Assembly: GCA_943736015.1 (NCBI GenBank)
Contig: OX031064.1
Coordinates: forward strand, 40,227,361 to 40,291,360
Length of the DNA stretch: 64,000 nt
Source of the DNA: Tridacna crocea
Taxonomy: Eukaryota; Mollusca; Bivalvia; Cardiida; Cardiidae
Reading direction: 5' to 3'
Shown one piece after another: positions 1 through 64,000 of this stretch (the first letter of the stretch is position 1; the number at the start of each line of letters is the position of its first letter). A program made the position numbers and the translations under genes. The notes beneath the pieces were generated by a model that did no database searches, was not told the DNA's origin, and was given only the letters and a program-made list of their open reading frames with translations.

Positions 1-1440
1 AAAATTTCGACTGGTTCAAGTTGAGAGGATTAGCATGTGATATGCAGCTGAACTGTTGAAATTTGTCTTTGAATGGGTACAAAACACCGCAGAAAAAATG
101 GTTTCCAATATTTTCTCTTTTTCTCACAATTATTGTCTTGGTTTCCGTCCCCCTGGCTGTTTTAACACAAGTTTTTTTGATAAAGAGCTAACTAGATGCC
201 TACTCTTCTAAGTAGATGAAAATGCCCTGCAAATCATATTTTGTGGTAGATCTACATCTTGTTGCATGTGCTGTCATTTGGACTGTCATGAACTAATCTT
301 GTGCTTTAGTGGTTTGGCATTTCCATTGAGTCAAAAAAAGGTGATGTTTCATGTGGCACTGTACAGGTGTTTTGGACAGTTATTGAGATTTTTAAGATTT
401 CATGGCCTATCTGCCCTCCTGAAGAAAAAAAAACAGGATAAAGCAATGTAGGCCTATTCAAAAAGACTTTCTGCAGAATATTTCATCATTAGAAACATTA
501 CACTTGTAAAGGCTACATCAAAATGGGCAAGCACAGGTACTGATTCTGAGTATTCAAATAGTCTACAATTCTTTGTTATGGCCCTCAAAGTGCCTTTGAC
601 CACTATAGTTGCTTTTGTGATCAATGTACATCATGACTAGAATGTACAAAGTCTGCAGTCTGATCTCTGATTTATTGATCGCTTTACTAAGACAGTCCAG
701 ACAAGGGCAATTTCAACATTATTCTCACGATCTTATTTATAGAATGAAACGCGTCTTTGATTTTTTCCGTGCTCTTTTAAGGGTTAAGCCTATATATACC
801 TAGTTTCTAAAAATGATGAATTTACCTGAAAATAATTCAACAAAAGATGCAAAAATAGGTTTTGAAGCCAATAATTCACGACCAGTTAAGAATGGCTGTC
901 TGAGGCAATTCAATGAATAAAATGAGGCCGAATAATTCCAACTGTCATTATCGGCATCATTCAATACGGTGCAAAGGAGACTTAGGTGCGAAACTGCACT
1001 AATGCGAAACATATCACCGCAATATGGTTCTAAACGCCCTGAAGACGCGAACCGAGTGCATTTCTAGAATGAAATGCTAAAAAAATATTATTTTATTGCC
1101 ATAACTAGGTTAGTTTGACCTTTTTAGATTAGAAATCGACCGAGTACATGTCCATTGCAACGGTGTACGAAAACTGGGTTACGGATTTTCGCTGATTTCC
1201 ACGGTCTGTATTTAAATCACAAAATTATTGCTAAGCATTATTTTAACCCTTACCAACATCTTTCATCTCCAGTTTTTCCTCTCCAGACCCATTTTTGAGA
1301 ATTTGAAGAAGATACACATCGGTGTAGCGTCACGAATGTCGGTACATGCATAAGCAAAATAGTGGAAAATATCTCAATATGGCAACCGGTGATCCCGGAA
1401 GTGCATTTCATCTAAACGAGACTTTCTGACCCTATTACAG
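1..1440. other. No recognisable feature; weak family A trace near 70-130
   Basis: Nothing codes convincingly. Bases 90-130 resemble the heart of the family A hairpin in degraded form. The part from about 700 to 1440 has more CpG than its surroundings, as mollusc promoters can, but no exon could be tied to it. Confidence 0.4.
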
Positions 1441-2330
1441 GCCAGGGCGGACGGCCAAAGATTTTGAGCAGGCTCAAAGTTCTGGAGAACCATTCCCGTC
1501 CTTATTCGTCCATTAAGTTCCTAAGCAGATCGTAAAAGGTTGCTAATTCGTCCAGTTCGTCTGAACACAGTTTGAATTCGTTCGGCAACAATATTCGTAA
1601 CGGAATGAGAACGAGTTTGGTGTGACGGGGGTATTATCGAACAATATCGCGTGTCCTGTGCCGACCGCAACCCGTTTTACGATTTCGTTGACTAGGTTAA
1701 GACTTTTTAAAGCCCCAATCACACCAAACTAGATCTTAAAGCGTCTGATCCTGTCCTGAATGATCGGAAAACGGGTTGCAGTCGGGACAGAACGTGTATT
1801 TGTGGCCTGATAATGCCTAAAGCCCCTGTCTCACCAAACCTGTTCTCATAAAGTTTTATCCCGGTCAACAAAAATTGTAAAACCGGCTGCTGTCGGAATA
1901 GGACATGAACTTTCGGTTAATAATACGCAGTGTCATTTGATGCCTTACAGCACCGAGTCTTTCTCAAGATCGAAGCACGGCAGTTCCGTTTGTAGTGTGT
2001 CCATCTCGTTTTAAGTTCGTCGGCACTCCGTCTAATTACAGGACGGGATGGTCGGCAAGAAATTGTGAGCAGATCGTAAAAAATTGCTGATACGTCCAAA
2101 ACGTCTGTACACAGTTTAAGTCCGCTCGGCAAAAAATTTCGGAACGGAGTGAGAATGAGTTTGCTGTGACAGGAGTATAAGACCAGCTTTGGTGAGACAA
2201 GGGCTTCAGGCATTATTAAGCCAAAGTAACACGTTCTACCCCGACCGCAAACCCGTTTTCCGATTGTGCCAGGACGGGGTAAAACGCTCTGGGAACTAGT
2301 TTGGTGTGGCGGGGCTTCAGGGTGATTTGC
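1440..2330. repeat. Foldback-type repeat with internal direct duplication
   Basis: Bases 1525-1640 recur, diverged, at 2065-2185 in the same orientation (AGCAGATCGTAAAA.. to ..GAATGAGAAYGAGTTTG). The motif GTTTGGTGTGACGGG and its complement (CCCCTGTCTCACCAAAC) alternate through the block, so parts can fold back. A 154-codon open frame across it on the minus strand has no protein-like composition. Confidence 0.6.
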
Positions 2331-3097
2331 TTTTATGTGGTACACATAACCAGACAATGCTAATTTGGCTGCATTTTTCACTGCTAATTAGTTATAAAGT
2401 GAAGCATCATAATGCATGTTACAAGCCCCATGAGCCAGCAATATCAAACCCTTTTCAGAACACTCCTCGTGGTTTTCACAGACACTACTGATCAAGATCC
2501 GACAGCAAAGAAGATTCAGTCTTGATCTGAAAACTGCGTGTTCCAATATTACCAGAAATATTCTAACGAAACTTGCCTCGAGTTCTCACGATTTCGGGCT
2601 TTCATTTACCTGCTGATTATACCTGTTTCTATTTAATCAGCCCTTTATAGGCACACTCTTTTAGCGCTAAATACACGATCTCGATCTCTTCCGACGGCTA
2701 GAAAAAGCTTATTTTTTGTTCACACTATATCTTACGGGGTTAACTCATAAAGGAATGAACACATCAAAGGTCAAACTGCAGGTTCTGTGAAGTCATAAAA
2801 CTGCAGTTTCTGTGATCCAATAAGTATACCGTTCACAAAAGACCATGTTCTCGTCTATGGTAGTGAAAGGATTAATTACCTATGTTGAGAATGTCTGTGT
2901 TTGTGAAACGTTCCAAGTAAAAGACTGTTATATTTTACCCAGTAAGAATCAAGTGAACCATACGATTCAACGCTTCTTTGAAGCTTTGTCCTACTGAGCC
3001 ACGATATTATAATAACAATACCAGTCCCTTTCCATTTGTTGGTCCATTTTAAATCCGTTTGTGAAGACATCGAAGATCGTATGCTAAGATCAGCTCA

Positions 3098-3279
3098 CGG
3101 ATTCACCAACCATTCTTATCAATGTTATTAGTCTTATTATCCAAACATTTTAACTTGAAAGTAACACAACTTCTGACTGACTAAACCATCTGAAAGTTGT
3201 GTGACCCTCACAAATTTAGAAAATCTTTTGAAAATAAGACTAAGAACACTCCAAAGAATGGTTGTTGAATAAGGACCCA
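3098..3279. repeat. Palindromic MITE, ATTCACCAACCATTCTT ends, copy 1
   Basis: Begins ATTCACCAACCATTCTT and ends with the complement AAGAATGGTTGTTGAAT. Further copies lie at 7733-7930 and 51881-52084. The inner arms also pair (AAGTAACACAACTT against AAAGTTGTGTGA). Confidence 0.75.
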
Positions 3280-3982
3280 GATCTCATATCGTTGCATTGA
3301 ACCTTGGGCTCGTGACCAGTAGGTCACATAAAAGGTGCTTGTTTCCCAAGATGGCGCTACCGAAGGGAATGTCCTCTGAAGCATTAATAGATATATTCTA
3401 CAGGTCGATCTGCTTTTTAAACACTTAAAGATAAGAAAAGGCGATACCCAACTGATGCAGAAGAATACAAATCTTTAAATGAAAAATGTTATTAAGGCTT
3501 ATACGGAAGACACCTGGCTTAGTGCTGGTAAAACTTGATTTTGATTTAAAAACAGAAACTAACCAAGATCAACTACCTTTCGGGAGCCCTGTATACACGA
3601 TCAACACAACATCCAAAATGGCGACGTCAAACAAGATTAACATCAAGATTATGCGCCAGACTTGTTCTGTGTTGATATTTTTATATAACGACAGAATTTT
3701 ATTGTATCCTGAAGATGATTTGTACTTGCTTTGGCCAGTAAAGCAGTAGCATACGAAAGTTAAAAAAAAAAGATTATGCGCCAAACTGCACGTTTCGGGA
3801 CGTTTTACCAAGGTTTCAGTGACGTTAGTTCCCAGTGACGTCCGTTTTCATTGAAGTGGGGGCACTCAGAAGGAAATTCAACCTCGAAGCGTTCTCACTT
3901 TTTAAGACCCCCAAAACAGGTAAAATTTGCTGAACACATGTTGGAAAGGTAAAACTTTGTAGCATAATAAATTTGTTGTACA

Positions 3983-4110
3983 GTCAGGTGGCAGGGGACT
4001 TGGAAACTTGTTCACGACTGTAGTGAATCATGTCGCCACCTCGCCATCGGCTTGGGACGACATGATTCACAAAAGCCGTGAACAAGTTTCCAAGTCCCCT
4101 GCCACCTGAC
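3983..4110. repeat. Long near-perfect inverted repeat
   Basis: A 36-base arm starting GTCAGGTGGCAGGGGACTTG at 3983 is repeated inverted up to 4110. A second inner pair (GAATCATGTCG and CGACATGATTC) lies inside. About 128 bases could form one hairpin or cruciform. No related copy was seen in the window. Confidence 0.85.
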
Positions 4111-4916
4111 CGCACAACTAATGATGTTCATGGACTTGATGTTATTATTGCTCAAAAATGGTTGTGAAATTGAACATAATTATGACGTAATCAAAAAAAA
4201 AAACGTTGAGATTCAGACCATCACATTCCATTAACTCTTATCCTGATAAGCGCGACTCGCTTACCTTTTCTGGACAGTGTAGATCAAGATCAGATTGCAT
4301 AAAACGGTGTGGTATTTGATGTTCACTGTTCACCTTTGCACAGAGAATGAATCACATATCTTATAAGAGGTAAAAACTGACTTTTTCCAGTATCTTCTAA
4401 CAAATTTCTCCAATTAGCTTCAGACAAAAAAAAAATCGATTTCCTAAAAAATAAGGTATTATCTTTATAACCCCTAGGCTGCCCCTATATAGATGCGTGC
4501 CTTGATACACTTTTCCAGACAGAGTAGGCAAAGATTAGATTGCACAGCGGGTGCAGCCTGTCCTTCAATCTACACTTTCCCGTACAGTAAAAAAGAAAAA
4601 AAATCTGGAATGGCCATTTTACTTATTTTTTCCCGTTTTCATTGGAAATATTCAGTAAATATCGTAAAGCAGATTAAGAGTAAGTATCCGTAGTCTCGCT
4701 ACCTTGCCTGTATCGTCTAAACTTTCGACCGTAATTAGGTGGTAGATTACCAGAACAAAAGCCAGAACTTCCGAACACAACTGGCAACTGGATCCTTAAC
4801 TTCTTTTCATTGCGTTTTTGCGAAAACAGGGGCCAAATGTATACTTTTTTAATTTATCTTTTCTTCTGTCATCGTGGTTGTAGCCTGTATAACAGTCATT
4901 AACTCTACTGCTGCTA

Positions 4917-5010
4917 AGCGCTTCTCGCTTACCTTCTGTGCACAATGTAGATCAAGATCAGACTGCACTAAGCGTGCAGTCTGATCTTCGATCTACTCTG
5001 TCCGATATGA
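4917..5010. repeat. Palindromic repeat with AGATCAAGATCAGACTGCAC heart
   Basis: The arms AGATCAAGATCAGACTGCAC and GTGCAGTCTGATCTTCGATC pair around four to five bases. Related palindromes, whole or half, are at 4275-4305, 4520-4545, 13945-14005, 14305-14360, 39898-39953 and 55488-55552. Confidence 0.75.
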
Positions 5011-5819
5011 ATATTATTTCCTTCCTCCAGATTGGGAGAAATTACCTTGAAGATGACAAATTTTGTCCTACAGAAGACTTGCGGTAAACAGAAATGTATG
5101 TGAATTCAAAGCGTTGAGAACGCTGGATTGGTATTTGTCATGGAAGCCATTGTCTGGAATTAAACGCATTGACAGTAGGATGCATGTAGGATGTATGATG
5201 GATCGAGAAAGCAACTATGTGAAATATATGGAATATAATCAAATATGCACCTAAAAACTGTGATTTGAAATATCTCTGGCCGTTAACATTTAATTTAATT
5301 CCCAACATTACCATTTATTATTTCGATCTATAAATGTACATGCCTAATCAAATGAAATAGCACACAATCATAAGATGAACAAGCCATGGAAAGAACTTGT
5401 TTTGGAACGAAAAAAAAACAGGATTAAGCGATCAGTAGGCAAATTTTGTATCATCGCGCCAATAGCAGGGTATGAGCGAGTGAAGCTATTTTCAATAAGA
5501 AATTAGTATTTTCCACGATCGATGGCCTTACCCTGCGTATTTTGTTATGCCATTTCCAACTGTATTCATTAGTGTTACAGAAAAATTTCATTTGAGAAAA
5601 AATTTGTATAATTTGGTCTCCTTCGGCTTTGAACAAAATATGATAGCTGGTCTTCAACATTCAATATTGAATGTTAAAGACAAAGTGTCGAACAAACAAA
5701 ATTTCATTTCTAATTTGTTTAATACTTCCCATATACATAAAGATAATGATGCGTCATGGCCTGAGATTATACTATTTATAGACTCAGTATTACAAAGAAA
5801 AAGGAAATGTTTCCGCGTT

Positions 5820-5880
5820 AGGAATAAATATATATATATATAATTAAGCACATTGCTTACTGTTATATATATATATATTT
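5820..5880. repeat. Two TA microsatellite runs
   Basis: Runs of alternating TATATA surround a short non-repeat core (AATTAAGCACATTGC), so the whole stretch can also pair with itself. Confidence 0.7.
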
Positions 5881-6039
5881 TCATGCATGTCCACAGATGG
5901 CTTTCGAAACGAAGACAGGAATAGCAGAAAGAAGTTAGGTCGTGTTTCGTTTTTGATTTTCGAGATTCAAAAGGAGAAGTTAGTTTGATTAGCGGTTTTC
6001 GATTTTTGAGACTCCAAATGCCAAATGTAATTTTTTAAA

Positions 6040-6640
6040 TGTCAAAACTCAACATGACCCTCCGACCAAGAAAAACATAACAAAGCCTGAAAATTGATAT
6101 ACTGCTTTATTTACATATTTATTTTGGTTTTGACGTTGAAAACATGATATTCTGCATCGGTTCGCAAGCCAAACTAAATTGTTGAGCATTAAATATTGAA
6201 ATACAGCAAGAGTCGAAACATCGAAAATAGAAATAAAAAGCAACATTTCGATATTTATATACTTTAAAGTTTTTCTATGTTTGAAGGGCTGTTTTGAGTT
6301 TTGACGGTGAAAACACGATATTCGGCTACGGTCTGCATGTCAAACTGAACTTTTCAGTTGAAAAAGTTTCAAAACCCCAAGAATGCAAATATCTAAAATC
6401 GAAAACCGAAATACACAGGCAGCATTTCGAAATTATTTTTCGTTCAGTGTTCCTTTGGTTAAAGGGCCATGTTGAGTTTTGACTGAGAACATTAAGAACA
6501 TGATTTTCGGCATCTATCCGCATGCCAAACTAAAATTTTGAGCAAAACTTTAAAAACCGCAAGTCCGAATATCGAAAATCTAAAAACGCAAATCGAACTA
6601 ACTTTTTTTTAAATATGAATCTTGAAAAGAAAAGTAAGAT
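6040..6640. repeat. Tandem repeat, about 175 bp period, three units
   Basis: The motif TTTTGACGGTGAAAACACGA recurs in diverged form at about 6130, 6297 and 6476. Each unit contains CGAAA-rich stretches. Two open frames on opposite strands here only reflect the repeat. Confidence 0.65.
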
Positions 6641-7194
6641 TCTTTTTTCAAATCTCGAAAATTCGAAAATCGAAAAATGAAAATCGGACGAACTTTTCAT
6701 TCCTGACAGAAATGCTTGCGTGCAATTACCGAGGTTTTTTTTGTATCATAGATTTCCTGCTCTACTAGTAACCTTACAGCTGTTATTTCATAACCAGGAA
6801 TAGTATATTTTATACTTTTTACTTATTTTTTTCACTAAATGGAGTCGCCGAATATAATTCGGTAGGTCAAGTTCCGCTGGAGGAACTGTTTTCCGTTTTT
6901 AGCATTTTCTCTGGTTTTTTCTTCGAACAAATATATATATATAACGATTGTAGTTGACTTGTTAACGAACCTTGACATGTTTTCACAAAAATAACAACGT
7001 TAACAGTCACATATGATTTTTTCATATGATTTTGTTCAATAAGCTGTCTTCCCCTGCTCCTCCTAAAAAAAGGTCAACATCTGGTTTAATGCCCCTTTAA
7101 TATGATAAAATTATGACTCGTGCTAACACGTGCCTGGTTATTAAAGCCATGGTCTGGAATGTTCTGGCTTGTAACAATGTTATATGAAACGCGT

Positions 7195-7295
7195 GAAAAC
7201 TTCTATATGAGCCATGCTCTGGCAAAAGGGGGCTGAAAACATCGCCGTAATCCATCATTCCAAGCAAGCCATCACATAATAACGGTTCCAAAACA
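7195..7295. repeat. Dispersed repeat, second copy near 22590-22655
   Basis: The segment around CTCTGGCAAAAGGGGGCTGA to CAAGCAAGCCATCACA has a diverged counterpart at 22590-22655 in the same orientation. It overlaps an open frame with no protein-like features. Confidence 0.5.
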
Positions 7296-7374
7296 TCCAT
7301 TTTTTTTAATAACCGACTTATTTATGAGGTAGACTGGTCCTTGGACATACAGAAAATTTATCAATACCGAAAAG

Positions 7375-7475
7375 TTTTGGCCCAGGTCAGCCTGCCCGGA
7401 CTGTGCAGGCTGACCTGAATCAATACTTTTCACAGATGCGTGAAGCCCCCTTTTCGCACAGTGTGGCCCCTATGG
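7375..7475. repeat. Hairpin repeat, CAGGTCAGCCTG heart
   Basis: CAGGTCAGCCTGCCCGG and its inverted partner GCAGGCTGACCTG pair closely. Related copies are at 47415-47475 and 52595-52705, each near CTGTGAAAAAGGGGCTT-like sequence. Confidence 0.7.
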
Positions 7476-7732
7476 AATACTTTGACGATTCATGCGATTC
7501 TGTCTGTCTATCTAAATGCCCCTGGTTTTCTGTTACAATCGTGGCAGACAAAACTTTAAGTTGCGTGTCCTAATACTAGCTAGGCTAACATTCAAAAACA
7601 CTGGCATTACGACATCGACCTATTTTCTTCCTCACGGTTGAAGAACGAACGAATTTAATAGGAAGAGTCAAACCAATAATGATATTCATATGCTTAAATG
7701 GATTATTTGAAGGTGCTTGCAATTTGACAACC

Positions 7733-7930
7733 GGGCCTGTATTCACCAACCATTCTTTAAAAATGTGTCTTCAGTCCTATTCTGCAGAATTTTCTAAATT
7801 TCAATGTAACACAACTTGTGATTGGATAAAATAAATGGTTTAGCTAATCATAAGATGTATTACATTGGATTTTTTTTGTGTAAATAAGACTGAGAAGGTT
7901 CATAATAATGGTTGATGAAGAAAGTCTCCT
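7733..7930. repeat. Palindromic MITE, ATTCACCAACCATTCTT ends, copy 2
   Basis: Begins GGGCCTGTATTCACCAACCA and ends near ATAATGGTTGATGAAG. It is the second copy of the element at 3098. Confidence 0.75.
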
Positions 7931-8379
7931 AATTATCTATGATTGGCTGCTAGAGGGCCATTCAATAATTAGATGATATTTTTAGAGGAAAAAGATTTAT
8001 ACAAGTTTACAGAGTTCTTTCGATAACACGGAACAAATTACGCTAATTCGCCAGCCATCACTATTTAATGGAAAATAAATGAAGAGCTTGTTTCTAATTA
8101 AGCCACAAATTAGTGCTCGTGTGCAGTCCTATGGCATTAATGTTCAGGTTTATGAGAAGTATATTAGATATTTTGATTGAATCAACTTAAAGGGGGCCTG
8201 TCAGATTTTTGAAATCTCATCAAGCTTTGAAAGTGATTTATTGAGATATGTAAGTCAGTTAAGTATAAATGAAGAAAACAGACAAATGCAAGGGAAACAA
8301 GAAATAGCTTTAAAAAGATTTACAACATGAAATGCAAATGCTAGTACGTCTGCAGAGGCCTGCAGAATGAACAAGTCCT

Positions 8380-8530
8380 TAATTTGGACCAATTGCATTC
8401 GTCCATTTATTCATTCGAATACAATACCGTCCAGCCCCGATAGATCATTCAGTAGTGTGCAGGATTTGAAAACACGAGGTCCTGGGTTCGATCACTGGTT
8501 CGGCCATTTATTTTTTCTTTCGAGATTTGA
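8380..8530 (+). repeat. Possible tRNA-like SINE head
   Basis: GGGTTCGATCACTGG at about 8481 resembles a pol III B box, and TAGATCATTCAGTAGTG about 45 bases upstream is a weak A box. No acceptor stem or target duplication was found, so this is tentative. Confidence 0.35.
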
Positions 8531-8628
8531 GGATAGTCATTACAACAGGATTTATTCCTCTCCAACCGCTGACAATTGCGTTTTTCCTGCTGAAATAAGT
8601 TTCAACTGACAGATGAATAACTGGGATA

Positions 8629-8646
8629 CTGATGGGGGGGGGGGGG
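8629..8646. repeat. Poly-G run
   Basis: About 17-18 consecutive G residues. It is a likely site of sequencing or assembly error and of G-quadruplex formation. Confidence 0.9.
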
Positions 8647-8794
8647 AAACAAAAGTTATCAGCATACATTAGTAGCCCGTTTTTAAAATATTAATGGTCA
8701 TAATTAAAACCCATAAAACGATACTAAATACAGATGTTGGGGTAGTGGATCCTTATCCTACTATGCAAAGCTTTGGGTCTATGTTGTAGAAAGT

Positions 8795-8850
8795 GTAGAG
8801 TAAGACCAGACGCCACATTCTTACCGTCTGATCTTCGTTTACACTCTCCA
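8795..8850. repeat. Degenerate palindromic repeat of the 4917 family
   Basis: AGTGTAGAGTAAGACCAGAC and GTCTGATCTTCGTTTACACT are partly complementary, as in the repeat at 4917. Confidence 0.55.
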
Positions 8851-9079
8851 CTTCTTTTATCTTTGTTTCATAGAAAACCTTTTTCGGCGCCAAATTTAGA
8901 AATCAAACTTCCTTCGACGGCTGAAAATACAAAACACTGCAACTCAGAAAGATCGTTTATAGAGCTGGACAAAACAGGCAAGCGTCATGTAAACTCTGAT
9001 CTTAATCTTTCAGTTTTAAACATATCTATTTTATATCGATTGAGAAACAAGTTCTTACAACTTATACTAATCTCTCTCG

Positions 9080-9245
9080 ATTCTGCTTCCTGGGAACTAC
9101 ACCAGTACTCGCGTCGCATGTGTGGGCCAATGAAAAATCCCAAAGTTGACACCCGCTTCCGAATATCGAACTCCGGACCTTATGGTTACGAGGCCGACGC
9201 TGTTCCTCAAAGCCATGGACACCACACGGGCACACGTCTTGATCT
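9080..9245 (-). repeat. tRNA-Met-like SINE, copy 1
   Basis: On the minus strand it reads AGCGTCGGCCTCGTAACCAT then GAGTTCGATATTCGG, the anticodon-loop and B-box pattern of an elongator tRNA-Met head. An inverted copy lies at 11236-11395. The reading frames shared by the two copies are repeats, not genes. Confidence 0.65.
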
Positions 9246-9435
9246 TTGTCGTCTGCCAAATGTCTCTGTGTTCGCATACGGCGGTAAAAGGGTTAAAAAT
9301 AGCTCGATGTTTATTTCAAAATGCTTTCGACATCAAAACATCCATGTCTGTGACGAGAAAAAATATCAATAGTATTGAGCAGGATAGGGGTTCGTTGATC
9401 TGCGGGGTACTGTAGGTGTCATAACTCATACATTT

Positions 9436-9620
9436 TTACCGTGTAGCAAACGACCAAATTATGCACTCAACCAAATTGAAAGCATTTGCAGACGACAAAA
9501 TAAACGTAGCTGAAATGATGGTTTTTACCCTTGATGGGAAAGAAAATATTGTGGGAAAAGGAGAAAATGCTGGTAACAAGCATTTTCTCCTTTTCCCACA
9601 ATGGTTTTGAAAGAAGGTTG
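9436..9620 (-). mobile_element. Family A hairpin MITE, copy 1
   Basis: Reverse orientation; hairpin core at about 9537-9608. Its right end stops at the TTAA (9621-9624) where copy 2 begins. Confidence 0.75.
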
Positions 9621-9624
9621 TTAA

Positions 9625-9841
9625 CTCTTTACCACATAGCATAGTTTCTAGACTTGTTCAAATTGAAAGCATTTGCAAGAAACTAATTTAGTGTGGCTCA
9701 AATAACTTGTCACCGATTGAGAAGAAAACATTGTGGGAAAAGGAGAAAGTGCTGGTCACCAGCAGTCTTTCCTTATGCCATCAATGTTTTTAAAAAGGCT
9801 TGTTTACCAGGGTCGTGAACACGGAATTGTGTGGTATATTG
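9625..9841 (-). mobile_element. Family A hairpin MITE, copy 2
   Basis: Bordered by TTAA at 9621-9624 and 9842-9845. It starts CTCTTTACCACA and ends TGTGTGGTATATTG. The right hairpin arm is degraded. It appears to have entered the TTAA inside the conserved GGTTGTTAA of copy 1. Confidence 0.8.
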
Positions 9842-9884
9842 TTAACTCATTGTAACAAAATACAAGATCTGATCCGATAAAATA

Positions 9885-10250
9885 GACTGTTTATTCGTTA
9901 TATGAAATCCTATTTCGATAAAACGAAATATGAATTCATTATCTCGAATTGGAAGTTGGATAACATGAAATAAAAATTCGTTTAAGCGAAATAATGATTC
10001 GTTGTAACGGAATCTTGTTTCGTGGAAACGAAATACAGGTAATCTTATCTTCACGTGCAGTCCATTCATAGCCGCCGAAAAGGGACGAACTTTCAAAACG
10101 TACCATATTTCATTATCTCAAAACAGCGTTTCGATAAAACAAAATGAGTATTTCGTAAAAAATTAATAATCAGTTCATTTTCTCGAAATAAGATTTTTGT
10201 TCAACGAATTATTATTTCGTTTTATTGAAAAAAGTGTATCGTCATAATGA
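9885..10250. repeat. Short-period TTTCG/CGAAA repeat
   Basis: ATTTCG and CGAAAT alternate at intervals of roughly 25-30 bases, giving many small inverted repeats (for example ATTTCGATAAAACGAAAT). It directly precedes the foldback element at 10301. Confidence 0.7.
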
Positions 10251-10300
10251 AATGAAAGAAAAATGTGAAACATAAATTTACGGGCTCAATATTAAAGAAA

Positions 10301-11025
10301 GTGTAAACACGTCGTGACTGCGTGCCATGTTGGGACAAAAATTTTGAAATGTTCAAAATTTTTGTCACCACAAAATTTCGCGACCGGGTCGTGAACTATG
10401 CGCAAACTGTTCGTGAAATCGTCAGGACGATGCGGGAGGATGCGTGCCAGTGCGCGCCATGCCACGACTGTCACGAATAGTTCACGACATGTTCACGAGC
10501 AGTTCACGACTACTGCGCGACAGTGGCGCATATGTATATGACTTCCTGAACACTGCTCCAGAGATCGCCAGCGAAGAGACAATTTATATCACAGAGACAA
10601 GATGTCTAAAACAAAGCAGACACGAGCCTCCCAGTTCGTGCTCCAAAATGGCACGACTTGCCACGACAGAATCGTGGCAAAAGTCGTGCGAGTGTCTTCG
10701 CTGGCGATCTCTGGAGCAGTGTTCAGGAAGCCATATATATACCCCCGCACCGACGCGAGCGCCACTGTCGCGCAGTAGTCGTGAGCTGCTCGTGAACATG
10801 TCGTGAACTATTCGTGAACTAGGCGTGAGCTGTTCGTGAACTATTCGTGACAGTCGTGGCATGACGCGCACTGGCACGCATCCTCCCGCATCGCCCCGAC
10901 GATTTCACGAACAGTTTGCGCATAGTTCACGACCCGGTCGCGAAATTTTGTCATGACCAAAATTTTGAACATTTCAAAATTTTTGTCCCGACATGGCACG
11001 CAGTCACGACCTGTTTACGCACACC
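10301..11025. mobile_element. Foldback element with ~280-330 bp inverted arms
   Basis: The left arm (10301-10580) and right arm (about 10691-11025) are inverted copies: GTCGTGACTGCGTGCCATG at the left matches CATGGCACGCAGTCACGAC at the right. The arms contain repeats of GTTCACGA, and the right arm has about 33 extra bases of the same units. The ~110-base middle has its own small hairpin and a 58-codon open frame (10602-10778). Opposed open frames in the arms are mirror images and carry no known domain. No target duplication was identified. Confidence 0.85.
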
Positions 11026-11235
11026 TCACGCCAGTATACCACTAGTTTGCGCACTTGCACGACTCGAGTCGTGCCAATGCGTGTCACAGAATCGTGCAAG
11101 TGTCAGCCTTGCTTTAGCCTTGCTTAACATTGGTCTATTACGTCCAAGGTTGTACGATGTTTGATCTACCCATTTACACAATTAAACAAAATGCAATTTT
11201 GAGCTCAGAGTTTCAAATCTTTCATCGACAACGGG

Positions 11236-11395
11236 ACAAAGATGTCCGTGGCTGTGAGGTAGAGCGTCGGCCTCATAACCATAAGGTCCCGAGTACGATC
11301 ATCGGGAGCGGGTATCAACTTTGGGATTTTTCATTGGCCCGCACATTCGGCGCGAGTACTGGTGTAGAAGCAGACTCGAGAGAGATTAGTATTTG
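11236..11395 (+). repeat. tRNA-Met-like SINE, copy 2
   Basis: AGCGTCGGCCTCATAACCAT, containing a CAT anticodon position, is followed by GAGTACGATCATCGG as B box. The same 160-base unit occurs inverted at 9080-9245, on the other side of the foldback element. Confidence 0.7.
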
Positions 11396-11454
11396 CAGAC
11401 TATACTAAGTCTTAGCTGAACTTGTGATGAGAAAACCGTTTATATACTGCGTTT

Positions 11455-11600
11455 GATGAATTAAATGGTGTTTCACGGCGCTTTCAACATCATCCTAGAC
11501 ATATCAGGACAACAGCCCAAGTGTTTATGCATGTCTTGGGTTTCACTAATACTTGGCTATGACTCGGAAGTTTCTCGTCTTAAGACAGAAAAAATGTAAA
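11455..11600. repeat. SINE-like fragment resembling 47985-48192
   Basis: GTGTTTCACGGCGCTTTCAAC and ATATCAGGACAACAGCCCAAG have counterparts in the element at 47985-48192. No tRNA-like head is retained here. Confidence 0.5.
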
Positions 11601-11636
11601 CTGTTTAAAAATCAATCCTGAGATTAAACGACTTTT

Positions 11637-11860
11637 ACCCTTTACCAAACAAAACCGCCTTTTTTATGACCCTGTGAAAGAAGCTTTTTAAAAACAATTT
11701 GGCAATAGGAGAAAATGCTGGTGACCAGCATTTTCTCCTTTTTCCACAATGTTTTCTATGCTATGTAAGAACTATTCCTTCATTTGAACCACACTGAAAT
11801 TACTTTCTGCAAAAGCTTTCAGTTCGGATAGATCTAAAATTTGGCCGTGTGGTAAAGAGG
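11637..11860 (+). mobile_element. Family A hairpin MITE, copy 3
   Basis: Starts TACCCTTTACCAAAC, ends GTGTGGTAAAGAGG, hairpin heart GCTGGTGACCAGC. The bordering TTAA sites are mutated. Confidence 0.8.
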
Positions 11861-11869
11861 TAAGAAAAA

Positions 11870-11960
11870 GAAAGCTTTTTGGAAATTAGCATGTTTCTCT
11901 TTTTCCAGCATTGTTTTCGAACGTTCTATTAACGCCCATTAATTTAGCCATTTAGCCACA
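11870..11960. mobile_element. Family A fragment
   Basis: AGAAAGCTTTTTGGAAATTAGCA and CTCTTTTTCCAGCATTGTTTTC match the flank and one arm of the hairpin only. Confidence 0.45.
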
Positions 11961-12024
11961 TTTGATTTGTGGTCTGCATATGCTTTTCAGTCTGATCTGG
12001 TCTATTTTTTTTTTTTTACTTTAG

Positions 12025-12248
12025 TCTTTCCCACACAATCCCGACTTTTAACGACTCTGCATGAGAAAGAAGCCTTTTGAAAACACTGTGAGAAAGGAGA
12101 AAATGCTAGTAACCAGCATTTTCTCCTTTTCCAACAATGTTTTCTACGATTCCCCAAACCAAACTCCAACTTTTCAGTCACATTTATTTTGTCGCCTGCC
12201 AATGCTTTCAATTTGAATCAGTCTATAATTCTGTCGGTTGGTAAAGAG
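12025..12248 (+). mobile_element. Family A hairpin MITE, copy 4
   Basis: Ends TTGGTAAAGAG before TTAA (12249-12252). Hairpin heart GCTAGTAACCAGC, with small mismatches between the arms. Confidence 0.85.
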
Positions 12249-12769
12249 TTAAGTTAAAATGTGAAGGGGTAAATAAGAAGTTGTTGAAAATAAAAGGCAT
12301 TTCATATTTCAGTGGTTTTCCTGAAGTGCCCTTTGAGATGCGGGGTTGTTTATTGGTCCCATAAATAATGGTCGCAAATAAGTGTTTTCGCCCATATTTG
12401 TCAAATCAAAATATGATAACTATGATATATAAACAACCATATTGTTCGCGCTGATTATTAAAATAAGAAATACTATAGTCAACGAAATGGCCGGTCGATT
12501 TCTCACTCGTTTTATTACCAATTGATGGAGTGGCCATTAAGAATCTGGCAAGCCCGTTTAGCCCAAAAAGATGTTATTTATGGTTTTTTTAATACTTTAA
12601 CCCTTGGGCCGATAGTTGCAGTTCAAGATGCTTCTGTGGACAGCATAGAATAAGATAAGAATGCACAGAATGGGTGAGAGTTTTTGGCGAACTCCAATTG
12701 TTTTTTTTTAACGACTGACAGAATTTTTTTTTCTTTGGTAGCTAGGCAATAGACAATATTTTGACTTAA

Positions 12770-12989
12770 TTCTTTACCAAACGACACAATCTTGGACTTG
12801 TCCAAATTGAAAGCATTTTCAGACGACAAAATAAACATGATTGAAAGCTTGAAACTTTTTTCAGAAGAGTAGAAAACATTGCGGGAAAAGGAGAAAATGC
12901 TGGTTACCAGCATTTTCTCCTTTTCCCACAATGTTTTCAGAAGGCTTCTTCTTTTGATTCGTAAAAACTAGAGATTATTTGGTAAAGGG
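12770..12989 (-). mobile_element. Family A hairpin MITE, copy 5
   Basis: Begins after TTAA (12766-12769) with TTCTTTACCAAACGACA and ends TTTGGTAAAGGG before a degraded TTAA. The central base is T (GGTTACC), as in all reverse copies. Confidence 0.88.
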
Positions 12990-13419
12990 ATAAACAGAGT
13001 CTGCAAAGAGAAAGTTTATATTTTGCAAGGAGGGATAAAAAAAAGGTGTGGCTGTTTAGCATTAGTTGGGCAAAAAAATATTGGGGAAAAAAGTACATCT
13101 AGTGGAACACGAGCCCATGACCTTCAAAACAATACATAGCTACCAACTGAAGTATTGCTCAAAAAGACATTTAATACATGTAAAAGAACAGATTTTCAAT
13201 TGTTTAACACCACATGGGTAAGTAGTGTTTGGGCAAACTTATGACTACTAGAGAACTCGAAAACAAAAATATAAATATCAGTGACAAATTTAACCTCGAC
13301 CATAAAATGGACGATGTAAAAGCACTGTAACATGAGTCTTAAACAAGGAATGTTTTTAAAAGAAAAGTAAACGGTGTAGGAAGGTGGAAGAGGAGCGGTG
13401 GCTTCTGACAAGAGCTCTA

Positions 13420-13920
13420 TAATGGGGATGCTATATCGGCTTCAGTAGCTTTTAAGTTTTTAGTGTTTAGGCGAAAAATTGGCATACCTGTGTCAAAAAT
13501 ATTTCGATAGTTACACAGCTTATACGGGTTCCTCTTTTATAGTTAACAATTAGTCCGATTCTTAAGCATATCTCGTATCTTCAGCGATTACAGAGAAAAA
13601 TAAAAATATATTTGCTCGACAGCGCAATCGCCGCCACCGACGACGACCACACAGATGACGAAACGGCTATGACCATACTAATATGTATTTTTAGAAAACA
13701 GATGGACTTAAAATGATGTTTCTAAAAGTACGTGTACTCGAGATCTAGCTTTACACTTGAGAAATATTTTGAATCACTACTTAAAACGTAAAAAAAGATA
13801 GAAAACTATCATATTCATTTGCTAAAGGGCTATCTATTGATGGTAGTGTCTGCAGTGTCCCGCATATAAAACGAGTCCACGTAAAAATTCCACACAATTT
13901 TAACCTTTAGGTGCTACGTG
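13420..13920. other. No recognisable feature
   Basis: AT-rich DNA without conserved open frames. It carries no repeat that I could match elsewhere in the window. Confidence 0.4.
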
Positions 13921-13944
13921 CGACCAACTGGTATTTTACGGACA

Positions 13945-14005
13945 GAACAGATCAAGCTCAGACAACACAGAAGTCTGATCTTGAATCTACACTGTCCGAT
14001 AAAGA
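13945..14005. repeat. Palindromic repeat of the 4917 family
   Basis: ACAGATCAAGCTCAGAC and GTCTGATCTTGAATCTACA pair imperfectly, as in the repeat at 4917. A half-copy follows at about 14305-14360. Confidence 0.6.
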
Positions 14006-14171
14006 CATATTGTCAAGCAAAAAATACCCTTGAAACAGCAATATTCGTGTTTTTACTGTCCACTCAAACATATTATTCCACTTATTTTGCAGGATAAGGG
14101 TTAAATGTTTGTTTGTTTTTTAAACGTTTACAAGCGGCATTTTCAGTTGGGTTGTAATTTATTGGAGTTAT

Positions 14172-14250
14172 CAATAAAAAGGTATAAAACATTGTGCGAA
14201 TAGGAGAGCATGCTGGTTACAAGCATGTTCTCCTTTTCCCGCATTTTTTT
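14172..14250. mobile_element. Family A fragment (hairpin only)
   Basis: Keeps ACATTGTG, the heart GCTGGTTACAAGC and part of the right arm, then runs into poly-T at 14247-14266. Confidence 0.65.
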
Positions 14251-14768
14251 TTTTTTTTTTTTTTATCAGTGTTCTACCTTAGCGTCGTGTTTTGAGTTGT
14301 TTTTCATACAATATAGATTAAGATCAGACCACACAAACAGAGCCATCTCAACTTGGATCTACAGTGTCAGCTATTCTCTGATATATACGGCCAAACATGC
14401 TGACATCGCTTCCGTTTCTTTTCATTTTTCCAGATTCATAAAGTTCAGTAATCAGTTTAGTAATTAGGAGTTACTAATTAGTCCTGATCTGTGGTGCGCA
14501 TAATTAACCCTGTCTTTAACTAATCATGAGAGAGAGTTTTTAAAAAAAAAAGAAACACACATCAACGAGAATGAAAACCTACTTGTAGCATGTTGACAAT
14601 TTCCCGCATCTTTCATACCTGTACAAAGCCAATCTGATCATACCATCAACATTCAATTTCTTAATCCAAGGGAAGCTACTGTAAAGAATGAAATGGGAAA
14701 ACTATGAATTATTTCCCCTAGGTATCCTAGTTGAACGTTTGTTTTGTTTGCTTGATGGACCACATTAA

Positions 14769-14989
14769 CCCATTACCACACAATCCCTACTTTTCACGAC
14801 ACTGAGAAAGAAGCCCTTAGAAAACATTGTGGGAAAAGGAGAAAATGCTGGTAACCAGCATTTTCTCCTTTTCCCACAATGTTTTCTACCCTTCACAAAA
14901 CAAATTTCAATTTTTCAGTCACTTTTATTTTGTCATCTGCAAATGCTTTTAATTTGGACAAGTCTAATATTTCGTCGTTTGGTTAATTG
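14769..14989 (+). mobile_element. Family A hairpin MITE, copy 7 (reference copy)
   Basis: Between TTAA 14765-14768 and TTAA 14990-14993, 221 bases. Starts CCCATTACCACACAATCC. The hairpin spans 14819-14887: two perfectly complementary 34-base arms around a single A. The right side carries TTTATTTTGTC and AATTTGGACAAGTCTA, present in nearly all copies. Confidence 0.95.
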
Positions 14990-15224
14990 TTAAAGGAATG
15001 GAGTAAACTTTTTTTGTTTTCATGGAGGTATAGAAAAAAATACATTGAATGAAACCGTGAAGAGTGTGATTAGTTTTCATTTTTGTTTTAAGGACTGTTC
15101 AAACCTGATGTTGCACTAATAGTCGATTACCGGTACTCTTCAGATACACTTTATATTACAGACTGTCCCATTTGAAAGCGCCCACAACAGACATTAATGT
15201 AAAGAACATTGCATATTATCTACA

Positions 15225-16105
15225 GGAGGACCATTAGCCGTAAGGCGCTCACCTAAACAAAGTCATCTAGGGCTGATCAAGCTGAACAGATCCTGATTTT
15301 AAAGATGTAAAACACATGAGTGAAGTGATCTACCTTTTTATCCCAAGTGACCTAATTTCATCTTTGTCTAACTTATCAACAAGCCAAACATTCTAACCAA
15401 GCTTTCGGATAAATTAGGCTGAAATGTGGCACACAGACTGCATACAAGGTTTTAAACGACATTTAACAGTGATTTACTTTTCAATCTGACATAAACCAAT
15501 TTAAAATTTTTCCGATACATTATCAAGATAAACTTTCTGACCTAGTTTCATACATGTAAATATCACGCTTGCCTCTATATGTGCACACAATAATTTTCTA
15601 AAATCATCGGACCTTATTTCGAGTTTGTCCAAATTAGTATCAAGACCTACATGTACATGTATGTTCCGACTTAGTTTCATTACTATTGGGCTGAAAATAA
15701 TGCCTCTAGAATCCAAACAAGGTTCTTCTAAGATTTGGCCAAGTGACCGACTTTTTGAACAGACTGAACCTTTTTTTCAAACTTGTCAACGATATCATCA
15801 AATCAAACATCCTGATTGAGTTTCAAGAGTATCAGGCTGAAAATGAGACATCTGAGAAGCATACAAGCTTTTTCTAATATTTGCCCTAGTAACCCAATTT
15901 TTGACCCCACATGACCCGATTCCAGACTTGTCCGAGGTTTTATTATGACAAACAATCCGAAAAGCTTTCATGAATATCTGCCTCACAATGTGGCTTCTAG
16001 AGTGCACACAAGATAAATTTGGACGACCGCATGGCGCACGCCGGACACAGCAGGATCACAAAAGCTCACCTTGAGCACTTCATGCTCAGGTGAGCTGATA
16101 AGAGA
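15225..16105. mobile_element. Satellite-cored element with a shared 3' cap
   Basis: Several diverged units (roughly 150 bp; GGGCTGAAAATRA recurs at about 15418, 15688 and 15835) end with a degenerate ACGR tract and a hairpin cap TTGAGCACTTCATGCTCAGG followed by TGAGCT. The cap is nearly identical to that of the 166-bp-array elements, although the core is unrelated. Confidence 0.65.
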
Positions 16106-16439
16106 GGAAAACAACAAATTAATTAAAAGTTTATTAGGGAAATATAATTCACAATAAATAAGCATACAATTAAAACTCTAACTTAGCGTAAAACATTTGA
16201 TAAGTTGTAATCTTTACAATATGACAAAATTTGAAACACACCTCGTATTTAAAGTTTTTTGCAGACAACAAAGTAAATTAGGCACGAGTGCCAAGAAATG
16301 TCTTTCAAACAGTACCATATATTGTAAAAAGGACAAAATACTTGGTATTGTTTTCAATAGCCCTCTAATGGGATTGCTATCGACTGATTGATTGCATTTG
16401 AGTTTCATGTGGTCATATGACGTAGGTCTGTTCACGTAT

Positions 16440-16645
16440 ACGTGTGTTTGTTGGTTTTATCACAACAGTCCTGACACTACTTCCTTTCCAAGTCACTGAC
16501 TACTTTCTCGCGGACATAAGATTTAAGTGACAAAAAAAATCATCCCCAAGGAAAGTTTGCCACAACCCGGTATCAAACTCACAACCACGGTCAAGCTAGG
16601 TCATGAGTCAGACAAGCTAACAACAGACTTACCCGGCCGGGTTAC
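16440..16645 (-). repeat. tRNA-derived SINE, diverged copy
   Basis: Same layout as the SINE at 59913-60180: TTTCCAAGTCACTGACTACTT, AAGGAAAGTTTGCC, then a minus-strand B-box-like region (ACCCGGTATCAAACTC read on plus). The tRNA-like head is at the right end. Confidence 0.6.
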
Positions 16646-16649
16646 GGGG

Positions 16650-18235
16650 TTGTTAAAACAATGAGATTTTCAAAATTTTGTATATTGTTAAAGTAATTGA
16701 CTGTTATACGACAACTTTTCACGCTCATGAATTTGACAGTTTCCAGTTTTTGAGAACATTACATTAGAGCATTGTGGGAAAAGCAGAACCTGCCTTCAGA
16801 AATCAGTAACTCGTTTCTTGCCATGTCTTCCATTTTCATTCAAGTGAAGTATTTTCCTTTCCTTCACACATAACACAGTAGTTGCTTCTTCTTACAAATG
16901 ACATCTTAAGGTATTGTGTAGTTAATATTAAAAGCACAGAAGTGACACACGTGGGGTCACATACAGTGGCCCTTTATCACTCCATTTTCTCATTAATCAT
17001 ATATCCAATACATGATTTTTACAGTCTATAGCAAAACACTTCACAGAAAAATAAGCCAATATTCAAAACACTTTTTCCACTAGCCAAGATAATATCAATA
17101 GAAAGCAAAGATCTAACTAAAAACGTTTATACCAAACATCAATGCAGTATGACCAAGAGTATTTTGACAAAATGAAGATTTCCAAAAAAAGTTGTTTCAG
17201 GAAAACATTTTTTTCTTTCCATAAACGCTTAAACCTCAGTTCAAGCTGATACATCTAAGAGTATGACCTTTTACATCAAAATAAATCAGTGTATCTAAAC
17301 AACAAAACCTTCATTACCTAGAAACCTGAATATACAATAGCAAAGTAACATTGTAGATTGGTAAATGGTCATTCAATCAAACTATCTATAATGACAAATC
17401 ATCAGTCATAACTATAGCTTTTTATCAAAACTTAAAAATCCAAGCTCTCTTGCTGGATCAAATTGATATCAAGAATCTAACAGATGTCTGCCACATAATC
17501 GATATGACTTATTTGTACAGTAATCCAACCTACAGTTTTTGTGAAGATTTTTTTTTCAAAAGTCAAGTCTTTTTTAGTTTGGATGCCACAGCAAACTTCA
17601 CCAAAGGAGGTAACTATTTATTTTGTTATGAAAATCCTGTAAGTTTATTCATTTCATATAGTAACGCACAGAAAGTTAAAATATGGATCCGGTAAGTTTG
17701 TGTAATTGAATAAGCTTTTAATGTCAAACATTTTATAGTTATTCTTAAACAGATATACATGTATAGGATTTCATATGAGTTCACATTTGAGACAAACTAA
17801 TCAAATGAGTCTTAAAAAAGTTTTTAAGCCAGCCTTTGAAAGTGAATTTATTATCATTTTACTGTCAGTAAGGTTAACAGAATTCACTTCAAATGCCAAT
17901 AAAATATTAGATTATTTTCATCGCTTAAATTTATCTCAAGAGCTATAGTTTACGTTAAAATACAGGCCAATATGTTTTTCTGTATTGACATTTGTAAAGA
18001 AACTGTTCACTTCCTTTCATACTTGAGAACATCATGGACAAAAACTTTGCACAATGACTCAGACAATGATGACAATAATGTCTATGCTAACAAAGAAGAC
18101 ATCAGGGCTACAACAATACCCCAAAGTTTTCTTTGAAAACAGCTGAGCCAATAGGGGCACATATGTGATAAATACGTTTTCTCCATCACAAATGCCTTAT
18201 CTACAAAAAAAAAAATGCATCTAAAAGTAGAGCTG
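16650..18235. other. No recognisable feature
   Basis: AT-rich sequence. The open frame at 17450-17695 has no similarity that I recognise and lacks splice or context support. One hairpin-arm-like stretch (GCATTGTGGGAAAAGCAG) is at about 16770. Confidence 0.45.
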
Positions 18236-18236
18236 T

Positions 18237-18535
18237 CACTGAATGTGACTTAATACCCCCGCCAGCACTCTGACAGAAAAAAGTGTCAAGTTCAAGGGGA
18301 GCTCAACCAGGAAGAGTTGACACTTGAAAATTGCGTCTTGCAAATCTTCAATATATGATCAGTATATGTGCAAAGTTTCAATACAATTGAAGGAAAACTG
18401 TAGGTGGAGTTTGCAACACAAAATTACTAGTATTTTGTACACAGATGGACACACGGATGGACGGACACACGGCACACCGGCTGATTCCAGTATACCCCGG
18501 AAACATTTGTTTTGCAGGGGTATAATAATGAGTTG
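18237..18535. repeat. Dispersed repeat ending GCAGGGGTATAAT
   Basis: Starts near TAATACCCCCGCCAGC and ends ATACCCCGGAAACATTTGTT..GCAGGGGTATAAT, preceded by a GGAC/CACACGG tract. The layout (CCCCC ends, ACGG-type tract) resembles the element at 55902, but the core differs. Confidence 0.55.
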
Positions 18536-18734
18536 TGCCATAGATCCAAGACAAGCAAATTAATACTAATCAATAAAATACTAAACTTAAACAAAAAAGA
18601 AGTTTGAATTACACAACTAAGTAAATCATTTCTACATAATGGCTATACAGCACAAAAAACAATAATAAGCCTAACTAAAAAGTTACCACCTCTAGCAAAT
18701 GAGAGGAGGGTTGTTTTTGAGAAAATAACCTGTG

Positions 18735-19860
18735 ACAAGAGGGCTAAGATGGCCCTGGATCGCTGACCTGAATTTTTGAGAGGACCATAACCAATTCTTT
18801 TAGAGGTATTGAAACTTTGGAAACAAAATCATTCTTTTGCCAAGCAATTCTGGAAAGGACACCTGTAAAAGTCATTTCAAAATCTACCACTATCCCTACA
18901 ATCATCACCAGAGCAGTGATTTTGATGAATCAGAATTCTGCAAATAAATTTTTGGAAAGATCACCCAAGGACAATTTCTTGAAGAAGAGAATATGGTCAA
19001 AAGTGGCTAAAAACATAAGTTGAACAAGAGTACCACATGCAGGTGCCAACAGTTGGCTGTTGCTTTTCAAGGGATGAAAATTTCCCTACCATTTTTTTTA
19101 AAAGAGTCTGTGAAATTATTTCAAATCTGACCAGCCGTTCCAGAGAAGAAGAATTGAGATCCATTTTTCTAGATGGATCAAAATTTTGCAACCAGTTTTG
19201 AAAAGAATCACCCAAAGAACATCTCTTGGAAATTATTTCAAAATTTGACCAGCCGTTTCTGAGAGGAAGAATTTAAAGAATCTCTTCATATCTGCATAGT
19301 GCAGGTACGGGCCTAACCCCCAGTCACCAGAGCCAAGTTTCTTGACGGATCAAAATTTCATGAAAAAGTTTTGGAAAGGGTCACCCAAGGAACATTTCTG
19401 TGAAATTATTTAAAAATCTGACCTGCCATTCCAGAGAGGAAGATTTTTTAAGAATTTCATCATTTCCATAAAGTGCAAGTAGCCCCCATTCACCTGAGCC
19501 ATGTTTCTCGACGGATCAAAATTTCACGAACAATTCTGAAAAGGGTCACCAAAGGAACATTTCTGTGAAATTATTTCAAAATCTGACCAGCAGTTTTAGA
19601 GGAGAGGATTTTTAAAGAATTTCTTAGAAAAATCAATTTGAATGCCATGGCAACCAGAGTTTTTGATGGAATCAAACTCTGTGAACACTTTTCAAAGAGG
19701 ACCATCCAAAGAACATTCCAGCCAAGTTTGATCTTAATTGCCATAGCAGTGTAGGAGGTGAATTTGTTTAAAGAAAGTATTAATGATGTATGACGTACGA
19801 CAGATACAGAGTGATCCTAAAAGCTTCCCTTGAGCACATTGTGCTTATGGTGAGCGAAAA
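18735..19860. mobile_element. 166-bp-array element (Helitron-like), copy a
   Basis: Starts ACAAGAGGGCTAAGATGGCC. The core is made of diverged units with CCATTCCAGAGAGGAAG and GAGCCATGTTTCTTGAC-like motifs. The tail has GACGTACGACAGA and the cap CTTGAGCACATTGTGCTTA. Confidence 0.8.
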
Positions 19861-20213
19861 CTGAGAAAATTGCTGGAAGCCAGAAGATCTCCTTTTGCTA
19901 CATGTTATTCCATATCATTGACAAAATCAATCAGTTTAAATAACATTTGACATGCCATCTTCAAATTAATGCTTTAAATTTAGACACGTAAAAAGGTCGT
20001 CTATTTGTCAGGAATTAAATTACAAATGTAGGGAAAAGGAACCATCACTTCAATCACTTCATTTTTTCCCCATAGATACTGAACAAACTTACTAAGACCA
20101 CTATTTTTTTCTACCAATATTTTTCCTTCATGTCAGATGTATTTGCTGCTGATATGTCCATCTACATACTGTATAGTATTGGTTCAAATTTGGTGATTTA
20201 GACAAATTACATA

Positions 20214-20880
20214 AACAAGAGGGCCAAGATGGCCCTATATCGCTCACCTGAATTTTTGAGAGGACAAGAGCCTATTTTTTTTTTAGGTATTGAAACATGA
20301 AAAAAAAAATTATTTTGCCAAGCAATTTTGAAAAGGTCACCTGTAAAAGTCATTTCAAAATCTGGCCATCAGTTTCAGGGCTTTTTGAAAAGGGTCACCC
20401 ATAGGACATCCCTGAGAAATTATTTCAAAATCTGGCCAGTGGTTTCAGAGAAGAAGAATTTTTAAGAATTTCTTCATTTCAGTATAGTGCAAGTAGCACC
20501 CATTCACCAGAGCCATGTTTCTTGACGGATCAAAATTTCGCAAACATTTCTGAAGAAGTTTACCGGTACCAAAGGAACATCCATTTGAAATTATTTTAGA
20601 ATCTGGCCAGCAGTTTCAGAGATGAAGATTTTTAAAGAATCTCTGAAATTTCCATTTGGTTGCCATAGCAACCAAAGTTTTTGACGGAATCAAATGCTGT
20701 GAACATTTTTTAAAGAGGACCTCCCAAGGAACAATCCAGCCAAGTTTGGTCCAAATTGGCCCAGCGGTTTAGGAGTTGATGTTTAAAGAATTGTTGACGA
20801 CGCATGACGGACAACGTACAATGGACACAGAGTGATCCCAATAGCTCCCCTTGAGCATGTTGTGCTATGGTGAGCTAAAA
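20214..20880. mobile_element. 166-bp-array element, copy b
   Basis: Starts AACAAGAGGGCCAAGATGGC. It has about three core units, the GCCATAGCAACCA segment, a GACGACGCATGACGGAC tail and the cap TTGAGCATGTTGTGCT before GGTGAGCTAAAA. Confidence 0.82.
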
Positions 20881-23800
20881 ATGATAACATCCACACTCTT
20901 TTGTTATGGCATTGAATTGATATTTACTCGAGTCGTCCCAAAACTCTTTGAAAAAAAATTCACGAACAGGCCATTCAGGACATGAATAATTACATATTTA
21001 ATACATGAGGATAATATTCCACTTCATATCTAGTCTTCAACAAAATATTAGCTTTATTTTTAATTGAAATTCATAAAACTGATAAGGAGGTGTCATTCAT
21101 TGGCGCACATCATTTTCTCTATATTCGTTTTTGTATAAAATCAAATCTCAAATATTTTCAAGATTTTATATAATTTCTGTTCAACATTTCATGGAAGTCT
21201 TCAAAAGCTCTGAATTGATCACAGTTCTAAGCGGTTTCACTGTTCAAACTCAATTGTGATATCAAACCCAGTTAACATACTTTAAACATTTAGATAAGAT
21301 TCAACTGCAAAACCTATAATGAAATTAAGTAAAACTACAGTACTGCATGCTGAAGCCAATACAGGGCTGGGGGTACTTTTTCAGTGAAAAATCGGGGTGG
21401 AGAAAGGGGAGTAAGTTACAAAATAATATCTGAGGATGGAATACCCTTCTCGTATTGGTTTCCTTTTCCCTTTTATTGGTTGTTAGCAGCTGGTCTGAGT
21501 TTGAAGTAAATGGCCTCTGTAGCCAAAGAAAAATGTCAAATATAATGCATAATGATACAATGACACAGCTACAACAGGGCTATGTCACTTCTTAGAAAAT
21601 AGCTTGAGCTAAGATTTGTATACTAATATAATAAAACTACATCCTCTTCAAATACATAAGACACATTACCAAATAAAGAACTATTTCATTGCATTTATAT
21701 GACAAAAACTGTGAGCTGAATACTAAATGACAAACTTACCTGATATCTGTGAAATGAGCCAAAATGAGAATAATTTTGCCAATACAAGATCTCAACCAAA
21801 AAATCCACAATGGACAACAAATACCAACTGTCAATTAATGAAATTCCGACTAACAGAGTAATTTCATACTGGCTGAGTATGATATACATGTATAAGGTGT
21901 TAGCCAGAGGGAAACCAAGTTATAGGCCAAAGGCTGAAACCGCAGACCCCTGACCTGTAACTTGCCCATTACAAAATTACTTATTAAATTAACAAATAAC
22001 ATTATATCATATGCAGAGGTCAATGATGGCCTTGTAGCTGTCTATTAACAAAGAAAGAAAAATTATGCTATGGGTGTAACAGAGAGAATAACAGAGAAAA
22101 TAAAGGCCATTGCTTACTTTAAGCAGGTAAAGCTGCTTACAAATAATCAAATCACCAAAAGGCAAAATAAATACACACACAAAATGTAAAGGTTCAACAA
22201 CAAAAAGACATTATTCCTCTTAATTTTTATCATAATTAAAATTAACAACAAAATCAATATTGAGGTCATATGGGTCTCAGAGGACAGATAAATACAGATA
22301 TATCAGAAAAAGAGACAGAATACCCTTGCCAGATGTTTTCATGGTGAAAATAGATGTTGATGTTTCATGGTGAAAATAGAGTTTTCATGAACCAGAGAAA
22401 TAAGGCGCTAGAAAAATGCTTAGGTACACACAATTTTTTTCACGCCCTTTCAAAGGTAAAGTTTGGGGTTTTTTTTCATCTGCAAAAGCCTTTGATAGGA
22501 AATACTCTAGAATGTCATTTCCTAGTATAGACTCTGTGAAAAAGTTTACATCATTACACCTACATTTTGTGAAAAAATAGGAGAGCTGTAAAAAAATATA
22601 TGGCAAAATGGGGTTTACTGCATCTCTGTAATACATCATAGAAAGCAAACCATTACACAACTAAAGTGACATTTTAAGATTCTGAACTACTCTTTCCTTC
22701 TTCTTTCTACATAAAAATCAATCATTGATTCTCACTATCATACATAAAGGAGCATCCTTGAAAATGAGATTTTGAACATCCATGAAAATGAAATTTTGAG
22801 CACAGATTAAAAATATAAGTCAATCATAAACTATAGTTTTATAAACACAGGTGAAAGAATGCATAAATAGGTGCATTCTCTTTCCCAAACAATGAACACA
22901 CAAAAATTAAACACCTGAATCAGCATTTCAGATTTTCATAAAGATGTAAAATTCTGAAGGTTTGTAGGTTTAGTAATATCAAAGCAGCCAATGCACATAC
23001 CAATAAACAATTTATCTGATCAGTACATTGCACAACCCTTTTAAAGCCACTGGCTGCTCAATCATGTTTAGAATTATTTTTAGCAGTTGGAAAGGGAAAA
23101 TCTCTTGGAAATGACTTTCATCAATCCTAGGAGAGAGTTTTCTGTTGAGTTTTAAAAAATTCTATCTCAATAGCCAATGAATGTCAGATTCTTTTTATGG
23201 CATATAAACATTTCATAAATTAACAGAATACTGAAAAACATTATGGAACAGACCCATAATTAAACCAATTTCATTTGTCCATGAGAAGAACAAAATGATG
23301 TCACATGATGTAATCCAATACTTATTTCAAAGAGATTTAAGATAAGATACTTCACGGGAAAACTTTTAAACATGTATAGACAAAAAGTGAGAATAGGTAA
23401 TAAACTGCAAAACAACCTCAGGTCTATGACAATACATCTAAAACTAAAAATGAAACTTTACATACGTCAAACAGTCAAAACCCAAAGTCTGACTATCTAA
23501 TTACTCAATACCTAACTATACATTTATGCATTGTGGCTCTATTCAAAACCAATTCTAAATACACCTATAATTTAACAACCTGTGTTTTTGCAACTAAATG
23601 AAGGAAACAGACCGTTCAGTAACAAAATAGATACATGGCTATTGTGGGTAAACTTGGTCAAAACAAGGAAAACTCTGCAAATAAGTGAAAATTTATTCTA
23701 CTGAGATGACTCACCCAATATCAAGTTCAAAATGGACGACAAATCCCAGATATAACTTAATAGATTTGTCCATAATAGAGTAATTTGGTATTAGCCAAGC

Positions 23801-24530
23801 TACAGATCTGGGACCTGTAACTAGACCAATACAAAATTACTTGATTAACAACTTTTTACAATTGCAAATTTTGTTGCACTAGCTGATCCCTATCAGCATA
23901 AGTCATGGTGTCCAAAAAGGTTTGTGACATTTTATTCTATTGTGACATGTTTTTTATTTCCTGAAATCAATCTAATCAGGCTTGAACTTCAAAGAAATAA
24001 AAGCTTTATGCAAAAAGGTCAGTGATCTTTATATGTCGGTATCAAGATAAAGGACCTGTAAATGTCTTATCCAGTGTTCTTCATGTACTTCCTATATTTC
24101 AACCCATCTTACTACATTTATTTATGCCTCTTTGTGGTTTCTAGCACTGAAGCCCAAGTTATCATATTTCAACATAAAATATCTTTATCTTAAAATGGAT
24201 TTAGATGGCATTTAGAGCAGACAATTCACAATTTGAGGTCAGAGGTAAAATTTTCTTAATCTTATGGAAGATTCTTGTTAATTTCTACCAAGCAAAAGTT
24301 TCCAGAAGCTTCAGTTTGGGACAGAGTGCTAACCCTTTAAGAAACAAAACTGGTTTTCCACAACCCTGGGAAAAAAGGATTGTGCGGACTGCCCAGCCCA
24401 GGCTAGCACGAAATGACACTTTATGAAAATGTCTGAATGTTCTAGTGTTGCAGGCCATGAATGAAGTGATAAAGTAATCTAATTCTGTAAAAAAATTAAC
24501 AAGTAAAATTAGAAGTCATCTCCTTTTCTT
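20881..24530. other. Low-repeat AT-rich DNA; two copies of a minor repeat
   Basis: No exon was recognised. A diverged repeat around AATGGACAACAAAT..AGAGTAATTT..CATTACAAAATTACTT is at 21760-21990 and 23720-23850. A 26-base direct repeat (TTTCATGGTGAAAATAGA) is at 22336-22390. This side is downstream of the exchanger stop codon, so part could be 3' UTR or flank, but no end point is visible. Confidence 0.45.
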
Positions 24531-24789
24531 GCATTTTTGGTAATCTCTGAAATCACCCCTAATTGAGCCTCAAATAGGTCCACATCATCCCTGTAATTAG
24601 CGAAATCAACTTTTAATCAACAAAAAAAAAACATGCTGTTTTATCTGGATTAAATGGTGATTTCACTATTCTTTTAGGTGATTTCGCTATTTGAGCTAAC
24701 GGGTGATTTCAAAATCAAGTGTGGGATCTAAAGATTTTATTGAAATTTCGTTAATTTTCTGCTTCAATGTACACCAAGCTGTATAAACC

Positions 24790-25521
24790 CAGGGTTTTCC
24801 CTCGGCTTTGAAAATTGGGGGTCATTGTGACCCCCTTCCTCATTAGTTGAGGGTCATTTCATTAATTTTGGGAGTCAAAAATATGGATTTCCTCGTCATC
24901 AACTTCAAGCACGATTTATAATGCATTTTACCTTTAAACGCCAACTTCCATGATTGAAAAGTCGGTCAATCATTTCTGATGGAAAGGCCGATGTCATATT
25001 TTCACAGATCAAACATTTTCGTCTGAATCGCTGCTTGAAGTGGCTTGATCGGCAGTTGTAGGAAGCAGAAGATAGAAGAATGCTACAGTTTTCTTCATCA
25101 TGACATTATTTTTCTGCTAACAGCACAGACCGGTAATGTGTACTTTTACATGTATATACCGGAAGTCGTGTAAAATATGCTATGAAATACAGGAAACCCA
25201 ACCACGACTTTGACTGGGCCCATATTTACAACACGTGTCCAATTTACATCTCTGCAATAATGCGTAAAACAGTCTTATTCTATAAATAAATTACCAGAAA
25301 ACCACTTTTATCAAAAATAAACCCTGTAGTTAAAAAAAGAAAGGTGTTTGTCTGACATTGAAGCAAGAACGGACTTGGAATTATGATGCTTCATTCAACT
25401 TCGTACATTATTCACATTTTGGAAAGTTGCGTCACCGATGACGCACTCTCATTTATTTTGGGGGTCATTTGAATTAAAATTGCGTCAATGACGCAGGATT
25501 TGTGCGTCATGGAAAACCCTG
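24790..25521. mobile_element. DNA transposon-like element with CAGGGTTTTCC ends
   Basis: Starts CAGGGTTTTCCCTC and ends GGAAAACCCTG. The 11-base termini are perfect inverted repeats. AAACC occurs directly on both outer sides (24785-24789 and 25522-25526), a possible 5-base target duplication. Subterminal GGGGTCATT motifs recur at both ends. No transposase frame is present. Confidence 0.7.
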
Positions 25522-25854
25522 AAACCAGTTGTAAATATCAGATATAATGTACTTCAAGTAGTTATTCACTAATAAAATGGTGATTCCACAAAATCAAGTG
25601 GTGAGTCCAGTGATTTCGGTGATTCCACAAAGTCGACCTACACCATTCCAGCCATGTTTGTCTTGACTCTAGACTCGAGTTAGCCATTCAGGAGAACATA
25701 ATAGGTGTGCATGCTCATCAGTTTACCGCGTTTTTTGGATATCTACCATAGAGTTTCGTCATCAACTGGGCCTATGAATCCTCATAATCAAATCATGTTA
25801 TTGATCATGAGACATTCAAACATGTATCTGCTAAATTCTGGCAAAAATCTTTAA

Positions 25855-26070
25855 CCTTTTCCCACACAATCCAACATCTTCATGACCCTGAGAAAAAAAC
25901 CTTTTTTTCAAAAACAATGTCTAAAGGAGTGATATGCTGATAACCAGCATTTTCACCGTTTCACATGTTTTCTCCTTTTCCAAAAACACATTTTAATTTT
26001 TCAGTCACATTTATTCTATCATCTGTAAATGCTTTCAACTGGGTCCAGTCTAAAATATTGCCAATTGATG
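25855..26070 (+). mobile_element. Family A hairpin MITE, degenerate
   Basis: Starts after TTAA (25851-25854) with CCTTTTCCCACACAATCC. The hairpin is broken by indels; the flank CATTTATTCTATCATCTG is kept. Confidence 0.7.
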
Positions 26071-26279
26071 AACATTTACGAGGCTATGTACGCAATTAAA
26101 GCTATGCCTCAGAAAAGTATTTTTCTCTAATTTTGTTCTTTTCTTGTTTACAGTTGCAAGTTATCTACCCATCTGTACTGACGATTTTCAAGCTATCCAC
26201 CTACTGAACAAGTAATACATTATTTTTTAAGTTTGGTGAGATGTATAAATCTGAATAGCTCTCTGCCAGAAGAGTATGA

Positions 26280-26502
26280 CTCTTTACCACACAATCCCGA
26301 CTTTTAACGACCCTGAGAAAGAAACCTTTTGAAAACATTTTGGGAAAAGGAGAAAATGCTCCTAAGCAGCATTTTTTCCTTTTCTCACAATGTTTTCTGT
26401 TTTCTACCCAAACCAAACATCAATTTTTCAGTCACATTTATTTTGTCATCTGCAAATGCTTTCAATTTGGATCTGCCTTCAATTTTGTCGTTTGGTAAAG
26501 AA
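26280..26502 (+). mobile_element. Family A hairpin MITE
   Basis: Starts CTCTTTACCACACAATCCC and ends TTTGGTAAAGAA before TTAA (26503-26506). The heart is changed to GCTCCTAAGCAGC. Confidence 0.85.
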
Positions 26503-26723
26503 TTAATAGTACATACATGTACACACATTAGATCCACTTTAACTTCAAACATATATCACAGTAAAACGTAATGACACCTTTTATAAAGTTATTTTTCAGT
26601 AACTTCATCTGTATCTTATCAAATAATTAGCATTGTTAATCCAAAAAAATGTTAAGAGTTCAATGATTTTTATCAACAAATCAGCAAATGGACAAGTCCA
26701 CTTTAGTCATAATAACCACTTAA

Positions 26724-26914
26724 CCCTTTACCAAACACTCCATGGCTTTTAAAATCCACAGGAAGAAGCCTCCTGAAAACATTGTGGAAAAAGGAGAAAT
26801 TGCTGTTTTTCCTCTCTTCTAAAGTAAAGTTTCAGTTTTCAACTCGCATTTATTTTTTCGTCTGCAAATGCTTTCAATTTGGACAAGTCTAAAAGTATGT
26901 CATTTGATAGAAAG
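26724..26914 (+). mobile_element. Family A MITE lacking most of the right hairpin arm
   Basis: Between TTAA 26720-26723 and TTAA 26915-26918. The left arm runs into TTTTTCCTCTC soon after GAAATTGCT, so one arm is largely deleted. Confidence 0.85.
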
Positions 26915-26918
26915 TTAA

Positions 26919-27132
26919 CCCTTGACCACACATTCCCAAGTTTTAACAGTCCTGAGGAAGTAGGCCCCTAAAAATTTTGGGAAACAGAGAAAATGCTGCT
27001 TTACAGCATTTTCTCCTTTTCTCATATTGTTTTCCACTGTTTCGTGGATGAATCTCATTATCAAAGCCATATTTATTTTCTGCAAATGCTTTCAAAGTGG
27101 TCAGGTCTATAATTATGTCCTTTGGTAAAAAG
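26919..27132 (+). mobile_element. Family A MITE sharing a TTAA with its neighbour
   Basis: Starts directly at the TTAA (26915-26918) that ends the previous copy. Shortened heart GCTGCTTTACAGC; ends CCTTTGGTAAAAAG. Confidence 0.85.
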
Positions 27133-27257
27133 CTAGCATGTACATGTACCAATATGTGTCATGTTATTTAGATAGGTTAGGCATCATGCTCCCATGGTTT
27201 TGTATTTAGAATGTTTTTTTCAAAGTCCAGATTCTTAATTGTGGTTGGTTCATTTAA

Positions 27258-27475
27258 CTCTTTACCAAGCAACAAAATCTTAGACTGGTCCAAATTGAAA
27301 GCACTTGCAGACAACAAAACAAACAATTCAAAAATTGAAACTGTTTCCAGCTGGGTAGAAAACATTTTCGAAAAAGAAGAAAATTCTGGTTACAAGCATT
27401 TTCTCCTTTTCCAACAATATTTTCAAAAGGCTTCTCTGTCAGGGTTGTAAAAACCAAGGATTTTTTGGTAAAAGT
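27258..27475 (-). mobile_element. Family A hairpin MITE just downstream of the exchanger stop
   Basis: Between TTAA 27254-27257 and TTAA 27476-27479. Arms mostly paired, heart CTGGTTACAAG. It lies about 200 bases beyond the stop codon in the direction of transcription. Confidence 0.85.
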
Positions 27476-27479
27476 TTAA

Positions 27480-27640
27480 TACTTGACAAAGTAATCCCTT
27501 GTTTTAATGACCCTGTAGAAGGATCTTTTGTAAGTATAATAGGTGAAGGAAAAAATGCTGATAACCAGCATTTTCTTTTTTTGCTGTCTGCAAATGCTTC
27601 CAATTGGGACAAGTCTGAAATTCTGTTGTTTAGTAAAGGG
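27480..27640 (+). mobile_element. Family A MITE in the probable 3' UTR of the exchanger
   Basis: Shares TTAA 27476-27479 with its neighbour. Heart GCTGATAACCAGC, right part shortened. It ends about 40 bases beyond the exchanger stop codon, so unless the message splices or ends at once, this hairpin is in the mRNA. Confidence 0.8.
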
Positions 27641-27679
27641 TAAAGTAATCTTAATTTCACTGTCTTTTCACCTGAAAAT

Positions 27680-27879
27680 TCAGTATGAAGATTTACATTC
27701 AGCAGGATGTACATAACCAAAAATATTCAATTCATACAAAGAGGTAAGAATAGTAAATAAAATATAAACTATCATTAAAACTATCCCATATTTTTTCGTA
27801 AGCCTCCAGCCATTGATATGTGCAGAGATCAGCAGAAAGAGGACTGTGATGAGCAAGGTGAGGGTACCGTATAACAAAC
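27680..27879 (-). CDS. SLC24A5-like: NCKX exon 10: C-terminal helices and stop
   Basis: Acceptor TTTCAG before 27879; 65 codons and a TGA at 27682-27680 (residues 422-486). Two hydrophobic helices surround ISAHINGWRLTKKYG, and the end reads YELNIFGYVHPAECKSSY. The INGWRL and LYELNIFG pattern matches the NCKX5 C terminus. A possible splice donor (CAG/GTGAAA) lies 8 bases after the stop, so a spliced 3' UTR is conceivable. Confidence 0.93.
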
Positions 27880-30800
27880 CTGAAATGAAAAAGGTGAGAG
27901 TGAAACACCAGAAACCATTATTACATAGACATGTCTTGGTAATTCATGTATACAAGAGATTATGAAAAGATTAATCTTACTAATTACCACACAATTCTCA
28001 CTTTTACTAACCGTGAGAAAGAAAACTGTTAATAACATTGTACAATACAACTGAAATAATGATGAAAACTGCTTTCAAAAAAAAAAAAATATCCCCAGTG
28101 ATTAGAGACTTTTGAATATTCTCTAGAATCTGCTGGGAAAATCCATTATTTTTCACAAGCAGAATCCTGGTACAGGTCTGCAAGATAAAGCCACATACCA
28201 AATAATAAAGGTCTAGAATGTATAGTTAAAAACAAGGTGATTTTCAAGGTGTCCAAAATAAAGACTTTGTAAAACATGAGATCCCCGAGACATGCCTTAC
28301 TTTGGCAGCCCTGTGTCTTATGGTCAGTAACAAGAAGACTCTAAACTTTTCACTATAAAAACCCATGTAAAACTTGTGACATCTTGGGCAGGGCCAAGTT
28401 TGACCCTAAGGCTAGGATTTGGGCCCCCCCTTGGTAGAGGCCAACTAGATAAAGCTACATGCAAAATTTGGTAGCCCTATGCCTTATGGCTGGGTTCAAG
28501 AGGATTTAAACTTGCTTGATGTCTATTACATAAAAGCAACATGCCCAATATGGAAGCCTTGGCCCTAGTTTCACAGAAGATTTTCAAAGATTTTCAATAT
28601 TTATCTTTTTGTTTTGCCATTGCAACCACAGTTTTATTGTAGAAATAAAGTTTTGAAGAAGACCATGGCAGGATCATTTTTCTGTGAAGTTTCATCAAAG
28701 TTGGTTGGGTAGTTTAAGAGATGTTTGAAATAAAACTTAACACAAGCAGGCATGAATGCAATCATGCATGGATGGCATCGGGCCATGACATAAGCCCACT
28801 GGCCATTGGCTTATAGCACTAAAAGTATTAAAGGCAAAGGAGAAATCACTGTTCAAAGCATTTTGACCTTTCCACATTGCTTTCTAAAGCCTCCTTTAGC
28901 AGTTTCTTTATAACTAGGAATTGCTTCATAAGATTGTAAGGTTTGATATTGAAATATTTTTTTCAAAATGACACTTGGAGTTTGATCTCTTATATTCATG
29001 CATTTTTATAAGGTTGTAACAGATACTAAAAGTAAAGTATTGACCAGCTGACTTCTATATATATGCAAGTTCTATCAAAGAAATTAAACTAATCCTACCT
29101 TCACTGTACACCTGTACAGGTGCTCCTGATTTCATTATGGTCTGTAAAAGCCATGGTACACCAAGGCATATAAGAATATCAAAAACATTACTCCCAACAG
29201 CATTTGATACTGCCATATCACCTTGACCTTCACGAACCACAATAAGGCTAGATATCACATCAGGAAGACTTACACCAAAAGCTATAAATGTCAGCCCCAT
29301 AATTGTGTCTGCTATACCTACAGTGTAACCTGCAACATAAAACTGCAAATTCTGTACATACTTCTTTAATCAGGTTGATGTTCACTCTACCTTCTAAATT
29401 CTGCATCCTCGGATACCCTGGGGTCTCCCTATTTGCTACGCTACATCGACCCCTGGGACAATTGACTAATAAAACTTTGAATCAGCCGCCGAAAATCGAT
29501 ACGAAACGTCATAGCGTACAGTCCACTTGCCCATCACAAAATGATGATGGAACCAATGAAAAGCCAGCATTCGGCCAGCGGTAAAGCAAGGGAAATTCAA
29601 TTAATTGTCCCGGAGGTTGATGTAGCATAGGAAATAGGTAGACCCAAGGGTATCCGAGGATGTAAATTCTGTTAACTGTTCACAAAACAATTCCATATTC
29701 TAATGACCCAAAAGAGAAGGATTTTTAAAAACAAAAATGGGAAAAGAGGAAAGTCCTTGTATACAGCAATTTTGGCTTTTCCCACACTGTTTTCTAGCCA
29801 TCCAGACATCTTTTGATTTTTAAGTAGATCTTGTTTCATTTGTTTGCACATAGATCAGCATCTTTTCTTTTTTCCATAAGATTTTCTATCCTATCAGAGA
29901 CAAATCTCATCATTTGAACATTAGCTAAAAAACTGCATGCAAATGCTTTAAATTTGGACGAGTCTATAATTATGTCGTTCGGTAGAGAAGAACATGTATG
30001 TTGAAAGATGAGGGAGGAGACTACATGAAGGATATTTCCACATCCAATGCTACCATAAAATCTATTATATGAATAAAAAATCACAGACTGCTTACCAATT
30101 ATTGTAATCATCCAGACCATAAGATAGGATAATGCTGATAACCAGACTAGACTCATGATAAACGTAACAATAAAATAATTTCTCCATCGCTTCATCCTGC
30201 AGTCTGGTATGCTTATAAAGAACACAAACTTTAGAGGCAAGGCCAAGACCCAGATAATCTGTTTCCACAGCACTGATGGACAGGTGAATGCTGACTGTGG
30301 TTTCTCAATATCTGCTTCTGTGAAAAAACGAAACAAATAAATTTTAAAACCTTAATATACAAATAATTTTTTTAACCCTTTACCAAACAATCTTGAATTA
30401 TAACCACCCCCAGAGAGGATGCTTTTGAAAACATTGTGAGAAAAGGAGAAAACACTGGTTAACTGCATTTTCTCCTTTCCCTGCAATGCTTTTAACCCTT
30501 CTAAAACACAGCTCCATTTTTAGTTACATTTATTTTGTCATCTACAAAAAATTTCTATTTGTTGTCTGCCAATGCTTTAACATCCAACTTGTCAAAACTG
30601 TTATCTGGTGAAAAATTAGATAAAAGTTAAAGGTTGTATAAATGAACTTTAGCTTTAGAGAAGATTAATCCTTTTCAAAAGCATCTTTTTCACAAAATTT
30701 GAGAGTAGTTATTTAAACATCTTCCAAACATTTATTTATCCTAATTTCCAAAATTTCCTTACACCAATGTAAAGAAGAGATCATGATGTGACTGCGCACA

Positions 30801-33800
30801 TATACAGTTTGATATAATTATGTTCTACAACATATACTTTGGTAAGAATTTCTGGACAAAAGGAATGTTGAAGCTGCAGATACTCTGCTCTACTACCCAG
30901 AATGAAAAAGAACTTGGTTCATTAACTCATTACCACACAATCCCGACTTTTGACAACCCCGAGAAAAAAGCCTTTTGAAAACATTGTGGGAAAAGGAGAA
31001 AATGCTGGTAACCAGCAATTTTTCCTTTTCCCAAAATGTTTTCTACCCTTCCCAAACCAATTTCAATTTTTCAGTCACATTTATTTTGTAGTCTGCAAAT
31101 ACTTTCAATTTGGACCAGTCTAAAATTTTCTCGTGTGGTAAAGAGTTAACCCTTTAGCCCATAAGGCATTTCTATGGTATCTCTTATTCTCTATGGTGTT
31201 TCTTATGTGTATATGACACCTTTTGATAGCATAAAAAAAACATTGTGGCAAAAGGTGAAATTGCTTGTCACAAGTAATTTCACCTTTAGCCACAATGTTT
31301 TTCATACGCTCCTACAAGCAATGCATAGAAATGAGTATCTATGGAGTGAAGGGTTAAACGCCTCATGCTTCCAATTCTTCCAATAATTTTCCTTTATGTA
31401 AATTCTGTCTGTCTGAGGTAAGCCAAAGCTATGGCTACGTACAACAAAATCATTGTACAGACTGGCTTTACTCTCAACCAGTAATCCAGAATTTTTACCA
31501 CCTTGAGGAAGAAGTCTTTTGAAAATATTCAGAGAAAAGGATAACATGCTCTTTTTCTCCTTTTCACACAATACTTTCAACCCTGTTACAGAAAAATTCC
31601 ATCCTCTGAGCTGTACAGTATTTAAATTGTTGCATGCAGATGCTGTGAATTTGGATAAGTCTATATTTCTGTGGTATGGTAAAAGGTTAAATCACACGTA
31701 AAACATTAAAATCTTCAGATTTTTTCCATCTTGCAATACACCACTTTTGAAAACATTGTGGCAAGAGTAATCTGTAATGAGAATTTTCTTAAATACATAT
31801 AGCACTGACAATTACTAATGCCATCTTTTAACTCTTAATGCAGATTATCTTTACTCTAAAATATGATTTATAAGTATGTCTGCTTCCAATGTGTTTGACT
31901 TTTTACCAAACAACAAACTTAAGACTTGTCCAATTCAAAAGCATTCAATGATGCCATACATAATTATATTAAAAGTCACTCAAATTATTAAGTTTTTTTT
32001 CTGAAAGGCTCGGAAACTTTTTAGGAAAAAGTGGAAATAATGGTTAAAGTAGAACAAAATAAAAGAAAAAATATGGAATGAAGAGCAAAAGAACGCAAGA
32101 GGGCAAAGATGGCCCTGGATCGCTCACATGAATTTTTGAGAGGACCATAGCCATTTTTAATCGGTCGGCTTCAAAGCCGAGCGATTAGAGAGATGGCAAA
32201 TTTCGGAAAGCCGTGAATTGAACGCAAACAAATGTAACTGCTACCAGTCACAACCCTCACTTACGACTTTTTAACGCCTCGCAGTTCGGTCGTGACCTTA
32301 TTACAAAAACTACTTTTTTGTCTAGGTGAGCGCGGGAACTGAGTGTGTAAAAAGTCTAAAACATAATCCGGATCTCAAACCATCTGCTGTTCAATAAATA
32401 GCGGTAAAGATCTGTTTATCATTTAATTGTTACTCTCAAGGCAACAGCCTGACATCTTGGTTCAATTAACTTTAAAAAAAAATGCTATATTGAATAAACA
32501 TGCGCAAGGATATCCGTCATTTGCTATGCAAATCAGAACAGGGTTTTCACACAACAATTCATGAGGAGCGCTTCTATGCAAAAAGGGAAAAATAGTCACG
32601 TGACATAAACAAGATTAGCGGATAACGAATCAGAACGTTTCCCAAGGGTATTCTCACAGTATATAAACGAACTGAACCTAGAGACAGCCGAGATAAAAAT
32701 TGCGTCTTTCATACTGCTGAATGTAAACTATGTGAATCTTTATGTATAGTTTATGCCACACCTGTATTGTTAATACATAAACTGCTACATAATCATTCTT
32801 AGCTTTAAAACATTGAAATTCTCAATACTCACCGCAGGCTACAGCGTCATTTGCAGTAGACCCGATCTTAAATCAGCTTTTATCATGTTAAGACTGGCTG
32901 AAACACGTTTTCTGAGTTTGAACCGGTGCAATTAATTAATTAGAAAAGATATTTGCGGCATTGGGCCTTTTAAAGTTCGATTTTGAACATAAAAAATAAG
33001 AATTAATGCCTCTATGTAAAGTAGGTCAACTGTACGTTTCTTGCTGGTGATTCGTACCCTTACTTGCGAGTTTACGAAATCTATCTGTACGACGTCTTTG
33101 GAGTTTTTTCAAATATTCTGTACGGTTCTTGGGATAACAAATCTGATGCCTGATGGTATAAATCTGTTCATTTTCATCTATAAAATGGAGTAATTCAGAT
33201 GCCTTTACAGCAAACTGTCAACCACAAGCTTTGGTGATATAATAAATCATAATTTGGAAATCCATAACGGAAAAACCTCAAGATCAAAATTTCAGAATTT
33301 GACTCACAAAGAAAAGAAACAATATCGTATGAAAAAAAAAACCTTCAAAAGTATTCCAAAAGATTTGAAGCTATGTAACAGGCCTCTGCTACCTAATGAT
33401 GATACTAAGACAGTGAGTTTCAAGGCTTGTTTATGTGTCACCATTTTTAAAAAAGCCACATAAAGAAAGACACCAGTGAGGGATGTTCACAAGTTCCTTG
33501 AAGAATCTGAATGTTTTATGCGAAATACTGTTTAATAGTGGTTATTCCTATTCCTCATAGAAATGAGTCATCAGTCAATCACTTAAGAAAATATTGTAAG
33601 AATTTGAGAAGAAATTACACTCAACGAACAATTTCTTCCTTTCTCGTAACATTTTCTATTCTTTTTCAAAATTATACTTTTATTAAGCAGATCTGTAAAT
33701 TTTCCCCTAAATTCTTCCAAATTGGATGAGTCCAAGATGCCGTATCGGGAAAGGGTAATTCCTCTTTTTATCTATTAGCAGATGAATCCCTCTTTTTATC

Positions 33801-36800
33801 TATTAGCAGATGAATATGAATTGTGAAATCTTATTGCATGAATTCGTTCTGTTCCTTAAAGGTGGGTATATAGGTTTTTCACATCACACAAAATTAAATA
33901 ATATATATATATCACTGAAATTTATATGAAAAAACAATACAAATTATCAATAATTAAGAATCATAATATTACAAAAAAATTGGGGGTGGTATTCCCTTAA
34001 AAGGCTGTGTTGCCCATTAGGCTATTTTTAGATTTCGCGCCAAAAAATAAAAAAAAAAACATCGTGGGAATGTTGATCATAAATAAGTGACTGGCATGTG
34101 ACTAATGACGCTTAAATTCCATAAGAAACATGTATTTATTTTCCATAATGTCTTTTTCGGACGCTATGTTTGAAGCTTCGTCTGTGTATTCTTAGTATGT
34201 AAATGAGCAAATTGTAAAAATAGACAGTGTGTTCCGTCGGTGTCGACCTGGGCTGTGGTAAATCTCTTATTTCTCTTGTCGGATGGTTTTCGACTACTGG
34301 GGTTTAATGAAAGAAAATTATACGGCTTTGGGAGTATAAAGATTTTGTATTTTTGTAAAATTTTTGTCCCAAAATCTGAAGGACCACCTGTAACGCATGA
34401 AAAGGAAGCAGAATAAAACCGAGTCTTTTTATACTATTACAGTATTACTGTATGTTTGGCTGCTTTTCTCTCAAAAATCCGATCTTCAGTGACTGTTTAC
34501 AGCCACAAGAGTAGATGTTCAATGACCTGTCACAGCTGTTACATATCTCCCCGTGTTTCATATTTGATCTTGTCTTTTATTCTGGTCCGCCTTGATCACC
34601 GATTTCAACACTAACTTATGGAATTAAATACAGCTCTACCCATACCCTTCTGTAATAAAAGAGCTGTGCAGTATACTCTGCATGAACTAAAGACGCACAT
34701 AAAATGTGACACATAGTCCTTGTGACTTGTAATCCTTCAACAAAACATACAACGAATGGTGTTCAGAAATGGCACTGATAACGACAAAAGAACAAAATCA
34801 TTGTTCCACTTTTATGATATAAAATAGCGTATTTCATATGTGGTGGTAATCGGATAAGGTTGTACACACGGTGGGTAGACGAGGGGTCGAATGGCTAGGT
34901 TAGAGATTATTCAGTGTCGACCGATTACAGTGCTGACAGCACTTTGATTTTTTTAGGTATTGAAACACTGGAAACAAAATCATTATTTTGCCAAAGAATT
35001 TCCAAAAGGTCACCTGTTTCTTAATTTCCGTACAGTGCATGTAGCCCCCATTCACCAGAGCCATGTTTCTTGACCCCTCAAAATTTTGTGAACAGTTTTT
35101 GAAAAGAGTCATTCAAGGAACATTTCTGTGAAATTGTTTTAAAATCTGACCAGCCGTTTCAGAGAAGAATAATTTTCAAGAATTTCTTCATGTCCATATA
35201 GTGCAAGTAGCCCCCATTCACCAGAGCAATGTTTCTTGACCTATCAAAATTTCGTGAACAAGTTTTGAAAAGAGTAATTTAAGAAACATTTTTGTGAAAT
35301 TATTTTAAAATCTGACAAGCCCTTTTAGAAAAGAAGAGTTTTCAAGAATTTCTTCATGTTCGTATATTGCAAGAGACCCCCTTTCACCAGAGGCATGTTT
35401 CTTGACAAATAAAAATTTCACGAAAATTTTTGAAAAGGGTGATCCAAGGAACATCTCTGTGAAATTATTTCAGAATCTGACAAACCGTTTCAGAGAAGAA
35501 AAATTTTCAAGAATTTCTTCATTTCTGTATAGTGCAAGTTGCCCCCCTTCACCAGAGCCATGTTTCTTGACCAATCAGAATTTCGCGAACAGTTTTTGAA
35601 AAGGGTCACCCAAGGAACATCTCTGTGAAATTATTTCAAAATCTGACAAGCTGTTTCAGAGAAGAAGAATTCTTAAAGAGGCCATAATACTCATTTTAAG
35701 CCAGTTTTAACTCTTTTTGTTTTTAATTTATGAAAATATAGTCATTCTTATATATCTGTGCCAAATATTGCGGCTGAAGGTTGCATGGTTGCTTAGATTA
35801 CACATGATAGAAAATGCAATTCGCGGACTTGCGGCCTTCAATGTAAACAGACTGGTCATTTCTGGATTTTGAATTGAAGATTTTCGATATCCATTATACA
35901 CTCTGGTAGATTTGGATGATGATCATGCATTCCGTAACCTGACTATATTTGATCTTGGCCTTGATGCGGTAAATAAAGGAAAATGGATGCTTCTATGTTG
36001 CAGCCTCTATTTTTAGAAGGAGATTGAGGCCTATATGTAAGTTACACCTTATCCGACTCTAGGCGGAAACCAACGATAAATTTCCGTGAGTCACCGCCAT
36101 TGTTTACAGCTTCGATTGTCAGTCAGTTTTCTTCTGGCCAATTTTCGGTTTTTCACACAAACCCCTGTGTTTCTTTTTTCATTTACACAATATATATCAG
36201 TAATTTATCCTTGTGCACACAAAGGACAGATTTCTGTACCATTCTATTTTTCTTTTTTAAATTTAACAGCGTTTCTGATCACCGGCTGTAGACAGGCATC
36301 TTTAAGAATTTCTTCATTTCTGTATAGTGCAAGTAGCCCGCATTCACCAGAGCCATGTTTCTTGACAGATCAAAATATTGCAATCACTTTTTGAAAAGGG
36401 TCACCCAAGGAACATCTCTGTGAAAATATTTCAAAATCTAGCCAGCGGTTTCAGAGAAGAAGATTTTTAAAGAATTTCTTAAAAAAATCCATTTGGTTGC
36501 CATGGTAACCAGAGTTTTTGATGGAATCAAATTCTGTGAACAAGTTTTAAAGAGGACCTCCCAAGGAACATTCCAGGCAAGCTTGGTCCAAATTGGCCAC
36601 AGCGGTTTAGGAGGAGTTGATGTTTAAAAATTGTTGACGACAGACGACAAACGACACACGACGGACATCAGGTGATCCTAAAAGTTCCCCTTGTGCTCAG
36701 GTGAGCTAAAAATCAGATCAAGCAGGGATTTAAAGTTTGTCTTAACCCTTTACAAAACAATCCTAAGTTTTACCAACCCTGAGAATAAAGGCTTTTGTAG

Positions 36801-39800
36801 GGGAAAATAGAAAAAATGCCAGTAACCAGCATTTCTCCTTTACCCAAAGCAGGAACATATAAACAGATATCAAAATACAAAGAAATTAGTTAAAGGTCTG
36901 AAGATAATTACAAAAGCTAAGATAGCATGGCTACAATGTACATGGAAACTAAAGTCTTGTCAGTGCATGTCATACCGAGTTCGTCATTATTTGTCATCAG
37001 CGGGTCGGAAGCGCAAGGATTTTCATCATCATCTTCAAAATCACAACTCTCCCAATCACCTGGCGGTAAACAAAAAAGCAAACTATTAACTATTTACCAC
37101 ACACATAAAAAAATTGAACTTGTCCCAATCCCAGGCTCCTGCTGACAACAAATTTAATATGGTTCAAACAGCAGGATTTGTCTCATAAATTGTAGAAAAT
37201 ACTCTGCAAAAAAGAGAAAATTCTGGTTACTAGCATTTTCTCCTTTTTTCAAACGATGTTTTAAAAAAAAAAAACATCTTTTTCAAAGCTGTTAAAAGTC
37301 AGGATTGCGTGGTAAAGGTATAAGCAAAAAAGAAATTAACCAAAAAACCAATAACTCTAAAAACTCTACCACTTTTCTGTCTGATGTTGTACTATGGAAA
37401 AAGAAACAATCGCAACTAGCAACTATTTCTTTTCCAACAATGATTTCAAAAAATAATTTAACCTTCTCAGGGTCCAAAGATTCCACTGGTCAGCTCATCC
37501 TTACAAGTAAAAATTTCGTGAGAGCAAGTGGATTATTCTTCTTTGTTTAACAGTAGGACGAGTGCAAAATGGCAGGACAAGTAAGAGTCAGAAATTTTTT
37601 GGACCCTGCTTCTTTCAAAAATTTCTCCTTTGAGTTATTTTCACTTTATGATAGTTTTCCCAAAATTAGCCTGTATGGTAATTGGTTACAACAGGAATAT
37701 TTCAGTAAGCCAAAAAAACAGTGGCTGGTCAAGGGCAATAACAAGAAAAATCGAAATTATACATGTATACAATCTGACATAAGTTAGGAAGAGAGGTAAA
37801 ATTGTGTTAACCCTTTACTCCACAGATACTCATTTCTACGCATTGCTTGTATGAGCCTTTGGAAAACATTGTGGCAAAAAGTGAAATTGCTCGTCACGAG
37901 CAATTTCACCTTTTGCCACAATGTTTTCTACACTATCAAAAGGTGCCATATACATATAAGAAACGGCTTCATCCTTGCTGTTATTTAGGGTCAATTAGAG
38001 ATACCATAGAAATGCCTTATGGGGTAAAGGGTTAACTCTTTACCAAACAACAGAATTGTCATCCTTGTTGACCCAGTTTCGATTTATACTGTAATCGACC
38101 CTGGGTTATTTGGCTGGCGTTTTCTCATTCTCACGAATTATTCATGCAGCATTTTGATTGGTAATCTCTGGGTTTTTTTTGAGAAAATTCAAACTATTTT
38201 TATCACAAATATGCCTTCATTTCTTTTTTTAGTAACTGACAAAATGAAATTGCTCTCCCTACAAGAGAGAATGAAATATGTTATCGATCTTTTGATTGGC
38301 TATTTGGGTACTTTCCGATCATATGAATATTCATGTAAAATGAAGATTTGCTGGTCAATTTTCCCAGGGGTAATGCATGGCGTGTAACATAATGCTTAGC
38401 CCATTACCACACAATCCCTACTTTTGACGCCCCTTTGAAAGAAGCCAACAGAAAACATTGTGGGAAAAGGAGAAAATGCTGGTAACCAGCATTTTCTCCT
38501 TTTCCCACAATGTTTTCTACCCTTCACAAAACAAATTTCAAATTTTCAGTCACATATATTTTTTCGTCTGCAAATGCTTTCGATTTGGACAAGCCTAAAA
38601 TATTGTCGTTTGGTAATGAGTTAAACCTGGGTTACAAGGATGAAAAATTGTAGACCGATCTAAATTAAAAGTATTTGCAGATGACAACCCAAGTATGGCT
38701 CAAAAATTGAAATTTGTCTTGGGAAGCGTAGATAACATTGTGGGAAAAGGAGGAAATGCTGGTTACCAGCATTTTCTCCTTTTCCTACAATGTTTTCAAA
38801 AGGCATCTTTCTAAGGGTTGTTAAAAGTTAGGATTGTGTGGTAAAGAAATAAACAAGACTTAAAAAATGTTATTTATTGAGTCTCCAAGGAGCTTAATAA
38901 CATTTTTTTTAAGCCAATCTATATCAAACTTTTACCTAAAAAGCCAACCAATGTCAGGTTCCTTTTATCACTTAAATTATGATTTACTAATTCAATATTA
39001 GTTGTTTTCATGAACATCGGTGAATTCTGATTGGCTGAAATCTTTTTTTCACAGCTCCATGAAAAAAAAATTTCAGCAGTGCTTGGACTACTTCTGCAGT
39101 CAAAGTAATGTAAACAAACATGTATGCAAGATTTCATAATGCTTTTCTTTCTGATTTTAGATCCCTATTGAGTCTAAAGTTCAAATTGCTAGCTGAATTT
39201 ATTTTTTCTAAATATTGAAAAAATATCCAACAGTAAATTCAATGAGAGAGCTGAAAACTCAATGTCACTTTGCTGGGCTCAATAAATCTTATTTTCAACT
39301 TAGTTCTAGCGAATTGAACTTCTAATAATAAATCCACTTTAACTGCAAAATTTAATGTTCAATACTACAAGACGTCACAAATTTATGTCATTGTTACATC
39401 ATGAACCAGCAGTTTTACTGTGCTATGAATTATGAGTGAAATGGACATTAAATAAATACGCAATGTTGGATTTTCAATGAAAAAAAACCAGTTAGTATTA
39501 TTCAAGTGCGTATTAAAAAATTTTGTTGTCTGTGATATTGATTTATAAAAGAATGAAGAGAATGTTTTTTGTTTTCATGGAGGTATGAAAAAAAAAACCT
39601 AATCATACTACAGTGTGATTAGGTTTTTTTTCATTCCTCCATGAAAACAAAAAGAAAAATCTCTTCATACCTTTATTAAATCAGAAGTTGCAGGTCAGAA
39701 AATATAAAAGAATACATGGACATGTAGTTTCCATGGATAAAACCTTGGTATATGAGGACATGACCGTTATAATTATGACATCTCACAACACTTTCATCTC

Positions 39801-42800
39801 TTAGGTGTCAACTGTGTAGACTGACCTCATCCGAAACTTTTCATTGATGCATGGCTAAAATTTCGTATTTCAGTTCACAAAAAAATTAGTGCATAGACAA
39901 ATGTAGATAAGGATCAGACTATAAACCAGTGCAGTCTAGTCTAGATCTACTTGACCTATAGAGGGATTTGCAAGTGATCCTATTTCCTAATTATTCACCT
40001 ATTTTCACCTTACGTATCCCCAATATTAAATCAAAACTAGACTGCAAACCTGTATAGCCTAATCCTGACCTACAACATTCCAGGTCTAAATTATTTCCAA
40101 AATGGTACAACTTAGCAGAAACATTTTAAAAATGTAACATGTTAACAACAAAATAACTCAGAGTAAACCTCAACCATCAAAGAAAAACACATTCCTGCAC
40201 AATTATGTTTTTCTTTTTGTCTTCTTGCAGAAAAAAGAAGACTTTTGAAAAAGTTGAAGGGGAAGTACTGACTGCTTGTAAAAAAATAGTCATTTTCCCA
40301 CAAACTTTTTTCTAAATATTTCTTATTCATTTCTACCTTTCAGGTAGTTTATCGAGAAATAACAGCGCAATATTTCTCGAAATTTCAAGGTTTAGACCAT
40401 GCACTAGTTACCCAGATAAAATGTGTATGCTACTCAAAACTATTGCTTGACATAATATTGTAATGCAATGTCATGCAAAGGGGGTACGCCACGAGAAGTT
40501 ACTGAAAGAACTGTACTGAATTTTGATGTAAAAATTGAAATTTGTATGGGAAAGGGTAGAATACATTGTGGGAAATGGAGAAAATGCTGGTAATCAGCAT
40601 GTTCTCCTTTTCTCACAATGTTTTCAAAAGACTTCTGATTCAGGGTCATCAAAAGTCGGCACTATGTGGTAAAGAGTTAAAAAGTAACAAACAAAGAAAA
40701 CATTTTTCTCTTGTGCAACAGACCAGTTTTCACAAGTAATAAGATTTCTCCTGCCACAATACATACATACATACATACATACATACATACATTTCTATTT
40801 ACAAAATCCATAAAAAAGAGACAAGTTAGCAAATACAGGGACCTGGCAGGATTCAAACGTAGAATGCCCAGACGAAAGGCCAACATTATAAACAGTGAGC
40901 TAGAGCTAAAAACAATTGTCTTTGCTCAATGGTTATGGTGTTAGTATTTTGAACCTAGAAAAAATGAGGATCTCGTCTGCACTGGTTCAAATCCCACCAG
41001 GTGTGGTCTGTATTTCAGCTATGCATTTGTTGCAAACTTCCATGTTCGTAAGAACATACATACATACAAACATACATACATACATACATACATACATACC
41101 GGTACATACATACATACATACATTATAATGTATTCTTGTGTCTAGGAGAAATATGACAGGTGAACACATTAACTCATTACCAAACGACAATATTTTAGGC
41201 TTGTCCAAATCGAAAGCATTTGCAGACAACAAACAAAAGTGACTGAAAATTTGAAATTTGTTTTGTGAAGGGCAGAAAACATTGTGGGAAAAGGAGAAAA
41301 TGCTGGTTACCAGCATTTTCTCCACTTCCCACAATGTTTTCAAAAGGCTTCTTTTCCAGGGGCGTCAAAAGTAGGGATTGAGTGGTAATGGGTTAATATG
41401 AAAGAGCATTTTTTCTATTGCTACAATATGAAAATGCAAAGTGTGTTATTATATTTGAACTTCATCTGTGTTGACTGTTTACCATGTTGTCCCACAATTT
41501 TATGACCCTGAAAAAAGAAACCTTTCAAAAATATTGTGGAAAAAAGAAAATGGTGGTTACCAGCATTTTCTGCTTTCGCACAATATTTGCTACCCTTTAA
41601 AAAACGTATTTTGTCATCTGCAAAATGAAATGGTATCAATTTGGACAAGTCTAAAACCTGGCTGTGTGATATAGAGTTATACATATTACCTCCTTCAGCA
41701 AGTTTTCAAAGGACTCTGTTGCATATCAGTTTAAGGAGCTAAAACAAGAAGCTAACAATCAACAAAATTTACATTCCCTCCCTTCTGTTTTGTTTCCTAC
41801 CTTGACCATTACATGAGACTTCCTTGAGAGGAACACCATTTGTCTGCATTGTTGACCCATTTTCAGAGAGTTTGTCAATCAGGATAATTGTCTCTGTCTT
41901 TCCTCGTACACGACAACAAGTAAACTTTGGCACAATCCACGCCTCCAAAGGTGTATTGTAATACATCAGCAGTATATATAACGAGTAAAGAACAATAAAA
42001 GACCCTGCTTCATACCTGGAAAAATGAAAAAAAAACTACAGTCAGGAGTATTTAGATTTTTGTTCCTGAAAAATTCTACTTTCTTATTTCATACAGTCTT
42101 TTACCCAACATTTTAGTATATTTAAAAAGTAGAGACATGTATCTCATGTATCCAATAAAACCCTGTTTAAAGCAGAATGAAAAAAATTACAGAAAAAGTA
42201 TTTAAAAGCAGGAAATTTCTTATGTCTGACCCATTACCACTCAATCCCTCCTTTTGTCGACCTTGAGGAAGAAGGCTTTTGAAAACATTATGAGAAAAGG
42301 AGAAAATGCTGGTAACCAGCATTTTCTCCTTTTCCAACAATGATTTCTACCCTTCACAAAGCAAATTTCAAATTTTCAGTAGGGTTGACTATTGAGGCCA
42401 AAATCTACTATTGCGATAGTATTGACATTGGAAAAAACACTATCGCAATAGTGTTGATATTGCCTGTTACTATTGCGATACTATTGCAATACTATTGCAT
42501 GAATTACACAAGATAAAAATTAGGTCTTGTTTTATACTTATACCTTTCATGGAAGATTAAATTCTACCTGAAAACCTATTTTGAACAAGAGGGCCAAGAT
42601 GGCCCTGGATCACTCACCTGAATTTTTGAGAGAACCATAGCCTTTTTTATTTTGAAGGTATTGAAACACTGGAAACAAAATCATTATTTTGCCAAGCAAT
42701 TTTTAAAAGGTCATGTGTAAAAGTCCTTTCAAAATCTGACCAGGAGTTTCTTAATTTCCATACAGTGCAAGTAGCCCCCATTCACCAGAGCCATGTTTCT

Positions 42801-45800
42801 TGACCTATCAAAATTTCGCGAACAAATTTTGAAAAAGGTCATTCAAGGAATATTTCCGTGAAATAATTTTCAAATCTGACCAGTGGTTTCAGAGAAGAAG
42901 AATTTGCAAGAATTCTTCATTTCCATATAGTGCAAGTAGCCCTCATTCACCAGAGCAATGTTTCTCGACAAATCAAACTTTCACAAACAATTTTTGAAAG
43001 GTTCACCCAAAGAATATCTCTTCAAAATCTGACCAGCCGTTTCAGAGAAAAGAATTTTTAAGAATTTCTTCATTTCCCTATTTTGCAAGTAGCCGCCATT
43101 CATCAGAGCCATGTTTCTTGACGAATCAAAATTTCACGAAAAGGGTCACCCAAGGAATATCTCTGTGAATTTATTTCAAAATCTGGCCAGCGGTTTCAGA
43201 GAAGAAGAATTTTTAAGAAATTCGCCATTCACCAGAGCCATATTTCTTGACGGATCGAAATTTCACCAATAATTTTATAACAGGGTCATCCAAGGAACAT
43301 CTTTGTGAAATTATTTCAAAATCTGACCAGCGGTTTCAGAGAAGAAGAATTTTTAAGAATTTCTTCATTTCTGTATAGTGCAAGAAGCCCCCATTCACCA
43401 GAGCCATGTTTCTTGACGGATCAAAATTTCGCGAACATTGTTTGAAAAGGGTCACCCAAGGAATATCTCTGAAATTATTTCAAAATCTGGCCAGCAGTTT
43501 CAGAGAAGAAGAATTTTTAAGAATTTCTTCATTTCTGTATAGTGCAAGAAGCCCCGATTCACCAGAGCCATGTTTCTTGACGGATCAAAATTTCGCGAAC
43601 ACTTTTTGGAAAGGGTCAACCAAGGAACATCTCTGTGAAATTATTTTAAAATCCGTCCAGCGGTTTCAGAGAAGAAGGTTTTTAAAGAATTTCCTAAAAA
43701 ATTCCATTTCGTTGCCATGGCAACCAGAGTTTTTGACGGAATCAAATTCTGTGAACAATTTTTAAAGAGGACCTCCCAAGGAACATTCCAGCCAAGTTTG
43801 GTCCAAATTGGCCAAGGGGTTTAGGAGGAGTTGATGTTTAAAGACTTGTTGACGAAGCACGACGGACCCCGGGTGATCCTAAAAGCTCCCCTTGAGCATG
43901 TTGTGCTCAGGTGAGCTAATAACAAAAGGGGCAAAAGTAAATACAAGATGCTTTATAAATTTCAATAAATACTTTTTCTAAGTGCAGAATGATCATAACT
44001 TATAATATAAACTCTCAGCTATTGAAAAAGTCAACTTTTAAATCTTTACCTAATAATCATGAATTTTAACAACCTTATGCAAAAAGCATTTTCAAAAACA
44101 TTGTGGAAAAAGGAGAAATTGCTGGTAGCCAGCATTTTTTCCAATTTCCACAATGTTTTTTACCTGACCAAACAAAAAACTTAAATCCGTTAAATTGGTG
44201 GCATTTCCGCTATACTTGAGAATAGTTTGGCATTATTTGCACCCTACGCGTTTTTTATCAATTTGTCCATCTTCTTTTATGAAGCCAAAATGCTCCCAGA
44301 CTTGGGATTTTCCAGATTTATTTTTTTATTATTTCAAACAGCGTTGAAGTTGATGATGCTGTCACCATGATTTACATTGCTATGGCGAATGAACCTGTTT
44401 CGCCAACCGATAATTCGCCACATACGCAGACAACATTTTTTGACAAGAAAATAAATCAATACAAAAGGTGTGTATTACTAACAGCAAACGAAAGGTTTTC
44501 CATGCATGAAATTTCGCAAATCAATGTCTAGGAATGATATAACAATTGCATTTGAATGGTGTAAGTTGTTTTTCACTTATGTACGAAACCAATACAAGTA
44601 CTAAACCGATCCGGACGAAACATCCGACAGAATGAGGATTGACAGAAGAATTAGATCGGACGACAGTCGACATTCGGGTTGGATTTTCTTTGTTATTAGA
44701 ATTCATATATTTTGTCTCCTTTTCTTGTCACTGAAACTATTGACACTATCAATAGTTGAGGCAAATATCGGCCATAGTTAACAATCTTAAATTTAACAAT
44801 CGATACAGTAACATCGACATGCTTGCCATCGGGATGCATCGCTGGTCCGATGTATCGTTACACCCGTAATTTTCAGTCACTTTTATTTTGTCATCTGCAC
44901 ATGCCTTCGTTTTGGACACACCTGAAATTTTGTCGTTTGGAAATGAGTTAATATATGACTTTCTCTTAGTTTTGAAGCTATCTCTACAGGCAAATAAAGT
45001 TAATGAATGGTTGTTGGTATTTTCTCAAAAAACCCTTGCTAATAAAAGTTTGGCTCCATTCTACTTTAAGGGTATTGAATTGCTGCTGTTCGATTTTATA
45101 TAAAAATCAATCATTCAAATATCCCTTTAGAAGATGATGGTATAACCCTCCCGTTATCCGTTTAACCCGTACAGTGCCAAATAAACCAACCATAATATGT
45201 ATCTAGTAAAGAGTCTAGTAACGATAACAGTTTTAAGACTGTCATTGTCAAAAATGTCCTACCAGAGTAAACAGATAGGTCATAGATCAGTTTGCACGAT
45301 AGAATAGTTCATTACCCTGGGACTTTCCGCTAAGCAAAATTTCACACTCACAACCTTTGGACTGCTAACTCAGCAACCAAATCTTGAAAACTACAGACAA
45401 TGATATCACAGGAAAAAAAATCGTACTTACCAATAAACTTCTTCATCCATTATCACAAAGGCAAGAGCTGATACACTCAATGCATAAAATAAACAGTCCC
45501 TGAACAACGGCCACCAGTTTAAAGGTACAACCTGTCATAGAATATAACACAAATGTAACCCTTCAACACACAATCTCGAGTTTTAAAAATTAGAAAAAGG
45601 CCATTTTGGAAACATTCATGGAAAAGGAGAAAATGCTGGTAATCAGTATTTTCTCTTTTTCCCTGAATGTTTTCTGCCCTACCACAGACAAATTCCAATT
45701 GAATGACATCTGTCACCAGCAAACACTTTCAATTTGGACATCTGTATTTTGGTGGTGTGTAAAGCGTTGAGCAGATAATACCCCGAGTTTGATTCTGGCA

Positions 45801-48800
45801 TTGAAAAACTGATGTTCCTGAAGTTTGACTGCCCAGTAAAAATGTGGATATTACAGAAGTTGTACTGTGATTTTATACAGCAGGTTTAACTTTAGATTGA
45901 TTGTGACTTTATCATGTTGACAAACCCACAGGCAGAACTGCAATCTAATAAGGCTGGTATATCCCAAGTCAATTCGCAACTTGAAAATGTAGATAAATCC
46001 TGCTTTGATTTAAATGTAATATAGGGCATATATCCCCAGTTTCATAGTGATGTTACGAAGCCATTATATCCTGAGCTTGATTGTGATGTTATAAACAAAA
46101 TAAAACTTGACAATAATTGTGACTGTAAAAGGTGGTAAACTGTCAGGTAGCCTTGTGATCTAAAATGGACATACTCTGGTTTTATTGTGATATAATAAAG
46201 CTGATATTACCTACTTTTGATTGTGATATCATAAAGCAAGTGCCCTTAGTTTGACTGTGACCTTATAAAGCTGATAAATCCTCAGAAAGGATTTTAATCT
46301 TTAAAAGCAGACAGCCTATAGGACTGCTACATCCTATACATGAGCCACTGTCCTCACAACAGGAATGATGATTTTCTGATGGAAAATTTTGCTCCCAGGA
46401 AATCCACATAAAATTACCTCGTAACAAGACTTATTGACTTTAATGTAGAAAAGTACAGTTTCAAAATCTTTATTCTTTACTATACTTGGCACTTTAATAT
46501 TCAATGTCAATCTTGCCATGAGGAATCATCCTAATAGAACAAGAATAAGTTAACCCATTACCACACCATCCTCGGATACCCCGGGGTCTCCCTATTTGCT
46601 ACGCTACATCGACCCCTGGGACAATTGACTAATAAAACTTTGAATCAGCCGCCGAAAATCGATACGAAACGTCATAGCGTACAGTCCACTCGCCCATCAT
46701 AAAATGATGATGGAACCAATGAAAAGCCAGCATTCGGCCCGCGGTAAAGCGAGGGAAATTCAATTAATTGTCCCAGGGGTCGATGTAGCGTAGCAAATAG
46801 GGAGACCCTGGGGTATCCAAGGATATTACCACACAATCCCTACTTTTGACGACCCTAAGAAAGAAGCCTTTAGAAAACATTGTGGGAAAGGAGAAAATGC
46901 TGGTAACAAGCATTTTCTCCTTTTCCCACAATATTTTCTACCCTTCACAAAACAAATTTCAAATTTCTAGTCACTTTTACTGTGTCGTCTGCAAATGCTT
47001 TCAATTTGGACACACCTAAAATTTTGTCGTTTGGTAATGAGTTAAGATTCCATCCTTGGGTACAAAAAAACTCTCTGGGAAGAGGATACCGGTAAATTTC
47101 TTTCACCTAACAAAAGTAAAAATATTTTCCCCATTTTTTTAGAAATGCTTTCATAATAATTATTGGTTTAATGCAAGTGAAAAAATGTTATCTACTTGGG
47201 TGAACATGTAAAACCCCAAAACAATAGAATTTCTTACCATTCCAGCAAAGAGAGCACAAATACTTATCACAAACATCACATTGTATACAGCTGACCCAAC
47301 AACTGTCCCTACTCCGATGTCATCCTGTTGACAAAAAACAAAATATATAATTCACATATGTATGGAAATTTTAATGTTATATCAACAAGTTATAAGAATA
47401 TGACTTATGCTCTGTGAAAAAGGGGCTTAATGCATCTGCAAAAGTATCGAATCAGGTCAGCCTGTTCAGCCCACTCAAGGTGAAGTAGGTTGTAACTTTT
47501 GGCTATTGCTTGGTTTTCTGCACATTCAAGTATCAGCTGTATACCTCATTGTAAAGTCCGGTTTTAGATATAAGGGACTCATGGGTTCATGATTATGTGA
47601 TCACTTGCTTGGTATTATGGGCTACAGAGATGTATTAAACCTTTTTAGCTACAACATTGCTCATACATTCATGAAAGCCAAAACTTGTTTTGCCCCAAAA
47701 TTAGACTGAATTATCTTATTGAGTACATGATATTTAAATGGCATGTCTTAAACTGTATATTTACTTTAAAGTTAGTTATTGTACAAAGTTTTGCTACAAT
47801 TACAGCAATACGCAGCTGAAGGCTTTGCAGCACAAAATTTAATGTACCCATGCGTAGACCCATCAACAGACAGATTTTCCCTGCAGCGGACGACCCAAGA
47901 AATGTTTTACTGGGGAAAAAAATATGTTTTTATAGAGAAATTGAATTGCTGTGTGACAGAGAATGACTGATTGATTGACTGAACTGTGTTTACATTGCTG
48001 TCAACATTATTTCAGACATATCATGACAACAGCACACATATTCATGTAATGTCCTAGGTTCACCAATGCTAAGCAAGATTCTGCCAATAGACACTTCCAA
48101 AAAGATTTTCTGTGCTTCCAGTGAGGCTAGAACTCTGGACCCCGAGATTACAAGTCCTACACTTTACCATTCAGCCATGCAGGACCTCTTAACAATGAAT
48201 TAAACAGATAATGAGCCTTAATGGGGGGGGGGGACCTTAGGATGCAAAGAGATAATTTCACTAAATTTTTGCAGAGAACAGTCTAGGAAAAGACAATCTA
48301 ATCTTGGATTAGTGCTCTTATTTTCTACAGGACATGACTACATGTATACCTAAGCCATTTGCTAGCCTTGAAATTAGCAAAATTTGAGTCACTCTTCTTG
48401 CCACTGAATGTCTCTTATGTAAATTTTCAAGCATAGCTTTAGTGGAGAAAGTTGACATGGTGCAAATCCTGAATGTAAGAAGTCATTACTTTCCCTAAAG
48501 CTATGATATAGATAAGAATAACATTTTGTTGTCTAGCATAAAGACTTAACATTGACTACACATGCAGATGTCACAACTGCTAAAACCTGTCACCAACTAG
48601 TGATCATAAAAATTATAATGGCACAGTCTGGTCACATTAATAGCACTCGAACCCTTGGCTAGTTGCTGTTATCCAGGAGGCATAGATTAGATTGCATAGT
48701 GCTTAATGCTGTTTTCAAGATTATTTCAGTTAAACCACCATGGCCAGTACACCTATTCAGGCTATCCTAGAGTTTCTCTTCCCAGTGAGTATTTTTGTTA

Positions 48801-51800
48801 TGCATCAAAAAGAATGGTAAAAATCTACCTGTAGAAATTAAAAGAAAGAGAATCATTGAGATCTGAAGTGACTAAAAAGAATGTTGAAGATTGTTGAGAA
48901 AAAGTTGAGGGAAAAGGAGCTATAATAGTACTGCAGTCATCTATGTTATAAACATTTCTTAATTAAACTTCCCTCAGTGCTTTTGCCAAGCCCCAGTAGC
49001 CCAGTTGGTGGCAAAAAAGACTTGAGAAAAGATGACTTCACTGGTTTTAGCCAAATTCCATCTAAGGATTGATTAAGCATTAATTCATTCCTCTCTCACA
49101 AATAACCATTGTTTCAATGATATGTGGGAAAGCAGTGGATAGAATATCGTGGGGAGTACATGTATTTGTAAAAGAAAACGTGGGAAAGCATGGACAGCAG
49201 TACTGGCCTCTGCAATATCACTGATAAAAAGGTTAAGAAAGTGTTAATCACAAAAATACCTATACACTCAATGCTTTTAGAAATCTGTCAACCTTTTGTG
49301 GGGTTTTATATCATGAGTCAGATTTGTGTCATGTTCTCAATAATAAATTACCTTTTAAAATTTCCATTAACCCATAACCACACAATCCCTACTTTTGATA
49401 CCCCTGAGAAAGAAGCCTTTGGAAAACATTGTGGGAAAAGGAGAAAATGCTGGTAACCAGCATTTTCTCCTTTTCCCACAATGTTTTCTACCCTTCACAA
49501 AACAATTTTCAAACTTTAGTCATTTTTATTTTGTTGTCTGCAAATGCTTTCAATTTGGACCAGTCTAAAATATTGTCGTTTGGTAATGGGTTAACCACCT
49601 GTTACCACACAAGAGGATCATGACTGCCCTGGATCGCTCACCTATGCTAGCCTTGTCATATGACAGAGAATACTCAAAAGTTAATTTTAAGGTAGTAAGT
49701 ACCTTCCTAATGGAAAACAGTTATTTCCACTGTGATATTATCCTACAAAATTTGCTACATTGTATGTTTAAAAATGACTATCATTGTACTACTTTAACCA
49801 AGCCACTTATTCCTTTGATCATTCCTATGATCTCATTAGAAAAAGGAGATAATAATTATCTCCCTTTTCAGAAAAAAAACAAAAGTATCAACAAATAAGT
49901 AAAGATAGACATTAAAATAATTTCATGTCAGTTAGAAATGTGTAATTTTTAAGTATTATATCAGTATAAATCCTTCTCCATCAACTAATAGGAAACTTTA
50001 TTACATGTTGCACTAGAAGAGTTTGGATGGTAATACCTTAGCCCTTTACCATTATTCCATACAATCTTTAGTTCACATAACCTGACAGAGTAGGTTTTTG
50101 AAATTTTTTTGGAAATGGAGAATATGCAGGTAACCAGCCCACAATAACTTTTATCTTTTTCATATATCCATCATGTCAGCCACATTAACTGTGTTGTCTG
50201 GAAATGCTTTAACCCTTTACCAAATAATCCCTGGTTTTCATGGCCCTGAAAAAGGAGCCTTTAGAAAACATTGTGGGAAAAGAAAGAAATGCTGGTAAAC
50301 AGCATTTTCTCCTTTTCCCACAATGTTTTCTACCCTCTCAGGAACAAATTTTAATTTTTGAATAATGTTAATTTTGTCGTCTTCAAATGCTTTCAATTTG
50401 CACCAGTTTATAGATTTGTCGTTTGGTAAAGAGTTAAATTGGGAAATGTCAAAAATATGGTTGTCTGGTAAAGGCTAAACCTTTACAACTTCCCTGAGAA
50501 ATAAAGTGTTTGAAAACATCTTGGGAAAAAGGCAGAAATACTGGCTACTAGCATTTTCTTTTTCCTTTTTCCACAGTGTTGTTCACAGCCAAATCTCATA
50601 ATTCCAGCCAACCTGAAATGTCATCTGCTTTTGCTGTTCAATTTGGAAAAGTCAAAAAAAAATTTGTTTGATAAAATCTAAATTATAAATGAAGATATTA
50701 TCTAGACCAATATTCAGCTGATACTTCATTAACATTGTATATAAAACACGACTGATTGACAAAATAGTTTTAAATGTAACATATAACATTAATTTAGTAA
50801 TGTTTTGCCAGCCAGCACACCTATCTATGCTTTCCTAGAATTTCCTTTAGCAGTACTCTGCAAAATTTTCTCCCCAAACCACTGACTGCTTTCCCACATA
50901 ACCATCAAATGTCAAAACATTGGTCAACAACAAAAAAAGATACAACATATGACATTCAACTCTTTTTACCTTAAGTTCCAAAACCCTAGACTTGTCCATT
51001 TTGAAGGCAAAGTGTTTGTAGATGACAAAAAATGTGAGGTTAAAATGATGGAACTGGATAGGAAAGAAAATATTGTGGGGAAAAAAAAAAACATGACGAT
51101 CAACATTTCCTCCAATTCAAATGCTGTTTTAAAAATCCGTTTTCTTTTTCCTGTCTTTTGAATATGTATTTGTTTTGTGGAAGGTGAAATAAAACACTCC
51201 ACTCTTCTTTTTTTATGGGTATATGAGACCTTTCAATAGCATAGAAAACATTGTGACAAAAGGTGAAATTGCTCATCAAGAGCAATTTCAACTTTTGCCA
51301 CAATGTTTTCCAAAGCTCCTACAAGCAATGCATAGAAATGAGTATCTATGGAGTAAAGGGTTAAAAGTGGTTGGAAAGTTCAAGAGAAAAATTGAAAAAT
51401 TTGAAATGATAAAAATAGGATTGCACAACATTGCATTTTCTGTACAGTCCTGATCTTGATCTACATGTACATAGCTAGCCAAAGCTGTGACTTAAATTTG
51501 CCTAAATCATTTGAAAATTTCATAATTTTGTCCCAAGATACTCTACCTTTGCAATGAAGACTGCTATCACAGCTGTGGCCAGTTCTGGTGCTGAGCTCCC
51601 TGCAGCCATAAAAGTGGCACCAGCAACATCTGGTTGTATACGTAACACTGAAAATACATAATGTCTGTCTACTTTATTGTAATGAATGAGTAACTGCATG
51701 TACCTACTTTGTAGTAAGGGCTTCACCAGTAAAGTCTGTAAATCTGGATTTAGCAGTTATGTTAATAAGCTCTGATAGGTCTTTTCTGGCACCTAGAGCT

Positions 51801-54800
51801 CTGATGTTTTCTCAATGCATATTTCTGATGACAGGTTCAGTGTATGATATTGAGTGCACCAATCCAATAATGTTTTCTGTGTCTGTATTCCCCAACCATT
51901 CTTAAGAATAATATTAGTGTTTTTTCTCCAGATTTTCCTATCTCTTGAAAGTGACACAAGTTCTGATTGGCTAAACCTTTCGGTTCAGCCAATCTGAGGT
52001 TGTGATGCATTCAAAATTAAAAAATCTTGGATAATATGACTCAAGAAAACCCTCCTAAGAATGGATGGTGAATATATGGACCCATGTCACATAGGCACAT
52101 AATATATTTGTCTTTCAGCTTCTAGTTCTCTAATATTAACTGAAAGACTAAATAACCCTTTACAAACAATCCCTGGTTTTGGGACCTAAAGGAGGAAGCC
52201 AACTGAAAACATTGTTTAAAAAAGAGAAGATGCTGGTAACCAGCATTTTCTGTCTACCCTTCTGAAGACAAAGTTCAATTTTGAAGTCGTATTCATTTTG
52301 TCGTCTGAAAATACTTTCAATTTCTGCAAGTCTATAATTTTGTTGTTTGGTAAAAAGTTAAACACTGAAAATCAAGTAATTCCAAACTACTTACTGGCAT
52401 AGCATAAAAGAACATTTTCTTTACAAAACTTTATGGCAGTATTTTTACCAGATGATCAATTCACAGGATGCAATGAATATTTAAAATCAGATGGTTCTGT
52501 GCAATCTGATCTCAATCTATGCTTTAGACAAAAATAACTATAATTAATCTCGAACAGTTTGTTGTTATCTGTGACAAACCTGCAGAAAGACAATGAGCTA
52601 TGCTCTGTGAAACCTGGGCTTCATACATCTGCATATAGTAATGATCCACGTCAGCAAGTGCAGTCTGCCCAGGCTGACCTGTGGCAAAAACCTCTGTATG
52701 TCAAAGGACCAATTTACCTAAATCTGTCAATCTGTTAATTCTCCACCACACAATCCGGACTTTTGATGACCCTGAGAAAGGTGCCTTTTGAAAGCTTTGT
52801 GGGAAAAGGAGAAAATGCTGGTAACCAGCATTGTCTCCTTTTGCCACAATGTTTTCTACCCTTCCCAAATCAAATTTCAATTCTTTAATAACATTTATTT
52901 TTTCGTCTGCAAATGCTTTCAATTTCGACTTGTCCAAAATTTTGTTGTATGGTAAAGAGTGGAAAACAAAATGGATTTCAGTGATTTATAATAGTGTAAT
53001 GACTTGTTTGGTATCACACATCACAGGGATGCACCATAAAGCCTCCCTTTGGCAGAGCATGCCTCAAATGTAATTAATCAAAAAGTAATTAACTTGCAAC
53101 TATTTTGTAATTATGTTATAATACACTTATACGTGGCAAGTAGCAGCTTGGTCCAGTCACTGACCTACATGTATTTGTTAGCATTATCTTTGATTAAGTA
53201 ACATTTTATCAAACAATCCTATACTCTAACATCACATGACTTGTACACAAGAACACTTTTGGAAATTTAAAGAAAAAAGACTACCATTTTTTTTCTTTTG
53301 TTACAATGTTTTCTAGACTTTCTAAGACAAACCTCATTGCTGTAGAAACATTTGTCAACTGTAAATACTTTTAACTCTTTCCCAAATGATAGAAAATGGA
53401 AATGTATTTGCTGACAAATTATGTATGGCACAATTGATAATCCCGTCTGTGATAGCAATAAGAAAACATTGTGAGAAGAGGAGAAAAATTATTAATATTA
53501 ATGCTCATTGCCAACTTTTTTCTCTTTTTCCCTAGTGGATCAAAAAATTTTCAAGAATTCTGAAGAAAACTGGGCCAAGATCGTTTCTGTGAATCTTCAC
53601 AAAAATTGGATAGATAGTTTTTGAAAGATTAGATATTTGAAATGAAAATTAAAGCACGCACGACAGACACCAGGCCATGACATAAGCTCACTGCACTTCA
53701 GCCAGTGGAGCTAAAGACTGAAATTATTGTAAAGATGACAATTTGCTATTGTACAGTAGGTCCATATCCCCATATTGCTAGCAGAAAAGTGAATTTTACA
53801 ACCAGGTATTGGCTGTTTTGGGGGCTTTAAGCTTTGTGAAAACATAATTACTAGGAAAATGTATTCAATACAAATATTTTAAACAAACTATTATGAGGAA
53901 AGTAGCTGTTGCTTGTACAAGCTATTAATTAACTCTGTACCACACAATCCCAACTTTTGAAGACCCCAAAGAAGAAAACCTTTGAAAAAAATTGTGGAAA
54001 AAGGAGTAAATGCTGGTAACCAGCATTTCCTCCATTTCCCACAATGTTTTCTACCCTTTCCAAATCAAATTTCAATTTCTGATTCATATTTTTTTTGTTG
54101 TCTGCAAATGCTTTCTATTTGGAACAGTTCTAAATTTTGTCGTTTGGTAAAGTAGTAATGGATTTGAAGTAAATTTATCTTTCCTGCAGACAAATTCGAG
54201 TTCATTTCAATTATTTCTCTGCCCGAAGGGCTCAAAACACATCCCATCATTTATGTCTATAATCACAATGTAATTAGAAAACTGATTTAATAGATCTATT
54301 ACCTATTATCCATTGGGTTACAATTTTTACTTCAATATTACAGTATGTATTATGCCTAAAATCTTTACCAGTTTCAAAGTTATTGTATTCATTTCTCTCT
54401 CTTTCACCGCACATCATTATTGTGAAAATGGTTATTTAGCAATACAGCCTGTGGCTAATAGGAAGAATCAAGTGAAAAGTAGATCTAGCTGGTAAAAGAA
54501 ACTCCAGAAACGCATGGATGGATGGACTGGTCCCTGAGATATACATGTTTTAAAACAGAAAATATTGTTAAATACCATACATACAAAGAAACACACTTGA
54601 TTGGCCATAATTAAATTGCGACGTTTATGAATCTGTCCACTGAAACAGACCTGAAATGATTCAAATATAGATCTAGAGAGCTGGAAATGTCCTGACAATC
54701 CCCAACACGCCTGAGTTTAATTGTGTTTGCACAAAATAAGGTATATGGTCTTCAAAATTCTATGTTGAACTCGTAGTGGTATTGTCTTGAACAAAAAACA

Positions 54801-57800
54801 CAAAGTAATCAGCATTTACTGGCCATAACCATAAAATATCGAAAACAATTCACTGGTAATTCTTGATAATCTACTGGTTAGCATGAAATAAACAGATATA
54901 TTTATTGGCCATATTTAACCCATTACCACACAACCCCTACTTTTGACGCCCCTGAGAAAGAAGCCTTTAGAAAACATTGTGGGAAAAGGAGAAAATGCTG
55001 TTAACCAGCATTTTCTCCTTTTCCCACAATGTTTTCTACCCTTCACAAAACAAATTTCAAATTTTCAGTCACTTTAATTTTGTCATCTGCAAATGCTTTC
55101 AATTTGGACCAGTGTACAATATTGTCGTTTGGTAATGGGTTAAAGCTGTTTTTGTAAGAATATCTTGCAAACAAGCAAATAGTGTTAAATCTAAGATCAG
55201 AATGCTTGTCTGTGCAATCTGATCTTGATCTGTCCCATCTGCATAAGCAACTAAATCTTGCTTAAGTACTAAATGGGACAGAAAAAAAAACAACTACCAA
55301 ATCTACAGATACCCAGAAAATGACTTCTAAGTTATTATCATAAATTTAATTAATATTCTATGACATGACATACAGTCACAGATCAGGACAGAGCTGCAAC
55401 AATGTTATAGATACTAGTAGTGAACTGATTTCCCTCACAAACATATTTTATGCATTTTGAATTAACTCTGATAGCACCTTTTGCAGCCAATGTAGATCAA
55501 AGATCAGACTGCACGATGTGCAGTCTGATCTTTGATCTACACTGTCTGCTTTGCTGAGATTACTAGTCTTACAAACAAAGTCTGTAATAAAGGAAGAAAA
55601 TAATGAACAATGCAAAACATATACAGGGACTGGGCAGAGGATTTGAACCTAGAGAGCCAGGACCAAAGGCCAACACCATAACCTCTGAGCTAGAGAGAAA
55701 TGACCTTTCTGTAAACATGAGATTCCCCCCTCCCCCTTAGTATTAAATATCGTAACGGCTGTATTTCGGTTGTCAAACCTGTCAAGCTAACCAGAAATGT
55801 GTCAGACTTTTTTGTTTACATGATGCCCAATGCTGTGTTTTCATTGGCCAATAAGACATTGGAACACATATCAATCAAAACAAGCAATTTCGTTGAAATG
55901 ATATCCCCCGCCGAAAAAGACCTTTTTTGATACAAACGTATAAAAGGTATTGTGTTTTGCATGTACATGTGGCTTTTTTGTTATTGGTCCATGATGAAAT
56001 TATACATTGAGCTTCCTTGTTCAATGGCACAGGATTTCATTACATAACAAAGGGCAATAACTCAAAAATTACTGAAGACAGAGTTTTGGTTTTTGCGAAC
56101 TGCACTTCTCCTTAATGAATTCTATAATTGTATACAGTTTGAAGTTCCTAGCCTTTGTACTTTTGGAGATATGCTCCGGACAAAATTCCAAAGTGAAAAT
56201 TTACAAAGAGTAATAACTCAACAATTACTGAAGATAGAGTTATGATTCTTTAGCTGCACTTCTCCTTAATTAGTTCTATATGTGTGTGATGTTTCAAGTT
56301 CCTAGATTTTATACTTTTGGAGATATGCTCCGGAAAAAATTCCAAAGTTAAAAGTTACAAAGGGCAATAACTCCAAAAATACTGAAGACAGAGTTATGGT
56401 TGTTATGCACTGCACTTCTCCTAAATGAGTTCTATATATGTGTGAAGTTTCAAGTTCCTAGCTTTTATACTTTTGGAGATATGATCCGGACAACAATTCA
56501 AAGTAAAAATGTACAAAGGGCAATAACTCCAAAAATACTGAAGACAGAGTAATGGATCTTGTGCACTGCACACCTCCTCAATGAGTTCTATATGTGTGTG
56601 AAGTTTCAAGTTCCTAGCTTTCATACTTTTGGACATATGCTCCGGACAAAAATTCCAGAAAAAAAATGTACAAAGGGCAATAACTCCAAAAATACTGAAG
56701 ACAGAGTAATGGTTCTTGTACACTGCACGCCTCCTTAATGAGATCTATCCACTTGTGAAGTTTGAAGTTGATATCTCAAATACTTTTTGAGATATGCTCC
56801 AGACAAAAATGTGGGACGGAAGGACGGAATGACGGAAGGACGGACAGAGACTTTAACCATATCCTCCCCCGCCTTTCAGCGGGGGATACAAAAAATTAGG
56901 AATTGCAGGAAAGAAAATGTTCAAACCCATGTTGAATTTGCTCCAAAAATACTGAAGACAGAGTAATGGCGGGAGATAAAAAAAAATTAGGAATTGCAGG
57001 AAAGAAAATGTTCAAACCCATTTTAAATTTGCTCCAAAAATACTGAAGACAGAGTAGTGGATCTTGTGCACTGCACACCTCCTCAATGAGTTCTATATGT
57101 GTGTAAAGTTTCAAGTTCCTAGCTTTCATACTTTTGGAGATATGCTCCGGACAAAAATTCCGGGAAAAAATGTACAAAGGGCAATAACTCTAAAATTACT
57201 GAAGATAGAGTAATGGTTCTTGTACATTGCATGCCTCCTTAATGAGATCTATCCACTTGTAAAGTTTGAAGTTGAAATCTCAAATACTTTTGGAGATATG
57301 CTCCGGACAAAAATGTGGGACGGAAGGAGACTATTACCATATCCCCCGCCGCCTTTTCAGCAGGGGATAATCAGCAGAAAGTTCAATTCTCCATAGAGCA
57401 GTTGTTAGGTATTGTATTTAACTCTTTACCGAACGGCAAAATTTCAGACTCGACAAAGTTAAATGCATTTGAATATAACAAAATAAAAGTGCTCAAACGA
57501 TGATTTTTGTCTTTGATGGGGTAGAAAACATTGTGGGAAAAGAAGAAAATGCTTGTTACCGTTTTGTTCTCCTTTTCCCATAATGTTTTCTAAAGCCTTT
57601 TTCTCAGGATCATTAAAACTCTGGATTGTGCGGTAAAGTTCCGATTGTCAGTTAAACCAGGATGAGGCCATGCAAGAAAGAGTGGTAACCCATTACACTC
57701 AGCAAATTAAACATTGACCTTGCATTTATTTCAGGTCTTATTTCTAAATTTCAAATGTCTGTAGAAGTTATTCGGTACTCTAAGGATATTCTGAAGCTAC

Positions 57801-60800
57801 ATGCCTGAAAACCAATACCTAGAGAGTACCAGCATGTTTCACATTAATTTTGCAATGGAAAGCTAGCAATTTCAATGTTATATAATATGTGGTTCTGTCA
57901 AGCTATTTTGATCTTAATGCTTTCTTTATGACACATGACACTAAAAACTTTTCTGAACATTGCTATGCTAGAAAGACTGCATAGAAAGTGCATCTCTGAT
58001 CTTCACCATCCATTAACTCTTTACCGAACGACAAAATTTTGCACCAGTCCAAATTGAGAGCATTTGTAGACAACAATTTCAGTGTCTTAAACAGGGTAAT
58101 TTTTCTTTGACAGGGTAGAAAACACTGTGGGAAAAGGAGAAAATGCTGGTTACCAGCATTTTCTCCTTTTCCCACCATGTTTTCAAAAGGCTTTTTTCTC
58201 GGGGTTGTTAAAAGTCGGGATTGCGTGGTAAAGAGTTAATCTTAATTATATATTATGACCAACCTGTCCTTTATCTTGTATTGTGGCTCTTAAAAAAAAT
58301 CATTTGTTTACTTGCAGTAAAGGACGTAATGCGTTTCAGTCTGAATCTGTTCACTTTCAAGTCTCACAGGAATAAAAATCAATTCTAAAATCATTTTGAA
58401 CAGATTTTGAATGTATAATACTAGGAACTGTAGCCAACCATATTGCTTTTTTGCCCAACCCAGAGGCTCAGACTGTACCTATCATAATTATGGTTCAGAT
58501 ATTAAAACTTTTACTACACAGTCCAAAATTTTAATGACCATGAAGAAGAATGAATGAATGAATGAATGAATAGTGTTTTATGGCCCGTCGACAACTTAGG
58601 TCATATTGGGCGCACTTACTTAGTAAACAATAATGCGAGGTGAAAATAACATACATGTGCAACAACATAAGACAAACATGATAAATGAGGAATGGATGAA
58701 ACACAAAATGATGCCCCTTTTGTCGCCTTTTACGACATGCATGCTGTCACTTTTGTTCCGCCAGATGAAATGGTAGATGTGACGATCGTGGGACTGCAGT
58801 GGTTTATTCTTATACCCCCGATTAAACCACACGGGGTCCCACAGGCCAACTGATTCCCATTTCAAACCCTATTTTTACATCAAGGAAAAAAATATAGGAT
58901 TTGGAATAAGAACTACCCAGCCTGCTGCAATCCTACGAATTACGAGGAAAGCAGCCGTTTGTCTCTAATTTTAGTCGCCTTCTACGACATGCCATAGAGA
59001 AAGGCCGAGGTCCTATTCTATAAAGTAAAAAAGCCCCGGGACCCCACGGGGACATGAAGAAGGAGTCATTTTAAAACATTCTGGGAAGCAGCATTTTCTC
59101 CTTTTCCCACCATGTTCTCTACCCTTCCAAGAATTTGCACACAATTAATTATTAACTGTATTTGGTTAAAATTATGGGATTTGTCTATGAAAAGGTAGAA
59201 AACACTGTGGAAAAAGGATAAAATGCTAGTTAAAAGCATTTTCTTCTTGTCCTATGATCTTTTCAAAAGTCTTCCCCTTCAGGTCCTTAAAAGTTATGAT
59301 TGTGTGGTACAAACTTAACCCATTACCAAATGACAAAATTTTTGGTATGTCCAAATCGAAAGCATTTGAAGACGACAAGGTAAGAGTGACTGAAAATTTG
59401 AAATTTGTTTTGTGAAGTATGTAACAAACAATGTGGAAAAAGGAAAACATGCTGGTATCAAAGGCTTCTTTCTCAGGGTTGTCAAAAGTAGGGATTGTGT
59501 GGTATACACACTCTTTAAAAGAATCCTTCTGAAAACAATATATGAAATACTTGTATAAGGGAATAGGCCATGTGTATGATTGATAGGCAATAATGTTGAT
59601 TATGGTATTTAATCTTTACCAAACCATTCTGTGTTTAACTCTTTACCAAACAACAAAATTTTAGGCTGGTTCAAATTGAAAGAACTTGCAGACGACAAAT
59701 TCAGTGTGGCTCACATGATGAGATTTGTCAATGAAAGCGTAGAAAACATTGCTGGAAAAGGAAAAAAATGCTGGTAACCATTTCTATTCCTTTTCCAACG
59801 TTTTCGAAAGGTCTATAATCTTTCTGGTTACTATAATTTGTGGTTGTATGGTAAGGGATTAAACACTCTAGTAATTCTTTATCAAACAACTGGTCCAAAT
59901 TAAAAGCATTTACATTGGTTGGTTGTATTGGGGTTTAACGCCACTTTAACAGCTGAAGTCATATCATGGTGGTCGGTGACGCACATGTGTTTCCCGGCTT
60001 TCTCATACCAGTACTTACACAACTTTCTTTCCAAAGCCACCGACTACTTTTCTCTCATGCTTCAGCAGAGGTGAGAGGCAAAAATACTCCGGAAAGAAAG
60101 TTCGCCTCAACCGGGTATCGAACTTACAACCACCAGGTCTTGAGTCCGACACGCTCACCACTGAGCCACCCGGGTGGGCGAAAGCATTTATAGACGACAA
60201 ATTAAAATTTTAATGTACCGGTAGCTAAAATGATGGAATCTGTGTCTGGAAAAATAGAAAAACTTGTTGGAAAAGGAGAAAATACCGGTTACCATCATTT
60301 TCTCCCTTTCCTACAATGTTTTCAAAAGGTTTCTTCCTCAGAATTGTTAACCCTTTACCACACGATCATGACTTTTAAAGACCCTGTGAAACAAGCCTTT
60401 GAAAATATTGTGGGAAAAGGAGAAAATGCTGGTTACCAGTGTCTGATTCACAGTTGAGACAAACTTTCTTGTGAGAAAGTAGTCAGTGACTTGGAAAAAA
60501 TGTTGAGTCAGTTCTGGTGTAAAAAGACAGGACACACATGGGTAGGTGCACTGACCACCGTGATAAGACCTAAGCTGTTAACTTATTACGTTACAAAAAT
60601 ATTTTAGGCTTATCCAAATCCAAAGCATTTGCAGACGACAAAATAAAAGTGACTAAAATTTGATTTTTTTTGTGAACAGTAGAAAACATTGCGGAAAAAG
60701 GAGAAGATGCTGTTTACCAGCGTTTTCTCCATTTCCCACAATGTTTTCTATAGGCTTCTTTCTCAGGGTTGTCGAAAGTAGGAGTTGTGTGGTGATGGGT

Positions 60801-62552
60801 TAAAATGGCGTTTACTATTTTACCAAACAACAAAATTATAGACTGGTTGAAATTGAAAACGTTTGCAGACGACAAAATAATTGTGACTGAAAAGTTGAAA
60901 TTTGGTTTGGGACGCCCCAGTAGAAGACATTGTCATAACAAGAGGGCCAAGATGGCCCTGGATCGCTCACCTGAATTTTTGAGATGACCATAGTCTTTTT
61001 TTTTTTTTTTTTGAGGTAATGAAACATTGGAACCAAATTTATAATTTTGCCAAGCAATTTTCAAAAGGTCACCTGTAAAAGTCATTTCGAAATCTGACCA
61101 TCAGTTTCAAAAAGAAGAATTTTTAAGAATTCTTCATTTCTGTATAAGAGCAAGTAGCCCCCATCCACAAGAGCCATGTTTCTTGACGGATCAAAATTAT
61201 ATTTACAGCTTTTGAAAACGGTCACTCAAGGAACATCTCTGGCAGATTATTTTAAAATCTGACAACAGGTTTCAGAGAAGAAGAATTTTCAAGAATTTCT
61301 TCATTTCCATATAGTGCAAGTAGCCCCCATTCACTAGAGCCATGTTTCTTGGCCAATCAAAATTTCGCAAACAATTTTAGAAAACGATCACCCAAGGAAC
61401 ATCTCTGTGAAATTATTTCAAAATCTATCCAGCCATTTCAGAGAAGAAGAATTTTCAAGAATTTCTTCATTTCTGTATAGTGCAAGTAACCCCCATTCAC
61501 CAGAGCCATGTTTCTTGACCAATCAAAATTTCGCGAACAATTTTTGAAAAGGGTCACTCAAGGAACAACTCTGTGAAATTATTTCAAAATCTAACAAGCT
61601 GTTTCAGAGAAGAAGAATTTTTAAGAATTTCTTCATTTCTGTATAGTGCAAGAAGCCCCCATTCACCAGAGCCATGTTTCTTGACCAATTAAAATTTCGC
61701 GAACAATTTTTGAAAAGGGTCACCCAAGGAGCAACTCTGTGAAATTATTTCAAAATCTGACAAGCGGTTTCAGAGAAGAAAATTTTTTAAGAATTCCTTC
61801 ATTTCTGTATAGTGCAAGTAGCCCCCATTCACCAGAGCCACATTTTTTGACAGATCAAAATTTCACGAACAATTTTTGAAAAGGGTCACCCAAGGAATAT
61901 ATCTGTGAAATTATTTCAAAATCCAACCAGCGGTTTCAGAGGAGAAGATTTTTAAAGAATTTGCTAAAAAATTCCATTTGGTTGCCATGGCAACCAGAGT
62001 TTTTGATGGAATCAAATTCTGTGAACAATTTTTAAAGAGGACCTCCCAAGGAACATTCTTGCCAAGTTTGGTCCAAATCCACCCAACGGTTTAGGAGGAG
62101 TTGATGTTCAAAGAATTGTTGACGACACACGACGGACGACGGATGACGCACGACGGACGACGGACACCGGGTGATCCTAAAAGCTCCCCTTGAGCACATT
62201 GTGCTCAGGTGAGCTAAAAAGAGATAATGCTGGTTTTCAAAAGCTGTTTTCCACAAGGTTGTTTAAATGTAGGACTCTCTGGTAGGGGGTTAACCTGACA
62301 AACAGGAAAACATCGCCCAACTACACTCACCTTCAGAAATGACCTCCAGGGATGGCACAAAATAATCATCACAGAGAACTCCAAAACCCAGAAACATGTA
62401 AATAGTGACAAAGACATGTAAAATAAGGGCTCCTTTTTTTCGTTGTTCAGTAGTAAAAATGTCACGGGGAAATTGTTCCACTGCTCGTGGTGTGCAATTT
62501 GGCATATTTTCTGACACAGCCAGTATCTTCCGGGGCCTGTACGTTTCAAATT
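27680..62552 (-). CDS. SLC24A5-like: K+-dependent Na+/Ca2+ exchanger, NCKX5-like, 9 coding exons, 5' end missing
   Basis: Spliced coding sequence, read on the minus strand: 62552-62331, 51647-51547, 47324-47238, 45531-45431, 42015-41801, 37059-36976, 30317-30096, 29329-29099, 27879-27680. All introns are GT..AG, the phases join without a break, and the sum is 486 residues plus stop (vertebrate NCKX5 is about 500). Members of this family exchange Na+ for Ca2+ plus K+ across a membrane. Both alpha repeats are present: alpha-1 with GSSAPEL (exons 3-4) and alpha-2 with GVSLPD and GSNVFD (exon 9). An acidic loop containing FEDDDE lies in exon 7. The pairing of SLEVISE, LFRDC, VYWYE and a C-terminal YELNIFG resembles NCKX5 more than NCKX1-4, by eye only. 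The N-terminal exon with signal peptide and ATG was not found. An invertebrate NCKX branch outside the vertebrate subfamilies is the main alternative. Confidence 0.93.
28240..28810. repeat. Two diverged dispersed repeats within intron 9
   Basis: 28240-28530 has repeated GGCAGCCCTGTGTCTTATGG and GGTAGCCCTATGCCTTATGG units. 28600-28815 ends with CATCGGGCCATGACATAAGC, a segment also found at 53640-53720. Confidence 0.5.
29099..29329 (-). CDS. SLC24A5-like: NCKX exon 9: alpha-2 repeat
   Basis: Acceptor GTTGCAG, donor GTAGG; 231 bases, residues 345-420. It encodes YTVGIADTIMGLTF, AFGVSLPDVISS, GDMAVSNAVGSNVFDIL and a helix ending VPWLLQTI. The Asp in SLPD and the Asp in NVFD correspond to residues needed for cation and K+ handling in NCKX2 (Asp548 and Asp575 there). 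The usual AAGTS is AFGVS here. Confidence 0.96.
29404..29662. mobile_element. Mutator-like MITE, copy 1 (259 bp, 9-bp target duplication)
   Basis: Starts CATCCTCGGATACCC and ends GGGTATCCGAGGATG, with long imperfect inverted arms of about 60 bases. TAAATTCTG flanks both sides (29395-29403 and 29663-29671). A copy of identical length is at 46567-46825. A 9-base duplication with long inverted ends fits the Mutator superfamily; the family assignment is an inference. Confidence 0.88.
29672..29996 (+). mobile_element. Family A MITE, degenerate
   Basis: Keeps parts of both arms (GGGAAAAGAGGAAAG, TGGCTTTTCCCACA) and the flank AAATGCTTTAAATTTGGACG. An extra stretch lies in the right part. Confidence 0.6.
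30096..30317 (-). CDS. SLC24A5-like: NCKX exon 8: two helices before alpha-2
   Basis: Acceptor TTCACAG, donor GTAAGCAG; 222 bases, residues 271-343. It begins ADIEKPQSAFTCP, then WVLALPLKFVFFISIPDCR, then RWRNYFIVTFIMS and a helix ending VWMITII. The PDCR and YLMVWM motifs precede the alpha-2 repeat in NCKX proteins. The upstream open frame continuing past the donor is intron. Confidence 0.95.
30376..30616 (+). mobile_element. Family A hairpin MITE
   Basis: Starts after TTAA (30372-30375) with CCCTTTACCAAACAATC. Heart CACTGGTTAACTGCA; the right end is diverged. Confidence 0.75.
30926..31145 (+). mobile_element. Family A hairpin MITE adjoining a family B copy
   Basis: Between TTAA 30922-30925 and TTAA 31146-31149; ends GTGTGGTAAAGAG. 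The second TTAA is also the left border of the family B element at 31150. Confidence 0.92.
31150..31353 (-). mobile_element. Family B hairpin MITE, copy 1
   Basis: Between TTAA 31146-31149 and TTAA 31354-31357. Ends CCCTTTAGCCCATAAGGC and TATGGAGTGAAGGG. The heart GAAATTGCTTGTCACAAG differs from family A, but the outer arm (AACATTGTGG) is the same. Confidence 0.88.
31470..31686 (+). mobile_element. Family A MITE, right hairpin arm shortened
   Basis: ACCTTGAGGAAGAAGTCTTTTG, a left arm to CATGCTC, then directly TTTTTCTCCTTTTCACACA. Ends GGTATGGTAAAAGG before TTAA (31687-31690). Confidence 0.75.
32093..32160. mobile_element. 166-bp-array element, 5' fragment
   Basis: CGCAAGAGGGCAAAGATGGC through GAGAGGACCATAGCC, then it stops abruptly at about 32158 where unrelated sequence (TCGGTCGGCTTCAAAGCCGA, itself a small hairpin) begins. 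Confidence 0.75.
32160..34900. other. Intron 7 DNA, mostly unrecognised
   Basis: No exon matching the exchanger was found. A very degraded family A trace lies at 33580-33740 (TTTCTTCCTTTCTCGTAAC, then AAATTGGATGAGTCC). A 26-base direct repeat (CCTCTTTTTATCTATTAGCAG) is at 33760-33812. TA microsatellite at 33900-33910. Confidence 0.45.
34940..36712. mobile_element. 166-bp-array element, copy d, 5' truncated and interrupted
   Basis: Begins inside the element at TTTTTTTAGGTATTGAAACA. Core units at ~34950-35676 and 36300-36480 are separated by a TTAA-flanked insertion. It ends with GACGACAAACGACACACGAC and the shortened cap CCTTGTGCTCAGGTGAGC. Confidence 0.82.
35677..36301. mobile_element. TTAA-flanked insertion inside copy d
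   Basis: TTAA at 35673-35676 and 36302-36305 flanks a 625-base segment that breaks one core unit. Its ends are AGAGGCCATAAT and GACAGGCATCT (inverted AGATGCCTG), a short imperfect match. Kolobok or another TTAA-targeting family is possible. Two overlapping open frames near 36090-36390 have no recognisable domain. Confidence 0.65.
36747..36848 (+). mobile_element. Family A fragment (left half and hairpin)
   Basis: Starts after TTAA (36743-36746) with CCCTTTACAAAACAATCC. Heart GCCAGTAACCAGC; it is lost after TTTACCCAAAG. Confidence 0.7.
36976..37059 (-). CDS. SLC24A5-like: NCKX exon 7: acidic cytoplasmic loop
   Basis: Acceptor CGCCAG, donor GTATGA; 84 bases with 2 leading bases, 27 codons and 1 trailing base. 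It encodes residues 243-269, including DWESCDFEDDDENP. The exon has no conserved core motif, but its phases fit exons 6 and 8 exactly and an acidic loop is expected at this point. It could be alternatively spliced; skipping it keeps the frame. Confidence 0.8.
37089..37321 (-). mobile_element. Family A hairpin MITE, degenerate
   Basis: Starts near CTATTTACCACACA; AACTTGTCCCAATC and GCTGACAACAAATTT mark the reverse flank. Heart TTCTGGTTACTAGC; ends TTGCGTGGTAAAGG. Confidence 0.7.
37811..38031 (+). mobile_element. Family B hairpin MITE, copy 2
   Basis: Between TTAA 37807-37810 and TTAA 38032-38035. Ends CCCTTTACTCCACAG and ATGGGGTAAAGGG. The heart GAAATTGCTCGTCACGAGC is fully paired, and the arms have a single mismatch. 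The right TTAA is also the left border of the next family A copy. Confidence 0.93.
38060..38642. mobile_element. Mutator-like element with CATCCTTGTTGACCCAG ends
   Basis: Starts CATCCTTGTTGACCCAG and ends CTGGGTTACAAGGATG. Flanking 9-mers CAGAATTGT (38051-38059) and AAAAATTGT (38643-38651) agree at 7 of 9 positions. The first bases match the termini of the 259-bp element. It carries a family A copy inside. Confidence 0.78.
38400..38620 (+). mobile_element. Family A hairpin MITE nested inside the Mutator-like element
   Basis: Starts CCCATTACCACACAATCC after TTAG (mutated TTAA, 38396-38399) and ends TTTGGTAATGAG before TTAA (38621-38624). Hairpin core intact. Confidence 0.92.
38860..39700. repeat. 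Intron repeat with a long inverted repeat at 39555-39660
   Basis: TTTTTGTTTTCATGGAGGTATG with a following CCTAATCA pairs with TGATTAGG and CATTCCTCCATGAAAACAAA about ten bases further on. A half-copy (TTTTGTTTTCATGGAGGTAT) is at 15015-15035. The segment at 38870-38960 (AAGCCAACCAATGTCAGGTT) has counterparts at ~23155-23195 and ~63440-63490. Confidence 0.65.
39898..39953. repeat. Palindromic repeat of the 4917 family
   Basis: TGTAGATAAGGATCAGACT and AGTCTAGTCTAGATCTACT are partly complementary. A half-copy follows at about 40035-40075. Confidence 0.55.
40515..40676 (-). mobile_element. Family A hairpin MITE, left end lost
   Basis: Hairpin at about 40558-40622 with heart GCTGGTAATCAGC; ends CTATGTGGTAAAGAG before TTAA (40677-40680). 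Confidence 0.75.
40759..40792. repeat. ACAT microsatellite
   Basis: Eight consecutive ATAC/ACAT units. Open frames on both strands run through it and are artefacts. Confidence 0.95.
40829..41010. repeat. Two opposed tRNA-like SINE pieces
   Basis: 40829-40915 read on minus gives TAGCTCACTGTTTATAATGT and GGATTCGAAC-like A and B boxes. 40920-41005 on plus gives TGCTCAATGGTTATGGTGTT and TGGTTCAAATCCCACCAGG. Both resemble degraded tRNA heads. The opposed pieces are followed by a microsatellite. Confidence 0.5.
41057..41121. repeat. ACAT microsatellite, interrupted
   Basis: ACAT units interrupted near CATACCGGTACATAC. Confidence 0.95.
41173..41392 (-). mobile_element. Family A hairpin MITE
   Basis: Between TTAA 41169-41172 and TTAA 41393-41396, 220 bases. 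Starts CTCATTACCAAACGAC and ends TGAGTGGTAATGGG. Central base T; one arm has CCACTTCC in place of CCTTTTCC. Confidence 0.93.
41476..41680 (+). mobile_element. Family A MITE, diverged
   Basis: Starts CTGTTTACCATGTTGTCC; arms diverged around GGTGGTTACCAGC; ends GGCTGTGTGATATAGAG. It ends about 120 bases from the donor side of exon 6. Confidence 0.7.
41801..42015 (-). CDS. SLC24A5-like: NCKX exon 6: membrane helix and start of cytoplasmic loop
   Basis: Acceptor TTTCCAG, donor GTAGG; 215 bases, residues 171-241. A hydrophobic helix (SFIVLYSLYILLMYY) is followed by IVPKFTCC with paired cysteines and then a polar segment with SENGSTMQTNG, which starts the large cytoplasmic loop. Loop sequence is poorly conserved between NCKX paralogues and gives little help in assigning the subfamily. 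Confidence 0.92.
42584..43920. mobile_element. 166-bp-array element, copy e
   Basis: Complete: AACAAGAGGGCCAAGATGGC start; core units with GAGCCATGTTTCTTGAC at ~42788, 43108, 43401 and 43564, with diverged ones between; GTTGCCATGGCAACCAGAG segment; ACGACGGAC tail; cap CTTGAGCATGTTGTGCTCAG. An open frame of 119 codons here reads through repeat units only. Confidence 0.88.
44045..44175 (+). mobile_element. Family A fragment inside the hAT-like element
   Basis: Left flank and hairpin remain (AAAAACATTGTGGAAAAAGG, heart GCTGGTAGCCAGC); the right part is missing. Confidence 0.7.
45431..45531 (-). CDS. SLC24A5-like: NCKX exon 5: membrane helix after alpha-1
   Basis: Acceptor GACAG, donor GTAAGT; 33 codons plus two bases that join exon 6 as a Trp codon (residues 137-169). 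It encodes VVPLNWWPLFRDC, a hydrophobic run and MDEEVY. The LFRDC and VYWYE signatures, the latter crossing the junction, are typical of NCKX proteins. Confidence 0.94.
45559..45768 (+). mobile_element. Family A hairpin MITE near exon 5
   Basis: Starts CCCTTCAACACACAATC. Heart GCTGGTAATCAGT, outer arm changed to GGAAACATTCATGG with its partner CCCTGAATGTTTTC. Begins about 28 bases upstream of exon 5, on the acceptor side. Confidence 0.78.
46554..47041 (+). mobile_element. Family A MITE split by the Mutator-like MITE
   Basis: TTAA 46550-46553 and 47042-47045. The first 13 bases (to 46566) and the rest (from 46826) form one copy, with the 9-mer TTACCACAC duplicated around the inserted element. 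Hairpin at ~46872-46938. Confidence 0.93.
46567..46825. mobile_element. Mutator-like MITE, copy 2 (259 bp)
   Basis: Starts CATCCTCGGATACCCC and ends GGGGTATCCAAGGATA; target duplication TTACCACAC (46558-46566 and 46826-46834). Same length as the copy at 29404 and nearly the same sequence. Confidence 0.92.
47238..47324 (-). CDS. SLC24A5-like: NCKX exon 4: end of alpha-1 repeat
   Basis: Acceptor GTCAACAG, donor GTAAG; exactly 29 codons (residues 108-136), phase 0 at both ends. It encodes DDIGVGTVVGSAVYN followed by a hydrophobic helix ending FAGM. GTVVGSAVYN matches the second half of the alpha-1 repeat across the family. Confidence 0.95.
47415..47475. repeat. Hairpin repeat, CAGGTCAGCCTG family, partial
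   Basis: CTCTGTGAAAAAGGGGCTTA followed by ATCAGGTCAGCCTGTTC. The inverted partner arm seen at 7375 is missing. Confidence 0.55.
47985..48192 (-). repeat. tRNA-derived SINE
   Basis: Read on minus it begins with a tRNA-like head (ATGGCTGAATGGTAAAGTG as A box, GTCCAGAGTTCTAGCC as degenerate B box) and continues into the ATATCATGACAACAGCACA body shared with 11455-11600. Confidence 0.6.
48222..48232. repeat. Poly-G run
   Basis: Ten or more consecutive G residues within intron 3. Confidence 0.85.
48240..49360. other. Intron 3 DNA without recognised feature
   Basis: No exon-like or matching repeat sequence beyond short arm-like traces (GTGGGAAAGCA at about 49121 and 49170). Confidence 0.4.
49371..49590 (+). 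mobile_element. Family A hairpin MITE
   Basis: Between TTAA 49367-49370 and TTAA 49591-49594. Starts CCCATAACCACACAATCC and ends TTTGGTAATGGG; hairpin arms intact. Confidence 0.95.
49607..49645. mobile_element. Scrap of a 166-bp-array element
   Basis: CACAAGAGGATCATGACTGC and CTGGATCGCTCACCT only. Confidence 0.55.
50041..50475 (+). mobile_element. Family A MITE, degenerate, containing another family A copy
   Basis: Left part 50041-50208 and right part 50438-50475 (ATTGGGAAATGTCAAAAATA, then TGTCTGGTAAAGG). The inserted copy at 50213-50433 sits in a TTAA that arose by one base change in GCTTTCAATTTGG. Confidence 0.85.
50213..50433 (+). mobile_element. Family A hairpin MITE nested in a family A copy
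   Basis: TTAA 50209-50212 and 50434-50437, 221 bases; CCCTTTACCAAATAATCC to TTTGGTAAAGAG. Removing it with one TTAA restores the host copy without gap. Confidence 0.95.
50476..50690 (+). mobile_element. Family A MITE, degenerate
   Basis: ACCTTTACAACTTCCCTGAG, diverged arms with heart ACTGGCTACTAGC, and right flank TTCAATTTGGAAAAGTC. Confidence 0.65.
50960..51140 (-). mobile_element. Family A MITE, degenerate
   Basis: CTAGACTTGTCCATTTTGAAGG and TGTAGATGACAAAAAATGTGA match the reverse flank; the hairpin is largely lost. Confidence 0.55.
51200..51360 (-). mobile_element. Family B hairpin MITE, copy 3, one end lost
   Basis: Heart GAAATTGCTCATCAAGAGC, right end AATGAGTATCTATGGAGTAAAGGG before TTAA (51361-51364). 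It lies about 185 bases downstream of exon 3. Confidence 0.85.
51547..51647 (-). CDS. SLC24A5-like: NCKX exon 3: alpha-1 repeat core
   Basis: Acceptor TTTTCAG, donor GTAGAG; 101 bases. With the base left over from exon 2 it completes a Val codon, then encodes residues 75-107, including DVAGATFMAAGSSAPELAT. The Glu in SAPEL is the acidic residue that binds cation in characterised NCKX proteins. The frame passes into exon 4 with no split codon. Confidence 0.95.
51881..52084. repeat. Palindromic MITE, ATTCACCAACCATTCTT ends, copy 3
   Basis: GTCTGTATTCCCCAACCATT to AAGAATGGATGGTGAATA. The middle is a clear hairpin (TTGGCTAAACC with GGTTCAGCCAA). It lies about 230 bases upstream of exon 3. Confidence 0.8.
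52153..52357 (+). mobile_element. Family A MITE, right hairpin arm mostly deleted
   Basis: Heart GCTGGTAACCAGC is followed by only seven bases of right arm before TGTCTACCC. Ends TGTTTGGTAAAAAG before TTAA (52358-52361). Confidence 0.85.
52595..52705. repeat. Hairpin repeat, CAGGTCAGCCTG family
   Basis: GCTCTGTGAAACCTGGGCTT and GTCTGCCCAGGCTGACCTG, as at 7375, with TCAGCAAGTGCAG as the diverged partner arm. Confidence 0.6.
52739..52960 (+). mobile_element. Family A hairpin MITE
   Basis: Starts TTCTCCACCACACAATCC after TTAA (52735-52738). Arms nearly intact, ends TATGGTAAAGAG. Confidence 0.88.
53196..53470. mobile_element. Family A fragments, very degraded
   Basis: TTTATCAAACAATCC, TTGTTACAATGTTTTCTAG and AAAACATTGTGAGAAGAGG are recognisable pieces. 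Confidence 0.5.
53560..53725. repeat. Dispersed repeat, end shared with 28600-28815
   Basis: GGGCCAAGATCGTTTCTGTG through CCAGGCCATGACATAAGC. Confidence 0.5.
53933..54155 (+). mobile_element. Family A hairpin MITE
   Basis: TTAA 53929-53932, then CTCTGTACCACACAATCCC; arms with a few mismatches; ends CGTTTGGTAAAG. Confidence 0.88.
54919..55139 (+). mobile_element. Family A hairpin MITE
   Basis: Between TTAA 54915-54918 and TTAA 55140-55143. Starts CCCATTACCACACAACCCC and ends TTTGGTAATGGG; the heart has one change (GCTGTTAACCAGC). Confidence 0.94.
55488..55552. repeat. Palindromic repeat of the 4917 family, best copy
   Basis: ATGTAGATCAAAGATCAGACTG and CAGTCTGATCTTTGATCTACA pair perfectly around a short CACGATGTG centre. 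Confidence 0.85.
55618..55710 (-). repeat. tRNA-like SINE head
   Basis: On minus: TAGCTCAGAGGTTATGGTGT (A box) and TAGGTTCAAATCCTCTGCCC (B box). The acceptor stem does not pair, so a functional tRNA is unlikely. Confidence 0.55.
55905..57372. mobile_element. 156-bp-array element with CCCCCGC/GCGGGGG ends, with an internal duplication
   Basis: Starts GATATCCCCCGCCGAAA; a first end TTTCAGCGGGGGATA lies near 56872-56887 and a second, TTTTCAGCAGGGGATAA, at 57354-57370. GGGCAATAACTC recurs at 56052, 56208, 56362, 56518 and 56675, a period of 154-157 bases. A GGACGGAAGGACGG tract precedes each end. Between the ends, TTAGGAATTGCAGG with its following bases is duplicated (56894 and 56988). Open frames here are repeat units. 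Confidence 0.85.
57422..57640 (-). mobile_element. Family A hairpin MITE
   Basis: TTAA 57418-57421, then CTCTTTACCGAACGGC; heart changed to CTTGTTACCGTTT; ends TTGTGCGGTAAAG. Confidence 0.85.
57650..58010. other. Intron 2 DNA without recognised feature
   Basis: No exon or matching repeat seen. Confidence 0.4.
58017..58235 (-). mobile_element. Family A hairpin MITE
   Basis: TTAA 58013-58016 and 58236-58239. Starts TCTTTACCGAACGACA and ends GCGTGGTAAAGAG; arms nearly perfect, central base T. Confidence 0.94.
58530..59060. repeat. Dispersed SINE-like repeat with GAAT microsatellite
   Basis: A GAAT run at 58548-58572 precedes GTGTTTTATGGCCCGTCGAC. TCGCCTTTTACGACATGC at about 58719 and TCGCCTTCTACGACATGCC at about 58975 are two units of the same motif. 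Ends GCCCCGGGACCCCACGGGG. It sits within a split family A copy: the flanks at 58500-58545 and 59050-59115 match its two sides. Confidence 0.6.
59165..59314 (-). mobile_element. Family A MITE, left flank lost
   Basis: Hairpin heart GCTAGTTAAAAGC; ends TTGTGTGGTACAAAC at the TTAA 59315-59318, shared with the next copy. Confidence 0.75.
59319..59503 (-). mobile_element. Family A MITE with the right hairpin arm deleted from its centre
   Basis: Starts CCCATTACCAAATGAC. The left arm reaches ATGCTGGTA and then jumps to TCAAAGGCTTCTTTC; the right arm is missing. Confidence 0.85.
59639..59858 (-). mobile_element. Family A hairpin MITE
   Basis: TTAA 59635-59638 and 59859-59862. Starts CTCTTTACCAAACAAC; the right arm is shortened; ends TGTATGGTAAGGGA. 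Confidence 0.85.
59863..60346 (-). mobile_element. Family A MITE split by a SINE
   Basis: Shares TTAA 59859-59862 with its left neighbour. Interrupted at 59913-60180, resumes at AAAGCATTTATAGACGACAA, hairpin at ~60255-60325. It stops at the internal GAATTG/TTAA where the next copy begins. Confidence 0.88.
59913..60180 (-). repeat. tRNA-derived SINE with 10-bp target duplication
   Basis: AAAGCATTTA is repeated on both sides (59903-59912 and 60181-60190). On minus, the head has GGTGGCTCAGTGGTGAGCG (A box) and AAGTTCGATACCCGG (B box); the 3' end is CAATACAACCAACCAATG. A 75-codon open frame on plus is an artefact. Confidence 0.88.
60351..60440 (+). mobile_element. Family A MITE cut off at the hairpin centre
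   Basis: Starts at TTAA 60347-60350 with CCCTTTACCACACGATC, keeps the full left arm and GCTGGTTACCAG, then turns into unrelated sequence. Confidence 0.85.
60450..60577 (+). repeat. SINE fragment related to 59913-60180
   Basis: AGAAAGTAGTCAGTGACTTGG and CACTGACCACCGTGATAAGAC are complementary to parts of the SINE body; no tRNA head. Confidence 0.6.
60582..60799 (-). mobile_element. Family A hairpin MITE
   Basis: TTAA 60578-60581 and 60800-60803. Heart GCTGTTTACCAGC; ends TTGTGTGGTGATGGG. Confidence 0.9.
60811..62289 (-). mobile_element. Family A MITE split by a 166-bp-array element
   Basis: Left part to ~60935 (AAGACATTGTCAT) and right part from ~62219 (GAGATAATGCTGG, then TTTTCCACAAGGTTGTTTAAAT), ending TCTGGTAGGGGG before TTAA (62290-62293). 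The break lies in the left hairpin arm. It ends about 37 bases downstream of exon 2. Confidence 0.85.
60938..62218. mobile_element. 166-bp-array element, copy g (most regular array)
   Basis: AACAAGAGGGCCAAGATGGC start. GAGCCATGTTTCTTG (last unit GAGCCACATTTTTTG) recurs at 61171, 61337, 61503, 61669 and 61835, exactly 166 bases apart each time. GTTGCCATGGCAACC, an ACGACGGACGACGG tail and the cap TTGAGCACATTGTGCTCA with GGTGAGCTAA follow. The hairpin before CTAA and the tandem core resemble non-autonomous Helitron-like (pearl/HINE) elements of bivalves; this is an inference, since no Rep/helicase is present. Confidence 0.9.
62331..62552 (-). CDS. SLC24A5-like: NCKX exon 2 (first exon visible): extracellular segment and TM1
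   Basis: Acceptor TTTTCAG before 62552 and donor GTGAG after 62331. The 222 bases carry 2 leading bases, 73 codons and 1 trailing base. It encodes a cysteine-containing segment (NCTPRAVEQFPRD), a TEQRKKGA stretch, a hydrophobic helix, and VLCDDYFVPSLEVISE. The CDDYFVPSLE motif begins the alpha-1 region throughout the NCKX family. Numbering from its first complete codon, this is residues 1-73. A second open frame over the same bases is a shadow. Confidence 0.92.
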
Positions 62553-62589
62553 CTGAAAATTGAACAAAAAAAGTTTCAAATTGCTGTAA

Positions 62590-62809
62590 CTCTTTCCCAA
62601 ACAAGCCCTGGTTTTTTCATGTCTGCAGTACAAGTATTCAGAAAACACTGTGGGAAAAGGAGAAATTGCTCGTAACGAGCAATTTCTCCTTTTCCCACAA
62701 TGTTTTCTAGCCTATCAGAAAACTTTCTGCCATTCTCAACAAATTCAAAGTCGTCATCTACAAACACTTTCAGTTTGGGACAGTCTAAATTTTGTCATTT
62801 GGGAAAGGG
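62590..62809 (+). mobile_element. Family C hairpin MITE
   Basis: Starts CTCTTTCCCAAACAAGCCC and ends TTTGGGAAAGGG before TTAA (62810-62813). It has the family A outer arm with a family B-like heart (GAAATTGCTCGTAACGAGC), nearly perfectly paired. It begins about 37 bases upstream of exon 2, so exon 2 has such an element on both sides. Confidence 0.9.
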
Positions 62810-62829
62810 TTAAACTCTCTCAGACTACA

Positions 62830-63560
62830 CCAAAAGCACTGGTAGATGATAAGATTTTACATATGTCCCAGGAAGGGGTTGTGGTTTGGAAGTTACAGGG
62901 CATATATAAATTGACACTGACTTAAGCAATGTACTTTAGAATAAAGCTTAAAATCATAGAATTTTTTATCACATAACTCTCCATGTTTTCAATGTAATAC
63001 AGCCATTAAGAATTTTCTTGTCTCACACATCTGTGAGATAAGAAAATAGTGCTATATTTGCATGGTTAACACTCTGTAATTATGCGCTTCATTTCTAAAA
63101 CAATGCTGACCTAGGTTTCAGAAGGAAATTAGCAGTCAAAGTTCTTATCGTGATAAACTTGTTAATTTAATCACTGTTAGACTCAAACAAAAATCAATAT
63201 TTCGCAAGTTGCTTCGGAACTATTATCGTTCGTAATGTACAGGTCTGTCAAAGTAAACTTGTGCACTGGCTTCTGATGTAAATTTCACTACACATGATAC
63301 ATGTATGCCTGTGGTTTAACATATTTTGGACTATAACTCTAGTTATACAGTAATGTGATAAAAAGAATCTGTCACTCATTGGTTTTTGAGGTAAAAATTT
63401 ATTAAACTCGCCAAAGGCTTGCTAAATAACATTTTTGTAGACTCATCTAATAATCTTTTTATCTCAACAACCAACTCATGTCAGATCCTATATATCCTGT
63501 TTTGATACGATTGCACAGGTCATTTCATAAAAAAACATTTCAAAATTAACAGATAAAATA
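62830..63560. other. Upstream intron of the exchanger, no recognised feature
   Basis: No signal-peptide exon or start codon consistent with the missing exon 1 was found. A short inverted repeat (CTTGTCTCACACATCTGTGAGATAAG) is at about 63017-63042. Confidence 0.5.
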
Positions 63561-63569
63561 GTACAATGC

Positions 63570-64000
63570 CTAAAGCCTGTCTCACACAGAACACGGTTGG
63601 GCACACGGTTCCAATACGGTATACTCGGTTATACACGGGTTGACTGGTACGAGTATTGAGCTCCAACCGTGTCTGGGGATGAGTTGGTACGATTTAGATT
63701 CGAATGTAGCACGAGTATGTACGAACAAAGTACGGATATACTCGGTCAAGCAAGGTTTGTCACGGTTTGAATACGATTTGCAAACGATTTTCATACGATT
63801 GTTGTACGGTTCCAAGTAAGGTCTAGTATGGTCTGTTACGGCCTAGTACAATTAAACACGACTTTTATTCGATTAACTGGACATTTACAGGGTTTACATA
63901 CGGTCCCACCGACTTTTGTTCGAGTTATGCTCGAATTATCACACATTCGTGTATGTTTTGATATAAATTGACTCGTTTTGATGGCTTGGCTTCATAAAGT
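63570..64000. repeat. Short-period ACGGTT/ACGATT repeat at the window edge
   Basis: Starts GCCTAAAGCCTGTCTCACAC, similar to GCCTAAAGCCCCTGTCTCAC at about 1813. Then ACGGTT, ACGATT and ACGAGT recur about every 10-15 bases. It may be one end of a foldback element that continues past 64000. Confidence 0.6.

Follow-up and report, generated by a model that had tools for sequence, protein, structure and literature searches.

MITEs are usually thought to require little beyond their ends. Hairpins are carried by several kinds of mobile DNA, among them Helitrons, which are not known to make a target duplication and have a hairpin near the 3' end, and bacterial REPINs; neither the 3' hairpins of Helitrons nor the REPINs are known to come with TTAA duplications or paired inverted ends. 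Palindromic MITEs such as human MADE1 also bear a hairpin in many copies, the palindrome of MADE1 reportedly being formed by the terminal repeats. We analysed the hairpins of a window of 64,000 nucleotides from Tridacna crocea, together with the 1.05-Gb genome, and found by sequence analysis that they form the centre of a mobile element of about 229 bp (both TTAA included) that is bordered by TTAA and present in high copy number. The element resembles piggyBac-type TTAA MITEs in its TTAA at both sides, its length, its copy number and its short inverted ends, which start with CCC or CTC (CTC at one A end and one C end); it differs from them in having a conserved central 67-nt palindrome that is set apart from the ends and bordered by far less conserved sequence. 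The palindrome begins 51 nt inside the element, unlike the terminal one described for MADE1, and the TTAA duplications and paired inverted ends distinguish the element from Helitrons and REPINs. Helitron identity was rejected, given the TTAA at both sides and a distance of 106–108 nt, including TTAA, between hairpin and right end. The best reading of the sequence is that the hairpin is a palindrome inside a non-autonomous DNA transposon that targets TTAA, a piggyBac-type MITE. Among the open-access papers listed in our literature searches, none, judged by its title or the opening of its abstract, deals with paired changes in a palindrome inside a TTAA MITE.

Of 40 B, 38 C and 63 A1 copies, 37, 35 and 45 aligned end to end, and of these 34, 28 and 23, respectively, were bordered by TTAA at each side. 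The consensus ends are CCCATTACC/GGTAATGAG in A, CCCTTTACT/GGTAAAGGG in B and CTCTTTCCC/GGGAAAGGG in C, and the layout of 55-67-(106 to 108) nt is constant across subfamilies. A domain search of the same genome gave 118 matches to the piggyBac domain DDE_Tnp_1_7, fragments counted. The exact A heart occurs at 290,542 genome sites and the exact B/C heart at 32,780, that is, at least 323,322 exact hearts. The window holds 49 recognisable cores between 9.5 and 62.7 kb (E ≤ 1e-3, the weakest ones being poor), with 12 exact A hearts, ATGCTGGT-N-ACCAGCAT, and two exact B/C hearts, TTGCTCGT-N-ACGAGCAA. The window B copy had 40 scored matches in the genome that were 96–100% identical over 227–229 of 229 bases, out of 3,161 first-look candidates. 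A phage origin of the A copy was discarded, there being no match in the phage collection. Features are listed in Table 1; its two more diverged B-type cores fall within the span of the original prediction.

Table 1. Copies, palindromic cores and arm differences in the window
Feature	Position	Strand	Remarks
Subfamily A copy	14769..14989	+	query sequence; TTAA at each side
A palindromic core	14820..14886	.	perfect 33-nt arms, centre 14853; RNA fold -54.8 kcal/mol, z -16
B-type core, more diverged copy	31236..31302	-	reverse orientation from flank score
Subfamily B copy	37811..38031	+	TTAA at 37807-37810 and 38032-38035
B palindromic core	37862..37928	.	33-nt arms, centre base 37895; RNA fold -47.2 kcal/mol
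B core, paired differences from A	37875/37915, 37882/37908, 37887/37903, 37892/37898		pairs 14, 21, 26 and 31, in this order
B core of window copy, unpaired position	37880/37910		pair 19 (A, C)
A core, perfect	38451..38517	+	
A core, perfect	49422..49488	+	
B-type core, more diverged copy	51244..51310	-	reverse orientation from flank score
Subfamily C copy	62590..62809	+	left target site GTAA 62586-62589, right TTAA 62810-62813
C palindromic core	62641..62707	.	centre 62674; RNA fold -50.3 kcal/mol
C core of window copy, paired differences from A			pairs 26 and 31
C core of window copy, unpaired position	62648/62700		pair 8 (C, A); paired in C consensus

The original prediction held that the hairpin subfamilies A, B and C differ by base changes made on both arms at once, and this was borne out. 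The A and B/C heart sequences read in the window are as it described them, and the consensus arms of A, B and C each form a perfect 33-bp palindrome. All consensus differences among the three (pairs 8, 14, 21, 26 and 31) are paired: of the 33 pairs, A and B differ at 4 (14, 21, 26, 31) and A and C at 3 (8, 26, 31). With random placement on the arms, the chance that 8 changed bases form 4 complementary partner pairs is 9e-8, and that 6 form 3 such pairs, 2e-6. The exact pairing that had been ascribed to an additional change in B did not hold: because of the unpaired A and C at pair 19 of the window copy, CACCTTTTGCC and GGCAAAAAGTG do not match as exact partners. Clusters defined from the flanks alone, without the core, numbered eight with at least four copies and held 359 of 421 copies; all their core consensuses are perfectly palindromic, the core type being A in six, B in one and C in one. 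The 90 loci were picked for resemblance to three window copies, which limits the reading of these data as selection.

Identity between subfamilies was 87–94% in the core (58–63 of 67 positions among A, B, C and E, the last represented by one copy) and 49–68% in the flanks. In the inner 3' flank it was 0.49–0.53 in the five comparisons involving B or E (shuffled 0.46–0.48) and 0.68 between A and C (shuffled 0.48). The inner 5' flanks, at 0.51–0.66 vs 0.41–0.47, exceeded shuffled identity too, an observation that counts against core-specific selection. Within subfamilies, variants common to more than three copies were rarer in the core than in the flanks of cluster A1 (distinct variants in more than three copies vs singletons: core 4:60, flank 45:83, p 7e-6), while the same counts in C were 3:29 and 22:67 (p 0.08) and in B 2:17 and 8:73 (p 1.0). 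The depletion of shared variants in the core is thus clear in A1 and not clearly seen in C or B. Earlier Fisher values, for which one inherited change at non-CpG sites was scored in every copy, had been smaller; for C the recount by distinct variants moved p from 2e-5 to 0.08.

The best flank-only tree contained 291 of the 421 copies. In its clades of at least five copies there were 11 paired changes and one pair-breaking change, a ratio which is fragile, two of the 11 being the change of pair 14 and its reversal. Twelve bootstrap trees gave 3–8 paired and 3–12 pair-breaking changes on the same class of branches, still well above the ratio on terminal branches (38 paired vs 818 one-sided changes). 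When the B/E and C stems, which had been picked in the original prediction for being paired, were removed, two paired changes and one unpaired change were left (p 0.006). Branches of 3–4 copies were excluded because of possible duplicates: the group L048–L051 (C13 8.07–8.64 Mb) may be behind some of the pair-breaking changes on them. The screen for segmental duplicates was noisy, since adjacent copies have flanks in common. Both the B/E stem and the C stem of the flank tree carry changes at pairs 26 and 31, so the B/C heart either changed twice or was exchanged. The proposal that C combines the outer arm of A with the heart of B is neither required nor excluded by this; such a make-up, an A outer arm with a B/C heart, is found in type E (L045 and L054, two copies by flank), and the outer arm of C is not simply that of A, as the C consensus is paired at pair 8.

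The explanation we favour, with a probability of roughly 0.4, is that a symmetric cis-acting core is selected for as the element propagates. The dyad-symmetric core would act in cis at that stage, most likely by offering a DNA-binding protein two half-sites or by extruding as a hairpin. Because of this putative action, copies that become source elements would tend toward a symmetric core; a change in one arm would persist in a source lineage mainly when the partner arm follows. For the multiplying lineages, the maintenance of the fold that had originally been proposed is supported by the exclusively paired consensus differences, by the conservation of the core far above that of the flanks and by the depletion of shared variants in A1.

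This support does not extend to the resident copies. Individual copies do not keep the fold, since one-sided changes far exceed paired ones (1,544 vs 102 in 307 A copies; 5,234 vs 121 at pair 26 genome-wide, the 121 being hearts in which pair 26 alone is changed on both sides; and the terminal branches given above), and paired double hits reach just 1.1–1.9 times a non-partner control. Unpaired intermediates, which had been expected to be less common than paired ones, are thus many times more common in resident copies.

The original prediction had offered the copying of one arm from the other as a second possibility. Template switching inside the hairpin would copy arm to arm and give paired changes in one event, without selection, and we regard this as an unlikely origin of the pattern. 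Template switching is reported to make and maintain hairpins and to homogenise the arms of repeats (PMC8794818, PMC8604942); the hairpins described there are like the present ones in their perfect stems and paired changes, but little paired excess is seen here genome-wide in resident copies. Among 248 gap-free A copies, double changes of partners occurred at 2.25 times independence (2.03 when pairs 8, 10, 14, 26 and 31 were excluded) vs 1.56 times for non-partners, and 88 of 150 were complementary, as homogenisation would have it. Genome-wide, against one non-partner control, paired double hits were 1.86±0.20 times as frequent at pair 26, whereas pair 29, at 1.11±0.09, had no clear excess (327 vs 294). 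With such ratios frequent in-place copying of arms is not seen; it is rare at best, and converted copies amount to at most about 1% of the one-sided ones. Unpaired states are moreover common to several copies in B (pair 19 in 6 of 40, pair 13 in 5 of 40) and in C (pair 8 in 6 of 38). They weigh against selection for a symmetric core as well, as does the finding that within B, C and A1 not a single paired variant occurs in two or more copies.

A flipped spacer would also change the centre base. Among seven B copies with a changed centre, an exact heart and an unambiguous orientation, six had C instead of G there, as homogenisation would give, although some or all of these may share one origin. 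In A, an initial signal of A-to-T flips (21 of 34, all cores) disappeared in a stricter count: among exact hearts whose orientation margin exceeded 50 bits the changed centres were T in five, G in five, C in two and a gap in one, so that T made up 5 of 13 (p 0.47). The initial signal came from decayed cores in which centre and orientation are less sure (for example at window positions 26808, 27001, 30460 and 59775).

It is quite improbable that the palindrome has no function at all, A, B and C being a few historical source copies that were symmetric by chance and whose paired differences caught the eye of the reader. Such a history would agree with the mere five or so distinct paired changes that define the subfamilies, with the mostly one-sided decay of resident copies, with a depletion of shared variants clear in A1 alone and with hand-picked seeds, but it has to face the low chance of the A–B and A–C patterns and flanks that diverged far beyond the core while the layout stayed constant. 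That the palindrome is kept for RNA, a read-through transcript folding into a 33-bp hairpin that gives small RNAs or protects the element, also appears improbable: none of 200 shuffles of each core was as stable as the predicted folds of -47 to -55 kcal/mol, but stability says nothing about use since every perfect palindrome folds well, conservation covers the sequence and not pairing alone, and no Rfam family matched in the whole window at gathering scores. A tRNA search of the whole window found none.

If the internal palindrome is selected in source lineages, as the explanation by a symmetric cis-acting core has it, it would be a third cis-acting site deciding which copies multiply, and the number of exact hearts in this one genome gives unusual power to separate selection on a symmetric site from homogenisation by template switching. 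We are rather doubtful of a wider reading, in which a MITE family numbering between several hundred thousand and about a million copies relies on an internal dyad module that is selected for sequence and symmetry during propagation, evolves between subfamilies by matched changes in the arms, and lasts while the flanks diverge widely. The data suggest rather than prove that symmetry itself helps the element to spread.

Half-and-half hearts were found at 37 places genome-wide, and hearts with pair 26 alone changed on both sides at 121, vs the 32,780 B/C and 290,542 A hearts; these counts speak for the favoured explanation. Twenty of the 37 places were inspected for mixed hearts. By eye, the left half of L095 is B/E-type and its right half A-type, and L106 combines a B-type left arm with an A-type right flank; the flanks of L107 are B-type and L108 did not align. 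The others look A-type or resist classification, and scattered changes are present in many of them. The ends of the element look alike too, the consensus reading CATTACC at both ends of A and CTTTCCC at both ends of C; matching ends are as expected for sites that one protein reads twice.

The hairpins are the central part of a single mobile-element family. Repeat finding in the window yielded one family of 34 copies on a 93-nt reference, one of 46 copies (45 nt) and one of 12 (234 nt). A search for the core, the central palindrome, located 49 in the window; with 90 fetched loci added the total was 437, or 421 when 16 duplicate segments were removed. The consensus elements of subfamilies A, B and C are 228–229 bp long with both TTAA included, and consist of 55 nt, the 67-nt palindrome (33-nt arms and one centre base) and 106–108 nt. 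TTAA was present on both sides in 34/37 B copies, 28/35 C copies and 23/45 copies of A1, a flank cluster of A copies, among those aligned end to end. Judged from sequence, this anatomy is that of a piggyBac-type MITE. PiggyBac transposase domains gave 118 matches in the T. crocea genome and none in 14 control genomes; many of the matches lie in stop-free frames and some sets score identically, which suggests recent activity.

Elements cover 17.9% of the window (E ≤ 1e-5). The 1.0488-Gb genome contains 290,542 exact A hearts (the heart is the innermost part of the core) and 32,780 exact hearts of B, C or the minor type E. An exact heart was present in 14 of the 49 window cores and in 189 of 388 cores from the fetched loci, which were picked for likeness and hence are young; scaling puts the family, very roughly, at 0.7–1.1 million copies. 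The element density of the window is nothing unusual, because its 12 exact A hearts amount to 0.19 per kb over the 64 kb, compared with 0.28 genome-wide.

The original prediction was that A, B and C differ by paired base changes, through maintenance of the fold or copying of one arm from the other. The paired changes were borne out in clusters defined on flanks alone, with the core masked. All eight clusters of at least four copies (359/421 copies) had a perfectly palindromic core consensus, with support of just 0.5 at one column of one cluster; the core was of type A in six, C in one and B in one. Compared with the A consensus arm, GAAAACATTGTGGGAAAAGGAGAAAATGCTGGT, B differs at pairs 14, 21, 26 and 31 and C at pairs 8, 26 and 31 (pair n being the nth base with its partner on the opposite arm), and all these differences are paired. 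Type E, which rests on two copies identified by flank (four by core alone), keeps the A arm except at pairs 26 and 31. Among the 347 gap-free cores of the 437, the commonest exact ones were mismatch-free: the A core occurred 32 times, the B core with G at its centre 14 times and the C core 6 times. In the window itself, a single pair is unpaired in the B copy (pair 19) and in the C copy (pair 8).

Upkeep of the fold in resident copies, the individual genomic insertions, was not upheld: 307 A copies carried 1,544 one-sided changes and 102 paired ones (382/421 copies, all types together, survived filtering for this count). Independent arm mutation predicts 46.8 paired changes, too low a yardstick because old copies have more changes of every kind. 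The genome-wide yardstick was one control at two non-partner positions, where 277 double hits were observed against 100.2 (factor 2.77). By this control, paired double hits numbered 327 against 294 at pair 29 (1.11±0.09) and 121 against 65 at pair 26 (1.86±0.20). One-sided states numbered 11,120 at pair 29 and 5,234 at pair 26. In 248 gap-free A copies the excess over independence was 2.25 for partners and 1.56 for non-partners, the former falling to 2.03 without pairs 8, 10, 14, 26 and 31; 88 of 150 double changes were complementary. The paired-change excess in resident copies is thus at most modest: their hairpins are not being kept, and one-sided states are frequent.

Source lineages, the copies that multiplied, were followed on a flank-only tree (291/421 copies, 160 columns). 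On the best tree, changes on terminal branches were paired in 38 cases, broke a pair in 818 and restored one in 26, whereas clades of at least five copies had 11 paired changes and one pair-breaking; two of the 11 are a pair 14 change and its reversal, and Fisher's test at 9:1 gives 2e-11. The contrast was weaker in 12 bootstrap trees, where branches with at least five copies on each side had 3–8 paired and 3–12 pair-breaking changes, and the terminal ratio was unchanged (34–44 paired to 818–862). Eleven of the 12 recovered the B-stem changes at pairs 14 and 21 and the C-stem change at pair 8. With the B/E and C stems left out, two paired changes and one unpaired change were left (p = 0.006). 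Pairs 26 and 31 change on the B/E stem and again on the C stem of the best tree; therefore the heart that B/E and C have in common either has two origins or passed between the lineages by exchange.

Our main reading, a tentative one (probability about 0.43) with seeds picked by the reader behind the original prediction and by likeness, is propagation-stage selection for a symmetric, cis-acting core. Selection would act during mobilisation of a copy, not during residence in the genome, and would favour a core that is both symmetric and sequence-specific; one-sided changes would be borne for a time, and lasting lineages would have both arms changed. The core may serve as two half-sites read by a protein, as an extruded DNA hairpin or as RNA (predicted RNA fold, -47 to -55 kcal/mol); the protein is favoured because sequence is conserved beyond pairing. 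Core identity between subfamilies is 87–94%. That of the inner 5' flank is 51–66% (shuffled 41–47%), and that of the inner 3' flank 49–53% with B or E (shuffled 46–48%) and 68% between A and C (shuffled 48%).

Singletons per non-CpG site in core and flanks were 0.0156 and 0.0123 in A1, 0.0113 and 0.0162 in C, and 0.0068 and 0.0174 in B, whose copies were sampled by likeness. When distinct variants were counted, the ratio of singletons to those in more than three copies was 60:4 in the core and 83:45 in the flanks of A1 (p = 7e-6), 29:3 and 67:22 in C (p = 0.08), and 17:2 and 73:8 in B (p = 1.0). Depletion of shared variants in the core is thus clear in A1 only.

Unpaired states in several copies were seen in B (pair 19 in 6/40, pair 13 in 5/40), C (pair 8 in 6/38, pair 32 in 4/38) and A1 (five, each in 4–7 of 63 copies); no paired variant common to at least two copies was found within B, C or A1. 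Provided that these states reflect descent and not recurrence, propagation tolerates a single mismatch. Pair 26 was altered on both arms without pair 31 in 121 hearts, and 37 cis-mixed hearts were found genome-wide. Two of the 20 cis-mixed hearts read, at loci L095 and L106, are apparent chimeras switched at the palindrome centre; in both (261 bp each) the left half is B/E-type and the right half A-type. At locus L018, around position 112, a C-type core precedes a second, incomplete copy of its arm, which suggests rearrangement within the palindrome.

Across all tree copies the centre base appeared to be replaced by its complement more often than expected (A to T in 21/34 cases, G to C in 4/5). 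Among exact hearts of clear orientation, T made up 5/13 changed centres in A (p = 0.47) and C made up 6/7 in B, possibly of one origin; no weight is placed on centre flips here.

Other repeats in the window are listed below. Units related to the 164–166-bp repeat also occur elsewhere, and the inverted repeat contains short tandem units.

Further repeats in the window
Feature	Window position	Details
164–166-bp tandem repeat arrays, similar	19157–19623, 35017–35679, 43225–43693, 61084–61962	2.8–5.3 copies each, 78–89% matches
Inverted repeat	10303–11018	220-nt arms, 91% complementary, 276 nt apart
156-bp tandem array	56047–56810	4.9 copies
91-bp tandem duplication	56879–57060	follows the 156-bp array and has words in common with it

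Elsewhere in the genome (G000), four loci at 8.07–8.64 Mb of contig C13 (L048–L051) form an apparent segmental duplication with the same element copies.
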